A stretch of 54,761 nucleotides of DNA, from contig JAGLZA010000140.1 of the NCBI GenBank assembly GCA_023131835.1, positions 1 through 54,761 of the forward strand. The letters are read 5' to 3'. Positions 1 to 54,761 of this stretch are shown piece after piece. How positions within the stretch are numbered: the stretch's first letter is position 1; each line of letters begins with the position of its first letter. The stretch is from Caldifarciminota bacterium. Its GTDB lineage: Bacteria; Hydrothermota; UBA3072. A program made the translations under genes and the position numbers. The notes beneath the pieces were generated by a model that did no database searches, was not told the origin of the DNA, and saw only the letters and a list, made by a program, of their open reading frames with translations.

Positions 1-2276
1 CTTTGTTTATCTGCCTGGATAACATCAATTGGGCGGATGATGCCTCATTGGAACTTCTTCACTACCTGATCAGGACCTTGAAAGACAGTCCTGTGTTCTT
101 CTTTCTGGTCTATCGTGTTGAGGAGGCAAAGGACAGTTCCTTCCAAAAGGTATTACAGTTGATGTCACGAGAAGGTTTATACAATAATATAGGACTTGAC
201 CCATTGAAGACTGTTGATGTTGCAAGAATGCTTTCATTTATTATAGATAGTAATCCTTCAGTTGAACTTACTGATTATATATTTAAGGAGACGGGTGGCA
301 ATCCCTTTTTCATTGAGGAGTTAATGAAATCATTGGAGACAAATGATGCCATTGTCTGGGAAGATAACAAATGGATATTTGACAAAGATAAAAAAGTTAT
401 CATCCCCTATTCGCTTGAGGGTGTTGTTGAGAGGAAACTTGGTATGATGAACAGTGAGGCGCATTCTCTATTAGAGTATGCAGCAGTTATCGGTAGGGAA
501 TTTGACTTTAGTTTCTTACAGGACATAACAAAAATGAATGAGGGACAACTCTTCGATCTAATGGATGAAATATTGGAGATGAGGTTATTAAAAGAGAGTG
601 GTGGAGAGTGTTACCGTTTTACCGAGGCTATAATCAGAGAAATAATCTATCAAAAAATACCAGGGGTTAAACTAAAACATTATCATCAAACAGTCGGTGA
701 GGAGTTGTTGAGTATTTATAAAGACAACATTGAAAGTATAATCGAGGAATTAGCCCATCATTTTTATTTAAGTAAAGACCGAGACAGGGCAATAGAATAT
801 AGTGTACTTGCTGGTGATAGGGCAAAAGATGCTTATGCAAATCAGGATGCAATAAGGTTTTATACAAGGGTAATTGAATATTTAAGGGATAAAATAACGA
901 CAGGCGTAGAGTTGAGAGAAATAGAATGTTTAAGAAAGAGAGCAGTAATATTGAATCTGGTTGGAAAGAATGAGAAAGCATTGGTGGACTTAGAAACGGC
1001 GGTCAATAAGGCTAAAAGGATAAATAACAAAAAAGAAGAAGCCAATTGTCTGATTGAATTTTGTAAAATCCATCAGGATTCTGCTCAATATAACGAGGCC
1101 AAAAAAAAGGCTAAAATATCTCTCGAAATTTTTCAAGAGCTGAACGAGAGGAAAGGTGAGGCACAAAGCCTCAATAATATCGGTAGTGTTTATGATGATC
1201 TTAGTGAATATTCTACCGCGTTGGAGTTTTACAAACGGTCATTAAAAATAGTAGAAGAGATTGGTGACCGAAAAGATGAGGCAAAAACCCTCAACAACAT
1301 TGGTACTACTCACTGGTATCTTGGTGGATATTCTACTGCGTTGGAGTTTTACCAACGTTCATTAAAAATAGTAGATGAGATTGGTGACCGAAAAGATGAG
1401 GCAAAAATCCTTAACAACATTGGTATAGTTAATAACGATCTCGGCGAATACTCTACCTGCTTGGAGTTTTTTAAGCGCTCGTTAAAAATAATAGAAGAGA
1501 TTGGTGACCGTAAAGATGAGGCGAAAATTCTCAACAACATTGGCGTTATTCATCGACATCTTGGTAAATATACTGAAGCACTAAAGTTCTATAAGCGTTC
1601 ATTAAAAATAATAGAAGAGATTGGTACCCGCAAATATAAGTCGGGAGTCCTCCATAACATCGGCATTATTCATTGTCATCTTGGCGAATATTCTACTGCA
1701 TTGGAGTTCTATGAACGTTCATTAAAAATAAGAAAGGAGTTGGCTGATCGTCAAGGCGAAGCGGAAACTCTGTCAAGCATCGGGAATGTCTTTCTTGAAG
1801 TGGGCAATTTTACAAAAGCTAAAAGATATTTCAATAATGCTTATTCGATCGCCAGGGAAATAAAATCGAAACCACTCCTTGCCGATGTTTCTCTCGGTCT
1901 CACATCGGTCTATATAGAGAAAAATAATCTTAAGAAGGCAAATACGGAATTAAAGCAAGTCTCATCCCTTGCTGAAGAACTTACCTCAAAGGGAATAAAA
2001 GCAGAGGCACTTTGTCTTTCGGGACGGCTTCACACAAAAGGAAAGGAATGGAACGAGGCAAAGACCTCTTTTGAGCAATCCATATCACTCTTAAAAAAAA
2101 TAAAAAACAAGATTGAACTTGCGAAGGTTTATTATTATCAGAGTTTAATGTTCAAAGACTATGGTGATAAAACCAATGCAAAGGAAGCCTTCACAAAAGC
2201 AATGAAATTCTTTAAAGAGATTGGCTCAAAAGGTTGGATTAAGAAAATAAAGGAAGACTCCATTTTTAGACAATGA
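1..2276 (+). CDS. ATPase/TPR regulatory protein, 5' end outside window
   Basis: This is the C-terminal part of a large ATP-binding regulator of the predicted-ATPase type found in signalling proteins and fused to some Ser/Thr kinases and adenylate cyclases. The first visible residues, FICLDNINWADDASLELL, match a Walker B region, so the Walker A motif and N-terminus lie before base 1; the TTG at base 3 is not a real start. From about residue 385 to 590 there are five 40-residue tetratricopeptide repeats of the kinesin-light-chain type, with core EYSTALEFYKRSLKI. In the DNA they show as a 120-bp period from about 1200 to 1770. More diverged helical repeats follow to the stop. TPR arrays bind proteins, so a signalling or scaffold role is likely. 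The partner is unknown. Confidence 0.75.
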   Translation, partial: LFICLDNINWADDASLELLHYLIRTLKDSPVFFFLVYRVEEAKDSSFQKVLQLMSREGLYNNIGLDPLKTVDVARMLSFIIDSNPSVELTDYIFKETGGNPFFIEELMKSLETNDAIVWEDNKWIFDKDKKVIIPYSLEGVVERKLGMMNSEAHSLLEYAAVIGREFDFSFLQDITKMNEGQLFDLMDEILEMRLLKESGGECYRFTEAIIREIIYQKIPGVKLKHYHQTVGEELLSIYKDNIESIIEELAHHFYLSKDRDRAIEYSVLAGDRAKDAYANQDAIRFYTRVIEYLRDKITTGVELREIECLRKRAVILNLVGKNEKALVDLETAVNKAKRINNKKEEANCLIEFCKIHQDSAQYNEAKKKAKISLEIFQELNERKGEAQSLNNIGSVYDDLSEYSTALEFYKRSLKIVEEIGDRKDEAKTLNNIGTTHWYLGGYSTALEFYQRSLKIVDEIGDRKDEAKILNNIGIVNNDLGEYSTCLEFFKRSLKIIEEIGDRKDEAKILNNIGVIHRHLGKYTEALKFYKRSLKIIEEIGTRKYKSGVLHNIGIIHCHLGEYSTALEFYERSLKIRKELADRQGEAETLSSIGNVFLEVGNFTKAKRYFNNAYSIAREIKSKPLLADVSLGLTSVYIEKNNLKKANTELKQVSSLAEELTSKGIKAEALCLSGRLHTKGKEWNEAKTSFEQSISLLKKIKNKIELAKVYYYQSLMFKDYGDKTNAKEAFTKAMKFFKEIGSKGWIKKIKEDSIFRQ

Positions 2277-2520
2277 ACTTTTATTCCTCGCGAAGAACGC
2301 AAAGGGAGCAAAGCACGCAAAGGAATATTTGTGTAAAAATGAGGAGGCAAGGGCTCAAGGATTCAAGTGAAATATTATAAGGATTTAATGGAGTAGGCTT
2401 TCGGAATAAAAGCCAGAGGATTTGTTGCTCCGAGGCGCGTCTCGGACCGTAGTGGGCTTGGCTCTTCGAAATTTTTATCTTTCGAGAGTTCAATGAGAGA
2501 GCCGAGCGGTTTTTTTTCAC
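2277..2520. repeat. Intergenic repeat mosaic with hairpins
   Basis: No gene is seen. The first part holds the word family built on AAGAACGCAAAGG and AAAGCACGCAAAGG, which recurs in other gaps in both orientations. From about 2430 there are nested inverted repeats: CGAG/CTCG around GCGCGT, and GGCTCTT/GAGAGCC enclosing a hairpin whose arms are CTCTTCGAAA and TTTCGAGAG. A run of eight T follows the sequence GCCGAGCGG near 2510. The last element could act as a rho-independent terminator for the upstream gene. It could equally be part of a repeat, because similar hairpins occur at 20364-20429. Confidence 0.5.
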
Positions 2521-2549
2521 TTGACAAACATCCTGTTTAACAATATCTA
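2521..2549 (+). promoter_or_regulatory. Predicted promoter for the C25-like protease gene
   Basis: A perfect -35 box TTGACA (2521-2526) is followed after 17 bases by a weak -10 candidate TATCTA (2544-2549). The ribosome site AAAGGAGTG (2557-2565) and the ATG at 2570 lie just downstream. TTGACA at the 3' edge of the repeat zone is a pattern repeated before several genes in this window. Confidence 0.45.
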
Positions 2550-2569
2550 TAGACTTAAAGGAGTGATAT

Positions 2570-5098
2570 ATGTTTCTGTTCTTCACCTTGTTAGTATCCA
2601 ATGAATTAAGAGAATTAAATTATGTAGACCCATTAGATAGAACCCCCTCACATTATCAGGAATATAAACTAACACGGAGCAGAAAAACATTCAATAGTAA
2701 AATTATTAAATCCTCAAGAGCACTCGATAACGAACTTATTGTCGTTATAGTAAACGATAGTCTTTATCCAAAAATTCAGGGTTCTGTTGACCAGTATCTT
2801 CAGGATCTCACTAACGAAGGTTATGCTGCAGAGCTTATTACAACTCTTGGCGGCACTCCAGCAGATATAAGAAATCTATTGAAATCAGAACTACCTAATG
2901 GCTTGATTGGTGCATTGTTAGTCGGAGACCTACCAATTGCCTGGTGGGAAGAGGGATCATACGGTGAAGACTATCCAATTGATTTCTTCTTCACTGATTT
3001 AGATGGCAATTGGATTGATTCCGATAATAATGGGCTCTATGATGAGCATAGTTCCGGAAGTGGTAACCTTTTACCTGAAATCTGGCTGGGAAGATTGTAT
3101 GCATCACGTTTAACCTACAATAATGAGGCAAAACTGATAAATGATTATTTCAATAGAAATCATCAATATCGAATTGGTATACTGAGCTTACCAAACCGAG
3201 GACTGGTTTACAATGAGGTCGATTGGTATCCAAATGACCATGGAATGAACTATCTATATTCTGATGTTACTGTTGTAAATGATGAAAACACCACCACTTC
3301 CTATGATTATAAAAACCGTCTGAATCAGGAATTTCAGTTTGTTCATTTATGTGCCCATTCATCATGCTGGGCACATACCTTTTTTCTGGAAGGTGATGAA
3401 TATGGAGGTGGTTCAGTCTTCAGTTTTGAAATTCCTTTTCTTGATCCAGATGCCTTTTTCTATTTTCTCAACGCCTGTATGGCAGGTCGATATACCGAGA
3501 CAAATAATCTGGCAGACTGGTATCTATTTTCACATTCTTATAGTCAGGTCGTTATTGCCAGCAGTTCGCTAATGTATGGTATAAACAGCCTCTCGGATTT
3601 CTATCAAGCATTGAGTCAGGATTCAACATTTGGCGATGCCTTTAAGAAATGGTTTAATTCCAATTATAATTGGTTTATGGGCACCTTAATGCTTGGCGAT
3701 CCTTCTTTAAAGGTATTAGACCATCCTTTACACACTGTAAATAACGAAAAACCAGTGTATTATAGTAACGTCTCATTCGACTGGATAATACATCAAGTAG
3801 AAAATAGCCCATTTGTCAATGGCAATCCAACCCCTGGTAAATCCCAGAACACCTTATGGATATTCTGGGATTCAGGAAGGATTGTTCGCTCTGACACTTA
3901 TGGTTCATACTTCACAGGTTCTGGGTTTGCCACACCCGAATCACTCGCCTGGCACGAATACTATGATTTCTTTCCAACTACAACAACAGATAGCGATGGA
4001 AGACTCTGGGTTGCCTGGCAGAGTTTTCGTGACTACTATGGATATACACATTTCAATATCTATAGTTGTTATTATTATAATGGGGCCTGGTCCTCTCCAC
4101 AGAATGTCAATCCTCTTGCTGGCTGGCATGATGTTCAGGGAGCACTTGCTGCAGGTAGTGATAATAAGGTCTGGATCGCTTTCAAAAGTTACCGCGATGG
4201 AAATGCCAATATCTATGTCTCAAATTCAACATCTGGTGGCGCCTGGCTAAACTCTTATGCCCTTACACAAACACCAGAGGATGAAACTGACCCCGCAATA
4301 GTAGTTGATAGAGATAATAATGTCTGGGTTTTCTGGTCGAATAGTAGTAATGGACACTTTCAGATATTTGGCAGACGATATAATGGCACCTGGGAAAACA
4401 TCTTTGCAGTTGATACAAGCAATACCAGTAATTTATCAGTCCAAGCAGCAATAGATAGCCTAAATCGAATCTGGCTCGTCTGGCACCGCTGGGACAATAA
4501 TCAAAGTGATATTTTTTATTCTTACTATGATGGAAGTAATTGGCTATCACCAGAGCCAATTACAAATGATACTGAAGATGACATCCTTCCTTCAATCACA
4601 GTTGATGGGTTTGGTCGCCCTTGGGTATGTTGGATGTCTGATAGGGATGGTAACTGGAATATTTATCATTCGTATTATGATAATGGGTGGAATTCGCCAC
4701 AAGCAGTTACAACTGATGCATCTTGCGATATTGATCCTTCCATAATCTGTGTTGACTCATTACAGATATGTATAACCTGGGCATCAAACAGAAATAACTA
4801 TTGGAATATATACGCAGCTTTTACTGATATAACAGCAGTACTGGAAAAGGAACTACATTCATATAAAAAACCTATAGTTCGGGCTCTGCCAAACCCCTTT
4901 TATGATGCCGTTCTCTTTGAATCCAGTATTCCTTTTGAGTTAGAGATCTACAATATAACAGGTAGATTAATGAAGAGGTTCAATAATAACAAGAAAACAT
5001 ATATATGGAAACCAAAAGGATTGGCACAGGGTGTCTACCTTGCACGAATCAAAACGAAATTTAACGAGAAATACCTAAAAATTATACATATAAAATAA
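2570..5098 (+). CDS. Secreted gingipain-like cysteine protease (C25-type) with sorting domain
   Basis: The 842-residue protein resembles family C25 peptidases (clan CD, caspase/gingipain fold). The catalytic pair expected for the clan is visible as H263 in HLCAHSS and C303 in FLNACMAG. Before it come the LLVGDLPIAWW and ITTLGGTPADIRNLL segments usual for this fold. Residues about 390-760 contain repeats with W-W-SxRDGxxNIY spacing, suggesting a beta-propeller or BNR-like adhesion region. The last 75 residues (PNPF...LEIYNITGRLMKR...GVYLARI) look like a type A T9SS sorting domain, so the protein is probably exported and anchored or released at the surface. The start ATG has a good ribosome site. 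The leader MFLFFTLLVS is very short and uncharged. Substrate is unknown. Confidence 0.72.
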   Translation: MFLFFTLLVSNELRELNYVDPLDRTPSHYQEYKLTRSRKTFNSKIIKSSRALDNELIVVIVNDSLYPKIQGSVDQYLQDLTNEGYAAELITTLGGTPADIRNLLKSELPNGLIGALLVGDLPIAWWEEGSYGEDYPIDFFFTDLDGNWIDSDNNGLYDEHSSGSGNLLPEIWLGRLYASRLTYNNEAKLINDYFNRNHQYRIGILSLPNRGLVYNEVDWYPNDHGMNYLYSDVTVVNDENTTTSYDYKNRLNQEFQFVHLCAHSSCWAHTFFLEGDEYGGGSVFSFEIPFLDPDAFFYFLNACMAGRYTETNNLADWYLFSHSYSQVVIASSSLMYGINSLSDFYQALSQDSTFGDAFKKWFNSNYNWFMGTLMLGDPSLKVLDHPLHTVNNEKPVYYSNVSFDWIIHQVENSPFVNGNPTPGKSQNTLWIFWDSGRIVRSDTYGSYFTGSGFATPESLAWHEYYDFFPTTTTDSDGRLWVAWQSFRDYYGYTHFNIYSCYYYNGAWSSPQNVNPLAGWHDVQGALAAGSDNKVWIAFKSYRDGNANIYVSNSTSGGAWLNSYALTQTPEDETDPAIVVDRDNNVWVFWSNSSNGHFQIFGRRYNGTWENIFAVDTSNTSNLSVQAAIDSLNRIWLVWHRWDNNQSDIFYSYYDGSNWLSPEPITNDTEDDILPSITVDGFGRPWVCWMSDRDGNWNIYHSYYDNGWNSPQAVTTDASCDIDPSIICVDSLQICITWASNRNNYWNIYAAFTDITAVLEKELHSYKKPIVRALPNPFYDAVLFESSIPFELEIYNITGRLMKRFNNNKKTYIWKPKGLAQGVYLARIKTKFNEKYLKIIHIK

Positions 5099-5360
5099 AC
5101 CAGACCCTTACAAATGTAGGCACGATTTTAACCGTGCATTTAGCACGAATAAATTCGTACCTACAGTACTATCTGGATCCAGTTGTAGGAGCGGTTTGGA
5201 TAATCGCGATAATCGCGACAGGGATGTCGCTTCTACAAAGGGGCAGGAGACCTGACCCCTACACACAAAATCCTAATTAACCCGTATCACTATATGCTTG
5301 AGTTTTTGCGAACCCGAGAAATTTGGCACATGACTTTAAAAAAAATCGGATTAAAATGGA
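5099..5360. repeat. Intergenic palindromic repeats
   Basis: No gene is seen. The stretch contains several members of the palindromic repeat family: a GCACGA/TCGTGC type near 5140-5160, a GCGACA-GGGA-TGTCGC hairpin near 5214-5229 followed by TTCTACAAA, and a GGGGCAGG-AGA-CCTGACCCC type near 5240-5262. Each is flanked on one or both sides by TGTAGG or CCTACA. Confidence 0.6.
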
Positions 5361-5363
5361 ATT

Positions 5364-5468
5364 ATGATTAAAAGATACCTGTTTGATGACGTTAAGGAGC
5401 ATCTTTCTAAGAAAGAAATTAGTTTTATTGTTGGTCCAAGACAGGCGGGCAAGACTACTTTAATGTGA
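5364..5468 (+). pseudogene. Remnant of an AAA ATPase (DUF4143-type), N-terminus only
   Basis: An open stretch of 34 codons begins at ATG 5364 and reads MIKRYLFDDVKEHL, then FIVGPRQAGKTTLM before TGA. The GPRQAGKTTL Walker A and the preceding pattern are typical of the N-terminus of ATP-binding proteins of the AAA_14/DUF4143 family, which are usually near 400 residues. Nothing of the rest is visible downstream, so this looks like a deleted gene whose first hundred bases survive between repeats. It could have been moved here together with the repeat DNA. Confidence 0.6.
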
Positions 5469-5566
5469 TATAGGGACGGGGCATTAATTTGTGACATTAG
5501 TAATTGAGTTGAAAGAAAACTATTTAACCATTTTACCAATTAACCATTCAACTTTTTTTCACTACC

Positions 5567-5594
5567 TTGACAGGGTAGGTTCTCCGGTTATAGT
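5567..5594 (+). promoter_or_regulatory. Predicted sigma70-type promoter
   Basis: TTGACA (5567-5572) and TATAGT (5589-5594) are separated by 16 bases. Transcription from here would begin near 5600, just before the small ORF at 5614 and the barrel gene at 5708. Confidence 0.6.
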
Positions 5595-5613
5595 AACAAC
5601 CAGGGAAGGTAAT

Positions 5614-5697
5614 ATGAAAAGGGGAAATACCTACGAAGCATTTGGAATGAGGTTGCGTAAAAAAGAGATGGAATCATTTATATTTTATCATCCTTAA
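5614..5697 (+). CDS. Small ORF of unknown function (27 aa)
   Basis: A 27-codon ORF starts at ATG 5614, seven bases after GGGAAGG. It lies directly downstream of a good promoter and ends one base before the AAGGAGG that serves the next gene. The product is basic and hydrophilic (MKRGNTYEAFGMRLRKK and a short aromatic tail). I recognise no family. It might be a leader peptide for the barrel gene or the remains of a longer gene, since the same frame is open upstream to 5491 without a good start. Confidence 0.3.
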   Translation: MKRGNTYEAFGMRLRKKEMESFIFYHP

Positions 5698-5707
5698 GGA
5701 GGATTAG

Positions 5708-7797
5708 ATGTTTTTATATTCTACAATATTATTGACTTCTTTAGTGGTAATTTCAGAGAATTTTGTTTTTTTCCTGCTGATTCAATACAGGATATCCTTT
5801 TGCTAAATACTAAATATACGGAGGTGTTTGGTAACTATTATCAATATGGAATACCTTTGTATAACTTAGATATAACCTACGAAGGGTTTGAAATCGATAA
5901 TAGGTATGCACCCGGAAGGATATTTCAGATACCCCTGCTCTCAATAAAATCCTTTTCGGGAAATAGAGAATTAACATTCAGGAATATGGACAATAAAGGA
6001 CTTATGCTGAATTATAAGACTTCAGATTACCATATTGAGAAATTCAACAGAGTTTTGGATAAAAACCAGCCTGATTTATACAACTGGAATAGAGAAGCAC
6101 TAAATAATGTATCCTTTCTTTGCGGAATACCATTTCATAAGAATGGAGACATCATATTTTCCGGAGAAATTTTCAAAACTAATGGATTCCATCCTTACAC
6201 TGACGAAAACAAATTGAATCTCTTTGGTTTAGTCGGGTTACCCCTTGGGCCTCTGGATATGAAAGTAATTGGCATCTATAATTCATCGAAATACCACCAA
6301 TATATTGCCCAATGGAAGTATAACCTTTCAGGACTTCCTGATTATGAAGGAAAAAATATATTCTTTGGAATAGATTTGAGAAAAACCTTTGGCAATCTTG
6401 CACTTAACTTGCAGTACAATTTCCAGCAGGAATATGAACACCTGAATATCTTTGAGGATGGAAGTTATGACAGAAATGGTGATGGACAAATAGATTCACT
6501 TGACAGGAATGGTGTTGATGACTTTTCTGATTCGGATAATGATTTTGATGTAGAGATTGATACATTTCCAGAACGTGGCTTTGAATGGGATGACATTGTA
6601 TTATATCCCAATATAAGGAGTTATGACGTCTATGGTTTCTGCATCGATGGATACTGGCAAGCTCCCTGGGCAACTAAAAGAGTAAACATTCATAGGTTAA
6701 TAATGGGAAGTGAACTGCACACTAGTTTTAACAATCCAGGTATAAAACTGGGAATTGAAGAATACAATGTTCTGGATTATACTGTTAACACAGAAGATGT
6801 CCCATATTATGAGTATTACAAAGGGAAGCCAAAATTATTTAGTATCTTATTTTATAATATCTCTCATTCCGGGATATTTTCCTTTGGAATAAAGATAAAA
6901 AGAGAATTTTTCCTCACTGATTCAACATCCGAGAAATTTTCGGAGTTACTTGGGATTTCCCCTTCCATCGCTCCTTTTGAAAACGTCACTTTTTATGGAG
7001 ACTTTTCATATATCTCTGAGTTCCCCTGTATGAAATATATGTGGCCACTGGAGGGAAAATATCTTACACCGTATGGGATCCATCCTAATCCTGCACTTGG
7101 CTACTTAAGTAAAAAACAGTTCACCCTCGGAGTTGAATGGGAAGTTTTTGGGTTAGACTTAGGCATTGAGGGCATATATACCAGTGGGGAAGGTTTTCCA
7201 GCTACTTCTATAGAATGGATTACTATGCTTACTTATATTACAACATACATAGATTCAATTGATTATAACTATAAAGGTATACATTTATCTGCTGAGTTTT
7301 CAAAGAAATTTTCAATAATTAACCCTGAAATCGATCTCAATTATACATACGGTATATGTAAATATCCCGCTATTGTAAGTGATTGGGTAACAGGAGACAC
7401 TACCATTATTCGCCAAACACAAGGGAGCAAAAGGCATAATCTCAATCTTTTCCTATCAATGCTCTCTAATCAGGGTTATATACCCTCAATAAATGTGTTA
7501 TTTAAATATCAATCAGGAATACCTCATTATTATCGTGGTAGGGATGGAAAATACAAGAGTGTATTCTCAGCTGACAATATATATTTAGACCTTACCCTGA
7601 GAGAGTCATTCAACATCCTTACTAAAGATGTTGAATTTTACTTTGAGGTTAGAAATCTAATAAACAGGAATAATGCGCTTTATTTTGCTGATATATATGA
7701 GTATCTCAATTTTGATGACCCAGACGGAAAATATAACGATCCCACTGTGTATAACCCCCATAGGGTTATAAGAACAGGGATAATGTTGAGGTTGTAA
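5708..7797 (+). pseudogene. TonB-receptor-like outer-membrane barrel, frameshifted in a T7 run
   Basis: A strong ribosome site (AAGGAGG) precedes ATG 5708, which encodes the leader-like MFLYSTILLTSLVVIS. This frame stops at 5804, while the long downstream frame has only a TTG at 5800. Adding one T to the T7 run at 5766-5772 joins the two frames, giving ...SENFVFFPADSIQDILLLN... and a protein of about 696 residues. The body is rich in alternating aromatic strands and ends RVIRTGIMLRL, as outer-membrane barrels do. It carries a calcium-loop-like stretch (RNGDGQIDSLDRNG) near residues 225-240 of the downstream part. It resembles the barrel part of TonB-dependent receptors; I see no clear plug domain. 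The frameshift may be a real mutation, transcript slippage or a sequencing error. Confidence 0.6.
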
Positions 7798-8785
7798 AAT
7801 CTATCATTTTCCATTGATTTAGTTTTCCACCTCCTCCCTATCCAGGCAAGGCATGCCTTGCCTCTACAATGGGCGACTCGGCGAGTCGCCCCTACAATCG
7901 CACGAATAAATTCGTGCCCCATTAAATAGTAAACATTTTACAGGGCAAGCCTACAATTCGTTTACCCCGTTAGATAAAGAAATTATCTGACGGGGCGGGC
8001 TTGTAGAGGCAATTCATGAATTGCCACTACTCCAGAGAGCTTTGCTTTCTTTGCGAGAAAATCTTTGTATAGAGATTGCTTCACTGGGGTCGGGCAGGAA
8101 GAAAAGCCTGCCCCGTGGAATAGGAGAGATTACCTGAAGTGCTTCTATTCCACGGGGTGAACAATGACATGGTTCGCAATGACATCCAAAAGGACAAGGT
8201 ATACCTTGTCCCTACAAAAATCGCGACAGGGATATCGCTCCTACAAAAGGGTCAGGAGACCTGACCCCTACATACCCCAGCGGGTTTGATGAATCAAACC
8301 CCTACAATGGGCGAGGAAACCTCGCCCCTACAAAACTACAAAACAGAATTCTATTTGCGAGCTTTGCATCCTTCGCGTTCTTTGCGTGAACTTAAATGTA
8401 GAACCGTGCAGGAACCGTGGCTATAAACCAGAATTAGACACAGATAACACAGATAATAACTGATAAAGAAAAATAAAAAAAATCAGTCTTAATCAGTGAA
8501 AATCTGTGTCAAAAAAATGGGGGGGAGGAGGGGTAACAAAAGAATTATTCTTAAACCGTGTCATTCCGTGGCTATAAATGGGAGGGGAAAGGGGAGTTAA
8601 AAAATCAGTGTTCTTTTAGGGGAAGTAGAGGGGGATTCTTTAAATCAGTTAAATCAGTGAAAATCCGTGTCAAAAAATGGGGGGAAAGGGGATTAAACAA
8701 CCTATCTTAAAACAGTGTCTTAAAACCGTAGTATAAGATGGGAAGGGTTGGGGATTAATTTTCACAAAATAACATAAAAAAAACC
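7798..8785. repeat. Long intergenic repeat mosaic
   Basis: This gap of nearly 1 kb holds no gene that I can support. It contains the densest set of palindromes in the window: AGGCAAGGCATGCCTTGCCT at 7844-7863, GGGCGACTC/GAGTCGCCC at 7871-7891, GCACGAAT/ATTCGTGC at 7900-7917, GGACAAGGTATACCTTGTCC at 8192-8211, GGGTCAGG/CCTGACCC at 8249-8267, GGGTTTGAT/ATCAAACCC at 8282-8301 and GGGCGAGG/CCTCGCCC at 8309-8327, mostly with CCTACAA between them. A 13-bp stem (CCCCGTGGAATAG, 8111-8123 with 8145-8157) overlaps a smaller hairpin at 8092-8113. After 8340 other word families appear: AATCAGTGAAAATCTGTGTC and close copies, ACCGTGCAGGAACCGTGGC, and G-rich runs. Confidence 0.7.
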
Positions 8786-8813
8786 TTGACCTTTTATTCT
8801 CTTCTGTTATTAT
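8786..8813 (+). promoter_or_regulatory. Predicted promoter of the long OB-fold/ABC gene set
   Basis: TTGACC (8786-8791) and TATTAT (8808-8813) are spaced by 16 bases. A start near 8820 would give a leader of about 40 bases before AGGAGG (8851-8856) and ATG 8863. No equally good promoter is seen in the following 17 kb, which supports a single transcription unit. Confidence 0.6.
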
Positions 8814-8862
8814 GTAGATTGATGTTTTTTATAAACTCATGTTAAACAAGAGGAGGTTCTTT

Positions 8863-10359
8863 ATGAAACGTTTTATCTTGTTGTTTGTTCTCTTATTGAT
8901 TCCCGCATCTTTGTTTGCTTTGGTAGATACCCTATCGATTCCAGAGATACAGGGCTATGGAAGTTCTACTCCTTATGAGAATGATACGATAACCACCTAT
9001 GGCATTGTGACTGCTGTTGTCCCACCCCATAACGGAGGATACTACCTCCAGGATGCGAGTTGCGATACCTTCGCAGGCATATTCGTTTTCACCGGTACCT
9101 ATGCCTATCCTGATGTCCGTCGAGGAGACTCGGTTGAGGTCACAGGCATCGTTACCGAATTTTACGAAATGACCGAACTGGGCTATATCCAGGCAGAGAA
9201 TATCCTTGGGACTGCCACGGTCCCCACCCCCATACTTTCACAAACAGGAGATGCAGGCCAGGAAAAATATGAGGGGATGCTTGTTGCAGTAATAACTACC
9301 CTGTGCACCAATGATTCACTCGGGTACGGAGAATGGGAGGTTAACGATGGTTCGGGCGCTGTCAGGATAGACGATCAGATATACCACTTTAAGCCGGAAC
9401 AGGGTGGTTACTACGATGTAACAGGGCCACTTAATTATTCTTATTCTTATTTTAAGATAGAGCCAAGGGACTATCGTGATGTCTTAGGTCCTGGCGCCTC
9501 ACCCACCTCAAAGAGTATCTATGATGTTCAATATACTACAGCACCATCCGGTGATTCACCCCTGATAGATACACTGGTCAAAATATACGGTATTGTTACA
9601 GGTATCTTCAATGATGGTTTTTATATAGAGGAAGCATCAGGTGGTGAATGGAATGGGGTCTATGTTTACTCTGACCTCACGGCAAAAAACCTGAATAGAG
9701 GGGATTCCTGTTCGGTCGTTGGTAATGTAAGCGAATATAAAGGATTCACAGAGATAGGTAATTCACCTGTGTGGCAGATATTTGCCTCAGGACATTCACT
9801 TCCAACACCCATAGAGATAACAACTGGAGGTGTAGGGGAAAGTTTAGAAGGGTTATTCGTTCACCTCGATTCAGCAGTGTGTATTGCATCAGGATTACAG
9901 CCATCAGGTTACTACTATGGAATGAGCGATAATGCGGGAATCGATACACTGCTCGTAGCAGATCTGGGTGGTGATTATGTGTACAATATAGGCGAGTCAT
10001 ACGAATTATACGGATTAATAAAAACGGATACCTTCAGTTTTGTGCTTGAACCACGGGATTCAGCTGATATTGTAAACCTTTCGGGTGTTGAAGAAACTGA
10101 TATTACAGAAAACCTCAGACTCTCTCTCTCTTATATCGGGAGAAAGATTCAGATACAGTTCTCGATCCCTGAGCAATCAAGGGTTCGGCTCTCTGTTTAT
10201 GACCCAATAGGACGATTGATTCAAGACCTATATAACGGAACCCCTGATGCAGGTAGATACAATATCGAGTTAAAGAGTCAATCCCTACCAACAGGACTCT
10301 ACTTCATTCACTTGAGAGCTAACAGTAAGAGTAGAACCGCAAAGTTCATGGTGTTATAG
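8863..10359 (+). CDS. Secreted tandem OB-fold (YhcR-type) protein with T9SS-like tail
   Basis: I start at ATG 8863 because AGGAGG lies six bases upstream and a classic signal peptide (MKRFILLFVLLLIPASLFA) follows; an in-frame ATG at 8839 lacks both. The 498-residue product has two copies of an OB-fold-like unit: about residues 25-205 beginning IPEIQGYGSSTPY, and about 215-405 beginning SIYDVQYTTAPSG. Shared signatures are ITTYGIVTAV, GYYLQDA and RGDSVEVTG. These resemble the YhcR OB-fold repeats that accompany extracellular nucleases, but no nuclease domain is seen here. The C-terminus (LSVYDPIGRLIQDLY...PTGLYFIHLR) is a type A T9SS-like sorting domain. The likely role is binding a nucleic acid or other polymer at the surface. 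Confidence 0.65.
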   Translation: MKRFILLFVLLLIPASLFALVDTLSIPEIQGYGSSTPYENDTITTYGIVTAVVPPHNGGYYLQDASCDTFAGIFVFTGTYAYPDVRRGDSVEVTGIVTEFYEMTELGYIQAENILGTATVPTPILSQTGDAGQEKYEGMLVAVITTLCTNDSLGYGEWEVNDGSGAVRIDDQIYHFKPEQGGYYDVTGPLNYSYSYFKIEPRDYRDVLGPGASPTSKSIYDVQYTTAPSGDSPLIDTLVKIYGIVTGIFNDGFYIEEASGGEWNGVYVYSDLTAKNLNRGDSCSVVGNVSEYKGFTEIGNSPVWQIFASGHSLPTPIEITTGGVGESLEGLFVHLDSAVCIASGLQPSGYYYGMSDNAGIDTLLVADLGGDYVYNIGESYELYGLIKTDTFSFVLEPRDSADIVNLSGVEETDITENLRLSLSYIGRKIQIQFSIPEQSRVRLSVYDPIGRLIQDLYNGTPDAGRYNIELKSQSLPTGLYFIHLRANSKSRTAKFMVL

Positions 10360-10361
10360 TT

Positions 10362-13300
10362 ATGAAACATCTGCTTCGCTCAATAATACTTATAACTCTA
10401 CTCTTTTCCATAACGGCTTTTGCGCAAGCGTACCACACTATCTATGAGATACAGGGGCAGGGTCCCGATTCCCCGTACGATGGTCAGGTAGTTACCACAA
10501 GGGGAATAGTAACCGGAGTATTTGCACAGGGTTTCTACATCGAAGAGAGACCGGGTGGCGAATGGAGAGGGATCTATGTCTACACCACATCATCCCCAAC
10601 GGTTTCAAGGGAAGATTCCGTTGAAGTAACCGGTGAGATTGATGAATACTGGAACCTAACTGAGTTTACAAACGACCCCACTGTAACAGTTCTTGCCTCA
10701 GGGGTTTCACTACCTGGACCAACAGATACAACAACCGGGGAACTGGGGCAGGAAAAATATGAAGGGGTCTATGCTGTGATTCATAATCTTATAGTCACCG
10801 ATACATCTGGTTTTGGACAATATGATCAATGGTATGTAGATGATGGTTCCGGGGTGTTGATGATAGATTATTCCTTGATGATAGGGGTTCAGGGAAGTTA
10901 CGCATATCAACCCATACCCGGAGATACAATTGCCGAGATAAGGGGAATTAGCAACTATTCATTCTGGAATTATAAACTGGTTCCAAGAAGGAATAATGAT
11001 ATAATCTTAACCAAGTTATGGACGACTATATACGAAATTCAAGGACAGGATTCTCTCTCTCCCCTCCAAGGTGATACTGTAACCACCTATGGGGTGGTCT
11101 CTGCTGTTAGAAATGGGGAACACAAGGGATATTTCTTAACAGAACATCCTGGTGGTGAATGGAGAGGGATATTCGTTTTTACCGACGCAACCCCTGGGAT
11201 GACAAGAGGTGATTCAATTAAGGTTACAGGCTATGTTCGTGAGTTCTCACCGGATGGGATCGGGACTCGAACCGAATTAGTCCTTCTTTCTGATTCACTC
11301 ATTGGAAGCGGTTCTCTCCCCTCCCCTACCTCCACATCCACCAATAACCTCTCGGATGAGAAATTCGAAGGGGTTATTGTTTCTGTAAGCGATGCACAAT
11401 GTTACAGCACACCTGATACCGCAGGCATCTGGGAGGTGAATGATGGTTCAGGAACTGCATCTGTTGCTAATCTTCTATATGCTTATTCCCCAACAATAGG
11501 GTATCAATATGATATGAGTGGTATCGTTGACTACTGGCGGGGCTTTGTTCTCTTACCCAGGGATGCTTCGGATATTATAGACCTGAGTGCACCGATAACG
11601 GCTTCTATCTATGACATCCAGTATGATAGAATACCGGGCACCGACTCCTCAAAATATATTAAATACGAAAGTGTTATAACCTATGGAATTGTAACCGGTG
11701 TGTTCAGTCAGGGTTTCTTTATCGAAGAAAATCCCGGGGGTGCCTGGAGAGGTATATATGTATATGGCTCAAATCCCAGTGTATCCAGAGGAGATTCTGT
11801 TGAAGTGAGGGGCAAGATAGTGGAATACTGGAACACGACTGAATTCACTGATAACCCTTCAGTTACAATCCTCTCATCCGACAGAGAATTACCTGAACCC
11901 GTGGATACAACGACACAGGAATTAGGACAGGAGAAATATGAAGGGGTATACTGCAGGATAAAGGATGCTTTAGTTACCACCATAATGGATTACAACGATG
12001 AGTGGTATCTAAATGATGGTTCCGGAGAACTAATGGTGGATTACACAATGCTTATAGAAAAACAGGGAAGTTATTACTATGAACCTGTTCCTGGTGATAC
12101 TATATTCCGAATGGACGGCATCCTGCATTATTCCTTTTATCATTACAAACTCGTTCCAAGAGAGGATAGAGACCTTCAGTTGAACCCTGTTAAAACAGAC
12201 CTTATTTTAAGTCCTGAAAGGGCATTCAATAATGATACCATGGGAATACAACTATTCGTGAGCTTCCCGGATTCGGTTGATGGCCCACTCAAAGGTTTGA
12301 AGATAACCCTGAATACTGTTTTTGACTGGGATCTCTCTTCTTTATCACTACTTGGGTCCGGAACCGAAGGCGCGGTAATCGATGTATACGATAATCTGAT
12401 TACAATCGATTCCCTCTCTGTCGTTGATTCAATGATTGTGAACTTCGGAGAACAGCTGGTACCCGATACTACCGGAGAGTTTGGGTCCACAATAGAAACC
12501 TCCTTTGATGGATTGACTTTTCGGGAGATAAAACCTTCTCCGTCATTAGAGATAATCACTCCACCCGATAGCCTGTATCCAATATCAACAATCCAGGGGA
12601 CAGGATACGAATCACCCTTCAATGGAGAGAATGTGTGGCTACAGGGAATAATTACTACCCCTAATTTTTCTGAAGATGGATATAATGGTTATGTTCAGGA
12701 TTCCACTGGTGGGATAAATATCTACTCCAGTTCTACCCTCGGACTTCAATTTGGATATCGCTATCTGATGTGGGGCGGGATAGAAGAATACAACGGTATC
12801 ACAGAATTCAAACCTGAGCCTGACAGCATAATTCTTCTCTCAAAAAGGAACAATCCTGTAATACCAGAGACGCTTTCTCTCTCTGTTGGTCTATCTGAAC
12901 AACGTGAAGGTAAATTGATAACAATAACAGATGCAATAGTAATAGAACCACCAACCATCCCATCCGGAGGTGGATATAACTGCTCTGTTCGGAATGGACA
13001 GACTGCTCTGAATTTGCGTATTTCAACGACTACCGATATTGTAGATTCCCTTAGCCTTGATAAAAATACGAGATGGGATATAACAGGTGTCGTAGGACAA
13101 TATGACCCGGAAGAACCATATACATCCGGTTATCAGTTACTGCCTCGATTTATATCCGACTTCGTCGCAGGAGAAATCGAAGGTGATACGACAAAACTGG
13201 CACTATCTATCGAACCCAATCCCTTTGCCCCGGATCAGGGAAAGATCGCTCGCATTACCGTTTCTGCACCAGCAAACTATCGCATAAACGGGTGGCTATA

Positions 13301-13499
13301 TGATGTAGTGGGCAGGGAAATCAAACAGATAATAACCAATCATCCCGGACCCTTAACAGTAAACTGGCTGGGAAAGGATAAACAGGGTAGAAGGGTAACC
13401 ATAGGCACCTATATACTTCATATTGAAGCCACTTCACCACTTGGTAAGATTACATCTATCACACAACCCATTGTAGTAGCCACGGATTTGGGAGGTTAA
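10362..13499 (+). CDS. Large secreted multi-OB-fold (YhcR-type) protein
   Basis: The 1045-residue protein follows the previous gene by two bases and has a clear signal peptide (MKHLLRSIILITLLFSITAFAQA). It contains four OB-like units beginning near residues 26, 221, 415 and 738. Units one and three are nearly duplicates (GFYIEERPGGEWRGIYVY and GFFIEENPGGAWRGIYVY; EYWNLTEF and EYWNTTEF), which indicates recent internal duplication. A beta-rich insert at about 610-720 separates unit three from unit four. The end (SIEPNPFAPDQGK...GRRVTIGTYILHIEA) resembles an FlgD-type Ig-like domain rather than the type A tail of its neighbour. No catalytic residues are apparent. It probably works with the adjacent gene as an extracellular binding protein. 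Confidence 0.65.
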   Translation: MKHLLRSIILITLLFSITAFAQAYHTIYEIQGQGPDSPYDGQVVTTRGIVTGVFAQGFYIEERPGGEWRGIYVYTTSSPTVSREDSVEVTGEIDEYWNLTEFTNDPTVTVLASGVSLPGPTDTTTGELGQEKYEGVYAVIHNLIVTDTSGFGQYDQWYVDDGSGVLMIDYSLMIGVQGSYAYQPIPGDTIAEIRGISNYSFWNYKLVPRRNNDIILTKLWTTIYEIQGQDSLSPLQGDTVTTYGVVSAVRNGEHKGYFLTEHPGGEWRGIFVFTDATPGMTRGDSIKVTGYVREFSPDGIGTRTELVLLSDSLIGSGSLPSPTSTSTNNLSDEKFEGVIVSVSDAQCYSTPDTAGIWEVNDGSGTASVANLLYAYSPTIGYQYDMSGIVDYWRGFVLLPRDASDIIDLSAPITASIYDIQYDRIPGTDSSKYIKYESVITYGIVTGVFSQGFFIEENPGGAWRGIYVYGSNPSVSRGDSVEVRGKIVEYWNTTEFTDNPSVTILSSDRELPEPVDTTTQELGQEKYEGVYCRIKDALVTTIMDYNDEWYLNDGSGELMVDYTMLIEKQGSYYYEPVPGDTIFRMDGILHYSFYHYKLVPREDRDLQLNPVKTDLILSPERAFNNDTMGIQLFVSFPDSVDGPLKGLKITLNTVFDWDLSSLSLLGSGTEGAVIDVYDNLITIDSLSVVDSMIVNFGEQLVPDTTGEFGSTIETSFDGLTFREIKPSPSLEIITPPDSLYPISTIQGTGYESPFNGENVWLQGIITTPNFSEDGYNGYVQDSTGGINIYSSSTLGLQFGYRYLMWGGIEEYNGITEFKPEPDSIILLSKRNNPVIPETLSLSVGLSEQREGKLITITDAIVIEPPTIPSGGGYNCSVRNGQTALNLRISTTTDIVDSLSLDKNTRWDITGVVGQYDPEEPYTSGYQLLPRFISDFVAGEIEGDTTKLALSIEPNPFAPDQGKIARITVSAPANYRINGWLYDVVGREIKQIITNHPGPLTVNWLGKDKQGRRVTIGTYILHIEATSPLGKITSITQPIVVATDLGG

Positions 13500-13500
13500 A

Positions 13501-14274
13501 ATGGTATTGTTAATTATTTTTTCGGTGTTTGAAGGATTGGGCTATTCAATTGACGCTGCAGGGATGGGTGGAAATACTGTGTCTATCAGGGATTGCGCAT
13601 TACAGTCCAATCAGGCCTCTCTATCATACAAAAAAGATATATCTTTTTCCTACTCTTTTAATAAAGAATTCTCGATTTGTGAGATACATCGCGCAAACCT
13701 CTCATGGAACAGCATAGGTATGGGTATAATCTCCAGACAGACCCCTGACCCTGGTTCAGGTCCTGACCTCTCTGGTGAGATGGAAGTGCGTATTGCCCAT
13801 GGAATATCTCTATCAGACCAATTCAGACTCGGATATTCAATAAATGGATACTACCTCCGGATGAAGGATTACGGTAACGACATGGCAGGTGGATTCGATC
13901 TCTCGTTTCTGGGAGAGGTATACAAGAACTGGGTTGTTGGTGTAAATGCACATAACCTGAACCGTCCAAGGATGGGTAGGGAAAATTCATATACCCTTCC
14001 CTGGTCACTCTCGGTTGGGGTGAGTTATAACCCATATCCCGGAGTAATAACACATTTTGCCTTTACAAGAGAAGAGGATTATCCTCTCCAGGTCCACTTC
14101 GGACAACGCTTCCAGATATCAGACCAGTTCATTCTACAGGCAGGGGTCCAGAACGAACCGCTGCGCCTCTCCTTTGGTGTGGTTGTCCATACCGAATGGG
14201 TCTCATTCCATTACTCCGTAAGGAATCATTCCCGCATGCCACTCTCTCATTGGGTGGGGGTGAGTTATAAATGA
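13501..14274 (+). CDS. PorV/PorQ-like outer-membrane barrel protein
   Basis: GGGAGG precedes ATG 13501. The mature start has SIDAAGMGGNTVSIRDCALQ, which matches the region GARxxGMGGAxVAxxDD at the beginning of PorV/PorQ/UPF0164 proteins, and the remainder is a repeating pattern of amphipathic strands ending HWVGVSYK. PorV-type proteins act in T9SS as shuttles or anchors for secreted cargo. This one sits beside proteins with sorting domains, so it may serve them. At 257 residues it is shorter than typical PorV (about 380) and nearer to PorQ. The leader MVLLIIFSVFEGLG lacks any positive charge. Confidence 0.6.
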   Translation: MVLLIIFSVFEGLGYSIDAAGMGGNTVSIRDCALQSNQASLSYKKDISFSYSFNKEFSICEIHRANLSWNSIGMGIISRQTPDPGSGPDLSGEMEVRIAHGISLSDQFRLGYSINGYYLRMKDYGNDMAGGFDLSFLGEVYKNWVVGVNAHNLNRPRMGRENSYTLPWSLSVGVSYNPYPGVITHFAFTREEDYPLQVHFGQRFQISDQFILQAGVQNEPLRLSFGVVVHTEWVSFHYSVRNHSRMPLSHWVGVSYK

Positions 14275-16640
14275 TACTCTTATTGATACTGATTAATGTC
14301 CTGGATATCAATACAGCACCCCTTTCCGAACTTAAGAGTCTGCCCCTCTCCGGTGAAAAGGTCCAGGAGGTATATAATCTCAAACAGGCAAGGGGGTATC
14401 TACGATCCGTCTATGAATTAAGAGAGGTCCTCTCGGCTGAGGATTTCAATAAAATAAAGGAATTGATAAGAATCACCCCCCCGGAAGAAGAGGACTGGAC
14501 TGCTGTTTATATAGAACAGTTACAGGAGAGGTTGGCATCCGAGGAAGGCCCAACACAGAGCGCAATTGACCACTGGCAAACTATCCTCCTTGAGCCAATC
14601 GATATAAATAAAGCCAGTATTGACGATATACTGCAATTTGACCGCGTAAACCTCATTGATGCAGTATCTGCAATCAAATATAGGACACAGTTCAGAAAAC
14701 TCCGATATGTCAGTGATCTTGAAGACGCCCCCTATCTATCTTCATACGGATTCAGGAATATGAGAAATTTCCTCACAGCAGGAGAACCACAAAAGATAGG
14801 TTTCCCATTGGACGGTTTTGTAAGGATGGAAATGACTCACAAGAATTCCACAAGGGAGCAGGGTTTTGATATCCTATCACCCGATGAAATAACCACCTCC
14901 CTCAATCAGGTAATAAGCGATCTCGAGGATACATCTGCAACTCTGTATAAGAGACTAATTGCAGATGGTTGGAGCGAGAGTGACATATTGAACTTTCAGG
15001 ATAGACTCAAGGGAGAAGAAAATGAAATCCAATCGGGGAGATGGACAGAATCTTATTCAGGTAAGTTTCATACCACTTATGGGGAAAATATCTTTCTCGG
15101 AGGAGGAGCAGGAAGATATTACAGAAGTGGTTACGCTGGTGTTCAGAAAATAGGACCATTAAAAAATCTTGTAATCGGGGATTATCACTACTCCACCGGG
15201 ATGGGACTCGTTTTTGATAACTCTCCTGATTCAAGGCCCCGCTCAATAGAACGGGTAAATGGTCTATTCGGAGAAGCAACAGATAATCCCCTCTTCAAAG
15301 CAAGGGGATTGGGAGTGCATCTTGAAAAATGGCGTCTCAACTCCTATCTTTTCTACTCCAGGGATAAGAAATCTGGTATACCCAATCCTGACAACACAAT
15401 CAATTGCTACTTTCCCAATAGATATCATCTGAAAGAGTTTGATGATATAATAGATGAACAAATCATGGGAGGCCATCTGGGATTTGACATCTCTGATATA
15501 TTCTCCATCCCTTTTGGAACCTATATAGGCATAAATGGATATCGAGCAGTTTACGGAGATTCTATACGTCCTGACATCTCTACAATAGACATACCCAACG
15601 ATAACAATGAACTTGGACCTTCTTATACGGCACTTTTCAGCGGGAAGCAGAGGGATATCGGTGGAATAGAAGGAAGAATAGTCTACAGAAACTTCGGGAT
15701 TCAGGGAGAATATGCAAAGGAGAGATACCGTGGTTTTGCCTATGCCTTTTTAGCAAGGGTTCTCTATAATAACATATATCTGCTCTTTCATCGAAGACAC
15801 TACGAGGTGGATTTTGATAATCCATACAGCAGGGGTTTCTGGGAGCAGGAAAGATTTGACGATACTCCTTTAGAAAAATCATATAGGGTTCTTGACCCGC
15901 TCTTTTCAGACCTATCCGAATATCCTGTACCCAAACCAGAGGATGGATACTATATAGAAACCCGATATCAATTCTCAAGGCAAATAACCCTGACAAGAGC
16001 CTATCTTGACCTATGGAAAAATCTAACAGAGGGAACCTCGAATATGCGACTTCAGTGGGAAATGGAATTTCGTCCTGTATACCCTTTACGCTTCAGGATA
16101 AAACATAAATATCAGGAAAAGAATAGAAACAAGGTTTCAGCAACTACTGTATCTAAAACCAATGAGTTGACCTTTAGAACCTTTGTTTTGCTACCAAATC
16201 AAGATTATCTGGGCTTCAGGGTTAGATATGGTAGAGTTCTCTTAACTCAAAGTCCCCGTTACTCATTGGACCAAATCATCGATGGTGGTTATATATCAGT
16301 ATTCTATGAACATCACTTCTCACCGAGATTGAGTGTAAAAGGGGGAATAGCCTACTGGAAGACAGACGGAATGAGTCAATGGACATTTGAAGACATAGGT
16401 CTTGATTTCCTCTATGGTGATGGTAAGAAACTCTATGTTTCTGTTCTCGATCGTTTAAGTGATAATCTCTACCTGCGGTTCAAGTTCCGTGTAAAAAACG
16501 AGCTCTATCCACACTGGGGATTAAAAGAGAGCGGAGAAGAATACTATAACACGGAAGGAGAATTGCTGGAGAATCCCTCAGATTTTCTTGATGAATCTTC
16601 AATATATTCCGGAAATATAAACCTAACATGGTGGTGGTGA
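14271..16640 (+). CDS. Outer-membrane barrel with N-terminal helix-hairpin-helix repeats
   Basis: The ATG overlaps the previous stop by four bases. After a leader of only about 11 residues (MILLLILINVL) come two ComEA-like helix-hairpin-helix units: DINTAPLSELKSLP...YLRSVYELREVL at about 12-50 and DINKASIDDILQFD...RKLRYVSDLEDA at about 107-160. From about residue 180 to 789 the protein is a long series of beta strands ending NINLTWWW, consistent with a large barrel. HhH motifs in ComEA bind DNA without sequence preference. An exported barrel carrying them would place a DNA-binding module at the outer membrane. Similar HhH-barrel proteins of unknown function are known in Bacteroidota. The function here is inferred only. 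Confidence 0.6.
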   Translation: MILLLILINVLDINTAPLSELKSLPLSGEKVQEVYNLKQARGYLRSVYELREVLSAEDFNKIKELIRITPPEEEDWTAVYIEQLQERLASEEGPTQSAIDHWQTILLEPIDINKASIDDILQFDRVNLIDAVSAIKYRTQFRKLRYVSDLEDAPYLSSYGFRNMRNFLTAGEPQKIGFPLDGFVRMEMTHKNSTREQGFDILSPDEITTSLNQVISDLEDTSATLYKRLIADGWSESDILNFQDRLKGEENEIQSGRWTESYSGKFHTTYGENIFLGGGAGRYYRSGYAGVQKIGPLKNLVIGDYHYSTGMGLVFDNSPDSRPRSIERVNGLFGEATDNPLFKARGLGVHLEKWRLNSYLFYSRDKKSGIPNPDNTINCYFPNRYHLKEFDDIIDEQIMGGHLGFDISDIFSIPFGTYIGINGYRAVYGDSIRPDISTIDIPNDNNELGPSYTALFSGKQRDIGGIEGRIVYRNFGIQGEYAKERYRGFAYAFLARVLYNNIYLLFHRRHYEVDFDNPYSRGFWEQERFDDTPLEKSYRVLDPLFSDLSEYPVPKPEDGYYIETRYQFSRQITLTRAYLDLWKNLTEGTSNMRLQWEMEFRPVYPLRFRIKHKYQEKNRNKVSATTVSKTNELTFRTFVLLPNQDYLGFRVRYGRVLLTQSPRYSLDQIIDGGYISVFYEHHFSPRLSVKGGIAYWKTDGMSQWTFEDIGLDFLYGDGKKLYVSVLDRLSDNLYLRFKFRVKNELYPHWGLKESGEEYYNTEGELLENPSDFLDESSIYSGNINLTWWW

Positions 16641-16644
16641 TAAT

Positions 16645-17829
16645 ATGAAAGAATTAAGAATTCAAGAATTAAAAATTCGTGCATCAAAGACTCGAGAGTC
16701 AAAGACTCTATCTATAAGGATTCTGTCCATAGTTCTGATATTCTCAGGTAGTCTTGCTTATGGCGGAATCATAGAAGCAAACAAGTATGGAACGATAAAC
16801 AACTCATTCGATGCTTATTCTCTCTCAATGGGAAATTCATGGCTTACATTTTCAGGAAGTTCAGTAATAGATGATAAGGAAGGTATAAAGATTCAGTATT
16901 CACCAAATATCTCTTTACCTACAGAGAGCCGAAGTCAGTTCATATTCGATAAATATGATAATACTGTAGGTAAGCAAATCACAGGCTACAGTAGTAATTT
17001 CTTCCTTGATTTCCCATTTACTGCCCATCTCTGTTATACCAGAAAGCCCCTATACTTTTCCATCGGCACCGAACCTGTTATTCAAGCTCACTGGAGGTTT
17101 GAGGATATCGAGAGGGACGATTTCTACCAGATAACAAAGAGGGAAACAAGAGAAAAATCCATCCTTATAAACGGTGCTACCCTTAGAGCTGGATGGAAGT
17201 CTAACAAATTTCAAACGGGAATAATAGCTAAATGGCTCTACGGTGGCTTCTATGAATACTGGCAGAGTCTTGATGAGATAGATAGCACATATCACACAGG
17301 CTCAGGATATGAGATTGGAGGAAGATTTTCATACCAGATAAACTGGCGTCTTACCGCAATCCTTAAAGGTTCTCTTGGTCAGAGGTTCAGCACCCCTGTA
17401 AATGATTATGAATACCCTTATCGCGTTGGAGCCGGGGTGGTCTTCAGACCCGCCAATAGATTGCCTGCTGTGGCAACTATTGAGATAATTTATACCCCCT
17501 GGGAGAAATTGAAGATTAATAACCTCATAGGGGAAGATGTGGATAATACTATATCTATATCCGGAGGTATCGAACACCGATTACAACCTGGTCTCTGGAT
17601 GCGACTCGGATATTCATGGAATCAATCACCAGTAGATAGAGAAATAATACTATCCAGCTACACAGGAGGTATAGGCTATGAAAATTGGGGATTCAAATTC
17701 GACTTAGGCGCTTCCTTCTCCAGTAACTCCTTCACCTATGATGAATTTCAATTAGCCAATATCGAGGAAGGTGAAATTGTTGAGGAAACCGAAACCCGCA
17801 TAATTCTATCTATAACAAAGGAACTATGA
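16645..17829 (+). CDS. Outer-membrane barrel protein with repeat-derived N-terminus
   Basis: The 394-residue protein begins MKELRIQELKIRASKTRES and only then shows a hydrophobic signal segment (LSIRILSIVLIFSGSLAYG, about 22-40). The rest consists of alternating strands in barrel style, ending TRIILSITKEL. GGTGGTGAT lies just before the ATG, and no usable start exists between it and the signal segment, so the odd basic extension must be translated. Its DNA at 16688-16708 is a copy of the intergenic AGACTCGAGAGTC word family. Family is uncertain: a FadL- or PorV-like porin is possible. It is expected to act with the neighbouring barrels. Confidence 0.5.
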   Translation: MKELRIQELKIRASKTRESKTLSIRILSIVLIFSGSLAYGGIIEANKYGTINNSFDAYSLSMGNSWLTFSGSSVIDDKEGIKIQYSPNISLPTESRSQFIFDKYDNTVGKQITGYSSNFFLDFPFTAHLCYTRKPLYFSIGTEPVIQAHWRFEDIERDDFYQITKRETREKSILINGATLRAGWKSNKFQTGIIAKWLYGGFYEYWQSLDEIDSTYHTGSGYEIGGRFSYQINWRLTAILKGSLGQRFSTPVNDYEYPYRVGAGVVFRPANRLPAVATIEIIYTPWEKLKINNLIGEDVDNTISISGGIEHRLQPGLWMRLGYSWNQSPVDREIILSSYTGGIGYENWGFKFDLGASFSSNSFTYDEFQLANIEEGEIVEETETRIILSITKEL

Positions 17830-17838
17830 GGTGATAAG

Positions 17839-18378
17839 ATGTTTAATATAATATTCCTAATCTTTGCGATTTCTGCAGAACCAGAGGTTCTGGCAAACAG
17901 GGATTATGTCCCCGGACTTGTAAAACTCTTTGATAGTGCAGAAAAAACCATTGATATAACTATGTTTTCTGCTGGTCATTATCCTGACCATCCGGAGGGA
18001 GTCAATAGGGTCCTTTATGAATCCATATTCAGGGCAGCAAAAAGAGGTGTTCTGGTGAGAATAATCCTTGACGCCTCATCCTGGAATCCGAACAATACAA
18101 GAAAAAATGTAATGGTAGCAGATTTCTTCAGGGAGAATGGTATAGAGGAAGTATATTTTGACCCTCCTGAGGTAACAACACACACAAAAGCATTGATAGT
18201 AGACTCTGTCCTGTGTGTTATAGGCTCCACTAACTGGACTTATTATGCCCTTGCTAATAATAATGAAACCGCTGTTCTGATAAATTCGGAAACCCTGGGG
18301 CTGGAATTGGAAGAACGATTTGCTGACCTCCTCTCTGTATCTACAAAGGAGACCCCACTAATGGAAGAGGAGGATTGA
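17839..18378 (+). CDS. Secreted single-HKD phospholipase D/Nuc-type phosphodiesterase
   Basis: The 179-residue protein has a short leader (MFNIIFLIFAISA) and one HKD motif: H115, K117 and D122 in HTKALIVD, followed by GSTNW at 129-133 and the downstream N/E positions. Size and single-motif form match Nuc, the dimeric endonuclease of plasmid pKM101 (about 177 residues), better than two-motif phospholipases. It should cleave phosphodiester bonds outside the cytoplasm through a covalent His intermediate. GAGGTGAT precedes the ATG. Its place between DNA-binding-like surface proteins and a nucleotidase-like protein supports a nucleic acid substrate, though a lipid substrate cannot be excluded. Confidence 0.75.
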   Translation: MFNIIFLIFAISAEPEVLANRDYVPGLVKLFDSAEKTIDITMFSAGHYPDHPEGVNRVLYESIFRAAKRGVLVRIILDASSWNPNNTRKNVMVADFFRENGIEEVYFDPPEVTTHTKALIVDSVLCVIGSTNWTYYALANNNETAVLINSETLGLELEERFADLLSVSTKETPLMEEED

Positions 18379-19232
18379 TGCTTCTTCTTCTAATCCTTAC
18401 AGGTTTATGGGGTGTAAAGACTGATAAGGAAATAAGAATAATCTATACCAATGACATCAATGGAGCATTAGAATCATCGAAAGCATACTGGGTTTCTAAA
18501 GAAATGCCACCAGACCTTGGTAACGCCAAATCCCTTGAGGTTTTCGTAAATTTCGAAAGGAAATCCAATGATATTCTTCTTATCAATTCAGGAAATCTTG
18601 CATCATTACCTACATCAGGGGATAAAAAACCTCCTGAAGAACTCGCCAGATTTTTATCCGACCTACACTATGATGCGTCACTCATCGGAACCAATGAGCT
18701 CTCATTCGGTAAAGAGTTTCTCAAGGAACTCTTAGCGAAATCCTCTACTCCGTTCCTGTCAGCTAACCTAAAAGGTAGTCAGAAAGGTTTTATCATCACC
18801 AGCAAAAACACTATAAAGATAGGTATCTTTGGTATCACATCCCCCTATGCACATCTATTTGTTCCGGGGAGATACAGAAAGGAGATGGAATTTGATGCGG
18901 ATATAGTGGAAGCGGCAAAACGCTCTGTTAAAGAGTTGCAATCCGGGGGGGCCGAGATAATTATCGGATTATCTGATGCAGGGTTTACCAGAGATAGCAC
19001 TCTTGCCGAAAGTGTAGATGGAATAGATTGTATAATAGGTGCGAGTAATAGGGGATGGACTTTGAGAGAGCCTTACGAAACTCCTACAAAGCATACCCTC
19101 TTCTGCAAAGGATATACCAACCTGTCAAGCGCAGGAAGATTGGTGCTTTACCTGGATGAGAATAATAGTATTGCGGGATACGACCATAAGTTGATCACCC
19201 TCTACGTGGAGGAATACCCTCCTTACAAATGA
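18378..19232 (+). CDS. 5'-nucleotidase-like protein lacking metal ligands (pseudoenzyme)
   Basis: I place the start at ATG 18378, four bases after GAGGAGG and sharing one base with the previous stop; the TTG at 18375 is a worse start. The 284-residue product has the layout of the metallophosphatase half of UshA/5'-nucleotidases. However, the metal-binding motifs are changed: DxH is D26-I-N28, the GD motif region reads N70-S-G-N73, GNHE reads G104-T-N-E107, the next His region reads LSDAG at 199-202, and GHxH reads GASN at 221-224. It has no C-terminal nucleotide-binding domain. The fold is probably kept while catalysis is lost, suggesting a binding or chaperone-like role outside the membrane. 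Confidence 0.65.
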   Translation: MLLLLILTGLWGVKTDKEIRIIYTNDINGALESSKAYWVSKEMPPDLGNAKSLEVFVNFERKSNDILLINSGNLASLPTSGDKKPPEELARFLSDLHYDASLIGTNELSFGKEFLKELLAKSSTPFLSANLKGSQKGFIITSKNTIKIGIFGITSPYAHLFVPGRYRKEMEFDADIVEAAKRSVKELQSGGAEIIIGLSDAGFTRDSTLAESVDGIDCIIGASNRGWTLREPYETPTKHTLFCKGYTNLSSAGRLVLYLDENNSIAGYDHKLITLYVEEYPPYK

Positions 19233-20170
19233 AACGACGCCTCATAAACCCCTACCTTGCCATTCTCTACCTAATCCCGGTAATAATTATAATAGGAGTA
19301 TTCCGTTTCTACCCCATTCTATTCTCCATCAGGGCAAGTCTCTATAGATGGGGAATGGGAGGCCCGGGGACATTCACTGGCTTAAAGAACTACTTAACCA
19401 TACTTACCGATAAATACTTCTGGCAGGCCTTTACCAATACCTTGTGGTATACAGTATTTACTATTCCCCTTACGCTCTTCATCTCTCTCTTTATTGCCAT
19501 TCTATTGAATAATAAATTGAAGGGCATAGGAATACTTCGAACTGTATACTTCCTCCCCGTGGTAACTTCAATCGTAGCAATTTCAATGGTTTGGAAATGG
19601 ATATATCATCCGGAAATAGGGCTTGCAAATTATTTACTGGGTTTACTACACATACCACCTAAAAATTGGCTCTCCGAGTGGCGTGGTATATTTGAACTAA
19701 TCACAAATAGGAGTCTCCCATTATTCCTTAAAGGACCCTCACTTGCTCTTCTGTCTATCGTCATTATGACCGTCTGGAAGGGATTGGGATATAATGTAGT
19801 CATATTTCTTGCGGGACTGCAAAATATCTCTAAGGAATACTATGAAGCAGCAGAGGTAGACGGAGCTTCAGGCTTTTCTGTATTTAAGAATATCACCTGG
19901 CCTTTAATCTCACCAACAACCTTTTATGTCCTTATGATGACCACCATTGTTTCTTTTAAGGTCTTCGCACCGGTCTGGTTAATGACCGGCCCCCCAAAAG
20001 GTGGCCCGCTCGGGACGACCAATGTCCTGGTATATCATCTATTTGACAATGCATTTAATTATTCGCGTTATGGCTACGGTTCTGCAATTTCTATATTCCT
20101 CTTTTTAGTTATACTATCACTTACGGTTCTGCAGAAGAAGGTAGTTGAACCAAGGGTTCATTATGGTTAA
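19229..20170 (+). CDS. ABC sugar/glycerol-phosphate-type permease, first subunit (MalF/UgpA type)
   Basis: The 313-residue membrane protein has six predicted membrane segments and the EAA loop EYYEAAEVDGASGFSVFKNITWPLISPT (about 209-236), which contacts the ATPase in CUT1-family importers. The ATG overlaps the previous stop by four bases. A GGAGG-AATAC-CCTCC inverted repeat at 19208-19222 could hide the ribosome site unless the upstream gene is translated. The binding protein and ATPase of the same importer follow further on. A 529-base repeat block separates this gene from its partner permease. Confidence 0.85.
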   Translation: MKRRLINPYLAILYLIPVIIIIGVFRFYPILFSIRASLYRWGMGGPGTFTGLKNYLTILTDKYFWQAFTNTLWYTVFTIPLTLFISLFIAILLNNKLKGIGILRTVYFLPVVTSIVAISMVWKWIYHPEIGLANYLLGLLHIPPKNWLSEWRGIFELITNRSLPLFLKGPSLALLSIVIMTVWKGLGYNVVIFLAGLQNISKEYYEAAEVDGASGFSVFKNITWPLISPTTFYVLMMTTIVSFKVFAPVWLMTGPPKGGPLGTTNVLVYHLFDNAFNYSRYGYGSAISIFLFLVILSLTVLQKKVVEPRVHYG

Positions 20171-20699
20171 ACCCCATCCCCACCCCATTTATTCACCACA
20201 AAGGACACAAAGAACACAGAGAGAAACACAGAGAAAATTTTGGCTTTGTCCAAAGTTGTATGATAGACTATTTAAAAAGCAGGTGTATTTTTATGCTTAG
20301 TTGCTCGGTAATATCGTTCAGAAAACGAGGTCAATTTCCCCAGCGAGGAAATTGTGGCTCCCGCTCTCGGCCTCGCTCCTCCCTAAATCTAAAGATTTCG
20401 GGAGACCATGCCCGCTCGGCCTCCGAGAGGGTTTCTAAACGATATCACCTCGCACTGATTGAAATGGATACCCTCAAGCTCGGAGTCGGAAGTAGGGGTA
20501 ATTCACGAATCGCCCATTACAGAAGCGGCTTCCAAACCGCGATTCAACCCTTTTGGAGTAGCAGAGATTGCTCTGCAATTTCCCCTTTGCGCGAAACAAG
20601 TTTCGCTACTCCATTATCGGGATGCCGCTCCTACACATGTGGGAGTGGGTTTCTGCCCACGATTCTGGAGCAAACGGTGTCAACAGGTGAGGGAATGAG
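20171..20699. repeat. Repeat block inserted between the two permease genes
   Basis: There is no convincing gene; open frames here are repeat-derived. The block begins with the CACCACAAAGGACACAAAG word family, then a 143-base branched inverted repeat (20307-20449, listed separately), then a GC-richer zone of small palindromes. These include GGGGTAATTCACGAATCGCCC-like and GCGGCTTCC/AACCGC words near 20505-20545 and GTGGG-TTTCT-GCCCAC near 20646-20660. CCTACA occurs at 20630-20635. MalF- and MalG-type genes are normally adjacent, so this looks like inserted repeat DNA within a working operon. Confidence 0.65.
20307..20449. repeat. Branched inverted-repeat element, possible structured RNA
   Basis: Outer arms 20307-20324 and 20432-20449 pair at 16 of 18 positions. 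Inside are three further perfect or near-perfect stems: AATTTCC (20333-20339) with GGAAATT (20347-20353), CTCTCGG (20364-20370) with CCGAGAG (20423-20429), and within the latter CTCCC-T-AAATCT (20379-20390) with AGATTT-C-GGGAG (20393-20404). The whole can fold into a closed branched structure on either strand. It may be a mobile palindromic element, a processed RNA or a cruciform-forming site. Confidence 0.55.
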
Positions 20700-21518
20700 A
20701 TGACCAGGACAAAGGCAATTACATTATATGTGCTTCTTGTTTTAGGTTCGCTCCTTGCTCTCCTCCCCTTCTATTGGATGATTACCACATCCTTGAAATC
20801 ACCAGTTGAAGCGGTTCGGTTCCCCCCTACTATGATTCCGGAGAACATCGTATGGCAAAATTACCCGGAGGCGCTTAGAGTAGCACCCTTTGGAAGATAT
20901 TTCTTTAATACGATTATTATAGCCATATTTACTATGATTGGAGTTCTGATTACATCATCCCTCGCTGCTTTTACATTCACATTCATCAAATTTCGAGGCA
21001 GGGAATTTCTATTTATCTCATTCCTTGCAATGATGATGGTTCCACTTCCCGTATATATAATACCGGGGTATCTCATACTTGCCAGGTTGGGATGGCTCGA
21101 TACATATATGGCCCTGATCGTTCCCTGGGTAGTTAATATATTCTCTATATTCCTACTTCGGCAACATTTCAAATCAATACCAATATCTATTTTTGAATCG
21201 GCAATGATAGATGGTTGCTCCTCTTTTCAATTTCTCACAAAGATAGCACTGCCTATGGTAAAACCAGCTCTCATAACCATAACAATATTCTCCCTGATTG
21301 GGTCATGGAATACCTTCATCTGGCCACTGGTTATGACAACCTCAGATGCAATTCGTCCTGTTCAGGTTGGTCTTGCCTACTTTATGCAAGAACAGAGCAC
21401 AGACTATACCCTGTTATCAGCTGCTTCGACACTGGTGATAATACCGGTGATTATTATATTCTTTATCTTCCAGCGCAGGATTATAAGTAGTTATATGAAA
21501 TCAGGAGTAAAGGGATAG
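20700..21518 (+). CDS. ABC sugar/glycerol-phosphate-type permease, second subunit (MalG/UgpE type)
   Basis: The 272-residue protein is a CUT1-family inner-membrane permease with an N-terminal segment (VLLVLGSLLALLPFYWMITTSLK) typical of MalG. Its EAA loop is ESAMIDGCSSFQFLTKIALP (about 165-184). About six membrane segments are visible. AGGTGAGGG lies seven bases before the ATG. It should pair with the permease at 19229-20170 and the ATPase at 24747-25766. Confidence 0.85.
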   Translation: MTRTKAITLYVLLVLGSLLALLPFYWMITTSLKSPVEAVRFPPTMIPENIVWQNYPEALRVAPFGRYFFNTIIIAIFTMIGVLITSSLAAFTFTFIKFRGREFLFISFLAMMMVPLPVYIIPGYLILARLGWLDTYMALIVPWVVNIFSIFLLRQHFKSIPISIFESAMIDGCSSFQFLTKIALPMVKPALITITIFSLIGSWNTFIWPLVMTTSDAIRPVQVGLAYFMQEQSTDYTLLSAASTLVIIPVIIIFFIFQRRIISSYMKSGVKG

Positions 21519-21637
21519 ATTGTCAATGCAAAATGCAAAATGCAAAGTGCAAAATTATCCCCCAACCATTTATCTGACACAGATAATCACTGATAAGAAA
21601 ATAAATATATTGAAAAGGGATAGAAGAGCAATGCAAA
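21519..21637. repeat. Short gap with ATGCAAA tandem words
   Basis: The gap has a tandem array of near-identical words (ATGCAAA, ATGCAAA, GTGCAAA) at about 21526-21556 and a GACACAGATAATCACTGATAA copy of the AATCAGTG/GACACAG family near 21580. No promoter is evident. The binding-protein gene starts immediately after another ATGCAAA word, so its ribosome site may derive from repeat DNA. Confidence 0.5.
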
Positions 21638-22882
21638 ATGAAAAATAAAATACTATTATTAATCATTGCATTTTTAGCAGCATTTCCAGGATGCAAAAAG
21701 GAAGAGAGCAAGATTACGACGGTAGTCTTCTGGCACGCAATGGGTGGCCCACTTGGAGATGCATTAGAAGAATTAATAAATCAATTCAATGATTCCCATC
21801 CTGATATCCTGATAGAATCAATATCAATGGGCAACTATAATGCGTTGTCACAAAAGATAATGGCATCTATTCTGTCCCACAGAACCCCAACCATCGCCCA
21901 GGTCTATTCATCATGGACTACCAATCTCTATGAATCCAGGGTTATTGAACCCCTTGAGAACTATATAAAAGGTGAGAACGGTCTAAAGGAAGAAGAGATA
22001 ACGGACTTTTACCCGGTATTCATTAAAGATAATACAATAGATGGGAAACTGATAACCCTTCCCTTTAACAAAAGTATTTATGCGTATTATTACAATATCG
22101 ATCTCTTTCTCGCGGAAGGAATAGCAGAATTCCCGGAGACCTGGACAGAACTACTCAAAACTGCAAAAATGCTCCAGAAGGATGACCAACCAGTAACAGC
22201 CTTTGGCATATCAGTGGGCTTCTTCGAATCACTCCTGTATGCCTTTGGTGGTAGGATGGTGGATGAGGATAACAATCCCGCTTTCTATAGTAAAGAAGGC
22301 ATTGAGGCTTTGCAATTCATTAAAGACCTCATTTATAAGTACAGGGTTGCAAAACTCACCACAGGCTTCCAACATCAGGATCAATTTATCGCAGAGAAGA
22401 TAGCCTTTATTATGGGAACATCGGTTTCTTATTCATTTATAATGAAGGCAAAACCTAATTTCAGGGTTGGGATTGCACCCCTGCCAAAGGAAGACACCAC
22501 AGGCGTTATGATTATGGGCACCAATATCGCCCTATTTGCAGATAAACCTGCTAAAGAAAAGGAAGCAGCCTGGAAATTCATCAAGTGGTTTATATCTCCC
22601 AAACAACAAGCAAAATGGGCATTGGGAACCGGATATGTCCCTGTGCGCAAGAGTGCCAATGAACTCCCGGAAATCAAGGATTACTTCAAACAAATATCAG
22701 GGTTAAAAAAAGTATGGGATCAATTATATTACGCAGAATTGGAACCTCCTGAACCTGCCTGGCTCTTTGGTAGAAAGATATTCTCACAGGTAGTTCTCGA
22801 ACCGGTGATACTTGGTGAAATGGATGCAGAGGAACGGCTAAAAATCGGACAAAAGGAGGTAGAAATATCATTTCAACGATAA
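21638..22882 (+). CDS. ABC substrate-binding lipoprotein, UgpB/MalE type
   Basis: The 414-residue protein has a lipoprotein signal (MKNKILLLIIAFLAAFPGC) with the acylated cysteine expected at residue 19. Its beginning, VVFWHAMGGPLGDALEELINQFNDSHPD, and later GNYNALSQKI and PFNKSIYAYYYN resemble UgpB, which binds sn-glycerol-3-phosphate and glycerophosphodiesters, more than maltose proteins. Substrate cannot be settled by eye. No strong ribosome site is seen (AGAAGAG about 12 bases upstream). Its 3' end carries the Shine-Dalgarno sequence of the next gene. Confidence 0.82.
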   Translation: MKNKILLLIIAFLAAFPGCKKEESKITTVVFWHAMGGPLGDALEELINQFNDSHPDILIESISMGNYNALSQKIMASILSHRTPTIAQVYSSWTTNLYESRVIEPLENYIKGENGLKEEEITDFYPVFIKDNTIDGKLITLPFNKSIYAYYYNIDLFLAEGIAEFPETWTELLKTAKMLQKDDQPVTAFGISVGFFESLLYAFGGRMVDEDNNPAFYSKEGIEALQFIKDLIYKYRVAKLTTGFQHQDQFIAEKIAFIMGTSVSYSFIMKAKPNFRVGIAPLPKEDTTGVMIMGTNIALFADKPAKEKEAAWKFIKWFISPKQQAKWALGTGYVPVRKSANELPEIKDYFKQISGLKKVWDQLYYAELEPPEPAWLFGRKIFSQVVLEPVILGEMDAEERLKIGQKEVEISFQR

Positions 22883-24765
22883 TAATAATTATGCTGCTTG
22901 CTGGAATGAATATAGATAAATGGACCATCAAACAGTGGAACTCCTTTCAAACATATACATTCGGGGATATTACAATCCCTGATAATGGCTACCTCATCCT
23001 TGGAAGGAATGCAACTAAATCTGAGTTTGAAGCGCACTGGGGGACTTTTGGGTCCAATGTAATCTATGTAAACTCTTTCAATAATTGTCCGATTATAAAC
23101 GGAGGAGAGACATATGCCCTCTATGATTCTCTGGATACAAGGATCGATACAACATACCTGATTATGTCATCAGGTAAGTGTTATCAAAGAGGCGAAACGA
23201 ACACCAATAACTGGACGGAATTAAGTGCTGATAGTGCCAACCCGGGATCCGGAGCTCTGGGAGGACATAGCGTGGGCGTTGTAATTACAGAGACTTCAGA
23301 TGCACCTGGTAGTGGTAATTTTATATATGAATTCATCGAACTCTACTACGATGTCGGAACAGGTAATACCCCTCCTGAGATACATAATGTAGAGCAACAT
23401 CCATTTAATCCCCCTTCCAACAGAAAAGCAATAATCAGAGCAAATATAACCGATGACTATGGAATTGCTTCGGATACACTTTACTGGAATCTAAACGGCG
23501 GAGGTTTTTATAAAAAATCGTCTGACAGCATAAATACGACATATTTTTATTATTCCGTAGACCAGGAGGTTGAAGAAGATACTATTACTTATTTCATTAC
23601 AGTATGGGATGACTCTAATGAAGTAGCAGTATCCGACACATATAGTTATACTGTTACAGATAGTAATCATTTCAATGTGCTCTTTGATTTTACAAAGGAA
23701 GAGACTGCCGGGGAGGCAGATTGGATAATTGATGATGATATGCCCGAGCCCTACCCTCTAACTCCCTGGGACCAGGAAGATTGGCTTGGTGCGATATCCG
23801 ACTGGGGTTATGGATTAGTCAGAGAGGGTCACTTCTCTGTAAAAACACTTCCTCCTGATAGTTCTATTACCTATGGTGAGGCAACCCCCCTGGATCTATC
23901 CAATTTCGATATATTCATCGTTTGTGAACCGCAGAACCCATTCACTCTATCAGAAAAGACCGCTATCTTTGATTTTGTCCGAGACGGCGGAGGTCTATTT
24001 ATGGTCGGAGACCATTATTTGTCAGATAGAAATAGCAACGGATGGGATTCTCCAAGAATATGGAACGACCTCGGAGCATCCGATTCCTTTGGTATACACT
24101 TTAATGTCAGCGGAGACCCTAACAATAACTTTAGCGATAACTCATATAATTATTCAGCCACTGACTCGGTAATAAGCGGAAACTTTGGAATTCCTGATGA
24201 CTATTATGGCTATTGGGGAGGGACAGCGATGACCCTTTATCCGGGTAAAAATAGTTATGTAATGGGTCATATATGGAAGACTGGTTCTTCCCAGGGAAAT
24301 TATGATGTAATGCTTGCAACAGCAAGATTCGGTGATGGAAGAGTAGCAGGCACCGGAGATTCATCGCCCATAGATGACGGGACAGGAAACCCGGGCAACA
24401 CCTTATACGATGGATGGGGAGATGGTTCTGACTCTATAATAATATTGAATACAACTTATTGGCTATGCGCGGTAAGTTCCAGTGGAATCTTAGAAGATAA
24501 TATAGAGGAGGAAGAAGAAAGAATAATAGTTAGCTCCATGGATAACAACCTTATACTTACATACTCAAGCAATAACGCAAGACCCGGGCAACTATCTATC
24601 TACGACTGTTTGGGAAGACTTATCAAGAACGAAAGAAATAATGTTTCAATACGGATATCAGGAAAATATCAGGGTATATATTTTCTTATTGTTATCGATA
24701 CAAATGGAATTCATAGATACAAACTTAACCTATTTGGAGGAGGTAGATGTCTTCTGTCAAAATAG
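22867..24765 (+). CDS. Exported lamin-tail-like / GATase-like domain protein
   Basis: A strong ribosome site AAAGGAGGT (22852-22860) is followed six bases later by ATC ATT at 22867-22872. These open a hydrophobic leader (ISTIIIIMLLAG) that runs into ATG 22891, so initiation may use a non-AUG codon; ATG 22891 is the conservative start. Residues after the leader resemble the second half of a lamin-tail domain (DKWTIKQWN, IPDNGYLILGRN, GGETYALYD). A stretch like its first half (VVITETSDAPG...YEFIELYYD) comes later. An Ig-like domain (about 165-260), a GATase/ThuA-like domain (FDFVRDGGGLFMVGDH) and a weak T9SS-like tail follow. Four of five importer parts surround it, so it may deliver substrate. 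The end overlaps the ATPase gene by 19 bases. Confidence 0.5.
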   Translation: MISTIIIIMLLAGMNIDKWTIKQWNSFQTYTFGDITIPDNGYLILGRNATKSEFEAHWGTFGSNVIYVNSFNNCPIINGGETYALYDSLDTRIDTTYLIMSSGKCYQRGETNTNNWTELSADSANPGSGALGGHSVGVVITETSDAPGSGNFIYEFIELYYDVGTGNTPPEIHNVEQHPFNPPSNRKAIIRANITDDYGIASDTLYWNLNGGGFYKKSSDSINTTYFYYSVDQEVEEDTITYFITVWDDSNEVAVSDTYSYTVTDSNHFNVLFDFTKEETAGEADWIIDDDMPEPYPLTPWDQEDWLGAISDWGYGLVREGHFSVKTLPPDSSITYGEATPLDLSNFDIFIVCEPQNPFTLSEKTAIFDFVRDGGGLFMVGDHYLSDRNSNGWDSPRIWNDLGASDSFGIHFNVSGDPNNNFSDNSYNYSATDSVISGNFGIPDDYYGYWGGTAMTLYPGKNSYVMGHIWKTGSSQGNYDVMLATARFGDGRVAGTGDSSPIDDGTGNPGNTLYDGWGDGSDSIIILNTTYWLCAVSSSGILEDNIEEEEERIIVSSMDNNLILTYSSNNARPGQLSIYDCLGRLIKNERNNVSIRISGKYQGIYFLIVIDTNGIHRYKLNLFGGGRCLLSK

Positions 24766-25766
24766 AGAATATAACAAAAAAATTCGGTGAGGTGGTTGCA
24801 GTAAAAGATCTATCCCTGGACATAAAAGAGGGAGAATTCATAGTTCTACTCGGGCCATCAGGTTGTGGAAAAACGACCATCCTCCGAATTGTTGCAGGGC
24901 TTGAACATCCTACGAAAGGTAAGATTTATATTGGAAGTAAAGAAGTTACCTATATGAGGCCAAAAGAAAGAAATGTAGCAATGGTATTCCAATCATATTC
25001 ACTCTATCCCCATCTATCAGCTTATGATAATATTGCATTCCCTTTGCGAATAGCAAAGACAAATAAGGACAGGATAAAAAAACATGTAATGGATACAGCT
25101 ACCTTACTGGGAATAAATGACCTCCTGCACAAGAAACCAAGGGAATTATCAGGGGGACAACGGCAGAGGGTGGCTGTGGGAAGGGCTATTATAAGAGAAC
25201 CTTCTGTCTTCCTATTTGATGAACCCTTATCCAATCTTGATGCAAAATTGAGGGTACAGATGAGGGCAGAACTCGCACGACTTCACAACGAATTAAAGGT
25301 TACTTCCATCTATGTCACTCACGACCAGGTAGAGGCGATGACTCTGGGTGAAAGGATAGCCGTGGTAAAGGACGGAATTCTCCTGCAGGTCGGAAAACCT
25401 ATGGAAATCTATGAAGATCCAAAGAATGCATTTGTAGCATCATTTTTAGGTTCTCCAGCAATGAATCTTCTCCAAAGCGAAAAATATAAATTCTTATCCA
25501 AATATGGAAAAGATAAAATCATAGGAATAAGACCTGAGGACATCTCTATTGTAAAATCCGGAATAGAAGCCACACTGGATGTCGCTGAAATGATTGGGAG
25601 TGAAATCATTCTTTATCTCAAATTAGAAGATGAAACGATAATAGTAAAGACTGATTCACACACTTATGCTGAGCTAAAACCCGGCAGCAAGGTCAATCTT
25701 AAACTTAAAGAGGATAGGATATATCTCTTCTCGGCAACTACAGAGGAGAGAATCAAAAACAACTAG
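24747..25766 (+). CDS. ABC importer ATPase, MalK/UgpC type
   Basis: The 339-residue protein shows all ATPase motifs: Walker A GPSGCGKT (36-43), Q-loop Q82, LSGGQ (134-138), Walker B FLFDEP (155-160) and the switch His192. A TOBE-like regulatory domain follows from about residue 235. It should drive the permease pair at 19229-20170 and 20700-21518. GGAGGAGGT sits just before the ATG, inside the end of the upstream gene. Such ATPases are sometimes shared by several importers, so it need not be specific. Confidence 0.9.
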   Translation: MSSVKIENITKKFGEVVAVKDLSLDIKEGEFIVLLGPSGCGKTTILRIVAGLEHPTKGKIYIGSKEVTYMRPKERNVAMVFQSYSLYPHLSAYDNIAFPLRIAKTNKDRIKKHVMDTATLLGINDLLHKKPRELSGGQRQRVAVGRAIIREPSVFLFDEPLSNLDAKLRVQMRAELARLHNELKVTSIYVTHDQVEAMTLGERIAVVKDGILLQVGKPMEIYEDPKNAFVASFLGSPAMNLLQSEKYKFLSKYGKDKIIGIRPEDISIVKSGIEATLDVAEMIGSEIILYLKLEDETIIVKTDSHTYAELKPGSKVNLKLKEDRIYLFSATTEERIKNN

Positions 25767-26578
25767 GCAGCGAACATCTGTATTGTAGGCACGAATGAAT
25801 TCGTGTCTGTAATCTGTTTCGTTCAACCATTGCAGGTAGAGACGAGGCATTGCCTCGTCTCTACAATTAATCTTAACAAGAGACCAACCGGCTAATACAT
25901 TCTACCGCTAAACAGCTGAAGCTGTGGCAAAACCTTTTCCCCGTAGGAGCGACATCCCTGTCGCGACTTTTGTAGGGACAAGGTATACCTTGTCCTCTGT
26001 AGAATCTGTAGGGGTTCGATTTATCGAGTCCGAAATTGGAGTAGAGGCAATCCATGAATTGCCTCTACAAGTTTCGCGAAAAAGAACGCAGAGCAAGCTC
26101 TGCCACTACGAAAGGGGTGGATTGCGATTTTAGAAACCACTCCTACAAAAGGGCGTATGCAATACGCCCCTACTATTCAACTATTTTCCCATTCAACTAT
26201 TTAACTATTCTTCCTTTGCGCCCTTTGCGAGAAAAACGGGAGGGGTGTAGGGCTTTTCTTCTTGAATTACAAATTTAAGGGGTGGTGATGGGTTTTTTAG
26301 TTTATCTGTGTTTATCTGCGACATAATCAGCGAACAGCTATCAGCTAAGATGTATTTTCGTGTACTTTGTCTTCTTTGTGTTTCCTTTCTTGTGGGTTGG
26401 TGGAGGGAAAAATAAAAACAAAAATCTTCTTTGTGTCCTTCGTGTCTTTGTGGTGAAATAAAGGGGTATGATGATGGGCTCTCTTTCTTGAATTACAAAA
26501 TTTAAGGGGTGGTGATGGGCTTTGTGCCTTTGTGGTAAAATAGGGGATTGATTTTTACACAAGATAAACTCGAGGTGG
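25767..26578. repeat. Intergenic repeat mosaic
   Basis: No gene is supported. Palindromes include a 29-base hairpin at 25836-25864 with two perfect 14-base arms (GTAGAGACGAGGCA and its complement around one T), GGACAAGGTATACCTTGTCC at about 25977-25996, an AGGCAATCCATGAATTGCCT type at about 26045-26064 and GGGCGTAT/ATACGCCC at about 26152-26169, most with CCTACA or CTCTACA at one side. From 26210 the CTTTGTGTCCTTCGTGTCTTTGTGG family and the AATTACAAATTTAAGGGGTG family are repeated two or three times. Confidence 0.7.
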
Positions 26579-26606
26579 TTGACACAGGATTTCTCTTATA
26601 TATATT
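26579..26606 (+). promoter_or_regulatory. Predicted promoter for tRNA-Leu and the tig-clp-lon genes
   Basis: TTGACA (26579-26584) and TATATT (26601-26606) are 16 bases apart. The tRNA begins eight bases after the -10 box, so transcription probably starts at or near the mature tRNA end. The next gene follows with no terminator, so the chaperone and protease genes may be read from the same start. Confidence 0.7.
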
Positions 26607-26613
26607 TAGTATA

Positions 26614-26698
<85 letters not shown>

Positions 26699-26732
26699 TT
26701 GGCAAAGGAATAAAAAACATGGAGGAGAAAAG

Positions 26733-27845
26733 ATGGAGAGCATTAAGCTGCAACTTAAGGAAAAGGATATAGAGAAAAAGGTAGAATCTCTTGCAAAGGA
26801 ATGGAAGAGCGAAGCTACAGTTCCGGGGTTCAGGAAAGGAAAAGCCCCGGTCCAGCTGATCAAAACCAGACTGAGAGAAGAATTACGTGCAGAAAGCCTT
26901 CAGAAACTCATTGAAGAAGGGGTATTAGAAATAGTTGATAAATACGAACCTTTCATCTATAGTCCTCCCCAGTTAAAGGATACATCTGAGTCAGAAGACA
27001 ATATTGAATTCGAGGTCCTGCTGGATGTCCCCCCCAAAATTGATATCGATCTATCCAAAATTAAATTAAAGCAGAAGAATAACATTGATGAGTCAGATAT
27101 ATCTACTGAATTGGAACGACTAAGGAAGATAAACAGTGAATTAAAATCAGTGAATAGAGCAATAAAGAAGGGAGATACAGTATTTCTTGATATATCATCA
27201 GGAAAACAATCGCTTCCAAACTATTCCATTTCTGTAGGGAATGACAACTTCACAAAGGAAATCATCGGGCTGAAGAGAGACGAAGAGAAGGAGATTGAAA
27301 CAAAATTCCCTGCTAACTTTCCCATTGAAAACCTTGCCAATAAAAAGGGGACCATCACAGTAAAGATCATAGCGGTTAAAAAAGAAATTCTCCCTGAACT
27401 CAATGACGATTTTGCAAAGGATCTTGGATTCGACAATATGAAGGAATTGAAAACGGACCTCAAAAAAGGCCTGGAGGCAGAACAGAAAGAAAATCAGAAA
27501 GATAGCATTCGAGATCAAGTGCTCACCCAGGTTCTCAATCAACTTGATGATTTAGAGATCAATCCTACCCTCTTAGAAATGCTAAAGAGAGAAGGGACAC
27601 CAGAGGAGGAAGCTATCAAACAGGCAAAGGGATTAACATTGCTGGACGCAATAGCGCTTAAAGAAAAACTCACCATCGAAGAAAAGGAACTGGACGAATG
27701 GATGGACAGGATAGCCGAATCAGAAGATAACAAATTGGATGAAATGGGTGAAGAGGCTATTCGTTTCATAAAACACACCATACTTAGAGATAAGGCTCTT
27801 GACTATCTGGTAGAGAAAGTCAGTGAGGAGGTAAAAAATGGATAG
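26733..27845 (+). CDS. tig: Trigger factor (ribosome-associated chaperone)
   Basis: The 370-residue protein has the ribosome-docking signature PGFRKGKAP at about residues 30-38. A shortened FKBP-like prolyl isomerase domain (GDTVFLDIS...[26 protein letters not shown]) lies at about 145-235, followed by the helical C-terminal arms. It is shorter than E. coli trigger factor (432), mainly at the N-terminus and in the isomerase domain, so isomerase activity may be reduced. GGAGG (26721-26725) precedes ATG 26733. It heads the classic order tig-clpP-clpX-lon, and its last codons overlap the clpP start. Confidence 0.9.
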
Positions 27846-28446
27846 TCAATTAACAATTCCGTATGTTATTGAAAAGACAGCGCAGGGAGAACGTGCTTAT
27901 GATATATATTCCCGTTTATTAAAAGACCGTATTATCTTTATAGGCTTTGAAATAAACGAAAATACTGCTAATTCAGTAATAGCACAATTACTATTCCTTG
28001 AAGCACAGGCTCCAGATAAGGATATACATATATATATAAACAGTCCAGGAGGAAATGTTTCTTCTGGTCTTGCAATCTACGATACTATGCAGTATATACA
28101 TTCTTCTGTATCTACAATATCCATTGGGTTATCTGCATCTATTGCAGCAGTTATACTTGCGGCTGGAACAAAAAAGAAGAGGTTTTCCCTGCCGAATTCC
28201 AGAATGCTCTTACATCAACCTTCAGGAGGAATTAGTGGAGTGGCATCGGATATAGAAATACATGCAGGTGAAATAATTAGAATGCGAGAAAGAATCAATC
28301 AAATCATCTCCAAGCATACAGGACAACCCTTAAAAAATATCAAAAGGGATACGGATAGAGATTTCTGGATGAGCGCCGAGGAATCCCTTGAATATGGACT
28401 CATAGATGCTGTAATATCGTCACGGAAGGAGATAAATGAAAGATAA
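27838..28446 (+). CDS. clpP: ClpP protease subunit
   Basis: The 202-residue protein has the full serine protease triad of ClpP: S101 in GLSASIAA, H126 in MLLHQPSGG and D175 in DTDRDFWMS. It forms the proteolytic barrel that degrades proteins unfolded by ClpX, encoded next. The loop [15 protein letters not shown] is intact. GGAGG lies within the end of tig, and the ATG overlaps the tig stop. Length is close to the E. coli protein (207, including its propeptide). The oxyanion-side sequence SASIAA differs slightly from the common AASMGA. Confidence 0.96.
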
Positions 28447-29674
28447 ATACAAAGTAGCATTCTGTTCCTTCTGTGGAAGGCCATATACAAAAACAGTGCG
28501 CCTTATAGCAGGCAAGGATGGTTCCTATATATGCGAGGATTGTATTGAACTATTTTATGACTTCTTAGAGGAAGAAAGGGAACCAACTGTAGTTCATTTA
28601 CCTAAGAGGATTCCAACTCCCAATAAAATAAAAGACTACTTAGACAAATATGTAATAGGACAGGAGAAAGCAAAAAAAATTCTATCAGTAGCAGTATATA
28701 ATCATTATAAAAAGGTCAAACATAATCCTAAGGATGTGGAGATGTATAAATCCAACATCCTTCTCATTGGGCCTACCGGTGTAGGAAAAACGCTTCTGGT
28801 TCAAACACTTGCGAAATTCCTGGATATTCCCCTTGCGATCTCGGATGCCACCTCCCTTACCGAAGCAGGGTATGTTGGTGAAGATGTTGAAAATGTGCTC
28901 GTTCGCCTACTACAAAGAGCGGATTATAATATTAAACTTGCAGAGATGGGAATAGTCTATATTGATGAACTGGATAAAATAGCACGAAAATCAGAAAATC
29001 CCTCTATAACAAGAGATGTTTCAGGGGAAGGCGTGCAACAAGCACTTCTTAAGATAATCGAGGGAGACATGGTGAATATTCCTCCAAAAGGAGGTAGGAA
29101 ACATCCTGAGCAGGAATTCATCCAACTGGATACAAGGAATATACTCTTTATTGCAGGCGGAACCTTCGAAGGCCTTGAAAAAATCGTTGAATATAGATTA
29201 AATAAGAATTCAATGGGATTCAATGCCTCCATTCCTTTAAAACAGTCAGTGCCATCAAACAATTATTTACAAAAGGCAGAGCCCCATGACCTGATGCATT
29301 TCGGTCTTATTCCTGAATTGGTTGGCAGATTACCTGTAACAGCGGTGCTCGATGCACTCACAATAAAAGACCTCATCGATATCCTGACCGAACCCAAAAA
29401 CGCTCTAATAAGTCAGTACAAACAACTATTAGCCTGGGATGATGTTAAATTATCGTTTACGAAAGCAGCTATGTTTGAGATAGCAAAAAGGGCTTCTCAA
29501 ATGGAAACCGGGGCAAGAGCACTCCGTGGAGTAATAGAGGAACTTATGCTTGACTTAATGTTTTATCTACCTCAGGAGAAGAATGTCAAAGCCTGCAAAA
29601 TCCGAAAGGCAACTATCACGAAAGGAGCCCCTCCGGAATTTATTCGAGACAGAAAACTAAAGAAGGCTCAATGA
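28436..29674 (+). CDS. clpX: ClpX ATP-dependent unfoldase
   Basis: The 412-residue AAA+ protein has an N-terminal zinc finger with C10, C13, C33 and C36, Walker A GPTGVGKT (112-119), the substrate-gripping pore loop GYVGED (145-150), Walker B YIDELD (175-180), the [11 protein letters not shown] loop and the sensor-2 region [12 protein letters not shown]. It recognises and unfolds substrates for ClpP. The ClpP-docking loop, usually IGF, reads MGF in NSMGFNA. The gene overlaps clpP by 11 bases, which implies coupled translation. Confidence 0.96.
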
Positions 29675-31983
29675 ACAACAACTCTTTAGAAACCCTGCCT
29701 GTAATACCTCTTGCAGATACCGTAATATTCCCCGGTATTACCTCCCCTGTTGTTTCTATCAGGGAAATATCCAAAATCGCAGTAAAAGAAGCGGTTTCCA
29801 AATATAACAGGAAGGTGGTAGTTGCAACTCAGAAGAGTCCTGAAATGGAATCAGTTGACCCCGGTAATCTATATGAAATAGGTGTGCTCTCAGAAATTTT
29901 AATTGTCAGCTCTCTAAATGATGATGTTGTTCGTTGTAATATTAAAGGAATTAGAGCAGTTCAAATAGACTCATTTTTACCAAAAAACAATACCTTATAT
30001 GCCTACTACAAAGAGGTTAAAGACGAAATTGAGGAAGATTCAATTAATGATGCCCTAAAGAATCAATTATTGGATATTTATAGAGAATATGTCTGGAAAA
30101 ATCCAAGGATGCCAAAAGAGATCCTGAACTCGGTAGAGAATTCACTTGACTCTAAGGGAATGATAAATTTTGTTGCTTCTAATTCATTCCTCCCGGTTGA
30201 ATCCAAAATAAAACTCTTAAGAATTTCAGCCTTAAAGAAAAGATTCTTTACACTTATAGAGATGTTGAAAACAGAGATTGAATTATTAAGTCTTCAGGCT
30301 AAAATTAATGAGCAGGTAAAGAGTAAATTCGAAAAAAGCCAAAGGGAATTCTTCCTGAATGAACAATTAAAGATTATAAGAAAGGAATTAGGAAAGGAAG
30401 AAGATGAACGAATTCACAAATTAAAAGGACAATTTGAGAACAAAGAACTGCCCAAAAAGATAAAGCAAAGGGTGGAAGAAGAGATTGAACGACTAAAAAA
30501 GATACCCACTATATCCCCTGAATTTGGAGTCATTTATAACTATGTAGAATGGCTTCTTCGTCTCCCATGGGAAGAATCTTCATCCAAGGCTCTGGATCTC
30601 AATAGAACAAAGCAGATATTAGAAAAAAACCATTATGGATTGGAAGATATAAAAGAAAGAGTTCTTGAATATCTGTCGGTCCTTAAATTGAGAGAAGGAT
30701 GCGTGGGGCAGATACTCTGTTTCATTGGTCCTCCTGGTGTTGGCAAAACTTCCCTTGGAAGATCAATTGCAGAGGCTCTAAGAAGGCCATTCGTCAGAAC
30801 CTCTCTTGGAGGAATAAGAGATGAGGCTGAAATCAGAGGGCATAGGAGGACCTATGTAGGTTCAATGCCAGGCAAGGTCATCCAGAAGATGGCAAACGCA
30901 GGAGTTAAGAATCCAGTATTCCTTCTGGATGAAATAGACAAGATTGGACAGGATTTCAGAGGAGATCCAGCCAGTGCTCTGCTTGAGGTACTTGATCCGG
31001 AAGTAAACTATGACTTCAATGATCATTATATAGAAGAGGGTTTTGATCTATCCAAGGTGCTCTTTATAACTACTGCAAACACCACTCATTCAATACCTCC
31101 AACCCTGCTTGATAGAATGGAAATCATAAGCCTTCCGGGATACTTAGAATATGAGAAAATAAAGATTGCGACCAGACATCTAATCCCTAAGGTTATAGAA
31201 AATAACGGACTACAAAAAAATCAATTTACTATCTCAGAGGGAGTTCTCTATAAATTAGTTGAAGAATATAGTAACGAAGCAGGTGTCAGAGAGTTGGAAC
31301 GTTTGCTCTCTCGTCTTGCCCAAAAGACAGCAAAAAAAATCGTATTTGAGGGTGATAAAAGGGTACGGATAACAAAGAGGAATCTACAGAAATATCTTGG
31401 CGCACCTAAATTCAAGAAACACAGAAAACATCAGAAAGAACATATAGGAGTCGCAAATGGATTAGCCGTTACAAGGAATGGTGGTAAATTCATACAGGTA
31501 GAGGCACGCACGATGGAAGGTAGTGGTGAACTCATCCTGACAGGTCAAATGGGAGAGGTTATGCAAGAGTCTGCAAAGACAGCGTTAAGTCTTATAAGAA
31601 GCAACCACAAATCCTACAACCTGGATAGGAATTGTTATAAAGACATAGACCTACATATACATATACCAGAAGGTGCGGTTCCAAAGGATGGACCATCCGC
31701 CGGTATCACCATCTACTCAGCCATACTCAGTGCTCTTACTCAACGACCATTAAAGGATGAGCTCGCTATGACAGGTGAAATTACTCTATCAGGCGATATC
31801 TTAAGGATTGGAGGCTTGAGAGAGAAACTGGTAGCTGCTCAGAGAGCAAGTCTTACTACGGTAATTTTACCGAAAGAAAACAGAGCAGAAACCGACTATT
31901 TTCCAGACGCTACAAAAAAAGGACTCAAACTACTCTTTGTTGAGAATGTAACAGAGATAGTTGGTCACATTTTCTCTAAATGA
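29671..31983 (+). CDS. lon: Lon ATP-dependent protease
   Basis: The 770-residue protein has the Lon N-terminal substrate-binding domain ([14 protein letters not shown]), a coiled-coil region (about 190-280), Walker A GPPGVGKT (353-360), Walker [11 protein letters not shown], and a C-terminal protease domain with the catalytic dyad S676 in PKDGPSAG and K719 in GGLREK. Spacing of the dyad (43) equals that of E. coli Lon (784 residues). It degrades misfolded and regulatory proteins in the cytoplasm. It overlaps clpX by four bases and is followed by ktrB with a similar overlap. Confidence 0.96.
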
Positions 31984-33329
31984 CACGTTGGTCACCTTTC
32001 CGCTCCATTATTTTTGTATATATAGGAATAATCTTAACAGGAACAATCCTGTTACTCCTTCCACAATCCTCCTATGGTATATCATTTATCGACGCCTTAT
32101 TTACCTCTACCTCAGCCGTATGCGTAACAGGGCTAATCGTAAAAAATACAGCACTGGACTTTACCCTGACAGGTAAGTGTATCATCCTTTTCTTAATACA
32201 GATAGGAGGTCTGGGATATATGGTGTTCGCCACCCTATTTATGAAGATAATCGGATTTAAGTTGGATATAAAAAAGGATTTGATAGTTAAAGAGGAATTT
32301 GGATTACTCGATATGTCCAATATTCCAAAATTCCTGCGTCTTGTAATCTTAACCACTCTTACCTTTGAACTCGGAGGAGTAATTCTATTGTTCACCGGTT
32401 TTAGCCAAGCGGGATATCCACCTAATGAAGCAATATCTCATGCGGTTTTTCATTCCGTATCTGCTTTCTGTAATGCTGGCTTTAGCTCTTTTTCGGGCAA
32501 TCTTGCCAACTTTGGGAATTCTCCCTTGATAGTCTGGACTGTCCCCTTTCTGTTCATAATTGGGGGGCTCGGTTTTATAGTGCTTGAGAATATCTCAGAA
32601 CGAATAAAAGGATTAAGGAATCACCTTTCAGAACATACCAGAATTGTTCTTTTCACCACTATGTTCCTTATATTAATTGGGACCATCATAATTTTTGTTG
32701 TTGAAGATGGTAATAAACTATCCCATCTATCCTTAATGAGAAAGATTACTATATCATTCTTTACCGCTACAACTCCGAGAACCGCTGGATTTTCACTCAT
32801 AAATATTGCCGAACTACTTCCTACAACCCTGATCCTTCTGATAATATTTATGTTCATAGGGGCTTCTCCGGGAGGAACAGGTGGAGGAATCAAAACAACG
32901 ACATTTATAATAATTAACGCCTACATTATATCGAAGTTAAGGGGAAAGCAAACGGTAAATGTAGAAAAAAGAAGAATATCAGAAGAACAATTAAATAAAG
33001 CATTGACACTATTCTTTATTTCATTAACATTAATTGTGTTTATGATTAGTATAATCAGTTTCAGTGAAAGAAAGATAGTGGAAGAAAGAGGAGTGTTACC
33101 TATAGTATTTGAAGAACTATCCGCTTTTGGAACTGTAGGGCTCTCAATGGGCTCTTCCAGACTTCCAAATCTTAGCTTATCTCATGACTTCTCCCCGATT
33201 GGAAAACTAATATTAATGCTAACCATGATAGCAGGTAGGGCAGGACCTCTTTCTATTGCTGCTACTGTTCTGGGAAGGAAAGGTAGAGAGGCTGTAAAAC
33301 ACCCACTTGCAAAGGTACAGGTAGGATGA
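31980..33329 (+). CDS. ktrB: KtrB/TrkH-type potassium uptake channel subunit
   Basis: The 449-residue membrane protein has the four pore repeats of the Trk/Ktr family, with selectivity-filter sequences SAVCVTGL, SAFCNAGF, TTPRTAGF and SAFGTVGL. The intramembrane gating-loop region (GASPGGTGGGIKTTTF) is present. Its length fits KtrB (about 450) rather than TrkH (about 480). It admits K+ with gating by the KtrA ring encoded next, which overlaps by four bases. Its ATG overlaps the lon stop, so expression is tied to the protease genes. Confidence 0.88.
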   Translation: MTRWSPFRSIIFVYIGIILTGTILLLLPQSSYGISFIDALFTSTSAVCVTGLIVKNTALDFTLTGKCIILFLIQIGGLGYMVFATLFMKIIGFKLDIKKDLIVKEEFGLLDMSNIPKFLRLVILTTLTFELGGVILLFTGFSQAGYPPNEAISHAVFHSVSAFCNAGFSSFSGNLANFGNSPLIVWTVPFLFIIGGLGFIVLENISERIKGLRNHLSEHTRIVLFTTMFLILIGTIIIFVVEDGNKLSHLSLMRKITISFFTATTPRTAGFSLINIAELLPTTLILLIIFMFIGASPGGTGGGIKTTTFIIINAYIISKLRGKQTVNVEKRRISEEQLNKALTLFFISLTLIVFMISIISFSERKIVEERGVLPIVFEELSAFGTVGLSMGSSRLPNLSLSHDFSPIGKLILMLTMIAGRAGPLSIAATVLGRKGREAVKHPLAKVQVG

Positions 33330-34060
33330 TAGGAAAACAAAAAAATGAACAAAGAAGAAGAAAAGATTTCGTGGTAGTAGGACTGGGAGCATTTGGAATC
33401 ACTTTATCAAAAGCCTTGATTGAAAAGGGATGCCATGTGACTGCCATCGATATGGATGAAAAACTAATCGAATCTATTTCTGATTTTGCAATAGATGTCC
33501 TTATTGCAGATGCCCGTGACCGGAAACCATTGGAAGAAGCAGGGGTTGCCAATGTAGATGCTGCAATAGTATCAGTGGGAGAAGACCTGGAATCTTCATT
33601 CCTTGCAACTCTGCATCTCAAGGAATTCGGTATCCCTTATATAATAACCAAAGCAACCTCGAAGTCTCAGGGTGAAATCCTTGAAAAGATTGGGGCAGAC
33701 AGAGTAATTTATCCTGAAGAAGAGATGGCGGAAAAACTCGCAGAACAACTCATTCATCCCTCAATCATAAACTATACCACTTTGAGCAAAGAAGTAGGGA
33801 TAATGGAATCCGCAACGCCACAGAAATTTATAGGTAAAACGCTCAAGGAGCTATCCCTCAGGAATAAATATGGAATCAATATAATAGCAATAAAACGAAA
33901 AAAAGAGAAGAAAGATGATGTTAATACAGTTGAAGAGGTCCTGGAGGTTCCATCTGCCGACGAAAAAATAAGGGAAGGAGATATTCTTATCGTGATCGGT
34001 CATGTGGACTATCTTGAAAAATTCAAAAACATGGAAAGAGAAAATAATGGGACAGAATGA
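33326..34060 (+). CDS. ktrA: KtrA/TrkA-type potassium uptake regulatory subunit
   Basis: The 244-residue cytoplasmic protein has an N-terminal RCK domain with nucleotide-binding GLGAFG (19-24) and acidic D42, and a C-terminal RCK_C domain (about 160-235). These rings bind ATP/ADP or NAD(H), and in many bacteria cyclic di-AMP, to control the KtrB channel. The length is slightly above the usual 220 because of a basic N-terminal tail and a charged insert (RKKEKKDDVN). The gene is coupled to ktrB. Confidence 0.9.
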   Translation: MIGKQKNEQRRRKDFVVVGLGAFGITLSKALIEKGCHVTAIDMDEKLIESISDFAIDVLIADARDRKPLEEAGVANVDAAIVSVGEDLESSFLATLHLKEFGIPYIITKATSKSQGEILEKIGADRVIYPEEEMAEKLAEQLIHPSIINYTTLSKEVGIMESATPQKFIGKTLKELSLRNKYGINIIAIKRKKEKKDDVNTVEEVLEVPSADEKIREGDILIVIGHVDYLEKFKNMERENNGTE

Positions 34061-35063
34061 GATTAAATTATCTCATATATCAGAAATACTCAAATGCATA
34101 CCTACTTCTCTTTTAATTGTAGACAAGAATAAAAACATCATTGAAGCAAACCCCTCAGCAAAGAAACTCCTTGGTAAGAATATAGAATCCAGAACACTTG
34201 ATGAAATCTTTTTCGGCAGAGAACAGGATATTTTCGACAAGGTTCTTCAGGGAGAAATCATTCAGAGGGAAAAGATAGAACTTGATAATACACTCATCGG
34301 TTTTAGTGCATCTCCTATCTACGATAACAACTCTATAATCACAGGTGCCTCTATAATCCTGCGTGACCTAACAGAGATAAGGGAAATAGATGAAAGTTTG
34401 AGGAGAAGAGAGCGCCTTGCTGCCCTGGGAGAGATGACAGCAGGTATGGCTCATGAAATAAGAAATCCTTTAGCTGCCATTAAAGCAGGAATCGAATATT
34501 TAAGTCGAGATTTTAAAGATGATAGCAAGGGATATAATTATATAAAGATAATTCTGAATGAAATTGGACGTCTTGAACGGATAGTTAAGGATATGGTAGC
34601 CTATGCGTCTCAAAGACCATCAAATAAATCAAAGATAGACCTGAAGGATGTTATAGAAACCACATTAATGACCTTTCAAGAGCAACTGAGAGAACAGGAT
34701 ATAAAGGTTAAAAAATACCTTAAAGGTGAACTGATATGTATGGTGGATGAAGATGAATTGGTAACGGTAGTAACGAATCTCCTTCTCAATGCCCTTGAGG
34801 CTATTGAAAAAGATGGAACAATAGAAATATCAGGAGAAGAAGAAAAAAACAATATAAAAATCACTCTAAAAGACGATGGTGGAGGAATACCGGAAGATAT
34901 CCTCCCAAAAATATTCAATCCCTTCTTTACAACAAAACACAGAGGCACGGGACTGGGGCTGTCAATAATCCACAGGATTATACAGAATCATTCCGGAACA
35001 ATAAATGCCTCTAATGAGAAAAGAGGTGCGATCTTCACGATAATAATACCAAAGGGGATATAA
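34047..35063 (+). CDS. NtrB-like sensor histidine kinase
   Basis: I use ATG 34047, which overlaps ktrA by 14 bases, rather than the in-frame ATG at 34002, which would overlap by 59. The 338-residue protein is soluble: a PAS domain (about 10-110) is followed by a HisKA domain with H136 in GMAHEIRNPLAAIK and an ATPase domain with N-box NLLLNALEA, G1 DDGGGIPEDI and G2 GTGLGLSI. The order PAS-HisKA-HATPase and the H-box are NtrB-like. Its partner is the regulator encoded immediately downstream. Being in the ktr operon suggests a signal linked to ion or stress state. Confidence 0.88.
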   Translation: MGQNEIKLSHISEILKCIPTSLLIVDKNKNIIEANPSAKKLLGKNIESRTLDEIFFGREQDIFDKVLQGEIIQREKIELDNTLIGFSASPIYDNNSIITGASIILRDLTEIREIDESLRRRERLAALGEMTAGMAHEIRNPLAAIKAGIEYLSRDFKDDSKGYNYIKIILNEIGRLERIVKDMVAYASQRPSNKSKIDLKDVIETTLMTFQEQLREQDIKVKKYLKGELICMVDEDELVTVVTNLLLNALEAIEKDGTIEISGEEEKNNIKITLKDDGGGIPEDILPKIFNPFFTTKHRGTGLGLSIIHRIIQNHSGTINASNEKRGAIFTIIIPKGI

Positions 35064-36473
35064 ATGGAAAGAAAAATTCTCATTATAGATGATGAAGAAA
35101 ACCTGTCACAATTCTTAGAAGAAATATTATCCGAGTTAAATGAAGAGGATAAGGATGAATATACAATAAAAAGGGCCTCAAATGGCAGCGAAGGGATTAA
35201 TACTGCTCTGGATTTTAAGCCTGGCCTGGTTCTTCTTGATATAAAATTACCTGACCGTTCAGGTATCGAAGTCCTTTCCGAACTAAAACAACAGGATCCT
35301 GATATGCAAATTATTATGATGACGGGATATGCTTCCTACGAAACAGCAATTTCTTCGATCCGTAAAGAAGCCTATGATTATATAGAAAAACCACTTCCAT
35401 CAAGTAATCAATTAAAATCAATAGTCAAGAACGCTTTAGAAAGACGTGAATTAATTTCAGACAAAAAAGCCCTGGTTATTGAATTATCAGAGGCTAATGA
35501 CGCACTGGAAGAAGCAAATCGGCTTCTTACGGATGAAAAGAAATTGGTAGACCAACGTCTGGAAAAAAGGATTCAAGACCTTTCCCGCTTGAATCAATTC
35601 GCTCAAGAATTATTAAAACAGAATGACCTGGCAAAACTTATTGAGGAAATACCTTCAAAAACCGTTAGCGCAACTGAATCGGATGGTGCAATACTCATAC
35701 TAAAGGGAACAAAAGAGAAAGAATATGTGGTTCATTCTATTGCAGGTGATGTTTCTGTTTCCCCTGGCAATCTGATAAAGGAAAACGAAGAGCCATTTGG
35801 GCTCGTAGATAATAAAGGGCCCTGGAAAATTGATGATTATATCTGTTGTCCATTATCATTCAGGAAAGAAATACTTGGAGTTTTGGTAATCAGGAAAAGC
35901 GAGAGTGAATTTCAATCCGACTTTATAGAAACACTTTCTGCCAATATCTCAATATCTCTGCACAACGCAATGCTTTTTGATAGTTTGAAAGCAAGTTATC
36001 TTGAAGCTATTCTCTCATTGATAATGGTAGAGGAAACAGCTGATCCTGATACAAGAGAACACAGTAAACAGGTAAGTATACTGTCGGTAAAAATTGCGGA
36101 TAAATTGGGTATAAGTCAGGGTGATAAAAGAGATATTCAATATGCTGCGCTCCTACATGACCTTGGCAAGATAAGTAAAGAAAAGGTTGATTCTACAGCA
36201 GTAGCCACAAAGATCATAAGTCCATTCAAATTCTTGAAAAAGAGTAGGGCTATTCTTGAACATCTATATGAGAATTTTGATGGTTCGGGAGAGCCGGATC
36301 ACCTCTCCGGGAAAGACATTCCAGTAGGTTCAAGAATAATAAGAGTTGCTCATAGATCTCTGGAACTGCGTTCCGAAAACAAAAAGACCGACGAGATAAT
36401 CTCTGATATTGAGACTAATACTAAAACTCTCTATGATCCGGAGATAGTCGAGGTAGCAAGGAAACTATTATAG
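35064..36473 (+). CDS. Response regulator: REC-GAF-degenerate HD-GYP
   Basis: The 469-residue protein starts directly after the kinase stop. It has a receiver domain (D59 in LVLLDIKLPD), a coiled coil (about 125-185), a GAF-like domain (about 185-320) and an HD domain (from about 325). The HD pair (H365, D366 in LLHDLGKI) is kept. The HP motif is missing, the HH before E reads LY (EHLYENFDG), and GYP reads GEP. HD-GYP proteins hydrolyse cyclic di-GMP; with these changes the activity may be lost or altered. No DNA-binding domain is present. Confidence 0.82.
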   Translation: MERKILIIDDEENLSQFLEEILSELNEEDKDEYTIKRASNGSEGINTALDFKPGLVLLDIKLPDRSGIEVLSELKQQDPDMQIIMMTGYASYETAISSIRKEAYDYIEKPLPSSNQLKSIVKNALERRELISDKKALVIELSEANDALEEANRLLTDEKKLVDQRLEKRIQDLSRLNQFAQELLKQNDLAKLIEEIPSKTVSATESDGAILILKGTKEKEYVVHSIAGDVSVSPGNLIKENEEPFGLVDNKGPWKIDDYICCPLSFRKEILGVLVIRKSESEFQSDFIETLSANISISLHNAMLFDSLKASYLEAILSLIMVEETADPDTREHSKQVSILSVKIADKLGISQGDKRDIQYAALLHDLGKISKEKVDSTAVATKIISPFKFLKKSRAILEHLYENFDGSGEPDHLSGKDIPVGSRIIRVAHRSLELRSENKKTDEIISDIETNTKTLYDPEIVEVARKLL

Positions 36474-36476
36474 GAT

Positions 36477-37358
36477 ATGCCGTCCCATCTGAGTGTTGGC
36501 GAATACTGGGAGGGTAGATTTGGGGGGAAGGTCTATCGTATATCTATTGATGCTGGATTCACCTGCCCAAACAGGGATGGAACAAAAGGAAAGAATGGCT
36601 GCACCTTTTGCGATGAAAGAGGAAGTAGGCCACATTATGTGAAACCCTCTCTCTCAGTATCAGAACAGGTGCGTGAAGGAATAAAGAGGTTAAAAGAAAG
36701 AGGAATCAATCGGTTCATTGCCTATTTTCAGGCATATACAAATACCTATGCCCCCCCTTCTGTCTTAAGGGAAAAATATTATGAAGCACTTGAATTTCCA
36801 GAGATATTGGGCATCTCTGTTTCAACAAGACCAGATTGCATTAATGAAGAAAACCTTGATATATTAGAGGAAATCGCAGAAAAATATTATACTCTTATTG
36901 AGTTAGGTATTCAATCCGTACACCAGAAATCACTTGACAGAATTAATAGAATGCATTCAGTCGAGGACAGTGAGAGGGCAGTAAAGATGATTCATAACAG
37001 GAAGAACATTGAAGTACTCGCCCATCTCATATTAGGATTACCTGGCGAAAAAGAAGAGGATTTTTTCAAGACTGCTGATGCCATATCAAAATGGGGTATA
37101 GATGGTATTAAACTACATCATCTTTATGTTGTAAAGGGAACGGCTCTTGCCAGGGAGTTCATGCAGGGAAAAATAAAGGTATTCCAAACACCTGAAGAAT
37201 ACGCAAGAGTAGCAAGAGAGGTAATTCAGCACCTCCCTCCCTCAATCATAATCCACCGTTATTCAGGTTATACCCCGAAAGAACAATTAATTGCACCCGA
37301 CTGGACATCAAATCGCTTTATTGCGAGACAATTGATAACTTCGGATATCGAAGATTAA
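36477..37358 (+). CDS. Radical SAM protein, YhcC type
   Basis: The 293-residue protein has the variant iron-sulfur signature of the YhcC/TIGR01212 family: C30, then C42 and C45 in TCPNRDGTKGKNGCTFCDE, where the first spacing is longer than in the usual CxxxCxxC. It probably uses S-adenosylmethionine radical chemistry on an unknown RNA or protein target. The start is three bases after the previous stop and lacks a clear ribosome site, so it may be translated by re-initiation. The gene closes the long set that begins with the tRNA. Confidence 0.85.
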   Translation: MPSHLSVGEYWEGRFGGKVYRISIDAGFTCPNRDGTKGKNGCTFCDERGSRPHYVKPSLSVSEQVREGIKRLKERGINRFIAYFQAYTNTYAPPSVLREKYYEALEFPEILGISVSTRPDCINEENLDILEEIAEKYYTLIELGIQSVHQKSLDRINRMHSVEDSERAVKMIHNRKNIEVLAHLILGLPGEKEEDFFKTADAISKWGIDGIKLHHLYVVKGTALAREFMQGKIKVFQTPEEYARVAREVIQHLPPSIIIHRYSGYTPKEQLIAPDWTSNRFIARQLITSDIED

Positions 37359-37974
37359 ACCACAAAGGCACAGAGGACACAAAGCCCACCACCATTTCCC
37401 TAAAATGTTGTAATCCAAGAGAAAAGAGAACACACAACCCTTCCACCTTTTTATTAACATATCCACAGGTCGCTTCGCTCCAATTGAAGATTGTTCACCA
37501 CAAAGACACAAAGGACACAAAGAAAAATAATGTTTTTGTTATCACCTCTCCACCCAGCCATTTATTCGACACAGATTGACACAGATAATCATTGATGGCA
37601 AATCTGCATGTAGGGGCAGGTCTTGCACCTGCCCTTTCGTATGGAAAAGGCATGCCTTTTCCATCTGTAGGGGCGAGGTTACCTCGCCCAAAATGTAGGG
37701 ACAAGATATATCTTGCCCTCTTTCCCAGGGAGGGTCGAGTTGGTCCCTAAATCCAAAATCCTATCTTCGACTCTTGACTCACGACTCTCGACTCTATATC
37801 AAACCGTGCAGGGACCGTGGCAAAAAATGGGTGGATGGAGGAGGATTAAAACACCTATCATAAAACCGTGGCATAAGATGGGAAGGGTTGTGTGCTCTTC
37901 TTTCTCTCAAATTATAAATTTAACGGGGTGATGATGGGCTCTGTGTCCTCTGTGGCTAAAAAAAGGGGATAGAC
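37359..37974. repeat. Intergenic repeat mosaic
   Basis: There is no gene. The stretch opens with ACCACAAAGGCACAGAGGACACA and holds a run of palindromes: GGGCAGGT/ACCTGCCC at 37614-37634, the perfect GGAAAAGGCATGCCTTTTCC at 37643-37662, GGGCGAGGT/ACCTCGCCC at 37671-37689 and GACAAGATATATCTTG-type near 37700-37716, each joined by CTGTAGGGG or TGTAGGG. Next come a CGACTCTTGACTCACGACTC tandem, ACCGTGCAGGGACCGTGGC, and AAATTATAAATTTAACGGGG with TGTGTCCTCTGTGGC. All these words recur elsewhere in the window. Confidence 0.7.
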
Positions 37975-38000
37975 TTGACAGCAGCGTTCTATCCTATACC
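37975..38000 (+). promoter_or_regulatory. Possible promoter for the alcohol dehydrogenase
   Basis: TTGACA (37975-37980) lies right at the end of the repeat block. The best -10 candidate, TATACC (37995-38000), is only 14 bases away, so the pair is weak; an activator or another -10 could be used. AAAGGAGG follows before ATG 38023. Confidence 0.35.
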
Positions 38001-38022
38001 TTGAAAAAAAGGAGGTATTGAA

Positions 38023-39186
38023 ATGGAAAATTTTATTCTTCAACTTCCGACCAGGATATATTTTGGTAAAAACCAGATAGAAAATCTCGGAAAAGCGATT
38101 AGACCTTATGGAAATAAGGTTCTCATCGTTACCGGCAAAGGTTCTGTAAAGAAATATGGTATATTCGATAGTGTAGTGGATTACCTTAATAAAGATGGTA
38201 TCAAGTGGTTTGAATATTCAGGGATTTGCCCCAATCCAAGACTTTCATCTGTCACGGAAGGAATAAAAATCGCAAGAGAAAATAATATTGACTTTATACT
38301 GGCTCTTGGAGGAGGTTCTGTTATCGATGCTGTAAAGGCAATGGCGTTTGGAATTTATGTTGAAGGAGACCTATGGGACTATTATCTTGAAGATAGAAGG
38401 ATTGAGAAAGCACTACCTATAGGAACTGTATTGACACTATCGGCAACCGGTTCTGAAATGAATGGTGGTTCAGTTATAACCAATGAGGATAAAAAACAGA
38501 AATATCCATTTTTTTCTTATAAGCTTACGCCAAAAATCTCTATCCTTGACCCGACCTATACATTTACTGTCCCACCTGATCAGACTGCTTATGGAATTGC
38601 AGACATATTTTCTCACATCTTAGAACAGTATTTCTCTCCTACTTGTGGTGCCTGGGTACCAGATAGAATAGCAGAAGCCCTGATGAAAACAGTCATTCAT
38701 TGGGGACCTATAGCCTACAAAGAACCAAAAAATTATATCGCAAGAGCAAATATTATGTGGGCATCTTCAATGGCTTTGAACGGAATTATTGGAGCTGGAA
38801 AGATTACTGATTGGGCAACCCATCTAATGGAGCATGAACTCTCTGCATATTATGACATTCCACACGGAGAGGGTCTTGCTATACTACAACCCTACTGGAT
38901 GGAATTTGCACTCGATGAGGAAACGATTAATAGTTTTGATACCTATGGCAGAAATGTCTGGGATATTAATGGAATGTCGGATGAAAAAACTGCAAGGGAG
39001 TCGATTGTTAGAACGAGAGAATTCCTGGATTCACTTGATCTCCCGTCACATCTTCAGGATGTTGGGATAGATGACAAATATTTAAAAGAGATGGCAGAAA
39101 ATTTAGAAAAAAGGTTTAATACCATAGGTAGATTCAAAATACTAAAGAGGGATGATATAGAAAAGATATACAGGATGGCATTGTGA
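38023..39186 (+). CDS. Iron-containing alcohol dehydrogenase, YqhD/BdhA type
   Basis: The 387-residue protein belongs to the iron-dependent alcohol dehydrogenases that reduce aldehydes with NADPH or NADH. The nucleotide-binding GGGS sits at about 95-98. All four metal ligands are present at the same numbers as in E. coli YqhD: D194 and H198 in GIADIFSH, H267 in THLMEH and H281 in PHGEG. The length equals YqhD (387). It appears to be a single gene between two repeat blocks, with its own TTGACA and a strong ribosome site. A role in detoxifying aldehydes or in fermentation is plausible. Confidence 0.92.
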   Translation: MENFILQLPTRIYFGKNQIENLGKAIRPYGNKVLIVTGKGSVKKYGIFDSVVDYLNKDGIKWFEYSGICPNPRLSSVTEGIKIARENNIDFILALGGGSVIDAVKAMAFGIYVEGDLWDYYLEDRRIEKALPIGTVLTLSATGSEMNGGSVITNEDKKQKYPFFSYKLTPKISILDPTYTFTVPPDQTAYGIADIFSHILEQYFSPTCGAWVPDRIAEALMKTVIHWGPIAYKEPKNYIARANIMWASSMALNGIIGAGKITDWATHLMEHELSAYYDIPHGEGLAILQPYWMEFALDEETINSFDTYGRNVWDINGMSDEKTARESIVRTREFLDSLDLPSHLQDVGIDDKYLKEMAENLEKRFNTIGRFKILKRDDIEKIYRMAL

Positions 39187-39463
39187 GGGCGTGGATGAAT
39201 AAGATGCACTTGACATTCCGACCCCTTGACTCTTCTATTTGCCACAGAGACACAGAGGGCACAGAGAAAATAATGTGTTGGTCAGTTAGTCTGTTAGTGA
39301 GTTGGCGGGTAGGGGGCAAGATATATCTTGCCCTCCGTAGGAGCAACTCCCCAGTCTTGATTTTGGAGTAGGGGTAATTCATGAATTACCCCTACTTTTT
39401 TCGTTCAATGATTGTAGGGAAAAGGCAGGCCTTTTCCTCACTTGATCCCTTGTTTATAACATT
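39187..39463. repeat. Intergenic repeats with a 30-base perfect palindrome
   Basis: There is no gene. After CACAGAGACACAGAGGGCACAGAG come GGCAAGATATATCTTGCC near 39313-39330, a GTAGGAGCAACTCC word, a perfect palindrome at 39367-39396 (15-base arms, centre TCATGA, ends AGTAGGGG and CCCCTACT) and GGAAAAGGC/GCCTTTTCC near 39419-39438. The downstream gene starts without an obvious ribosome site; TATAAC at 39455-39460 is just before it, without a matching -35 box. Confidence 0.7.
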
Positions 39464-40936
39464 ATGAAATTAAAGAAGGTAGGCGGATTTTCTCTTGGAA
39501 CCCTAATCTCACGCCTGAGTGGAATGGGAAGAGAAATTGTGTTTGCATATCTCTTTGGTTCATCTTCTGCAATGGATGCTTTTCGTATATCTTTCAATAT
39601 ACCCAATATGTTCAGGGATTTCTTTGGAGAGGGTGGAATGAATGCTGCCTTCCTCCCTATATTTTCTGAGTATCGAACACTTAAAGGAAAAGAGAGCGCT
39701 AATAAGTATCTTAGTTCTTTCCTGTTTTTTCTTATTATTATGTTAATAATAGTGGTCGCTCTGGGTGTTATCTTTTCACCAGAAATTATTTCTGTCGTGG
39801 CAAAGGGATTCACGAGTAATCCCGAACAGTTCAGCCTGACTGTAAGACTGACAAGAATAATATTTCCATTTCTGATACTCATTTCTCTTGCTTCTATTGT
39901 AATGGGTATCCTTACATACTTCGATCGTTTCTTCATCACAGGTGTCTATCCTGCATTCTTCAATATATCGGTAATTATTATTATCCTTCTTTTCTATCAG
40001 CGATTCGGAATAATGGGGGCTGCAATAGGTGTAGTAGCAGGCGGTGTTTTACAATTACTCTTTCTATTATTATTTCTTCCGGGTGAGGGCATCAGGATTA
40101 AAAAACCCCGATGGAATCATCCGGGTGTAATAAATTCTCTACGGCTCTTGGGTCCCGTATTCCTTGCCTATGCTGCTACAAGGATAAATGTTACTGTAAC
40201 TCTCTTTCTTGCATCACTACTTCCGGAAGGGAGCATTTCCTACTTGAGCTATGCTTATCGCATAATGCAACTTCCTCTTGGAATGTTTGGAGTGGCTGTA
40301 GCTATTGTTGCACTACCTGAACTCTCAAGAAAGATGGCATCGAACGAGTCACAGGTATCAACAATAATCCATTCCCTAAGGGCTGTTTTCCTTTTGAGTA
40401 TTCCAGCATCCTTTCTCCTTTTCGGTTTGAGACTACCTGCAATTCGAATCCTCTATGAACACGGGGCTTTTAGTATTGAAGATTCTATCTCTACTGCTTC
40501 CATCCTCCTTTATTATATTATAGGTATACCCTTCATAGCAGGCTGCAAGGTGATAAGAAATGTCTACTTCTCCCGAAAGGATGTTAAAACACCAATGAGG
40601 ATAAGTTATGTCACTATGGCAATCAATATACTGCTGGCGCTAATCCTGATGAATAAAATGGGAGTTAAGGGGCTTGCCCTGGCGGTGTCTATTGCTGGTA
40701 TGGTTCAATTCTCCCTCCTGATAATCCCCTATATAGATTTATTGCTCAATATCCTTTCATTTTTATTGAAAATAATATTGGGGTCTATTCTGGCAATTAT
40801 ACCGGTTTACTACATCACAGGTAGATTCTCTTCACTTAATTCTCTTATCCTTGGTTCTTTAAGTTTTGGGTTGATTTTTATTGTGGTTACCTATATATTA
40901 AAGACCGAAGAGATATGCAGGGTATTAAAGAAATAA
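39464..40936 (+). CDS. murJ: MurJ lipid II flippase
   Basis: The 490-residue membrane protein matches MurJ/MviN: N-terminus GGFSLGTLISRLSGMGREIVFAYLFG, then AMDAFRISFNIPNMFRDFFGEGGMNAAFLPIFSEY, which is the family's most conserved stretch, and about 14 membrane segments. It flips lipid-linked peptidoglycan precursor across the inner membrane. No Shine-Dalgarno sequence is visible before the ATG, but the beginning aligns with the family start. The 3' end overlaps scpB by 22 bases. Confidence 0.93.
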   Translation: MKLKKVGGFSLGTLISRLSGMGREIVFAYLFGSSSAMDAFRISFNIPNMFRDFFGEGGMNAAFLPIFSEYRTLKGKESANKYLSSFLFFLIIMLIIVVALGVIFSPEIISVVAKGFTSNPEQFSLTVRLTRIIFPFLILISLASIVMGILTYFDRFFITGVYPAFFNISVIIIILLFYQRFGIMGAAIGVVAGGVLQLLFLLLFLPGEGIRIKKPRWNHPGVINSLRLLGPVFLAYAATRINVTVTLFLASLLPEGSISYLSYAYRIMQLPLGMFGVAVAIVALPELSRKMASNESQVSTIIHSLRAVFLLSIPASFLLFGLRLPAIRILYEHGAFSIEDSISTASILLYYIIGIPFIAGCKVIRNVYFSRKDVKTPMRISYVTMAINILLALILMNKMGVKGLALAVSIAGMVQFSLLIIPYIDLLLNILSFLLKIILGSILAIIPVYYITGRFSSLNSLILGSLSFGLIFIVVTYILKTEEICRVLKK

Positions 40937-41508
40937 AAAGAGCAGTAGAAGCATTGCTTTTTGCCAGTGATTTCCCTCTTAAGGGGAAAAGAATAGCCAA
41001 TATAGTTGGATGCTCTCCTAAAATGGTAGAGAAGATAATTCTACTTCTCAAGAAAGAGTATGAGGAAACAGAAAGAACATTTACAATAAAGCAGGTGAAT
41101 AAAGGATTCAGACTTTATACTCTACCCGAATTTGCCGAATTGATTAGGAAGTTGAAGGGCACGCGGGAGTTATATTTCTCAGAAGCTGCATTAACAACAC
41201 TTGCCGTAATAACATACCGACAGCCAATAACTCGAAGAGAGGTGGAGCAGATTAGAGGGGTGGATTGCTCCGGGGTTATACATACCCTTCAGTATGCTGG
41301 ATTACTAAAAGTAGTAGGGAAAGGAGATGGATTTGGACATCCGTATCTGTATGGTACAACAGACAAATTTCTGGAAACCTTTCAACTTGAATCCCTTGAA
41401 TACCTTCCCGGAATAGAGAATGAGAATAGCGCGTTTTTTGGCGAGGGCGGGAGTCGATTCCAGAAGAAAGACAGCCGAATTACTCAAGAAGGGATTAATC
41501 AGGATTAA
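40915..41508 (+). CDS. scpB: ScpB, chromosome condensation/segregation subunit
   Basis: The 197-residue protein has the two winged-helix domains of ScpB (KRAVEALLFASDFPL and AALTTLAVITYRQPITRREVEQIRGVD, then LLKVVGKGDGFGHPYLYGTTDKFLETF). It works with ScpA and the SMC ATPase in compacting chromosomes. scpA, often the neighbour, is not adjacent. The last 29 codons overlap the next gene and read as a low-information tail after the conserved LPG, so the family core ends near residue 168. Confidence 0.9.
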   Translation: MQGIKEIKRAVEALLFASDFPLKGKRIANIVGCSPKMVEKIILLLKKEYEETERTFTIKQVNKGFRLYTLPEFAELIRKLKGTRELYFSEAALTTLAVITYRQPITRREVEQIRGVDCSGVIHTLQYAGLLKVVGKGDGFGHPYLYGTTDKFLETFQLESLEYLPGIENENSAFFGEGGSRFQKKDSRITQEGINQD

Positions 41509-42115
41509 CGGAAAAACGGTTTATGAACCGTGGGTTGAAGTAGATCCTGAACGGGACCTGGTTGAGTTCAGAGATAAAGAAATAAAACTCCCGGAAGAAT
41601 GGAAATATCTTATGTTGAACAAACCCATGGGAGTTATTACAACCTGTTCTGATGAATTTGGCAGGCCTACTGTTCTTGATCTAATTGACTTAAAAGCCAA
41701 CGGTCTTGTTCCTGTTGGTCGCCTGGACGAAGATTCAGAGGGACTTCTTATCCTTACTGATGATGGAAAGCTCATTCATTGCCTCACCCATCCATCTTTT
41801 GAAATAGAAAAGGAATATAAGATTATCTTGCCTCGTCCCCCAGGGAAAGAGGTCAAAACACTCATTAATGGAATCACTATTGGCAATGAGCGCCTGAGAG
41901 TAAGTTCTATTCGTTTTGGAAAAGGGAATATTGTATTTATAACATTAAAAGAAGGTAAAAAAAGGGAAATAAGAAGGATGCTTGGAACCCTTGGTTATAG
42001 AGTGGAACGTCTCATACGAATCCGGATTGGTAATCTCCTCTTGGGAAATCTACCCATTGGAGAGTGGAGGATATTAACTCAAAAGGAGGTTACAGATCTC
42101 AAAAAACTGATATGA
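41420..42115 (+). CDS. rluB: Pseudouridine synthase, RluB/RsuA type
   Basis: The 231-residue protein begins directly with an S4 RNA-binding domain (RIARFLARAGVDSRRKTAELL...GKTV, 2-45) and continues into the synthase domain with catalytic D103 in VGRLDEDSEGLLILTDDG and the KEGKKREIRRML signature. It should convert uridine to pseudouridine in rRNA; RluB acts on 23S rRNA and RsuA on 16S, and the motif cannot separate them with certainty. The S4 domain fixes the start, which makes an unusual 89-base overlap with scpB. Confidence 0.88.
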   Translation: MRIARFLARAGVDSRRKTAELLKKGLIRINGKTVYEPWVEVDPERDLVEFRDKEIKLPEEWKYLMLNKPMGVITTCSDEFGRPTVLDLIDLKANGLVPVGRLDEDSEGLLILTDDGKLIHCLTHPSFEIEKEYKIILPRPPGKEVKTLINGITIGNERLRVSSIRFGKGNIVFITLKEGKKREIRRMLGTLGYRVERLIRIRIGNLLLGNLPIGEWRILTQKEVTDLKKLI

Positions 42116-44697
42116 ATCCACTTGATAGTTTTATTGCATTAGACCTTGAAACAACAGGTCTTGATCATAAAAAAGAAGATATAATCGAGATAGGTTTGGT
42201 CCTATTCAAAGAAGGAAAGATAATTGATACCTTTTCTCAAACGGTTAATCCGGGTAAAGAGGTCTCTGAAAATGTACTGATATTAACGGGGATATCCCAG
42301 GAGGAATTATATAAAAGTCCCACAATCGATAAATTGATACCTGCGGTCAAGGATTTTATTAAGGAATTACCCCTTGTAGGTCATAATATTTCTTTTGACA
42401 TCTCTTTTTTAGAGAAACATCTTTCCTTATCCAATCCGTCCTATGATACATTGAATCTATCAAGGATTTATCTACACTTTTCAAGCAGTCATAAACTCTC
42501 ATATCTGGCAGACTACCTGGGTATACCCTATAAAGAAGCTCACCGTGCGAAAATGGATGCCGAGATCTCCGGCTGGATATTCTTAAGGTTGTTCGAGATA
42601 ATGAGTAACGTACACCCGGAAATACTAAAGCAACAACTTAATGTGCTTGAGCCAAAGTACCAGGAAGCTGATATTATCAAAGAAGCATTAGAAATTTCTT
42701 GTAAGAAAGGGCTAAATAGAACCTCTTATCCCTTTGAAATTCCTGTGAATTTTCGAGAAGAGAAGAAAGAAGAATCAAAAGAGGATATCGAAGGTAATAC
42801 CATATCTATTTCTGATTTATTCAAACGGGAAGAACTGGAAGATAGACCTTCCCAGATTGAAATGGCAAAGATGGTTCAATCGGCCATGAACAATGATGAA
42901 TTCCTTCTTGTGGAAGCCTCTGCAGGGACAGGAAAATCACTTGCATATCTTGTTCCTTCTATTCTTTTTACGATTAGCAACAAAGAACAAATATATATTT
43001 CGAGTTATACAAAAAATCTTCAACAACAATTATTCAACAATGATATACCTAAGGCTGAAGAGATCACAGGAATCAGGATAAATACTGTCCTTGCAAAGGG
43101 TAAATCAAATTATCTCTGCCTGTTAAAATTCAAGGGTTTATTTAGTGATATGGATCCAATCTCCCTCTCAGCCCTCTATTTATGGTCATCCCTTACCAGA
43201 ACTGGAGACCTCTCAGAGGTTTCTTATCTCTTCAGGCAGATAAATATCGGATTATTGAATATGGATGAGAGTTGTAAAAAACAGAACTGTCCTTTCTATA
43301 ATGATTGTTTTTATTACAGAATGAAGAAAAGGATGAAAAAGGCAGATTTGATACTCATAAATCATCCTCTCTTTTTTACAGGAAATCTACCCGCAGAGAG
43401 GGTAATATTTGATGAAGCACATGAGATTGAAAGGGCTGCTACTGATGGTTTTTCTCTTTCAGTAAGTTTCAGAGAAATCCAGGCGACTCTAAAAAATATT
43501 TCAAGGGAACTAAAGGGTAAGACAAAAAAAGAGATTGATAAACTCCTAAATTCTGCAAAAAAAACGTTTAAAACGATAGGAAAGAGTTTCACCGAATTAA
43601 ATGATTACGGAGTTGGATTCTACAGAGATATTCAATTATCCCCTTTACGAACCCTCTCTGAGAATCTCAATAATTTCCTGGAAATTATCTCATCGTATGA
43701 TTTTGAACAGGAAAAGGTTGTAAATAGACTGAAGGAAATCATTAAAAATCTTGATATCCTCATCCAGCAAGAAAAAGAAGATAGGGTATTTTATGCTGAA
43801 TTGCCAATTAGAAACAAGCCTTCATCCCTCCAACTTATTGGGGCACCATTGGATATCGGGACAATACTCGAGGAATATCTATATCCTCGTTTGAGTTCTT
43901 CAATTATGACCTCTGCCACGCTCACAGTTGGAGAATCATTCGATTTTATAAAGCATATCCTCGGGTTAAATAGATATACAGAGCGTTTAAGAGAGGTATC
44001 CTTACCAGATACATATAATTTCAAGGAACAGGCTTTGACAATCATTCCAAGATATCTTCCATCACCTCATGAATCAGGATACATTGAAGGGGTAGGCAGA
44101 TTTATATTAGATATAATCCTTCCACTGAATAAGGGAACACTTGTGCTCTTCACATCTTACAAGCATATCAAGGGTGTATATCAACAAATCAAGGCCGCAT
44201 TTTCTAATAAAGGGCGCGAGTTATTGATTCAGGGCTTTGGAAAATCTCCGGACAAACTCCTTTCTCTCTTTAAAGAGAATAAGGGGTCAGTTCTTCTTGG
44301 AACAGGTTCTTTCTGGCAGGGTGTTGATATCCCGGGTAAGGCATTAGAGATTGTTGTAATCGAGAAACTCCCTTTTGCAAATCCGTCCGACCCTTTTATT
44401 TCTGCTAAATCAGCCTACTTTGAAGATCAGGGATTAGGGGGGTTTTCCTCTTATATACTCCCCCTATCGGTGCTACGGTTCAAACAGGGATTTGGCCGTT
44501 TAATCCGCTCCACCCATGATATGGGAGTAGTATTTATACTGGACAACAGGATTGTGAACAAATGGTATGGTTCTGCATTCCGTGACTCCCTTCCAACCTC
44601 TATCTCAGTTGTTGATTCCAGCCTTGAGGTAAAAGAAGCCGTTCGTTTATGGTTTGAAGAGGGTCGCATCTATACCACTGACTACTGGGAGGGATAA
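42112..44697 (+). CDS. dinG: DinG-family helicase fused to DnaQ-type exonuclease
   Basis: I start at ATG 42112, which overlaps the previous stop as ATGA; the in-frame GTG at 42064 only adds sequence from within rluB. The 861-residue protein has an N-terminal DEDD exonuclease domain (D11, E13 in ALDLETTG; VGHNISFD; HRAKMDAE), then a superfamily 2 helicase with Walker A ASAGTGKS (K275), DEAH (434-437) and QGFGRLIR. Four cysteines C336, C388, C393 and C399 fit the Fe-S cluster pattern of XPD/DinG. The exonuclease-DinG arrangement is best known in Firmicutes, where the cluster cysteines are often missing. It probably acts in DNA repair. Confidence 0.88.
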   Translation: MNPLDSFIALDLETTGLDHKKEDIIEIGLVLFKEGKIIDTFSQTVNPGKEVSENVLILTGISQEELYKSPTIDKLIPAVKDFIKELPLVGHNISFDISFLEKHLSLSNPSYDTLNLSRIYLHFSSSHKLSYLADYLGIPYKEAHRAKMDAEISGWIFLRLFEIMSNVHPEILKQQLNVLEPKYQEADIIKEALEISCKKGLNRTSYPFEIPVNFREEKKEESKEDIEGNTISISDLFKREELEDRPSQIEMAKMVQSAMNNDEFLLVEASAGTGKSLAYLVPSILFTISNKEQIYISSYTKNLQQQLFNNDIPKAEEITGIRINTVLAKGKSNYLCLLKFKGLFSDMDPISLSALYLWSSLTRTGDLSEVSYLFRQINIGLLNMDESCKKQNCPFYNDCFYYRMKKRMKKADLILINHPLFFTGNLPAERVIFDEAHEIERAATDGFSLSVSFREIQATLKNISRELKGKTKKEIDKLLNSAKKTFKTIGKSFTELNDYGVGFYRDIQLSPLRTLSENLNNFLEIISSYDFEQEKVVNRLKEIIKNLDILIQQEKEDRVFYAELPIRNKPSSLQLIGAPLDIGTILEEYLYPRLSSSIMTSATLTVGESFDFIKHILGLNRYTERLREVSLPDTYNFKEQALTIIPRYLPSPHESGYIEGVGRFILDIILPLNKGTLVLFTSYKHIKGVYQQIKAAFSNKGRELLIQGFGKSPDKLLSLFKENKGSVLLGTGSFWQGVDIPGKALEIVVIEKLPFANPSDPFISAKSAYFEDQGLGGFSSYILPLSVLRFKQGFGRLIRSTHDMGVVFILDNRIVNKWYGSAFRDSLPTSISVVDSSLEVKEAVRLWFEEGRIYTTDYWEG

Positions 44698-45810
44698 TTG
44701 AGAAAATATTTAGATAGACCTGTTAAGGATATCCTCCTTGTGACAGTAGGATATACACTCGGAGGAGCAGAGAGAATGATCCAGCGGATTGCTCCCTTAT
44801 TACAGGAGAGAGGATATAAAGTAAGAGTTCTTGCATTCAAAGGATGGGGACCTATATCGCAAGACCTAAAGAAAAAAGATATTGAATGTGTTTCCCTATT
44901 TGGCAAGGGAAGATTTGATATCCGCATCATCTGGAGATACTTTATACATTTACGGCGATTTCCACCCGATATTATTATCGCATTTCTCTACAGGGCATAT
45001 ATTCCCACACGTATCCTTGGATGGATTCTCGGGATACCGAATGTCTCTTCGGTTGAAGATGTGATGAAATGGATTAATCCAGTTCAAAGATTTCTTGACA
45101 GAGTAACTGTTCCCCTCACGTTTGTGGTCCGTGTATGTTCAAAAGCTGTTGCACAGTTTATTACAGAACAGTTGGATATTCCAGAGAAAGATATTGTTAT
45201 AATTCTAAATGGTATTGACGTGAGAGAATACCAGGTAAATGTGAATAGGAGTAAAAAGATACAAGAACTGGGATTGAATCCGGATAAATTGATAGTCGGA
45301 ACCGTAAGCAGGTTACATGAACCCAAAAAGGGATTCAGGTTTTTATTAAAGGCTGCGCAGGACCTTCAGAAAAGATACGAATGTCAGTTTCTTATTGTGG
45401 GAGGTGGAAAGGATGAGGCAGGATTGAAAGAGATGGCAAAAGAGATGGGACTAAAGGTTTTATTTACAGGAGAAAGAGAAGATATTCCAGAACTCTTACA
45501 GGTAATGGATATCTTTGTTCTTTCCTCTCTTTATGAAGGACTTCCCGTATCTCTTCTTGAGGCAATGGCTTCAGGACTACCTGTGGTGGTAACAAAAGTA
45601 GGTGGTATGCCAGAGGTGGTCGTGGATGGCAAAACAGGTTTCTTAATATACCCTGGCTCTACCGAACAATTGGTTGAGAAAATAGGTGAACTCTTGAGGA
45701 ATAGTGAGAAAAGGAAACTATTTGGAACTTCAGGCATTGAGAGGGTAAAAAAGGAATTCTCTATCGAAAAGACAGTCAATGAGATCGAAGGACTCTGGAA
45801 GGAGTCATGA
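44698..45810 (+). CDS. Glycosyltransferase, GT4 type
   Basis: The 370-residue protein has a GT-B fold: N-terminal VGYTLGGAERMIQRIAPLL and C-terminal VGTVSRLHEPKKGFRFLLKA, then EGLPVSLLEAMASGLPVVVTKVGGMPEVVVDGKTGFL, the nucleotide-sugar binding signature of family GT4. The start is TTG at 44698, directly after the dinG stop, with GGGAGGG a few bases before; no better codon follows before the conserved GG motif. It likely adds a sugar to a cell-surface polysaccharide or lipid. The substrate is unknown. Confidence 0.85.
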   Translation: MRKYLDRPVKDILLVTVGYTLGGAERMIQRIAPLLQERGYKVRVLAFKGWGPISQDLKKKDIECVSLFGKGRFDIRIIWRYFIHLRRFPPDIIIAFLYRAYIPTRILGWILGIPNVSSVEDVMKWINPVQRFLDRVTVPLTFVVRVCSKAVAQFITEQLDIPEKDIVIILNGIDVREYQVNVNRSKKIQELGLNPDKLIVGTVSRLHEPKKGFRFLLKAAQDLQKRYECQFLIVGGGKDEAGLKEMAKEMGLKVLFTGEREDIPELLQVMDIFVLSSLYEGLPVSLLEAMASGLPVVVTKVGGMPEVVVDGKTGFLIYPGSTEQLVEKIGELLRNSEKRKLFGTSGIERVKKEFSIEKTVNEIEGLWKES

Positions 45811-45982
45811 GTCGTGGGTCGTGAGTCACGAGTCATTCCCCACCCCTCATAAGCTCGGTACTTGACACTGTGACATTATCAGTCATTAGTCGTCAGTCAA
45901 CAGTCTATAGTCGAGAGTCAAAGGTATAGTTAAATGGTTAAATAGGAAGAGAAAAATGATGAAACCTGGATTCTTAAATTCA
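45811..45982. repeat. Intergenic GTCGTGAGTC words and a GTGACA repeat
   Basis: There is no gene. GTC-rich tandem words (GTCGTGGGTCGTGAGTCACG and TCAACAGTCTATAGTCGAGAG) occur at both ends. At 45853-45875 lies GCTCGGTACTTGACACTGTG followed by ACA, which has a near copy at 54739-54761 at the very end of the window. Confidence 0.55.
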
Positions 45983-46011
45983 TTGACATTTATATAAAGA
46001 TATTCTATACT
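45983..46011 (+). promoter_or_regulatory. Near-consensus promoter, probably leaderless
   Basis: TTGACA (45983-45988) and TATACT (46006-46011) are separated by exactly 17 bases. This is the best promoter in the window. The ATG of the next gene is at 46019, seven bases after the -10 box, where transcription should begin. The mRNA would therefore carry almost no 5' leader and no ribosome site. Confidence 0.75.
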
Positions 46012-46018
46012 CAATATT

Positions 46019-46783
46019 ATGAAAAAGAGAATAAATGGTTTCTTAATGAGAAAAAGATTTATTCTGATTTTTTGCATTATCCCCTTGGTTCTTTTTGGCG
46101 GTGAAGAGGATAGTGAAACTTCACTTAGTATGCAAAGTCCAGATTTACAGTTCAGAAATTATGTAATGAGTATTTATAATAAATCAAAGCTTACTGAACT
46201 AATTGATAGTACTATAATGGAGTACGCTCTCACCGGATACTTTCTAATAAAGAAAGAGGGATTACTGAATAAGGATAATATACTGACCATTATCGATTAC
46301 ACCAAACCCTCAACATCAAAACGGCTTTTTGTCATTGACCTTGATAACAAACAGACTCTTTTTGTTTCACTGGTTTCACATGGCAGAAATAGCGGCATGA
46401 TTTATGCAAAATACTTCTCGAATAGACCAAACACTATGAAAAGCTGCATTGGTTTCTTTGTAACAGTTGATACTTACACTGGACTACATGGCTATTCTCT
46501 CCGCCTGAGGGGTCTTGAAGAAAATTTTAACAGTAATGCAGAAAAACGCAAAGTCGTTATGCATGGTGCCAGTTATGTATCAAAAGAATTTATAGAACAG
46601 CATGGAAGAATTGGTAGAAGCTGGGGATGCCCGGTTGTGCCATACACATTGGCAAAGAATATAATCAATAAAATCAAAGGAGGCTCCTGCTTATTTATCT
46701 ATCACAACTCGGATGGATACTTGAAGACTTCATCTTATATTGATAGAAATAAAGCAGCGGTAGAATTCTCAAAGGAAAAGTAA
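46019..46783 (+). CDS. Exported L,D-transpeptidase-like protein (YkuD_2 type)
   Basis: The 254-residue protein has an N-terminal signal (MKKRINGFLMRKRFILIFCIIPLVLFGG) and the YkuD_2 catalytic region, with H182 in VVMHGAS and C204 in RSWGCPVVP. Related enzymes cross-link or modify peptidoglycan by a cysteine mechanism in the periplasm. DLDNKQTLFVSLVSHGRNSG and GFFVTVDTYTGLHGYSLRLRGLE are characteristic of the family. An internal ATG at 46046 would give a shorter signal peptide but has no ribosome site; the promoter position favours 46019. Confidence 0.82.
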   Translation: MKKRINGFLMRKRFILIFCIIPLVLFGGEEDSETSLSMQSPDLQFRNYVMSIYNKSKLTELIDSTIMEYALTGYFLIKKEGLLNKDNILTIIDYTKPSTSKRLFVIDLDNKQTLFVSLVSHGRNSGMIYAKYFSNRPNTMKSCIGFFVTVDTYTGLHGYSLRLRGLEENFNSNAEKRKVVMHGASYVSKEFIEQHGRIGRSWGCPVVPYTLAKNIINKIKGGSCLFIYHNSDGYLKTSSYIDRNKAAVEFSKEK

Positions 46784-47244
46784 GTATTTTCAGTCAACAG
46801 GCTATAGTTTATTGTCCAAGGTTCAAAGTCCAGAGCCGAGAGTCGTGAGTCAAGAACCCCACACCAGAGATTGCTTCGTCGCTTCACTCCTCGCAATGAC
46901 AATTTATTTGCGTTGATTGCGTTAGATATCGCGGCTGGGAAGCCGCTCCTACAAAGAATCAGGGAACCTTACCCTACAAATTCCCAGGAGGGCAAGACAT
47001 GTCTTGCCCCTACATTTTCGGTGTTGATGAATTAAAACCCTACAATTGCACGAATAAATTCGTGCCTACAATCTCCAGACAATTGTAGGAACGACTTCTT
47101 AAGTTGCGATTATCGCGGCTTGGAAACCGCTCCTACAAAAGGGCGAACGCAGTTCGTCCCTACTATTTAACTATTTTCCCATTCAACCACTTAACTATTC
47201 TTCCTTTGTGTACTTTGTGTGGTTGTGGTGAAAAAGCTGTTCTC
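46784..47244. repeat. Intergenic repeat mosaic
   Basis: There is no gene. A CCGAGAGTCGTGAGTCAAGA word is followed by GATTGCTTCGTCGCTTCACTCC, a GCGGC-TGGGAA-GCCGC hairpin with CTCCTACAAA near 46931-46956, the perfect palindrome GGGCAAGACATGTCTTGCCC at 46990-47009 with CCTACA after it, GCACGAATAAATTCGTGC near 47047-47064 and GGGCGAAC/GTTCGTCC near 47141-47160. CTTTGTGTACTTTGTGTGG closes the block. Confidence 0.68.
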
Positions 47245-47272
47245 TTGACAATAAGTATAAAGCCAATAGATT
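47245..47272 (+). promoter_or_regulatory. Predicted promoter of the polysaccharide genes
   Basis: TTGACA (47245-47250) and TAGATT (47267-47272) are 16 bases apart. Transcription would begin near 47279, which rules out the TTG at 47271 as start of the next gene and supports ATG 47295. Confidence 0.55.
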
Positions 47273-47294
47273 GGAATTAAGGGATAAAGAAAAA

Positions 47295-48278
47295 ATGAAT
47301 AAGGAAACAATACTCGTTACAGGTGGCGCAGGGTTCATAGGTTCTCATTTGGTAGAACGATTATTAAGGGATGGTTTCCCAATAATATGCCTTGATAACT
47401 TCAACGATTACTATGACCCGAAGTTGAAAGAACAGAATATCTCAGAATCTTTAAAAGATGAAAATTTCGAACTAATCAGGGGTGATATCCTTGATATTGA
47501 ACTTCTGAACGGAATCTTTTCCGGAAAAAGACTCAAGACTCTGGACTCCGGGCCAACGACTATCTTTCATCTTGCAGCAATGGCTGGTGTGCGTGCGTCG
47601 ATTGTTTCTCCAGGAAAATATGTAGATGTAGATATAAAGGGGACATTGAATCTTTTAGAGATGGCAAAGGAATATAGTATAAAGCAGTTTATATTTGCAT
47701 CATCATCTTCTGTATATGGAATCAACAAAAAAACTCCTTTTTCTCCCGATGATCCACTTGCCCTTCAGATTTCTCCCTATGCAACAGCAAAGAGAGCAGC
47801 AGAATTATTCTGTAAGACATACCACTATCTGTATGATATTCCAATAACAATATTGAGGCTTTTTACCGTTTATGGACCAAGGCAGCGTCCTGATATGGCT
47901 ATCAGAAAGTTTACAAAATTTATCTTTGAGGACAAACCTATATTTAGGTTTGGTGATGGAACATCAGTAAGGGATTATACCTATGTGAGTGACTGTATAG
48001 AAGGATTTATTTCTGCTCTGAAGACTAAAATGGATTTTGAAATCTTCAATATAGGAGGCGGAAAGACCATAGAATTAAAGGAATTGATTGATCTGCTTGG
48101 AAAGGTAATTGGGAGGAAGGTCAAAATTGAGAGCTTTGAGAATCAGGCAGGTGATGTCCCCGTAACCTGTGCGGATATTACAAAAATTCGTAAATCATTA
48201 GGTTATAATCCTGAAGTTTCCATAGAAGAAGGAATAAAGAGATTTGTGACCTGGTATAGAAGAGAATATAACTTATAG
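47295..48278 (+). CDS. NAD-dependent sugar epimerase, UDP-glucuronate 4-epimerase-like
   Basis: The 327-residue protein is an extended short-chain dehydrogenase: nucleotide-binding GGAGFIGSH (about 9-17), catalytic Y162 and K166 in YATAKRAAE, and ASSSSVYG before them. DNFNDYYDPKLK and RLFTVYGPRQRPDMAI are typical of UDP-glucuronate 4-epimerases, which make UDP-galacturonate. The start at ATG 47295 is chosen because the upstream TTG overlaps the -10 box. It begins a run of genes for surface polysaccharide. Confidence 0.86.
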   Translation: MNKETILVTGGAGFIGSHLVERLLRDGFPIICLDNFNDYYDPKLKEQNISESLKDENFELIRGDILDIELLNGIFSGKRLKTLDSGPTTIFHLAAMAGVRASIVSPGKYVDVDIKGTLNLLEMAKEYSIKQFIFASSSSVYGINKKTPFSPDDPLALQISPYATAKRAAELFCKTYHYLYDIPITILRLFTVYGPRQRPDMAIRKFTKFIFEDKPIFRFGDGTSVRDYTYVSDCIEGFISALKTKMDFEIFNIGGGKTIELKELIDLLGKVIGRKVKIESFENQAGDVPVTCADITKIRKSLGYNPEVSIEEGIKRFVTWYRREYNL

Positions 48279-48286
48279 AGTATCAA

Positions 48287-49450
48287 ATGGATAAAAAGAG
48301 AGCCAGGGTATGTATCATATCGTTCAGCAACCTTAAAAACGAATCACGAGTAAGAAGACAGATTAATGCTCTGAGGGATAGATATGAAATTACAACCCTC
48401 GGATTAAAAAAGAGCGAAGTTCCAGGAATAGCGGAATTTGTAATCTCTGATAAAAGAACCAGATTCAAGAAGATGAGGAGCCAATTGACATTTCTCTTAT
48501 CACGCATTTTCAAGGATTGGTATCCTGAATATATTGAGTCGAAATATCCCTTTGAGACTGTATATGAAGTATTGAGTGAGAAAAAATTTGATATAATAAT
48601 CGCGCATAGTCTGGATACATTAATGGTTGCTTATTCAATAGTTATACGGGATGGTGGGCAGATATTATTAGATGCTCATGAATATTATCCAAGGCAAATT
48701 GAGGATCATTGGTTTCATAGAATGTTTATTAATCCTTATAAGGATTTTCTCTGCAGGAAGTATCTATTTAAAACCGACGCAATGACAACAGTATCTTATG
48801 GGATTGCAGAGGAATATAACAGGGTATATGGAATAAAACCAGAGGTTATAATGAACGCACCAGAGTATCAGAAAATAGAGTTTAAAAAAGTAGACCCTGA
48901 TAATATATGCATTATACATCATGGTCTCGCTCATCCATCAAGGAATCTGGAGGATATGCTCTACCTTATGCCACTTTTAGAAGAAAGATTTCACTTGACC
49001 CTTATGTTGGTTGTTCGGGACAGAAGATATTTTGCTAAATTAAAGAGGTTGGCTGAACAGATTTGCCCTGAAAGGGTGGATTTTCGGGAAGCGGTTCCCT
49101 TTGATAGTATTATTCCTACTATCTCAGAATATGATATCCAATTAATCATCTATAATCCAACTTCTTTTAATGTAAAGCATTCCCTGCCCAACAAATTCTT
49201 CGATTCAATAATGGCCGGTTTAGCTGTTATAGTTTGTCCCTCTCCTGAGATGAAAAGGATAATAGAAGAATTCGACTGTGGTTTTGTTGCGAATTCCTTT
49301 AAAGTGATTGATGTAGCAAATCTTATAAATGGACTCACTGATGGGGATATTATGAAAAAGAAAAGAGCATCCCTTGAAGCGGCAAGGAGATTAAATGCAG
49401 AAACGGAAATGAAAAAATTTGTTAGAACCGTAGATAAGGTTTTCAAATAG
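48287..49450 (+). CDS. Glycosyltransferase, GT4-like
   Basis: The 387-residue protein begins RARVCIISFSNLKNESRVRRQINAL, has a glycosyltransferase-like middle (HHGLAHPSRNLEDMLYLM) and a C-terminal HSLPNKFFDSIMAGLAVIVCPSPEMKRIIEEFDCGFV segment that matches the sugar-nucleotide site of GT-B enzymes. The exact family is uncertain. It sits eight bases after the epimerase and six before the methyltransferase-like gene, so it is probably co-expressed and adds a sugar to the same polymer. Confidence 0.75.
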   Translation: MDKKRARVCIISFSNLKNESRVRRQINALRDRYEITTLGLKKSEVPGIAEFVISDKRTRFKKMRSQLTFLLSRIFKDWYPEYIESKYPFETVYEVLSEKKFDIIIAHSLDTLMVAYSIVIRDGGQILLDAHEYYPRQIEDHWFHRMFINPYKDFLCRKYLFKTDAMTTVSYGIAEEYNRVYGIKPEVIMNAPEYQKIEFKKVDPDNICIIHHGLAHPSRNLEDMLYLMPLLEERFHLTLMLVVRDRRYFAKLKRLAEQICPERVDFREAVPFDSIIPTISEYDIQLIIYNPTSFNVKHSLPNKFFDSIMAGLAVIVCPSPEMKRIIEEFDCGFVANSFKVIDVANLINGLTDGDIMKKKRASLEAARRLNAETEMKKFVRTVDKVFK

Positions 49451-49456
49451 AGAAAG

Positions 49457-50683
49457 ATGAGGATTATAAAATATAGCAGATCAAAGATTCTACATCGATT
49501 GCCCGGGTGGTTGAAATTATTATTATATAAAACATGGAGATGTTATTGGCGAATTAGAGTAAAGCTATTACCAGACAGGTATCATGTTGACCCCTATACT
49601 ATTAATGAGACAATATATGTTAATACCGATAGAATAGAATATGCTGTTAAAGAGGGTTTTGATATCTATCACTATAAGGGAAGAGTGCTGTCTGGAGATT
49701 GGGATAAGGATACTGTGAGGTTTGAGGACCTTGATTTCTTCAAATCATATCATAAGAAGGTGGAGAATAATATCCCCTGGAGTGAAACCGGATATTACAA
49801 AAGAGTATTAGAACAGATCAAGACAGGTGAAGTAAAATGGGGATGCAAAGATAAAGAAGAATTAGACGAAAGGTGTTCTAAATTAGACGAAATATTTAAT
49901 GATATGAAATGCAAGGGATATAAAGAAGGATGGAACGAGAATGAGATTTCAGTGAATATTGGAAGGGACGGAGAAATACTCTTTAATAACGGAAGACATC
50001 GTCTGACATTTGCTAAATTATTGAACATTGAAAAAGTTCCTGTAAGAATAACGATCAGACATACCGAATGGGTAGAATTCAAGAAGGAAATATTTGGGTA
50101 TTCTAAAAAATTCAACAATAAGGTCTATGCGCTTCTCACCCACCCTGATCTACAACATATCCCAAGTCATTATGATGATACAAGATTTAAGATAATCAAG
50201 AATCACCTTACTGTAGATGGAGGAACCCTGCTCGATATAGGGGGACATTGGGGCTATTTCTGCCACAGGTTTGAGGATGAAGGTTTTGAATGTTATTGTG
50301 TAGAAAACAGCAACCTTAATCTTTATTTCTTAAACAGGCTCAAGGAAAGTGAAACCAAAAACTTCAAAGTAATTCCACAATCAATATTTGATTTGCCTGA
50401 AGGGTTGCCCAAAAAATATAATGTAGTCCTTGCTTTATCTGTATTTCATCATTTCATCAAAGAAGAGAAAACCTGCAAAAAATTTATTGAGTTTCTGGGT
50501 AATCTTAAGACTCACGAGATGTTCTTTGAACCTCATAATCCGGATGAACCCCAGATGAAGAGAGCATATAGGAATTTTAGGAATGAAGAGTTTGCAGACT
50601 TTATCGTGAGGAATTCCGCATTGTCAAAATTTGAAATGATAGGTCTTTCAGAACATGGAAGAACACTATACAGGATATCATAA
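49457..50683 (+). CDS. ParB-like domain fused to SAM methyltransferase
   Basis: The 408-residue protein has a C-terminal class I methyltransferase domain (LLDIGGHWGYFCHRFEDEG at about 258-276, then VVLALSVFHHF). Residues about 160-205 (EISVNIGRDGEILFNNGRHRL followed by AKLLNIEKVPVRI, allowing for one intervening TF) resemble the ParB/sulfiredoxin-like fold, whose core is DGxHRxxAAkxlg...vpv. The first 40 residues are basic with a hydrophobic stretch (LPGWLKLLLYKTWR), perhaps for membrane contact. It probably methylates a saccharide or carrier. The ParB-like part may bind a nucleotide or act as a phosphotransferase. Confidence 0.6.
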   Translation: MRIIKYSRSKILHRLPGWLKLLLYKTWRCYWRIRVKLLPDRYHVDPYTINETIYVNTDRIEYAVKEGFDIYHYKGRVLSGDWDKDTVRFEDLDFFKSYHKKVENNIPWSETGYYKRVLEQIKTGEVKWGCKDKEELDERCSKLDEIFNDMKCKGYKEGWNENEISVNIGRDGEILFNNGRHRLTFAKLLNIEKVPVRITIRHTEWVEFKKEIFGYSKKFNNKVYALLTHPDLQHIPSHYDDTRFKIIKNHLTVDGGTLLDIGGHWGYFCHRFEDEGFECYCVENSNLNLYFLNRLKESETKNFKVIPQSIFDLPEGLPKKYNVVLALSVFHHFIKEEKTCKKFIEFLGNLKTHEMFFEPHNPDEPQMKRAYRNFRNEEFADFIVRNSALSKFEMIGLSEHGRTLYRIS

Positions 50684-51864
50684 TGATTAAGAAATCTATC
50701 TTGATGATATCCCCTGTGGATCTCAGTAAAAGTGACGGTCCTAAGGTTCATTTTTCCAGCCTCGCAAAAGAATTTAGAAATCTTGGAGCAAAGGTTAGAT
50801 GTATCCTTTATACCCCTCTGAAACCAGGGGCTGAATCGATAGGAGATGATATAGGAATACACTTTACTCCAAATCCACTTTCAGGAAATATCTTCAGCAG
50901 AACATTCAAATATATTTTTATTGTGCCTATCATTATCCGGGAAGTGCTTCGATTCGAACCAGAGATGGTTTATCTTCGTTTTTCACCCCCAGCCATTCTA
51001 TATTTGTTAGTATTAAAGGGGTTGAAAGCCCTTTCTTTTAATTTCAAACTCGCAGTTGAATTTAACGATTGGGTTTCGGAACAAAGAGCTATACAGGGAG
51101 AAAATTCATTAAAGGTCAAACTAATTGAAAAAACCCAGACCTTTAGTGCAAGACTATCGGATTATATAAGGGTAGTGACAGAAGGTATAATGAGAAGATT
51201 ATTACTCCACGGCGTGAATAAAAAAAAGATAGCAGTTATTGGTAATGGAACCAATATAGAGCTTTTCAAGCCCATTAATAGAAAGGAAGCGAAGCGAGCA
51301 ATCGGGATAAGTCCTGATTACTTCTATGTCGGATTTATTGGTAATTTTGCCATCTGGCAGGGATTATATCATCTCACTCAAGCAATTCCCCTGGTGTTAA
51401 AGGTAAATAATAGAGTTCGGTTTATCCTGACAGGCGATGGACCTGAAATGCCAAAAATACGAAAGGCAATCTCCCAATTTAAGAACGATGAGGTAATTCT
51501 TACAGGTAGAGTTCCATATAAAGAGGCAGGTAAATATATCAATGCATTTGACATTGGGGTTGCACCTTTTATTGAAGAACGAAATGCCTCTATAGGTTTA
51601 TCCCCTTTAAAGATATGGGACTATGCTGCCTGTGGGGTTCCTGTTATAACAACGAGGATAAGAGGGTTAGAAATAGTAGAACAAAAAGCCTTTGGTATCC
51701 TGGTGCCACCCGGTAACCCTGAATCTTTAGCAGAGGCAATATTAAAACTCGAAAGAGAGCCAGAAATGCGAATAAAAATGGGTAGACGGGGTAGAAATGT
51801 GGTAGAGAAGCAGTTTTCATGGAATTTTGTTGCAAAGCAGATATTACATCTAACTTTTATGTAG
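50683..51864 (+). CDS. Glycosyltransferase, GT4 type
   Basis: The 393-residue protein has the GT-B layout: N-terminal SDGPKVHFSSLAKEFRNLGA, linker VVTEGIMRRLLLHGVNKKKIAVIGNGTNIELFKP, and C-terminal LSPLKIWDYAACGVPVITTRIRGLEIV, where the usual E-x7-E motif is altered. Start and previous stop share one base (TAATG). It is part of the polysaccharide gene run. Donor and acceptor are unknown. Confidence 0.85.
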   Translation: MIKKSILMISPVDLSKSDGPKVHFSSLAKEFRNLGAKVRCILYTPLKPGAESIGDDIGIHFTPNPLSGNIFSRTFKYIFIVPIIIREVLRFEPEMVYLRFSPPAILYLLVLKGLKALSFNFKLAVEFNDWVSEQRAIQGENSLKVKLIEKTQTFSARLSDYIRVVTEGIMRRLLLHGVNKKKIAVIGNGTNIELFKPINRKEAKRAIGISPDYFYVGFIGNFAIWQGLYHLTQAIPLVLKVNNRVRFILTGDGPEMPKIRKAISQFKNDEVILTGRVPYKEAGKYINAFDIGVAPFIEERNASIGLSPLKIWDYAACGVPVITTRIRGLEIVEQKAFGILVPPGNPESLAEAILKLEREPEMRIKMGRRGRNVVEKQFSWNFVAKQILHLTFM

Positions 51865-51896
51865 GAATGTTTCTTGCATTAATGAAAGATTTTGTC

Positions 51897-51924
51897 TTGC
51901 CTCATTAGAATGAGGTTTTATAAT
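51897..51924 (+). promoter_or_regulatory. Promoter with palindrome in the spacer
   Basis: A perfect -10 box TATAAT (51919-51924) is 16 bases after a partial -35 box TTGCCT (51897-51902). The spacer contains most of the palindrome CCTCAT-TAGA-ATGAGG (51900-51915), which is followed by TTTT and could also act as a rho-independent terminator of the upstream gene or as an operator. Confidence 0.5.
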
Positions 51925-51944
51925 ATGACTGAAAGAGGAGTAAA

Positions 51945-52007
51945 ATGACAGGAAGGTTTTGGTATCCAGGAATGAATAGTATAAAATATGGAGGAAATTT
52001 TCAATGA
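51945..52007 (+). CDS. Small ORF of 20 aa before the amidotransferase
   Basis: AGAGGAG (51934-51940) precedes ATG 51945. The ORF encodes 20 residues (MTGRFWYPGMNSIKYGGNFQ) and stops with TGA overlapping the ATG of the next gene (ATGA). It could be a leader that couples translation, or the remains of a lost gene. Unrecognised. Confidence 0.3.
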   Translation: MTGRFWYPGMNSIKYGGNFQ

Positions 52008-53116
52008 AGAATAATTATAGAATATGTAGAAGGTGTGTTATGGACACCACCGATCCTGATATTGAATTTGATGCCAATGGTATTTGCAATCACTGCAGAC
52101 GATATTATGAATTAGCCAGCAAAAACCTATTTCCCGGGGAAGAGGGAGAACGGAAACTTAAAGAAATTGTTACTAAAATTAAAGAAGACAGAAAAAACAA
52201 GAAATATGATTGCATACTTGGTCTAAGTGGAGGATTAGATAGTAGTTATGTAGCATATCTGGCAATAAAATTTGGCTTGAGACCTCTTTTCGTACACCTT
52301 GATAATGGATGGAATTCGGAAATATCTGAGACAAATGTAGAAAAAATAGTAGAAAAAACAAATTTTGATATATATAGATATGAAATTGATTGGGAGGAAT
52401 TTAAAGATTTACAACGCTCCTACATTAAGGCATCGGTCGTAGACATTGAAGTTTTAACAGATCATGCCCTCGCCGCTTTTATTTACAAATCTGCTGCTAA
52501 AAGAGGTATAAAATTTATCTTGAGTGGAGGCAACTTCGCTACAGAAAGTATAATGCCAAAATCGTGGAACTATATAAAAGCAGATGCCAAAAACATTAAG
52601 GCTATCCAGAAAAGGTTTGGGACAAGAGAAATAAAAAGTGTCCCTCTCCTCAGTATATTAAAGCGTGGATATTACAAAAGGATTCTTGGAATCAAGACAA
52701 TAAAGGTTCTCAATTATATAGAATATAACCGATCAGAAGCAATGAAAATTCTTGAAAAGGAATTCGATTGGAAGTATTATGGTAAAAAACATTACGAATC
52801 CATATTTACTCGTTTCTATCAGGGATATATTCTTCCCGGAAAATTTGGCATTGATAAAAGAAGAGCTCATTTGTCCAACCTGATTTGTTCTGGCCAGATC
52901 ACCCGTCAAGAAGCAATCGAGGAGATGAAAGGTGAGATATATCCGGCCAGATTACTCGAAAAGGATAAAGAATTTGTACTGAACAAGTTAGGATTTTCTG
53001 AGGAAGAATTTGAAAAATTGATGCAAGAAAAGCCAAGGTCACACCTGGACTTTCCTAATGTGGTAGCAACTTTAAAATTCATTAAATGCATAAAAAAGGT
53101 GTTAAAACCTTCTTAG
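52004..53116 (+). CDS. N-acetyl sugar amidotransferase, WbpG/PseA type
   Basis: The 370-residue protein has a zinc ribbon (C8, C11, C28, C31 in RICRRCVMDTT...GICNHC) and a PP-loop ATP pyrophosphatase motif SGGLDSS (75-81). This is the layout of WbpG and PseA, which convert sugar acetamido groups to amidino groups in O-antigen or flagellar glycans. These enzymes usually need ammonia from HisH/HisF-like partners; none is in the window. GGAGG precedes the ATG. It is likely to modify an N-acetylated sugar of the surface polymer made by the neighbouring genes. Confidence 0.86.
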   Translation: MKNNYRICRRCVMDTTDPDIEFDANGICNHCRRYYELASKNLFPGEEGERKLKEIVTKIKEDRKNKKYDCILGLSGGLDSSYVAYLAIKFGLRPLFVHLDNGWNSEISETNVEKIVEKTNFDIYRYEIDWEEFKDLQRSYIKASVVDIEVLTDHALAAFIYKSAAKRGIKFILSGGNFATESIMPKSWNYIKADAKNIKAIQKRFGTREIKSVPLLSILKRGYYKRILGIKTIKVLNYIEYNRSEAMKILEKEFDWKYYGKKHYESIFTRFYQGYILPGKFGIDKRRAHLSNLICSGQITRQEAIEEMKGEIYPARLLEKDKEFVLNKLGFSEEEFEKLMQEKPRSHLDFPNVVATLKFIKCIKKVLKPS

Positions 53117-53125
53117 ATTATTCTT

Positions 53126-54751
53126 ATGCCAGGAGACATAAACTCAACAGGTACCTTTAGATTCAAAAATAATGACGGATGGGAAAAATGGATAGATGTT
53201 TTACTTTGTACCTTCCCAATTCTAACCACCGGATTGTACAAAGGTGGCGAAGCCGCTTTATCAATTCATCTTCTGGGTATATATTCAATATTTCTTTTAT
53301 CATACAGCCTCATAAGATTTAAGGAGATTATAATTGAGAGAAATATCTTCTTTTTACCTGTTGTGATTTTTACAGTTGCTTCCTTCATTGCTACGATTTT
53401 CTCTCCTGCGTTTTTTTCATCGTTAGAGGGTTTTATCGAATACTTTGCATATTTGCTCTTTTTTCTCTCTTTGCTATTTATAAAACCTGAGAAAAATAAA
53501 TTACTTCTGGCTTTATTTATTTTTAGTTTACTTGAACTCTTTATTTGCTATACCCAGTTAACCATGGGCAGAGTAATGGGGACATATAGGTATGCCAGTT
53601 ATATCGTAATCCCCCTCTTCTTTGGTCTTTTATACTCTTTTAAGATTTCCAACAAAACCATACGCTATTCTTTGATCTTCTTATTCTTCATTGCTACACT
53701 GTTGACCGGTTCAAGAGTGGTATTCGTTCTGATAGTCTTTCTGCCTTTTTTGCTCTTCAAAAAGAAGATTCTCTGGGCAATAATTCCCATTATAATCGGT
53801 GCTGTGTTGTTAATCCCCAATCCAGTCGGAAGCCGAATAAAAGGCAAAGCAGATATCTACTCCTTTCAGAGACCTAATCTCTGGAAGCAAGCAATGAAAA
53901 CAGCAATGGATAAACCAATTACAGGTTGGGGACCGAGAAATTATAAAAAGACTTCACTCAAATATAATTTTCCTGTAAAAGGTAAATATAAAAGAGAGGC
54001 AAAGATAGCGCATAATCAGTTCCTGCAATACTTTGCGGATGGAGGGGTTATCTTTCTTTTTGCGTATATTTTAATATTCTATGTCTTTATCCTGCATTTT
54101 AAGAAAATGGAGAGGATGGAAAGAACCTTCATTGCAATAATCCTACTCCATTCACTTCTGGATAATCCTTTATATATACCAACGAATTTTCTTTTGCTTT
54201 TGACTATACTCTACATTGGTGGCAAGGAAGATGGTGATCATCATTTTACTCTATCTCTCTGGGCAAGAAGATTTATTCCGATACTCTCAATTATTTATAT
54301 ATTACCTCTCGTTTCTTCCTTTATGGTATGGAAGGGCAAAAAAGCATATGAGAATAAAGCGTTCGAATCTTCATATTCATACTTCGCAGTAGCAGAATCC
54401 CTGTGGCCCATCCCTGAAAACACCCTTGCTCTTGCAACCGTTCAGGAACAATTATTCCTGGAGACCCAAAAAGTAGGATACTTATACTTTGCCTTTTATT
54501 TTTATCAGAGTGCTATGGATAGCGATCCCCTGGATTGGAAGATTCCACTTGAAACATATAAGTTCTTGATGAGGAATAAAAAGAATGCCGGAGTCAAAGA
54601 TCCAGCCAGATTTCTTGAAAAGGCTATCGAGTTAAATCCTAAGGAAAAGAAACTATATGAAACCCTTATCAGGGAATATCAATCCAGCGGTAGAGAGGAG
54701 GAATTAAGGAGAGTTAAATTAGAGATGAAACTTAGAAGGCTCGGTCCTTGA
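53126..54751 (+). CDS. O-antigen ligase/polymerase family protein with C-terminal repeats
   Basis: The 541-residue protein has about ten membrane segments and the Wzy_C-type region (LTGSRVVFVLIVFLPF, then a periplasmic loop with QRPNLWKQAMKTAMDKPITGWGPRNY and AHNQFLQYFADGGVIFLFAY), whose R and H residues are typical of WaaL/Wzy enzymes. Residues about 410-541 are soluble and TPR-like (AFESSYSYFAVAESLWP, ARFLEKAIELNPKEKKLYETLIREY). It joins or polymerises lipid-linked glycan on the periplasmic side. No ribosome site is obvious. The stop codon lies inside a short repeat shared with 45853. Confidence 0.82.
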   Translation: MPGDINSTGTFRFKNNDGWEKWIDVLLCTFPILTTGLYKGGEAALSIHLLGIYSIFLLSYSLIRFKEIIIERNIFFLPVVIFTVASFIATIFSPAFFSSLEGFIEYFAYLLFFLSLLFIKPEKNKLLLALFIFSLLELFICYTQLTMGRVMGTYRYASYIVIPLFFGLLYSFKISNKTIRYSLIFLFFIATLLTGSRVVFVLIVFLPFLLFKKKILWAIIPIIIGAVLLIPNPVGSRIKGKADIYSFQRPNLWKQAMKTAMDKPITGWGPRNYKKTSLKYNFPVKGKYKREAKIAHNQFLQYFADGGVIFLFAYILIFYVFILHFKKMERMERTFIAIILLHSLLDNPLYIPTNFLLLLTILYIGGKEDGDHHFTLSLWARRFIPILSIIYILPLVSSFMVWKGKKAYENKAFESSYSYFAVAESLWPIPENTLALATVQEQLFLETQKVGYLYFAFYFYQSAMDSDPLDWKIPLETYKFLMRNKKNAGVKDPARFLEKAIELNPKEKKLYETLIREYQSSGREEELRRVKLEMKLRRLGP

Positions 54752-54761
54752 CAGTGTGACA

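Follow-up and report, generated by a model that had tools for sequence, protein, structure and literature searches.

The GTAG-tagged palindromes of the window

An earlier note on 54,761 nucleotides of Caldifarciminota bacterium DNA (the window) described palindromes that share outer words but differ in their cores, with second arms that match the first, and judged this swapping of cores worth study. We consider, with a probability of about 0.85, that they are non-autonomous GTAG-tagged REPs of several coexisting subclass-2.4 RAYT/REP lineages, and that their words have also been replaced in place. This reading builds on a tag and arm pairing above chance, copies throughout the genome, RAYT genes, words that match inside and outside those genes, and changes between orthologues.

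The palindromes are present both at 7844–8327 and at the other named sites, and the six quoted cores (GGCAAGGC, GCACGAAT, GGACAAGG, GGGTCAGG, GGGTTTGAT and GGGCGAGG) all lie within or adjoin that interval. Read in one orientation, each element consists of GTAG followed directly by a perfect hairpin of 8–10 bp with a loop of 0–5 nt, and some are symmetrical, GTAG...CTAC (double-foot), so the outer words that the palindromes have in common are best understood as a GTAG tag flanking a perfect hairpin on one side or both. With a GTAG tag, a stem of at least 8 bp and a loop of at most 6 nt as criteria, 21 such hairpins were found in the window, including an AT-rich one inside a gene at 13631 that we excluded from the elements; in 100 dinucleotide shuffles they averaged 0.07 and never exceeded 2. 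Every one of the 18 intact elements is intergenic; intergenic DNA makes up 9% of the window. Elements in 'nearly every long gap' proved roughly right: five of the seven intergenic gaps of at least 250 bp hold intact elements, and a sixth (5099–5799) holds degenerate ones.

That sixth gap contains a degenerate head-to-head two-word pair, GTAG-GCACGaTTTTAACcGTGC ... GCACGAATAAATTCGTaC-CTAC (5116–5163, unstranded), with near-intact copies in the sister genome G001, and a degenerate minus-strand REP of the GGGTCAGG word whose stem has one unpaired base (5241–5262). In the REP-rich gap that includes 7844–8327, the single-foot REPs are all on the minus strand. GTAG + AGGCAAGGC (7844–7867; 10 bp stem, loop absent; quoted core GGCAAGGC at 7844–7863) stands head-to-tail with GTAG + GGGCGACTC (7871–7895; core 7871–7891). 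These are followed by an unstranded GCACGAAT hairpin without the tag, a truncated copy (7900–7917), and an unstranded double-foot REP, GTAGAGGCAATTCATGAATTGCCACTAC (8003–8030), whose inner word is that of the RAYT gene C212a described below. Then come GTAG + GGACAAGG (8192–8215; core 8192–8211), GTAG + GGGTCAGG (8249–8271; core 8249–8267), GTAG + GGGTTTGAT (8282–8305; core 8282–8301) and GTAG + GGGCGAGG (8309–8331; core 8309–8327); the GGGTCAGG word recurs inside RAYT C296, and the GGGCGAGG word both inside and upstream of it. The same REP-rich gap also contains a 16-bp inverted repeat without a GTAG tag (8111–8157; CCCCGTGGAATAGGAG/CTTCTATTCCACGGGG, 94% complementary).

The sites quoted from further along the window (25836, 37614, 39367 and 46990) were likewise borne out. 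The first is a double-foot REP of the AGACGAGGC word (25836–25864, unstranded), followed by a plus-strand REP of the GGACAAGG word (25972–25995), an unstranded double-foot REP of the AGGCAAT(T/C)C word with one position unpaired (26041–26068), and a minus-strand REP of the GGGCGTAT word, akin to that of RAYT C212b (26151–26173). Plus-strand REPs of the GGGCAGGT and GGGCGAGG words lie at 37610–37634 and 37667–37689. Further along come a plus-strand GGGCAAGA REP (39309–39333), whose word is the commonest in the sampled genome and differs by one compensated pair from the word inside RAYT C45; an unstranded double-foot REP of the GGGTAATTC word with perfect arms of 15 bp (39367–39396); and a plus-strand GGAAAAGG REP (39414–39437) that equals the in-gene word of a RAYT in G001. 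Last, minus-strand REPs of the GGGCAAGAC and GCACGAAT words occupy 46990–47013 and 47048–47069, the latter being like REPs that flank a 166-aa RAYT in the relative G036 (L131).

Tag and arm pairing across the genome

The host genome, a MAG fragmented into 537 contigs, appears WOR-3/Stahlbacteria-like from a single 31-residue match (97%) to a Ca. Stahlbacteria record. In a 759-kb sample, about one fifth of it, a hairpin directly follows 4.0% of GTAGs as compared with 0.036% for the median tetramer, densities that are upper estimates because contigs were picked partly for holding such words; TAGG and AGGG are likewise enriched, as register shifts of the GTAG signal. The expectation that copies exist elsewhere was borne out by 299 genome-wide occurrences of TGTAGGGGC, against 18 for the reversed control word.

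For covariation, sites were selected on the tag and an outer GGG ... CCC at fixed distance only, since selecting perfect stems would be circular. Inner pairs were complementary in 91–100% of cases at length 19 (n = 45) and 93–96% at length 20 (n = 106), where chance gives about 25%, which supports the claim that arm changes are compensated. All five inner pairs were complementary at 126 of the 151 sites, covering 17 inner words; as copies of one word share descent, it is this count of words, not of copies, that constitutes the evidence for compensation. The compensated variants lie one to several pairs apart (for example GGGTTTGAT, GGGCTTGAT, GGGTTCGAT and GGGCGTGAT). With the right arm disregarded in selection, GTAGGG sites were bimodal: 196 of 469 had at least 7 of 8 pairs complementary, 45 of these 196 with one unpaired base, whereas the control tags GATGGG and GGGATG gave 0 of 465 and 0 of 491. 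One feature counts against RAYT/REP action: CT, the dinucleotide at which cleavage has been described in the literature, follows the hairpins on the 3′ side in 53 of 131 cases, little more than the 32% found at random.

Close single-foot neighbours are arranged head-to-tail in 22 cases, head-to-head in 9 and tail-to-tail in 2. Neighbours within 60 bp nearly always differ in word, and one of 51 pairs repeats a word where 3.1 would be expected, numbers too small to assert avoidance. Head-to-head pairs recur at near-constant spacing, GGGCGAGG/GGGTCAGG and GGGCGTGAT/GGGTTCGAT in three copies each, and are two-word REPINs. They resemble the REPINs of Bertels and Rainey (2011, PMC3116915) in being two inverted REPs close together that recur as a unit, but here the arms are different words; heterodimers have been reported too (PMC3733652).

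Host RAYT genes carry the words

The earlier note had proposed looking for a RAYT-like transposase, and four near-complete genes plus a fragment (contig C88) were found. A PF01797 search had returned five genes of 302–321 aa without REPs beside them and led to an 'orphan REP' reading, which was wrong because the relevant clade had been missed. Those five Y1_Tnp proteins, on the host contigs C494, C256, C244, C516 and C62 (L009–L013), have long extensions at the C-terminus, lack neighbouring REPs and resemble published REP-free RAYT subclasses. The second clade was found only with a protein query from the relative G027. Its near-complete members are C212b (C212:5998–6636, plus strand), C212a (C212:14137–14652, minus strand; N-terminus not intact in the assembly), C296 (C296:2308–2916, plus strand) and C45 (C45:6185–6835, minus strand).

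In alignment, the host RAYTs share MPNHxH and QRxYYxxII motifs, and they show the HuH and single Tyr motifs, WQ, YIxNNP and a length of about 194 aa. NCBIfam REP_Tyr_transpos matches them weakly, below the model cut-off, and the sole structure match of a RAYT profile was the solved TnpA_REP 4ER8 (E = 8.6e-6). By these features they appear to fit TnpA_REP subclass 2.4 (group 4).

All four near-complete genes contain in-frame GTAG palindromes between the HuH and Tyr motifs, and in three of the four the gene's own word also adjoins it. The C212a word occurs upstream, inside and downstream of the gene. The C212b word occurs upstream and inside, and the downstream palindrome, GTTCAATTGAAC, supplies the gene's last codons and stop. 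C296 holds four in-gene palindromes, which are the two REPINs GGGCGAGG/GGGTCAGG and GGGCGTGAT/GGGTTCGAT, and two of its words also lie upstream; no matching word was found within 400 bp of C45. Within RAYT genes the palindrome is read in two frames, as VGxx...PL and as SRG...APT, suggesting that the in-gene position has probably been filled more than once. At L230:6622–6649 and L235:3616–3643, in both genera, a double-foot REP forms the last codons (VGAFN) and stop of a RAYT gene.

Words and RAYTs across the phylum

In-gene REPs were present at 25 loci of the phylum, 16 of which also have a flanking REP. The inside word equalled the outside word at 10 of these 16 loci, where shuffling led one to expect 1.07 and no more than 6 were reached in any of 5000 shuffles, and RAYT proteins with a common word were more alike (65% versus 45% identity). 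RAYT presence and REP enrichment are associated, imperfectly: a subclass-2.4 RAYT was present in 9 of 20 REP-enriched genomes and in 13 of 127 others (Fisher P = 4e-4). The 11 enriched genomes without a detected subclass-2.4 RAYT, and the 13 genomes that have one and are not enriched for the word, count against the RAYT/REP reading.

The abundant words of the host genome are those of its own RAYTs or lie one pair away; against the link, the abundant GGACAAGG, GGGCGACT and GGGCAAGA exactly match no RAYT word of the host. Among 18 sampled elements of G001, 10 have the word of its C87 RAYT and, again counting against the link, none has the words of its C116 and C154 RAYTs. The word census by genome thus backs the link only partly, and the elements of G010 were too few.

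Other RAYT types occur in the phylum. 'PPHYF' RAYTs (L152 type) were weighed as possible partners and rejected, because a GTAGGGGC hairpin lay near only one of those examined. L126, L131, L137, L146, L151, L164 and L169 are classical REPtrons, in which other words (GTAGC-GTTGGGG, GTAG-CGTCGGG, GTAGC-CGCAGGC and GTAG-GCACGATT) flank short RAYTs in relatives; a GCACGA-type REPtron word resembles the window elements at 5116 and 47048. A more distant RAYT of PDHLH type (L271:1420–2055, genome G144) has two-word REPs, GGACAACC/GGACAGGG, both within the gene and beside it; REPs inside RAYT genes may therefore extend beyond one subclass. L248:1–3228 (G010:C136) is a 1076-aa ORF that includes an in-frame RAYT-like HuH domain and otherwise looks like a restriction/methylation enzyme.

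Words change at fixed sites

G001, of another genus in the same family, is syntenic with the host genome at 66–87% DNA identity, and two syntenic pairs of RAYT orthologues, C212b/C116 and C45/C154, hold differing words at the same codons. C45 has GGGACAAGATATATCTTGTCCC where its orthologue has GGGAAAAGGCATGCCTTTTCCC, with three pairs differing and all compensated; the cores of C212b and its orthologue, ATTGCAAT and TCAATTGA, are fully compensated as well. The palindrome downstream of C212b and its orthologue is identical, in a context of 94% identity, and a decayed copy upstream of the sister orthologue still reads GTTCAATTGAAC. The upstream (5′) and in-gene palindromes of C212b both carry the GTATT word, such that two of the three copies at this locus differ from the sister by the same new word, and we infer from this that the change took place on the C212b side. 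Comparison with G001 yielded no pair of empty and filled sites, which counts against the RAYT/REP reading; contigs end at most REP-bearing gaps there, and the sole comparable gap holds different REPs. Contig ends of G001 (L280, L281 and L283) fall at gaps that have REPs in the window; REP clusters may therefore break metagenome assemblies.

The protein encoded by C212b looks like a mosaic, with a middle that matches genes carrying its new word. Its middle resembles the GTATT-word RAYTs of G145 and G008 and its C-terminus the sister orthologue: with palindrome-coded residues excluded, 27 sites of the middle match only the GTATT-word L255 and 10 only the GTTCA-word orthologue, as compared with 1 and 32 in the C-terminus (Fisher P = 5e-10). 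Because the palindrome adjoins the stretch of the gene encoding the helix that likely binds REPs, RAYT recombination could swap word and specificity together, the in-gene REP serving as a linkage device that matches enzyme to substrate. We put this forward tentatively and think it doubtful. Over 24 loci, the helix after the insertion had no advantage over the remainder of the protein in predicting the word (partial r = 0.05, P = 0.28), which leaves the idea resting on one gene, C212b.

Many words could also result if ready-made RAYT/REP pairs had arrived horizontally time after time and none had changed in place. The patchy distribution across the phylum is in keeping with such arrival, as are the presence of GGGCGTATT in RAYT genes of the distant genomes G000 and G145 (with a variant in G008) and of GGGCAATTC in those of G000, G001, G022 and G047. 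Yet the different words at the same codons of C212b/C116 and C45/C154 show that words change in place too, so arrival probably explains much of the word diversity, and as the whole explanation it is unlikely. Compensation might instead be mutational: through template switching, one arm would guide repair of the other, and a transposase would exert no selection. The small share of sites with one unpaired base, and orthologous in-gene palindromes that are several pairs apart with none broken, are in keeping with templated repair; it accounts for neither the GTAG tag nor the high copy number nor the match of inside and outside words, and we regard it as improbable on its own, though it could act in addition.

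Least probable of all is an RNA function (in transcription ends or mRNA stability) that preserves the hairpins, the arms covarying because the RNA must fold: published REPs can work in RNA (PMC3733652) and the 18 intact elements are intergenic, many downstream of a gene, but single-foot elements are 5 plus and 9 minus where all window genes are on the plus strand, minus elements give CTACAA rather than a U-run after the hairpin on the gene strand, and the words match transposase genes and lie within their coding sequence. Neither the fixed gene orientation nor the U-run of intrinsic terminators is seen, and Rfam matched nothing at the element sites, its only match in the window being a tRNA at 26614–26698.

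A RAYT/REP model and its relation to known systems

In the RAYT/REP reading that we favour, the single-stranded REP would fold into a hairpin preceded by a GTAG guide; a subclass-2.4 RAYT (TnpA_REP) would bind hairpin and GTAG, cut nearby and move or copy the REP. The host has at least four such genes, each marked inside, and mostly also beside, by its own word or words. The many cores would reflect several RAYT/REP lineages together with two-word head-to-head REPINs, and the evolution of RAYT genes also brings replacement of words at fixed sites, in at least one case along with the middle part of the encoded protein. Surviving changes would be compensated because the stem next to GTAG is the proposed substrate. 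Enzymes of E. coli and of group 3 have been shown to act on REPs in vitro, and in a group 3 system stem mismatches weaken cleavage or prevent it (PMC8266576), a loss that would favour compensated variants; by analogy with this work on other RAYTs, we infer that RAYTs mobilise the host REPs and demand a paired stem. What had been called core swapping would then mostly be coexisting RAYT/REP pairs, each with a word of its own, and two-word REPINs, for which known REP biology accounts, and not free mutation within a single family, while compensated replacement at an orthologous site does occur. A palindrome family thereby becomes a readable system of several transposases with their own written words, many dispersed copies and sister-genus orthologues with a changed word, and the specificity of RAYTs for perfect-stem REPs becomes directly testable, each RAYT against each word.

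GTAG palindromes are indeed known elsewhere, as the earlier note said, but are not confined to a few groups such as cyanobacteria (PMC2817692, PMC3733652, PMC6006769). Our elements share with the GTAG-tagged REP superfamily (Di Nocera et al. 2013, PMC3733652) the terminal GTAG, 8–10 bp stem and short loop, complementary stem variants, several families per genome, and intergenic singles, pairs and clusters; they differ in that close neighbours are mostly head-to-tail, an order rare in that survey, and the host group is absent from its list of phyla with GTAG repeats. The gammaproteobacterial RAYT/REP pairs (Nunvar et al. 2010, PMC2817692) have a similar REP-rayt-REP layout and palindrome-preserving change beside orthologous rayt genes, but their REPs flank the gene, whereas host REPs also lie inside, and the RAYT group differs. 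TnpA_REP subclass 2.4, or RAYT group 4, in the parts of Quentin et al. (2018, PMC6006769) consulted, is alike in its length of about 190 aa, NH(I/F/V)H, WQ and YIxNNP motifs, long variable HuH–Tyr stretch with in-frame REP insertions, long REPs with a G–C foot and double-foot REPs; those parts contain neither an inside/outside word count nor a mosaic RAYT with a new word. GTAG REPs, RAYT–REP coevolution and complementary stem variants were thus already published between 2010 and 2018 (PMC2817692, PMC3733652 and the parts consulted of PMC6006769), as were in-gene (in-frame) REPs (in the same parts of PMC6006769). Within the literature searched, four things are new: the host group, the number of words linked to several RAYTs within a single genome, the statistic on inside and outside words, and the RAYT that is a mosaic.

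Follow-up and report, generated by a model that had tools for sequence, protein, structure and literature searches.

A conserved gene set of WOR-3 and Cloacimonadota with a candidate role in the capture, cutting and import of extracellular nucleic acid

Results

A run of twelve genes on the forward strand (8839-25766, from the ORF reading) of a 54,761-nucleotide stretch of DNA from an uncultured bacterial lineage, hereafter the window, encodes parts of what may be a system for the surface capture, cutting and import of extracellular nucleic acid, a reading that we hold to be slightly better than an even bet. It starts from the gene content and order of the run, the co-occurrence of its parts across genomes, an intact HKD motif in a Nuc-type protein, the loss of metal ligands from a UshA-like protein and the retention of phosphate-coordinating residues in a UgpB-type protein. 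The intergenic gaps are, in order, 2, 1, -4, 4, 9, -4, -4, 529, 119, 8 and -19 bases, and since seven small or overlapping gaps lie between them, the first eight genes (8839-20170) form a tight unit. An earlier sequence-only reading had described about eleven co-directional genes that mostly overlap or touch; the shared strand and the seven tight junctions stand, but the count is twelve, and a 529-base mosaic of dispersed genomic repeats (20171..20699, + strand) separates UgpA from the rest of the importer. This mosaic, to which we assign no role in the mechanism, has at least 46 other matches in the same genome (a lower bound, from 40 of 217 candidates scored) and matched no phage records. 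A single transcript through UgpE-UgpC is a candidate only. The same reading had placed the genes behind one promoter. A 10/12 match does occur at 8786, yet promoter-like sites number 44, compared to 48.6 ± 7.5 in shuffles, so that the promoter evidence is at chance level. Two terminator-like hairpins (25782..25864, +) lie 3' of the last gene; such sites numbered 23, against 15.0 ± 4.4 in shuffles.

The first two genes encode tandem-OB proteins. OB protein A (8839..10359, +), presumably secreted, has two tandem-OB units (residues 33-215 and 226-411), and its C-terminus is a sorting domain of Por/T9SS type. OB protein B (10362..13499, +) has four units (26-214, 222-405, 415-605 and 741-934), a DUF5689-like match (25.4 bits against a cut-off of 28.6) and a weakly FlgD-Ig-like C-terminus. 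In their OB regions both proteins resemble the corresponding portion of the ExeM/NucH model (E = 3e-24 and 8.8e-32; best stretches at model positions 2-121 and 1-131 of 546), in line with the YhcR-type OB-fold proteins proposed earlier; with the whole model the scores are 85.8 and 110.7 bits, under the cut-off of 300, and the Pfam scan detected no nuclease domain. When 10 of the 14 OB proteins found outside the window were scanned for DUF5689, three exceeded the cut-off (39.4, 34.7 and 31.7 bits). Structure predictions, which the sequence-only reading had suggested for the OB and barrel proteins, were run for both. A unit of OB protein B was predicted to fold as tandem OB domains (pLDDT 94); among the six Foldseek matches to this model at E ≤ 0.001, five were chains of HIN domains, including two that were solved in complex with dsDNA, and these nearest, DNA-binding domains aligned at low TM-scores of only 0.34-0.40.

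Three genes for presumed or predicted barrels follow. The PorV/PorQ-like protein (13501..14274, +), a presumed outer-membrane barrel, scored 36.6 and 15.6 bits with the PorV/PorQ family models; the PorV likeness noted earlier thus persists at 36.6 bits, under the family cut-off of 90. The HhH barrel (14271..16640, +) combines two helix-hairpin-helix (HhH) domains at residues ~18-62 and ~117-167 with a predicted outer-membrane barrel of ~24 strands (180-789). HHH_3 is present in all 13 HhH barrels scanned, and together with the predicted barrel this bears out the earlier description of a barrel with HhH motifs. The model is of moderate confidence (pLDDT 75), and neither a pore nor a direction is visible in it; the usher barrels FimD/PapC are among its longest structural matches, in lists from which a family's absence rules out nothing. 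The ComEA model gave 19.5 bits against a cut-off of 152.35. A second presumed barrel, BAR2 (16645..17829, +), was assigned from profile scans and from its position in relatives, and a Cloacimonadota relative matches PF03349 (OMPP1/FadL) at the cut-off of that family. The carboxypeptidase-regulatory domain (CarboxypepD_reg) was found neither in the HhH barrel, PorQ-like protein and BAR2 of the window nor in the 13 HhH barrels, and no SusC/SusD family was among the profile matches of the window proteins.

The next gene (PLD; 17839..18378, +) encodes a PLDc_2 protein with a hydrophobic N-terminus (by eye) and intact HxK(x)4D and GSTNW motifs; HxK(x)4D and GSxN are also intact in all 12 PLD sequences aligned from the modules of relatives, one distant relative (L051) having been left out. 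With one intact HKD motif and Nuc/NucT nucleases as its closest relatives, it is probably the single-HKD Nuc-type phosphodiesterase that had been proposed. Its score with the NucT model is 50.6 bits, under the cut-off of 211, and cardiolipin-synthase models rank under NucT and DrmC. Among solved structures the endonuclease 1byr is best (5.3e-6), but a phospholipase at 7.2e-6 and then a cardiolipin hydrolase at 1.9e-5 come close, which is a counterpoint to the nucleic-acid reading. The following gene (18375..19232, +) encodes a UshA-like pseudoenzyme of 285 aa that consists of the N-domain only: 8 of the 9 metal/catalytic positions checked, under names that we take to be those of E. coli UshA, are substituted in the window copy, and no 5_nucleotid_C match was found, a domain present in the L084 and L039 relatives. 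Because the metal/catalytic residues and the C-terminal domain are lost, a 5'-nucleotidase step is disfavoured, and the 5'-nucleotidase-like protein of the sequence-only reading does not survive as an enzyme. UshA-like copies beside a Nuc-type nuclease are dead in 11 of 11 cases, compared to 23 of 24 intact where no nuclease lies beside them; in this lineage a live metallophosphatase was apparently superseded by the nuclease. On a tree of 55 of the 59 HhH-barrel loci (L049 and three fragments of <340 aa left out), PLD gain and UshA loss account for 2 and 3 changes, with one independent pair on supported branches, and we therefore attach no significance to the swap.

The importer genes comprise a UgpA-type permease (19229..20170, +; profile match), a UgpE-type permease (20700..21518, +; BPD_transp_1), a UgpB-type substrate-binding protein (21638..22882, +; SBP_bac_8) and an ATPase of MsmX/UgpC type (24747..25766, +) named by eye, whose 75% identical relative in G001 also follows UgpB and the lamin-tail-like gene. 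The complete UgpB-type importer read earlier is thus represented in all its parts, with the ATPase called by eye and the genes interrupted by the repeat mosaic. The gene before the ATPase (22891..24765, +) occupies the same place in G000 and G001, may start further upstream at a non-ATG codon, and encodes a Por/T9SS-type C-terminus, a GldG/ABC_transp_aux-like part and a weak lamin-tail-like N-terminus; the lamin-tail claim made for it finds no LTD match in the window protein and a weak one in the G001 relative (27.3 bits, where the cut-off is 34.3). UgpB itself scores 115.1 bits with the NCBI UgpB model, under the cut-off of 411, and the solved chains closest to it belong to the 7c0f series, presumably the Thermus U3G (dinucleotide)-binding protein. 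We aligned 18 sequences from 17 genomes (including G015, without an HhH barrel; second copies of G028, G018 and G029 left out). Y64, S143, Y342, G303 and R393 are kept in 18/18, position 266 holds either Ser or, as in the window, Thr throughout, Trp191 is replaced by Ala in 18/18, and E88 is Ser in the window and G001; the Trp188 column, where the alignment is unsure, holds Trp in 5/18 and Pro in the window. According to PMC12718374, the binding proteins for G3P, for GPC and, in Thermus, for the dinucleotide U3G all show strict conservation of these Tyr/Ser residues. Since UgpB keeps the phosphate-coordinating residues, a phosphorylated or phosphodiester product is plausible. The absence of Trp191 lowers the likelihood of glycerol-3-phosphate as ligand.

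The HhH barrel marks the gene set in WOR-3 and Cloacimonadota. Among 59 loci (ten further loci matching other records left out; L049/L073 and L104/L105 each share one genome), BAR2 lies directly after the HhH barrel in 41 of the 51 with room, a UshA-like gene within the next four genes in 30/40, and a PorQ-like gene at most two genes upstream in 28/44. The co-occurrence search that the sequence-only reading had suggested was favourable. In 40 genomes, counted without correction for phylogeny and with within-family contrasts from f1, f2 and f9 only, UgpA at E ≤ 5e-115 was found in 16/16 HhH-barrel genomes and 0/24 others, three of which hold weaker relatives (best 1.1e-49); the corresponding numbers at E ≤ 1e-30 were 16/16 and 1/24 for UgpB, and 15/16 and 2/24 for OB proteins, these two genomes being the least complete (75% and 77%). 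The importer is linked to the core in G000, G001 and G006 only and lies elsewhere in the 14 other genomes read; in family f15, UgpB directly precedes an OB gene (L131, L132). The conserved order and the co-occurrence, even where the genes are unlinked, place the gene set well beyond chance and argue that its parts belong together. Purine auxotrophy was considered as a driver of scavenging and rejected: PurH, the single gene checked, is present in 37/40 genomes and in 15/16 HhH-barrel carriers, so there is no sign of it.

Discussion

From these genes we infer the locations of the proteins, the binding, cutting and transport steps, the direction of transport and the ligand. The tandem-OB proteins, exported to the surface, would bind DNA or RNA; the strand would cross the outer membrane via the large HhH barrel, held by its two HhH domains, and the PorQ-like and FadL-like barrels would assist passage. 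The exported Nuc-type PLD would cut the strand into short pieces, with the dead UshA-like protein kept as a non-catalytic partner, and UgpB would bind a short product that still holds a phosphodiester, probably a dinucleotide or oligonucleotide, for import by UgpAEC. The sequence-only reading had likewise suggested that the cell captures DNA or RNA, cuts it and imports a small phosphorylated product; the nucleic-acid-type parts and the phosphate residues agree with this, and the 5'-nucleotidase step drops out. As a counterpoint, OB and HhH folds are also found in proteins without nucleic-acid binding.

Parts of the proposed system resemble known ones. The ExeM/NucH extracellular nucleases, with which YhcR can be grouped, share their OB part with the proteins here, but the rest of the model is unmatched and a gene of its own encodes the nuclease, an HKD protein with a different fold. 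Nuc/NucT nucleases are also single-HKD proteins with a signal-like N-terminus, whereas the PLD here falls below the NucT cut-off and is tied to outer-membrane parts and an importer; H. pylori NucT is said to be an outer-membrane-associated nuclease for purine salvage from DNA. With the UgpB family (Thermus U3G dinucleotide- and M. tuberculosis GPC-binding) our protein shares an SBP_bac_8/UgpB-like sequence and the phosphate-coordinating Tyr/Ser set, but it lacks Trp191 of the G3P clamp and its genes accompany those for outer-membrane parts. Sus-type polysaccharide uptake proceeds by surface capture, outer-membrane passage, periplasmic cutting and import, the order proposed here; unlike Sus-type loci, the present genes gave no SusC/SusD match and encode parts of nucleic-acid type.

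Natural transformation offers a different account, in which dsDNA would be caught by OB/DUF5689 proteins, let through by the HhH barrel and either degraded or nicked by PLD, and ComEC would take up single strands, the importer being separate or salvaging the degraded strand. In Riemerella anatipestifer, where no pilus homologues were found, transformation requires a surface protein with DUF5689 and the barrel next to it, proteins with HhH and with DUF1343, and ComEC, DprA, ComF and RecA (PMC8459023); the screen named these essential genes but not how they act. Among the papers searched, DUF5689 is named in this one alone. Our parts are of similar kinds (an OB protein with a DUF5689-like match, below the cut-off in the window and above it in 3/10 related OB proteins, beside a barrel; an HhH protein; ComEC and DprA, both in G000), and in L138 (G035) a PLD-PLD-UshA series is followed by four genes up to ComEC, all on one strand. 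However, ComEC (38/40 genomes) and DprA (40/40) are near-universal and do not track the HhH barrel, and transformation gives no reason to expect so strict an association with an ABC importer. HhH and barrel, separate in Riemerella, are fused here, CarboxypepD_reg is unmatched, and the set also has a nuclease and a UshA-like protein, with an ABC importer that co-occurs. Within 6.5 kb of ComEC in 20 further loci (15 carrier, 5 non-carrier; several ending at a contig edge), scans for HhH barrel, BAR2, PLD and UshA, with OB left out, gave no match, and we rejected ComEC linkage as a rule. PorQ-model matches do lie near ComEC in L151 and L154. Type II/IV-type ATPases (T2SSE) and secretins are each present in 39/40 genomes, all 16 carriers included, so that the gene set does not replace a pilus. 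We regard the transformation account as unlikely.

Scavenging of phospholipids or glycerophosphodiesters, in which PLD would cut headgroups, FadL-like barrels take the lipid parts and UgpB-AEC import glycerophosphodiesters, is quite unlikely; the sequence-only reading had named phospholipid headgroups as a side option. The PLDc_2 family includes phospholipases, the BAR2 relative is FadL/OMPP1-like, the phospholipase and cardiolipin hydrolase follow 1byr closely, and the UgpB residues are equally compatible with GPC and with dinucleotide binding; but the best solved PLD relative is the Nuc endonuclease, cardiolipin-synthase models score lower than NucT and DrmC, and the tandem OB proteins and HhH domains would go unexplained. 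A module for envelope assembly or surface display with no part in import, its co-occurrence with the importer reflecting shared ancestry, appears very unlikely: PorV/PorQ-like and T9SS-type parts are secretion parts, ushers are among the structural matches, and in f13 the core lies between lptB-like/rpoN-like and nrdR-like genes (named by eye), yet barrel and importer are gained and lost together within f1, f2 and f9, and such a module would need no nuclease-type protein.

Capture, cutting and import of nucleic acid is the reading that we retain. Titles and abstract openings, in which subscription papers are thinly covered, yielded no description of an HhH-fused barrel or a comparable gene set, and to our knowledge the pilus-free passage of nucleic-acid polymers through the bacterial outer membrane is an open question. 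Tentatively, and with the balance leaning against so full a claim, the genes could specify a new outer-membrane nucleic-acid import machine with a large HhH-barrel channel, tandem-OB surface receptors, a PLD that displaced an older metallophosphatase, now retained as a dead copy, and an ABC importer dedicated to oligonucleotides. It would be a nucleic-acid counterpart of Sus systems in WOR-3 and, as regards at least the outer-membrane core, in Cloacimonadota. In sediments, DNA and RNA supply sizeable amounts of phosphorus and nitrogen. The same kinds of parts as in Riemerella occur here in other phyla, with HhH fused to the barrel and tied to an importer, and for a domain of unknown function the gene set suggests a testable role. 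If import is true, it can be asked whether nutrient and genetic uptake use one outer-membrane route.

Gene organization and conserved core

The gene set comprises 12 genes on the + strand at 8839-25766, within contig C47, which the window covers entirely and which belongs to a source genome of 3.89 Mb in 537 contigs. The gene order is OB protein A, OB protein B, a PorV/PorQ-like barrel, the HhH barrel (two helix-hairpin-helix domains and a predicted outer-membrane barrel), a second presumed barrel (BAR2), a single-HKD phosphodiesterase (PLD), a UshA-like protein, UgpA, UgpE, UgpB, a lamin-tail/Por-tail protein and UgpC. Spacing among the first eight genes is -4 to 9 bases, and terminator-like hairpins lie 3' of the last gene. 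The sequence-only reading had placed the run behind one promoter; this was unsupported, because promoter-like matches in the window were no more numerous than expected by chance. The gap between UgpA and UgpE (20171-20699, 529 bases) is a mosaic of dispersed repeats that match the genome in no fewer than 46 other places. By eye, the same kind of repeat stretch occupies 7800-8750, upstream of 8839. The source genome is 3.9 Mb, versus 1.4-3.3 Mb in 39 relatives. Inspection by eye also showed that the lamin-tail-like gene has an open frame 5' of its ATG (22861-22891), downstream of a GGAGG, and that these upstream codons are hydrophobic and resemble a signal sequence with an ATT or ATC start.

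We scanned 84,980 species genomes, using 13 aligned HhH barrels as the query, and obtained 52 loci. Their titles name WOR-3, Hydrothermota, TA06, Cloacimonadota (including Tenebribacter), Acetofilamentum, one Armatimonadota MAG and unnamed bacteria; since the scan relies on two short peptide patterns, absence in other taxa means little. Across 59 loci, BAR2 immediately followed the HhH barrel in 41 of the 51 with room, a UshA-like gene lay within the next four genes in 30/40, and a PorQ-like gene lay at most two genes upstream in 28/44. The core is therefore OB, PorQ-like, HhH barrel, BAR2, PLD where present, and UshA-like, and is incomplete at some loci.

Several loci had distinctive neighbors. 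Family f13 (L035, L037, L038 and L041) carries a tandem pair of PLD genes, and its core is flanked, as judged by eye, by lptB-like/rpoN-like and aldehyde-dehydrogenase/nrdR-like genes. At the Cloacimonadota locus L100 (3844-8972), a PNP_UDP_1 (purine nucleoside phosphorylase-type) gene leads a run that also holds DksA-like and LspA-like genes (named by eye) and lies upstream of OB, PorQ-like and HhH barrel. A protein of 97-101 aa is encoded between PorQ-like and HhH barrel at L102 (6668-6973) and similarly at L076, L090, L100 and L104; the copies inspected by eye have a hydrophobic stretch at the C-terminus, and the L102 copy had no Pfam match above cut-off. In Cloacimonadota, divergent genes for a 166-aa prepilin-like and a 528-aa PHP-like protein (named by eye) adjoin the HhH barrel (L084:9270-9770, - strand; similar places in L085 and L089); the L084 prepilin-like protein had no Pfam match at E<=0.01.

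PLD and the degenerate UshA-like protein

The HxK(x)4D...GSTNW motif was intact in the window PLD and in 12 aligned module relatives. In sequence, the UshA-like protein resembles 5'-nucleotidases, and we scored nine metal/catalytic positions, named after E. coli UshA, in 35 such proteins. At loci with PLD, seven or eight positions were lost in 11/11 copies; at loci without PLD, 23 of 24 retained all nine. The single exception (L067:7693-9195) is full-length with its metal ligands lost at a locus without PLD. PLD-paired copies distant from the HhH barrel (L138, L139 and L140) had lost 8 or 9 positions, and the C-terminal domain was present in both intact copies scanned. A tree built from 55 HhH barrels gave two PLD changes and three UshA-state changes, and one independent pair fell on supported branches. 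The co-distribution is thus clear, but it represents few events. The cutting step may have passed to PLD, with the old UshA-like enzyme retained as a partner.

The importer and its binding protein

The HhH barrel was present in 16/40 genomes (carriers), in 7 of 20 families. A close UgpA orthologue (E<=5e-115) occurred in the same 16 and in no other genome (Fisher value 1.6e-11, a measure that ignores phylogeny); weaker relatives were found in three non-carriers (best 1.1e-49). A UgpB orthologue (E<=1e-30) was present in the 16 carriers and G015. At E<=1e-30, relatives of OB protein B occurred in 15 of the 16 carriers (the contig of carrier G001 starts within the HhH barrel) and 2/24 others, the least complete genomes, and PLD in 14/16 and 3/24. 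The two carriers without PLD, G022 and G028, are exactly those in which the UshA-like enzyme beside BAR2 is intact. Within families f1, f2 and f9, carriers and non-carriers differed in barrel and importer alike. Three contrasts result, in which G007 and G025 are incomplete genomes. UgpA, UgpE and UgpB are linked downstream of the core in the window's genome and G001, of one family; in G006 the importer genes follow the core in the same order as far as the contig end past UgpE. In f15 the UgpB gene adjoins an OB gene, and the Tenebribacter locus L089 (Cloacimonadota) has a UgpB relative (38% identity, E 1e-76) some 9 kb ahead of its HhH barrel.

The closest solved chains to UgpB were the 7c0f series (E ~5e-38), labeled 'Sugar ABC transporter, periplasmic sugar-binding protein' in the database and presumably the U3G protein; E. 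coli UgpB followed (1.1e-25 and 1.5e-25). We compared 18 UgpB sequences from 17 genomes. Y64, S143, G303, Y342 and R393 were found in 18/18, position 266 was Ser or Thr in all, and Trp191 was replaced by Ala in all; Glu88 was kept in 16/18 and is Ser in the window and G001. In a study of a marine UgpB, phosphate is reported to be coordinated by Tyr64, Ser143, Ser266 and Tyr342, residues strictly conserved among proteins that bind GPC or the dinucleotide U3G and not in glucose binders, and the U3G protein is attributed to Thermus thermophilus (PMC12718374). The residues kept here would fit a phosphodiester ligand larger than G3P.

Predicted function

According to PMC8459023, Riemerella anatipestifer, whose genome yielded no pilus homologues, requires for transformation RA0C_RS04920 (DUF5689) and its neighbor RS04915 (barrel), as well as RS02645 (HhH), RS09020 (DUF1343), ComEC, DprA, ComF and RecA. 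This was the only source to mention DUF5689 in the literature searched. DUF5689 matched 12/32 OB units at E<=0.01 and exceeded the Pfam cut-off in 3 of 10 whole OB proteins scanned (14 were found), with the window OB protein slightly below. HhH and barrel are one protein here, whereas in Riemerella they are separate proteins, both essential; because they are fused here and separate yet both essential there, we infer that they may act together. A role of the gene set in natural transformation is nonetheless unlikely in our estimate. At one locus (L138:4898-12933, - strand, in genome G035), PLD-PLD-UshA-GTPase-GreA-like-DnaJ-small protein-ComEC form one same-strand run (GTPase by eye) whose genes overlap as called, a single 21-base gap excepted; no such PLD/UshA neighbor was seen within 6.5 kb of ComEC in 20 other ComEC loci.

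The nearest solved relative of PLD is endonuclease 1byr (5.3e-6), with a phospholipase and a cardiolipin hydrolase close behind. That the gene set scavenges phospholipids seems rather improbable, and a role in envelope assembly more improbable still. The HhH barrel model (13 sequences, pLDDT 75, pTM 0.71) has helices at both HhH places and 24 strands of at least 8 residues. Its structural matches include many barrels, led by AlgE and DcaP (Z 14.9); low-rmsd alignments ran longest with the ushers FimD/PapC, over 341-377 residues at rmsd 3.8-5.3 and Z 12.5-14.3, and with the Mtr complex barrel, over 385 residues at rmsd 5.1 and Z 13.1. The model and its matches support a large barrel and assign no function. 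The OB unit model (32 sequences, pLDDT 94) consists of two OB folds. Foldseek returned six PDB chains at E<=0.001, of which five are HIN domains (two belonging to a single dsDNA complex) and the sixth is an engineered OB protein, with low TM-scores over the whole unit (0.34-0.40 for the HIN rows). For the first OB, VIA-align gave Z values near 11 to OB folds from aminoacyl-tRNA synthetase, engineered proteins, RPA and MCM. The neighbors are mostly nucleic-acid binders, but an OB fold by itself proves nothing.

Taken together, these genes form a genuine, conserved and coherent set. It belongs to no known system and combines features of several, since the UshA-like protein lacks the features of UshA and the proteins of the set did not reach the model cut-offs for NucT, ExeM/NucH, UgpB, ComEA and PorV/PorQ. 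Its general kind, predicted from sequence, would be polymer capture and import, and the function we favor, with slightly better than even confidence, is nucleic-acid capture, cutting and oligonucleotide import.
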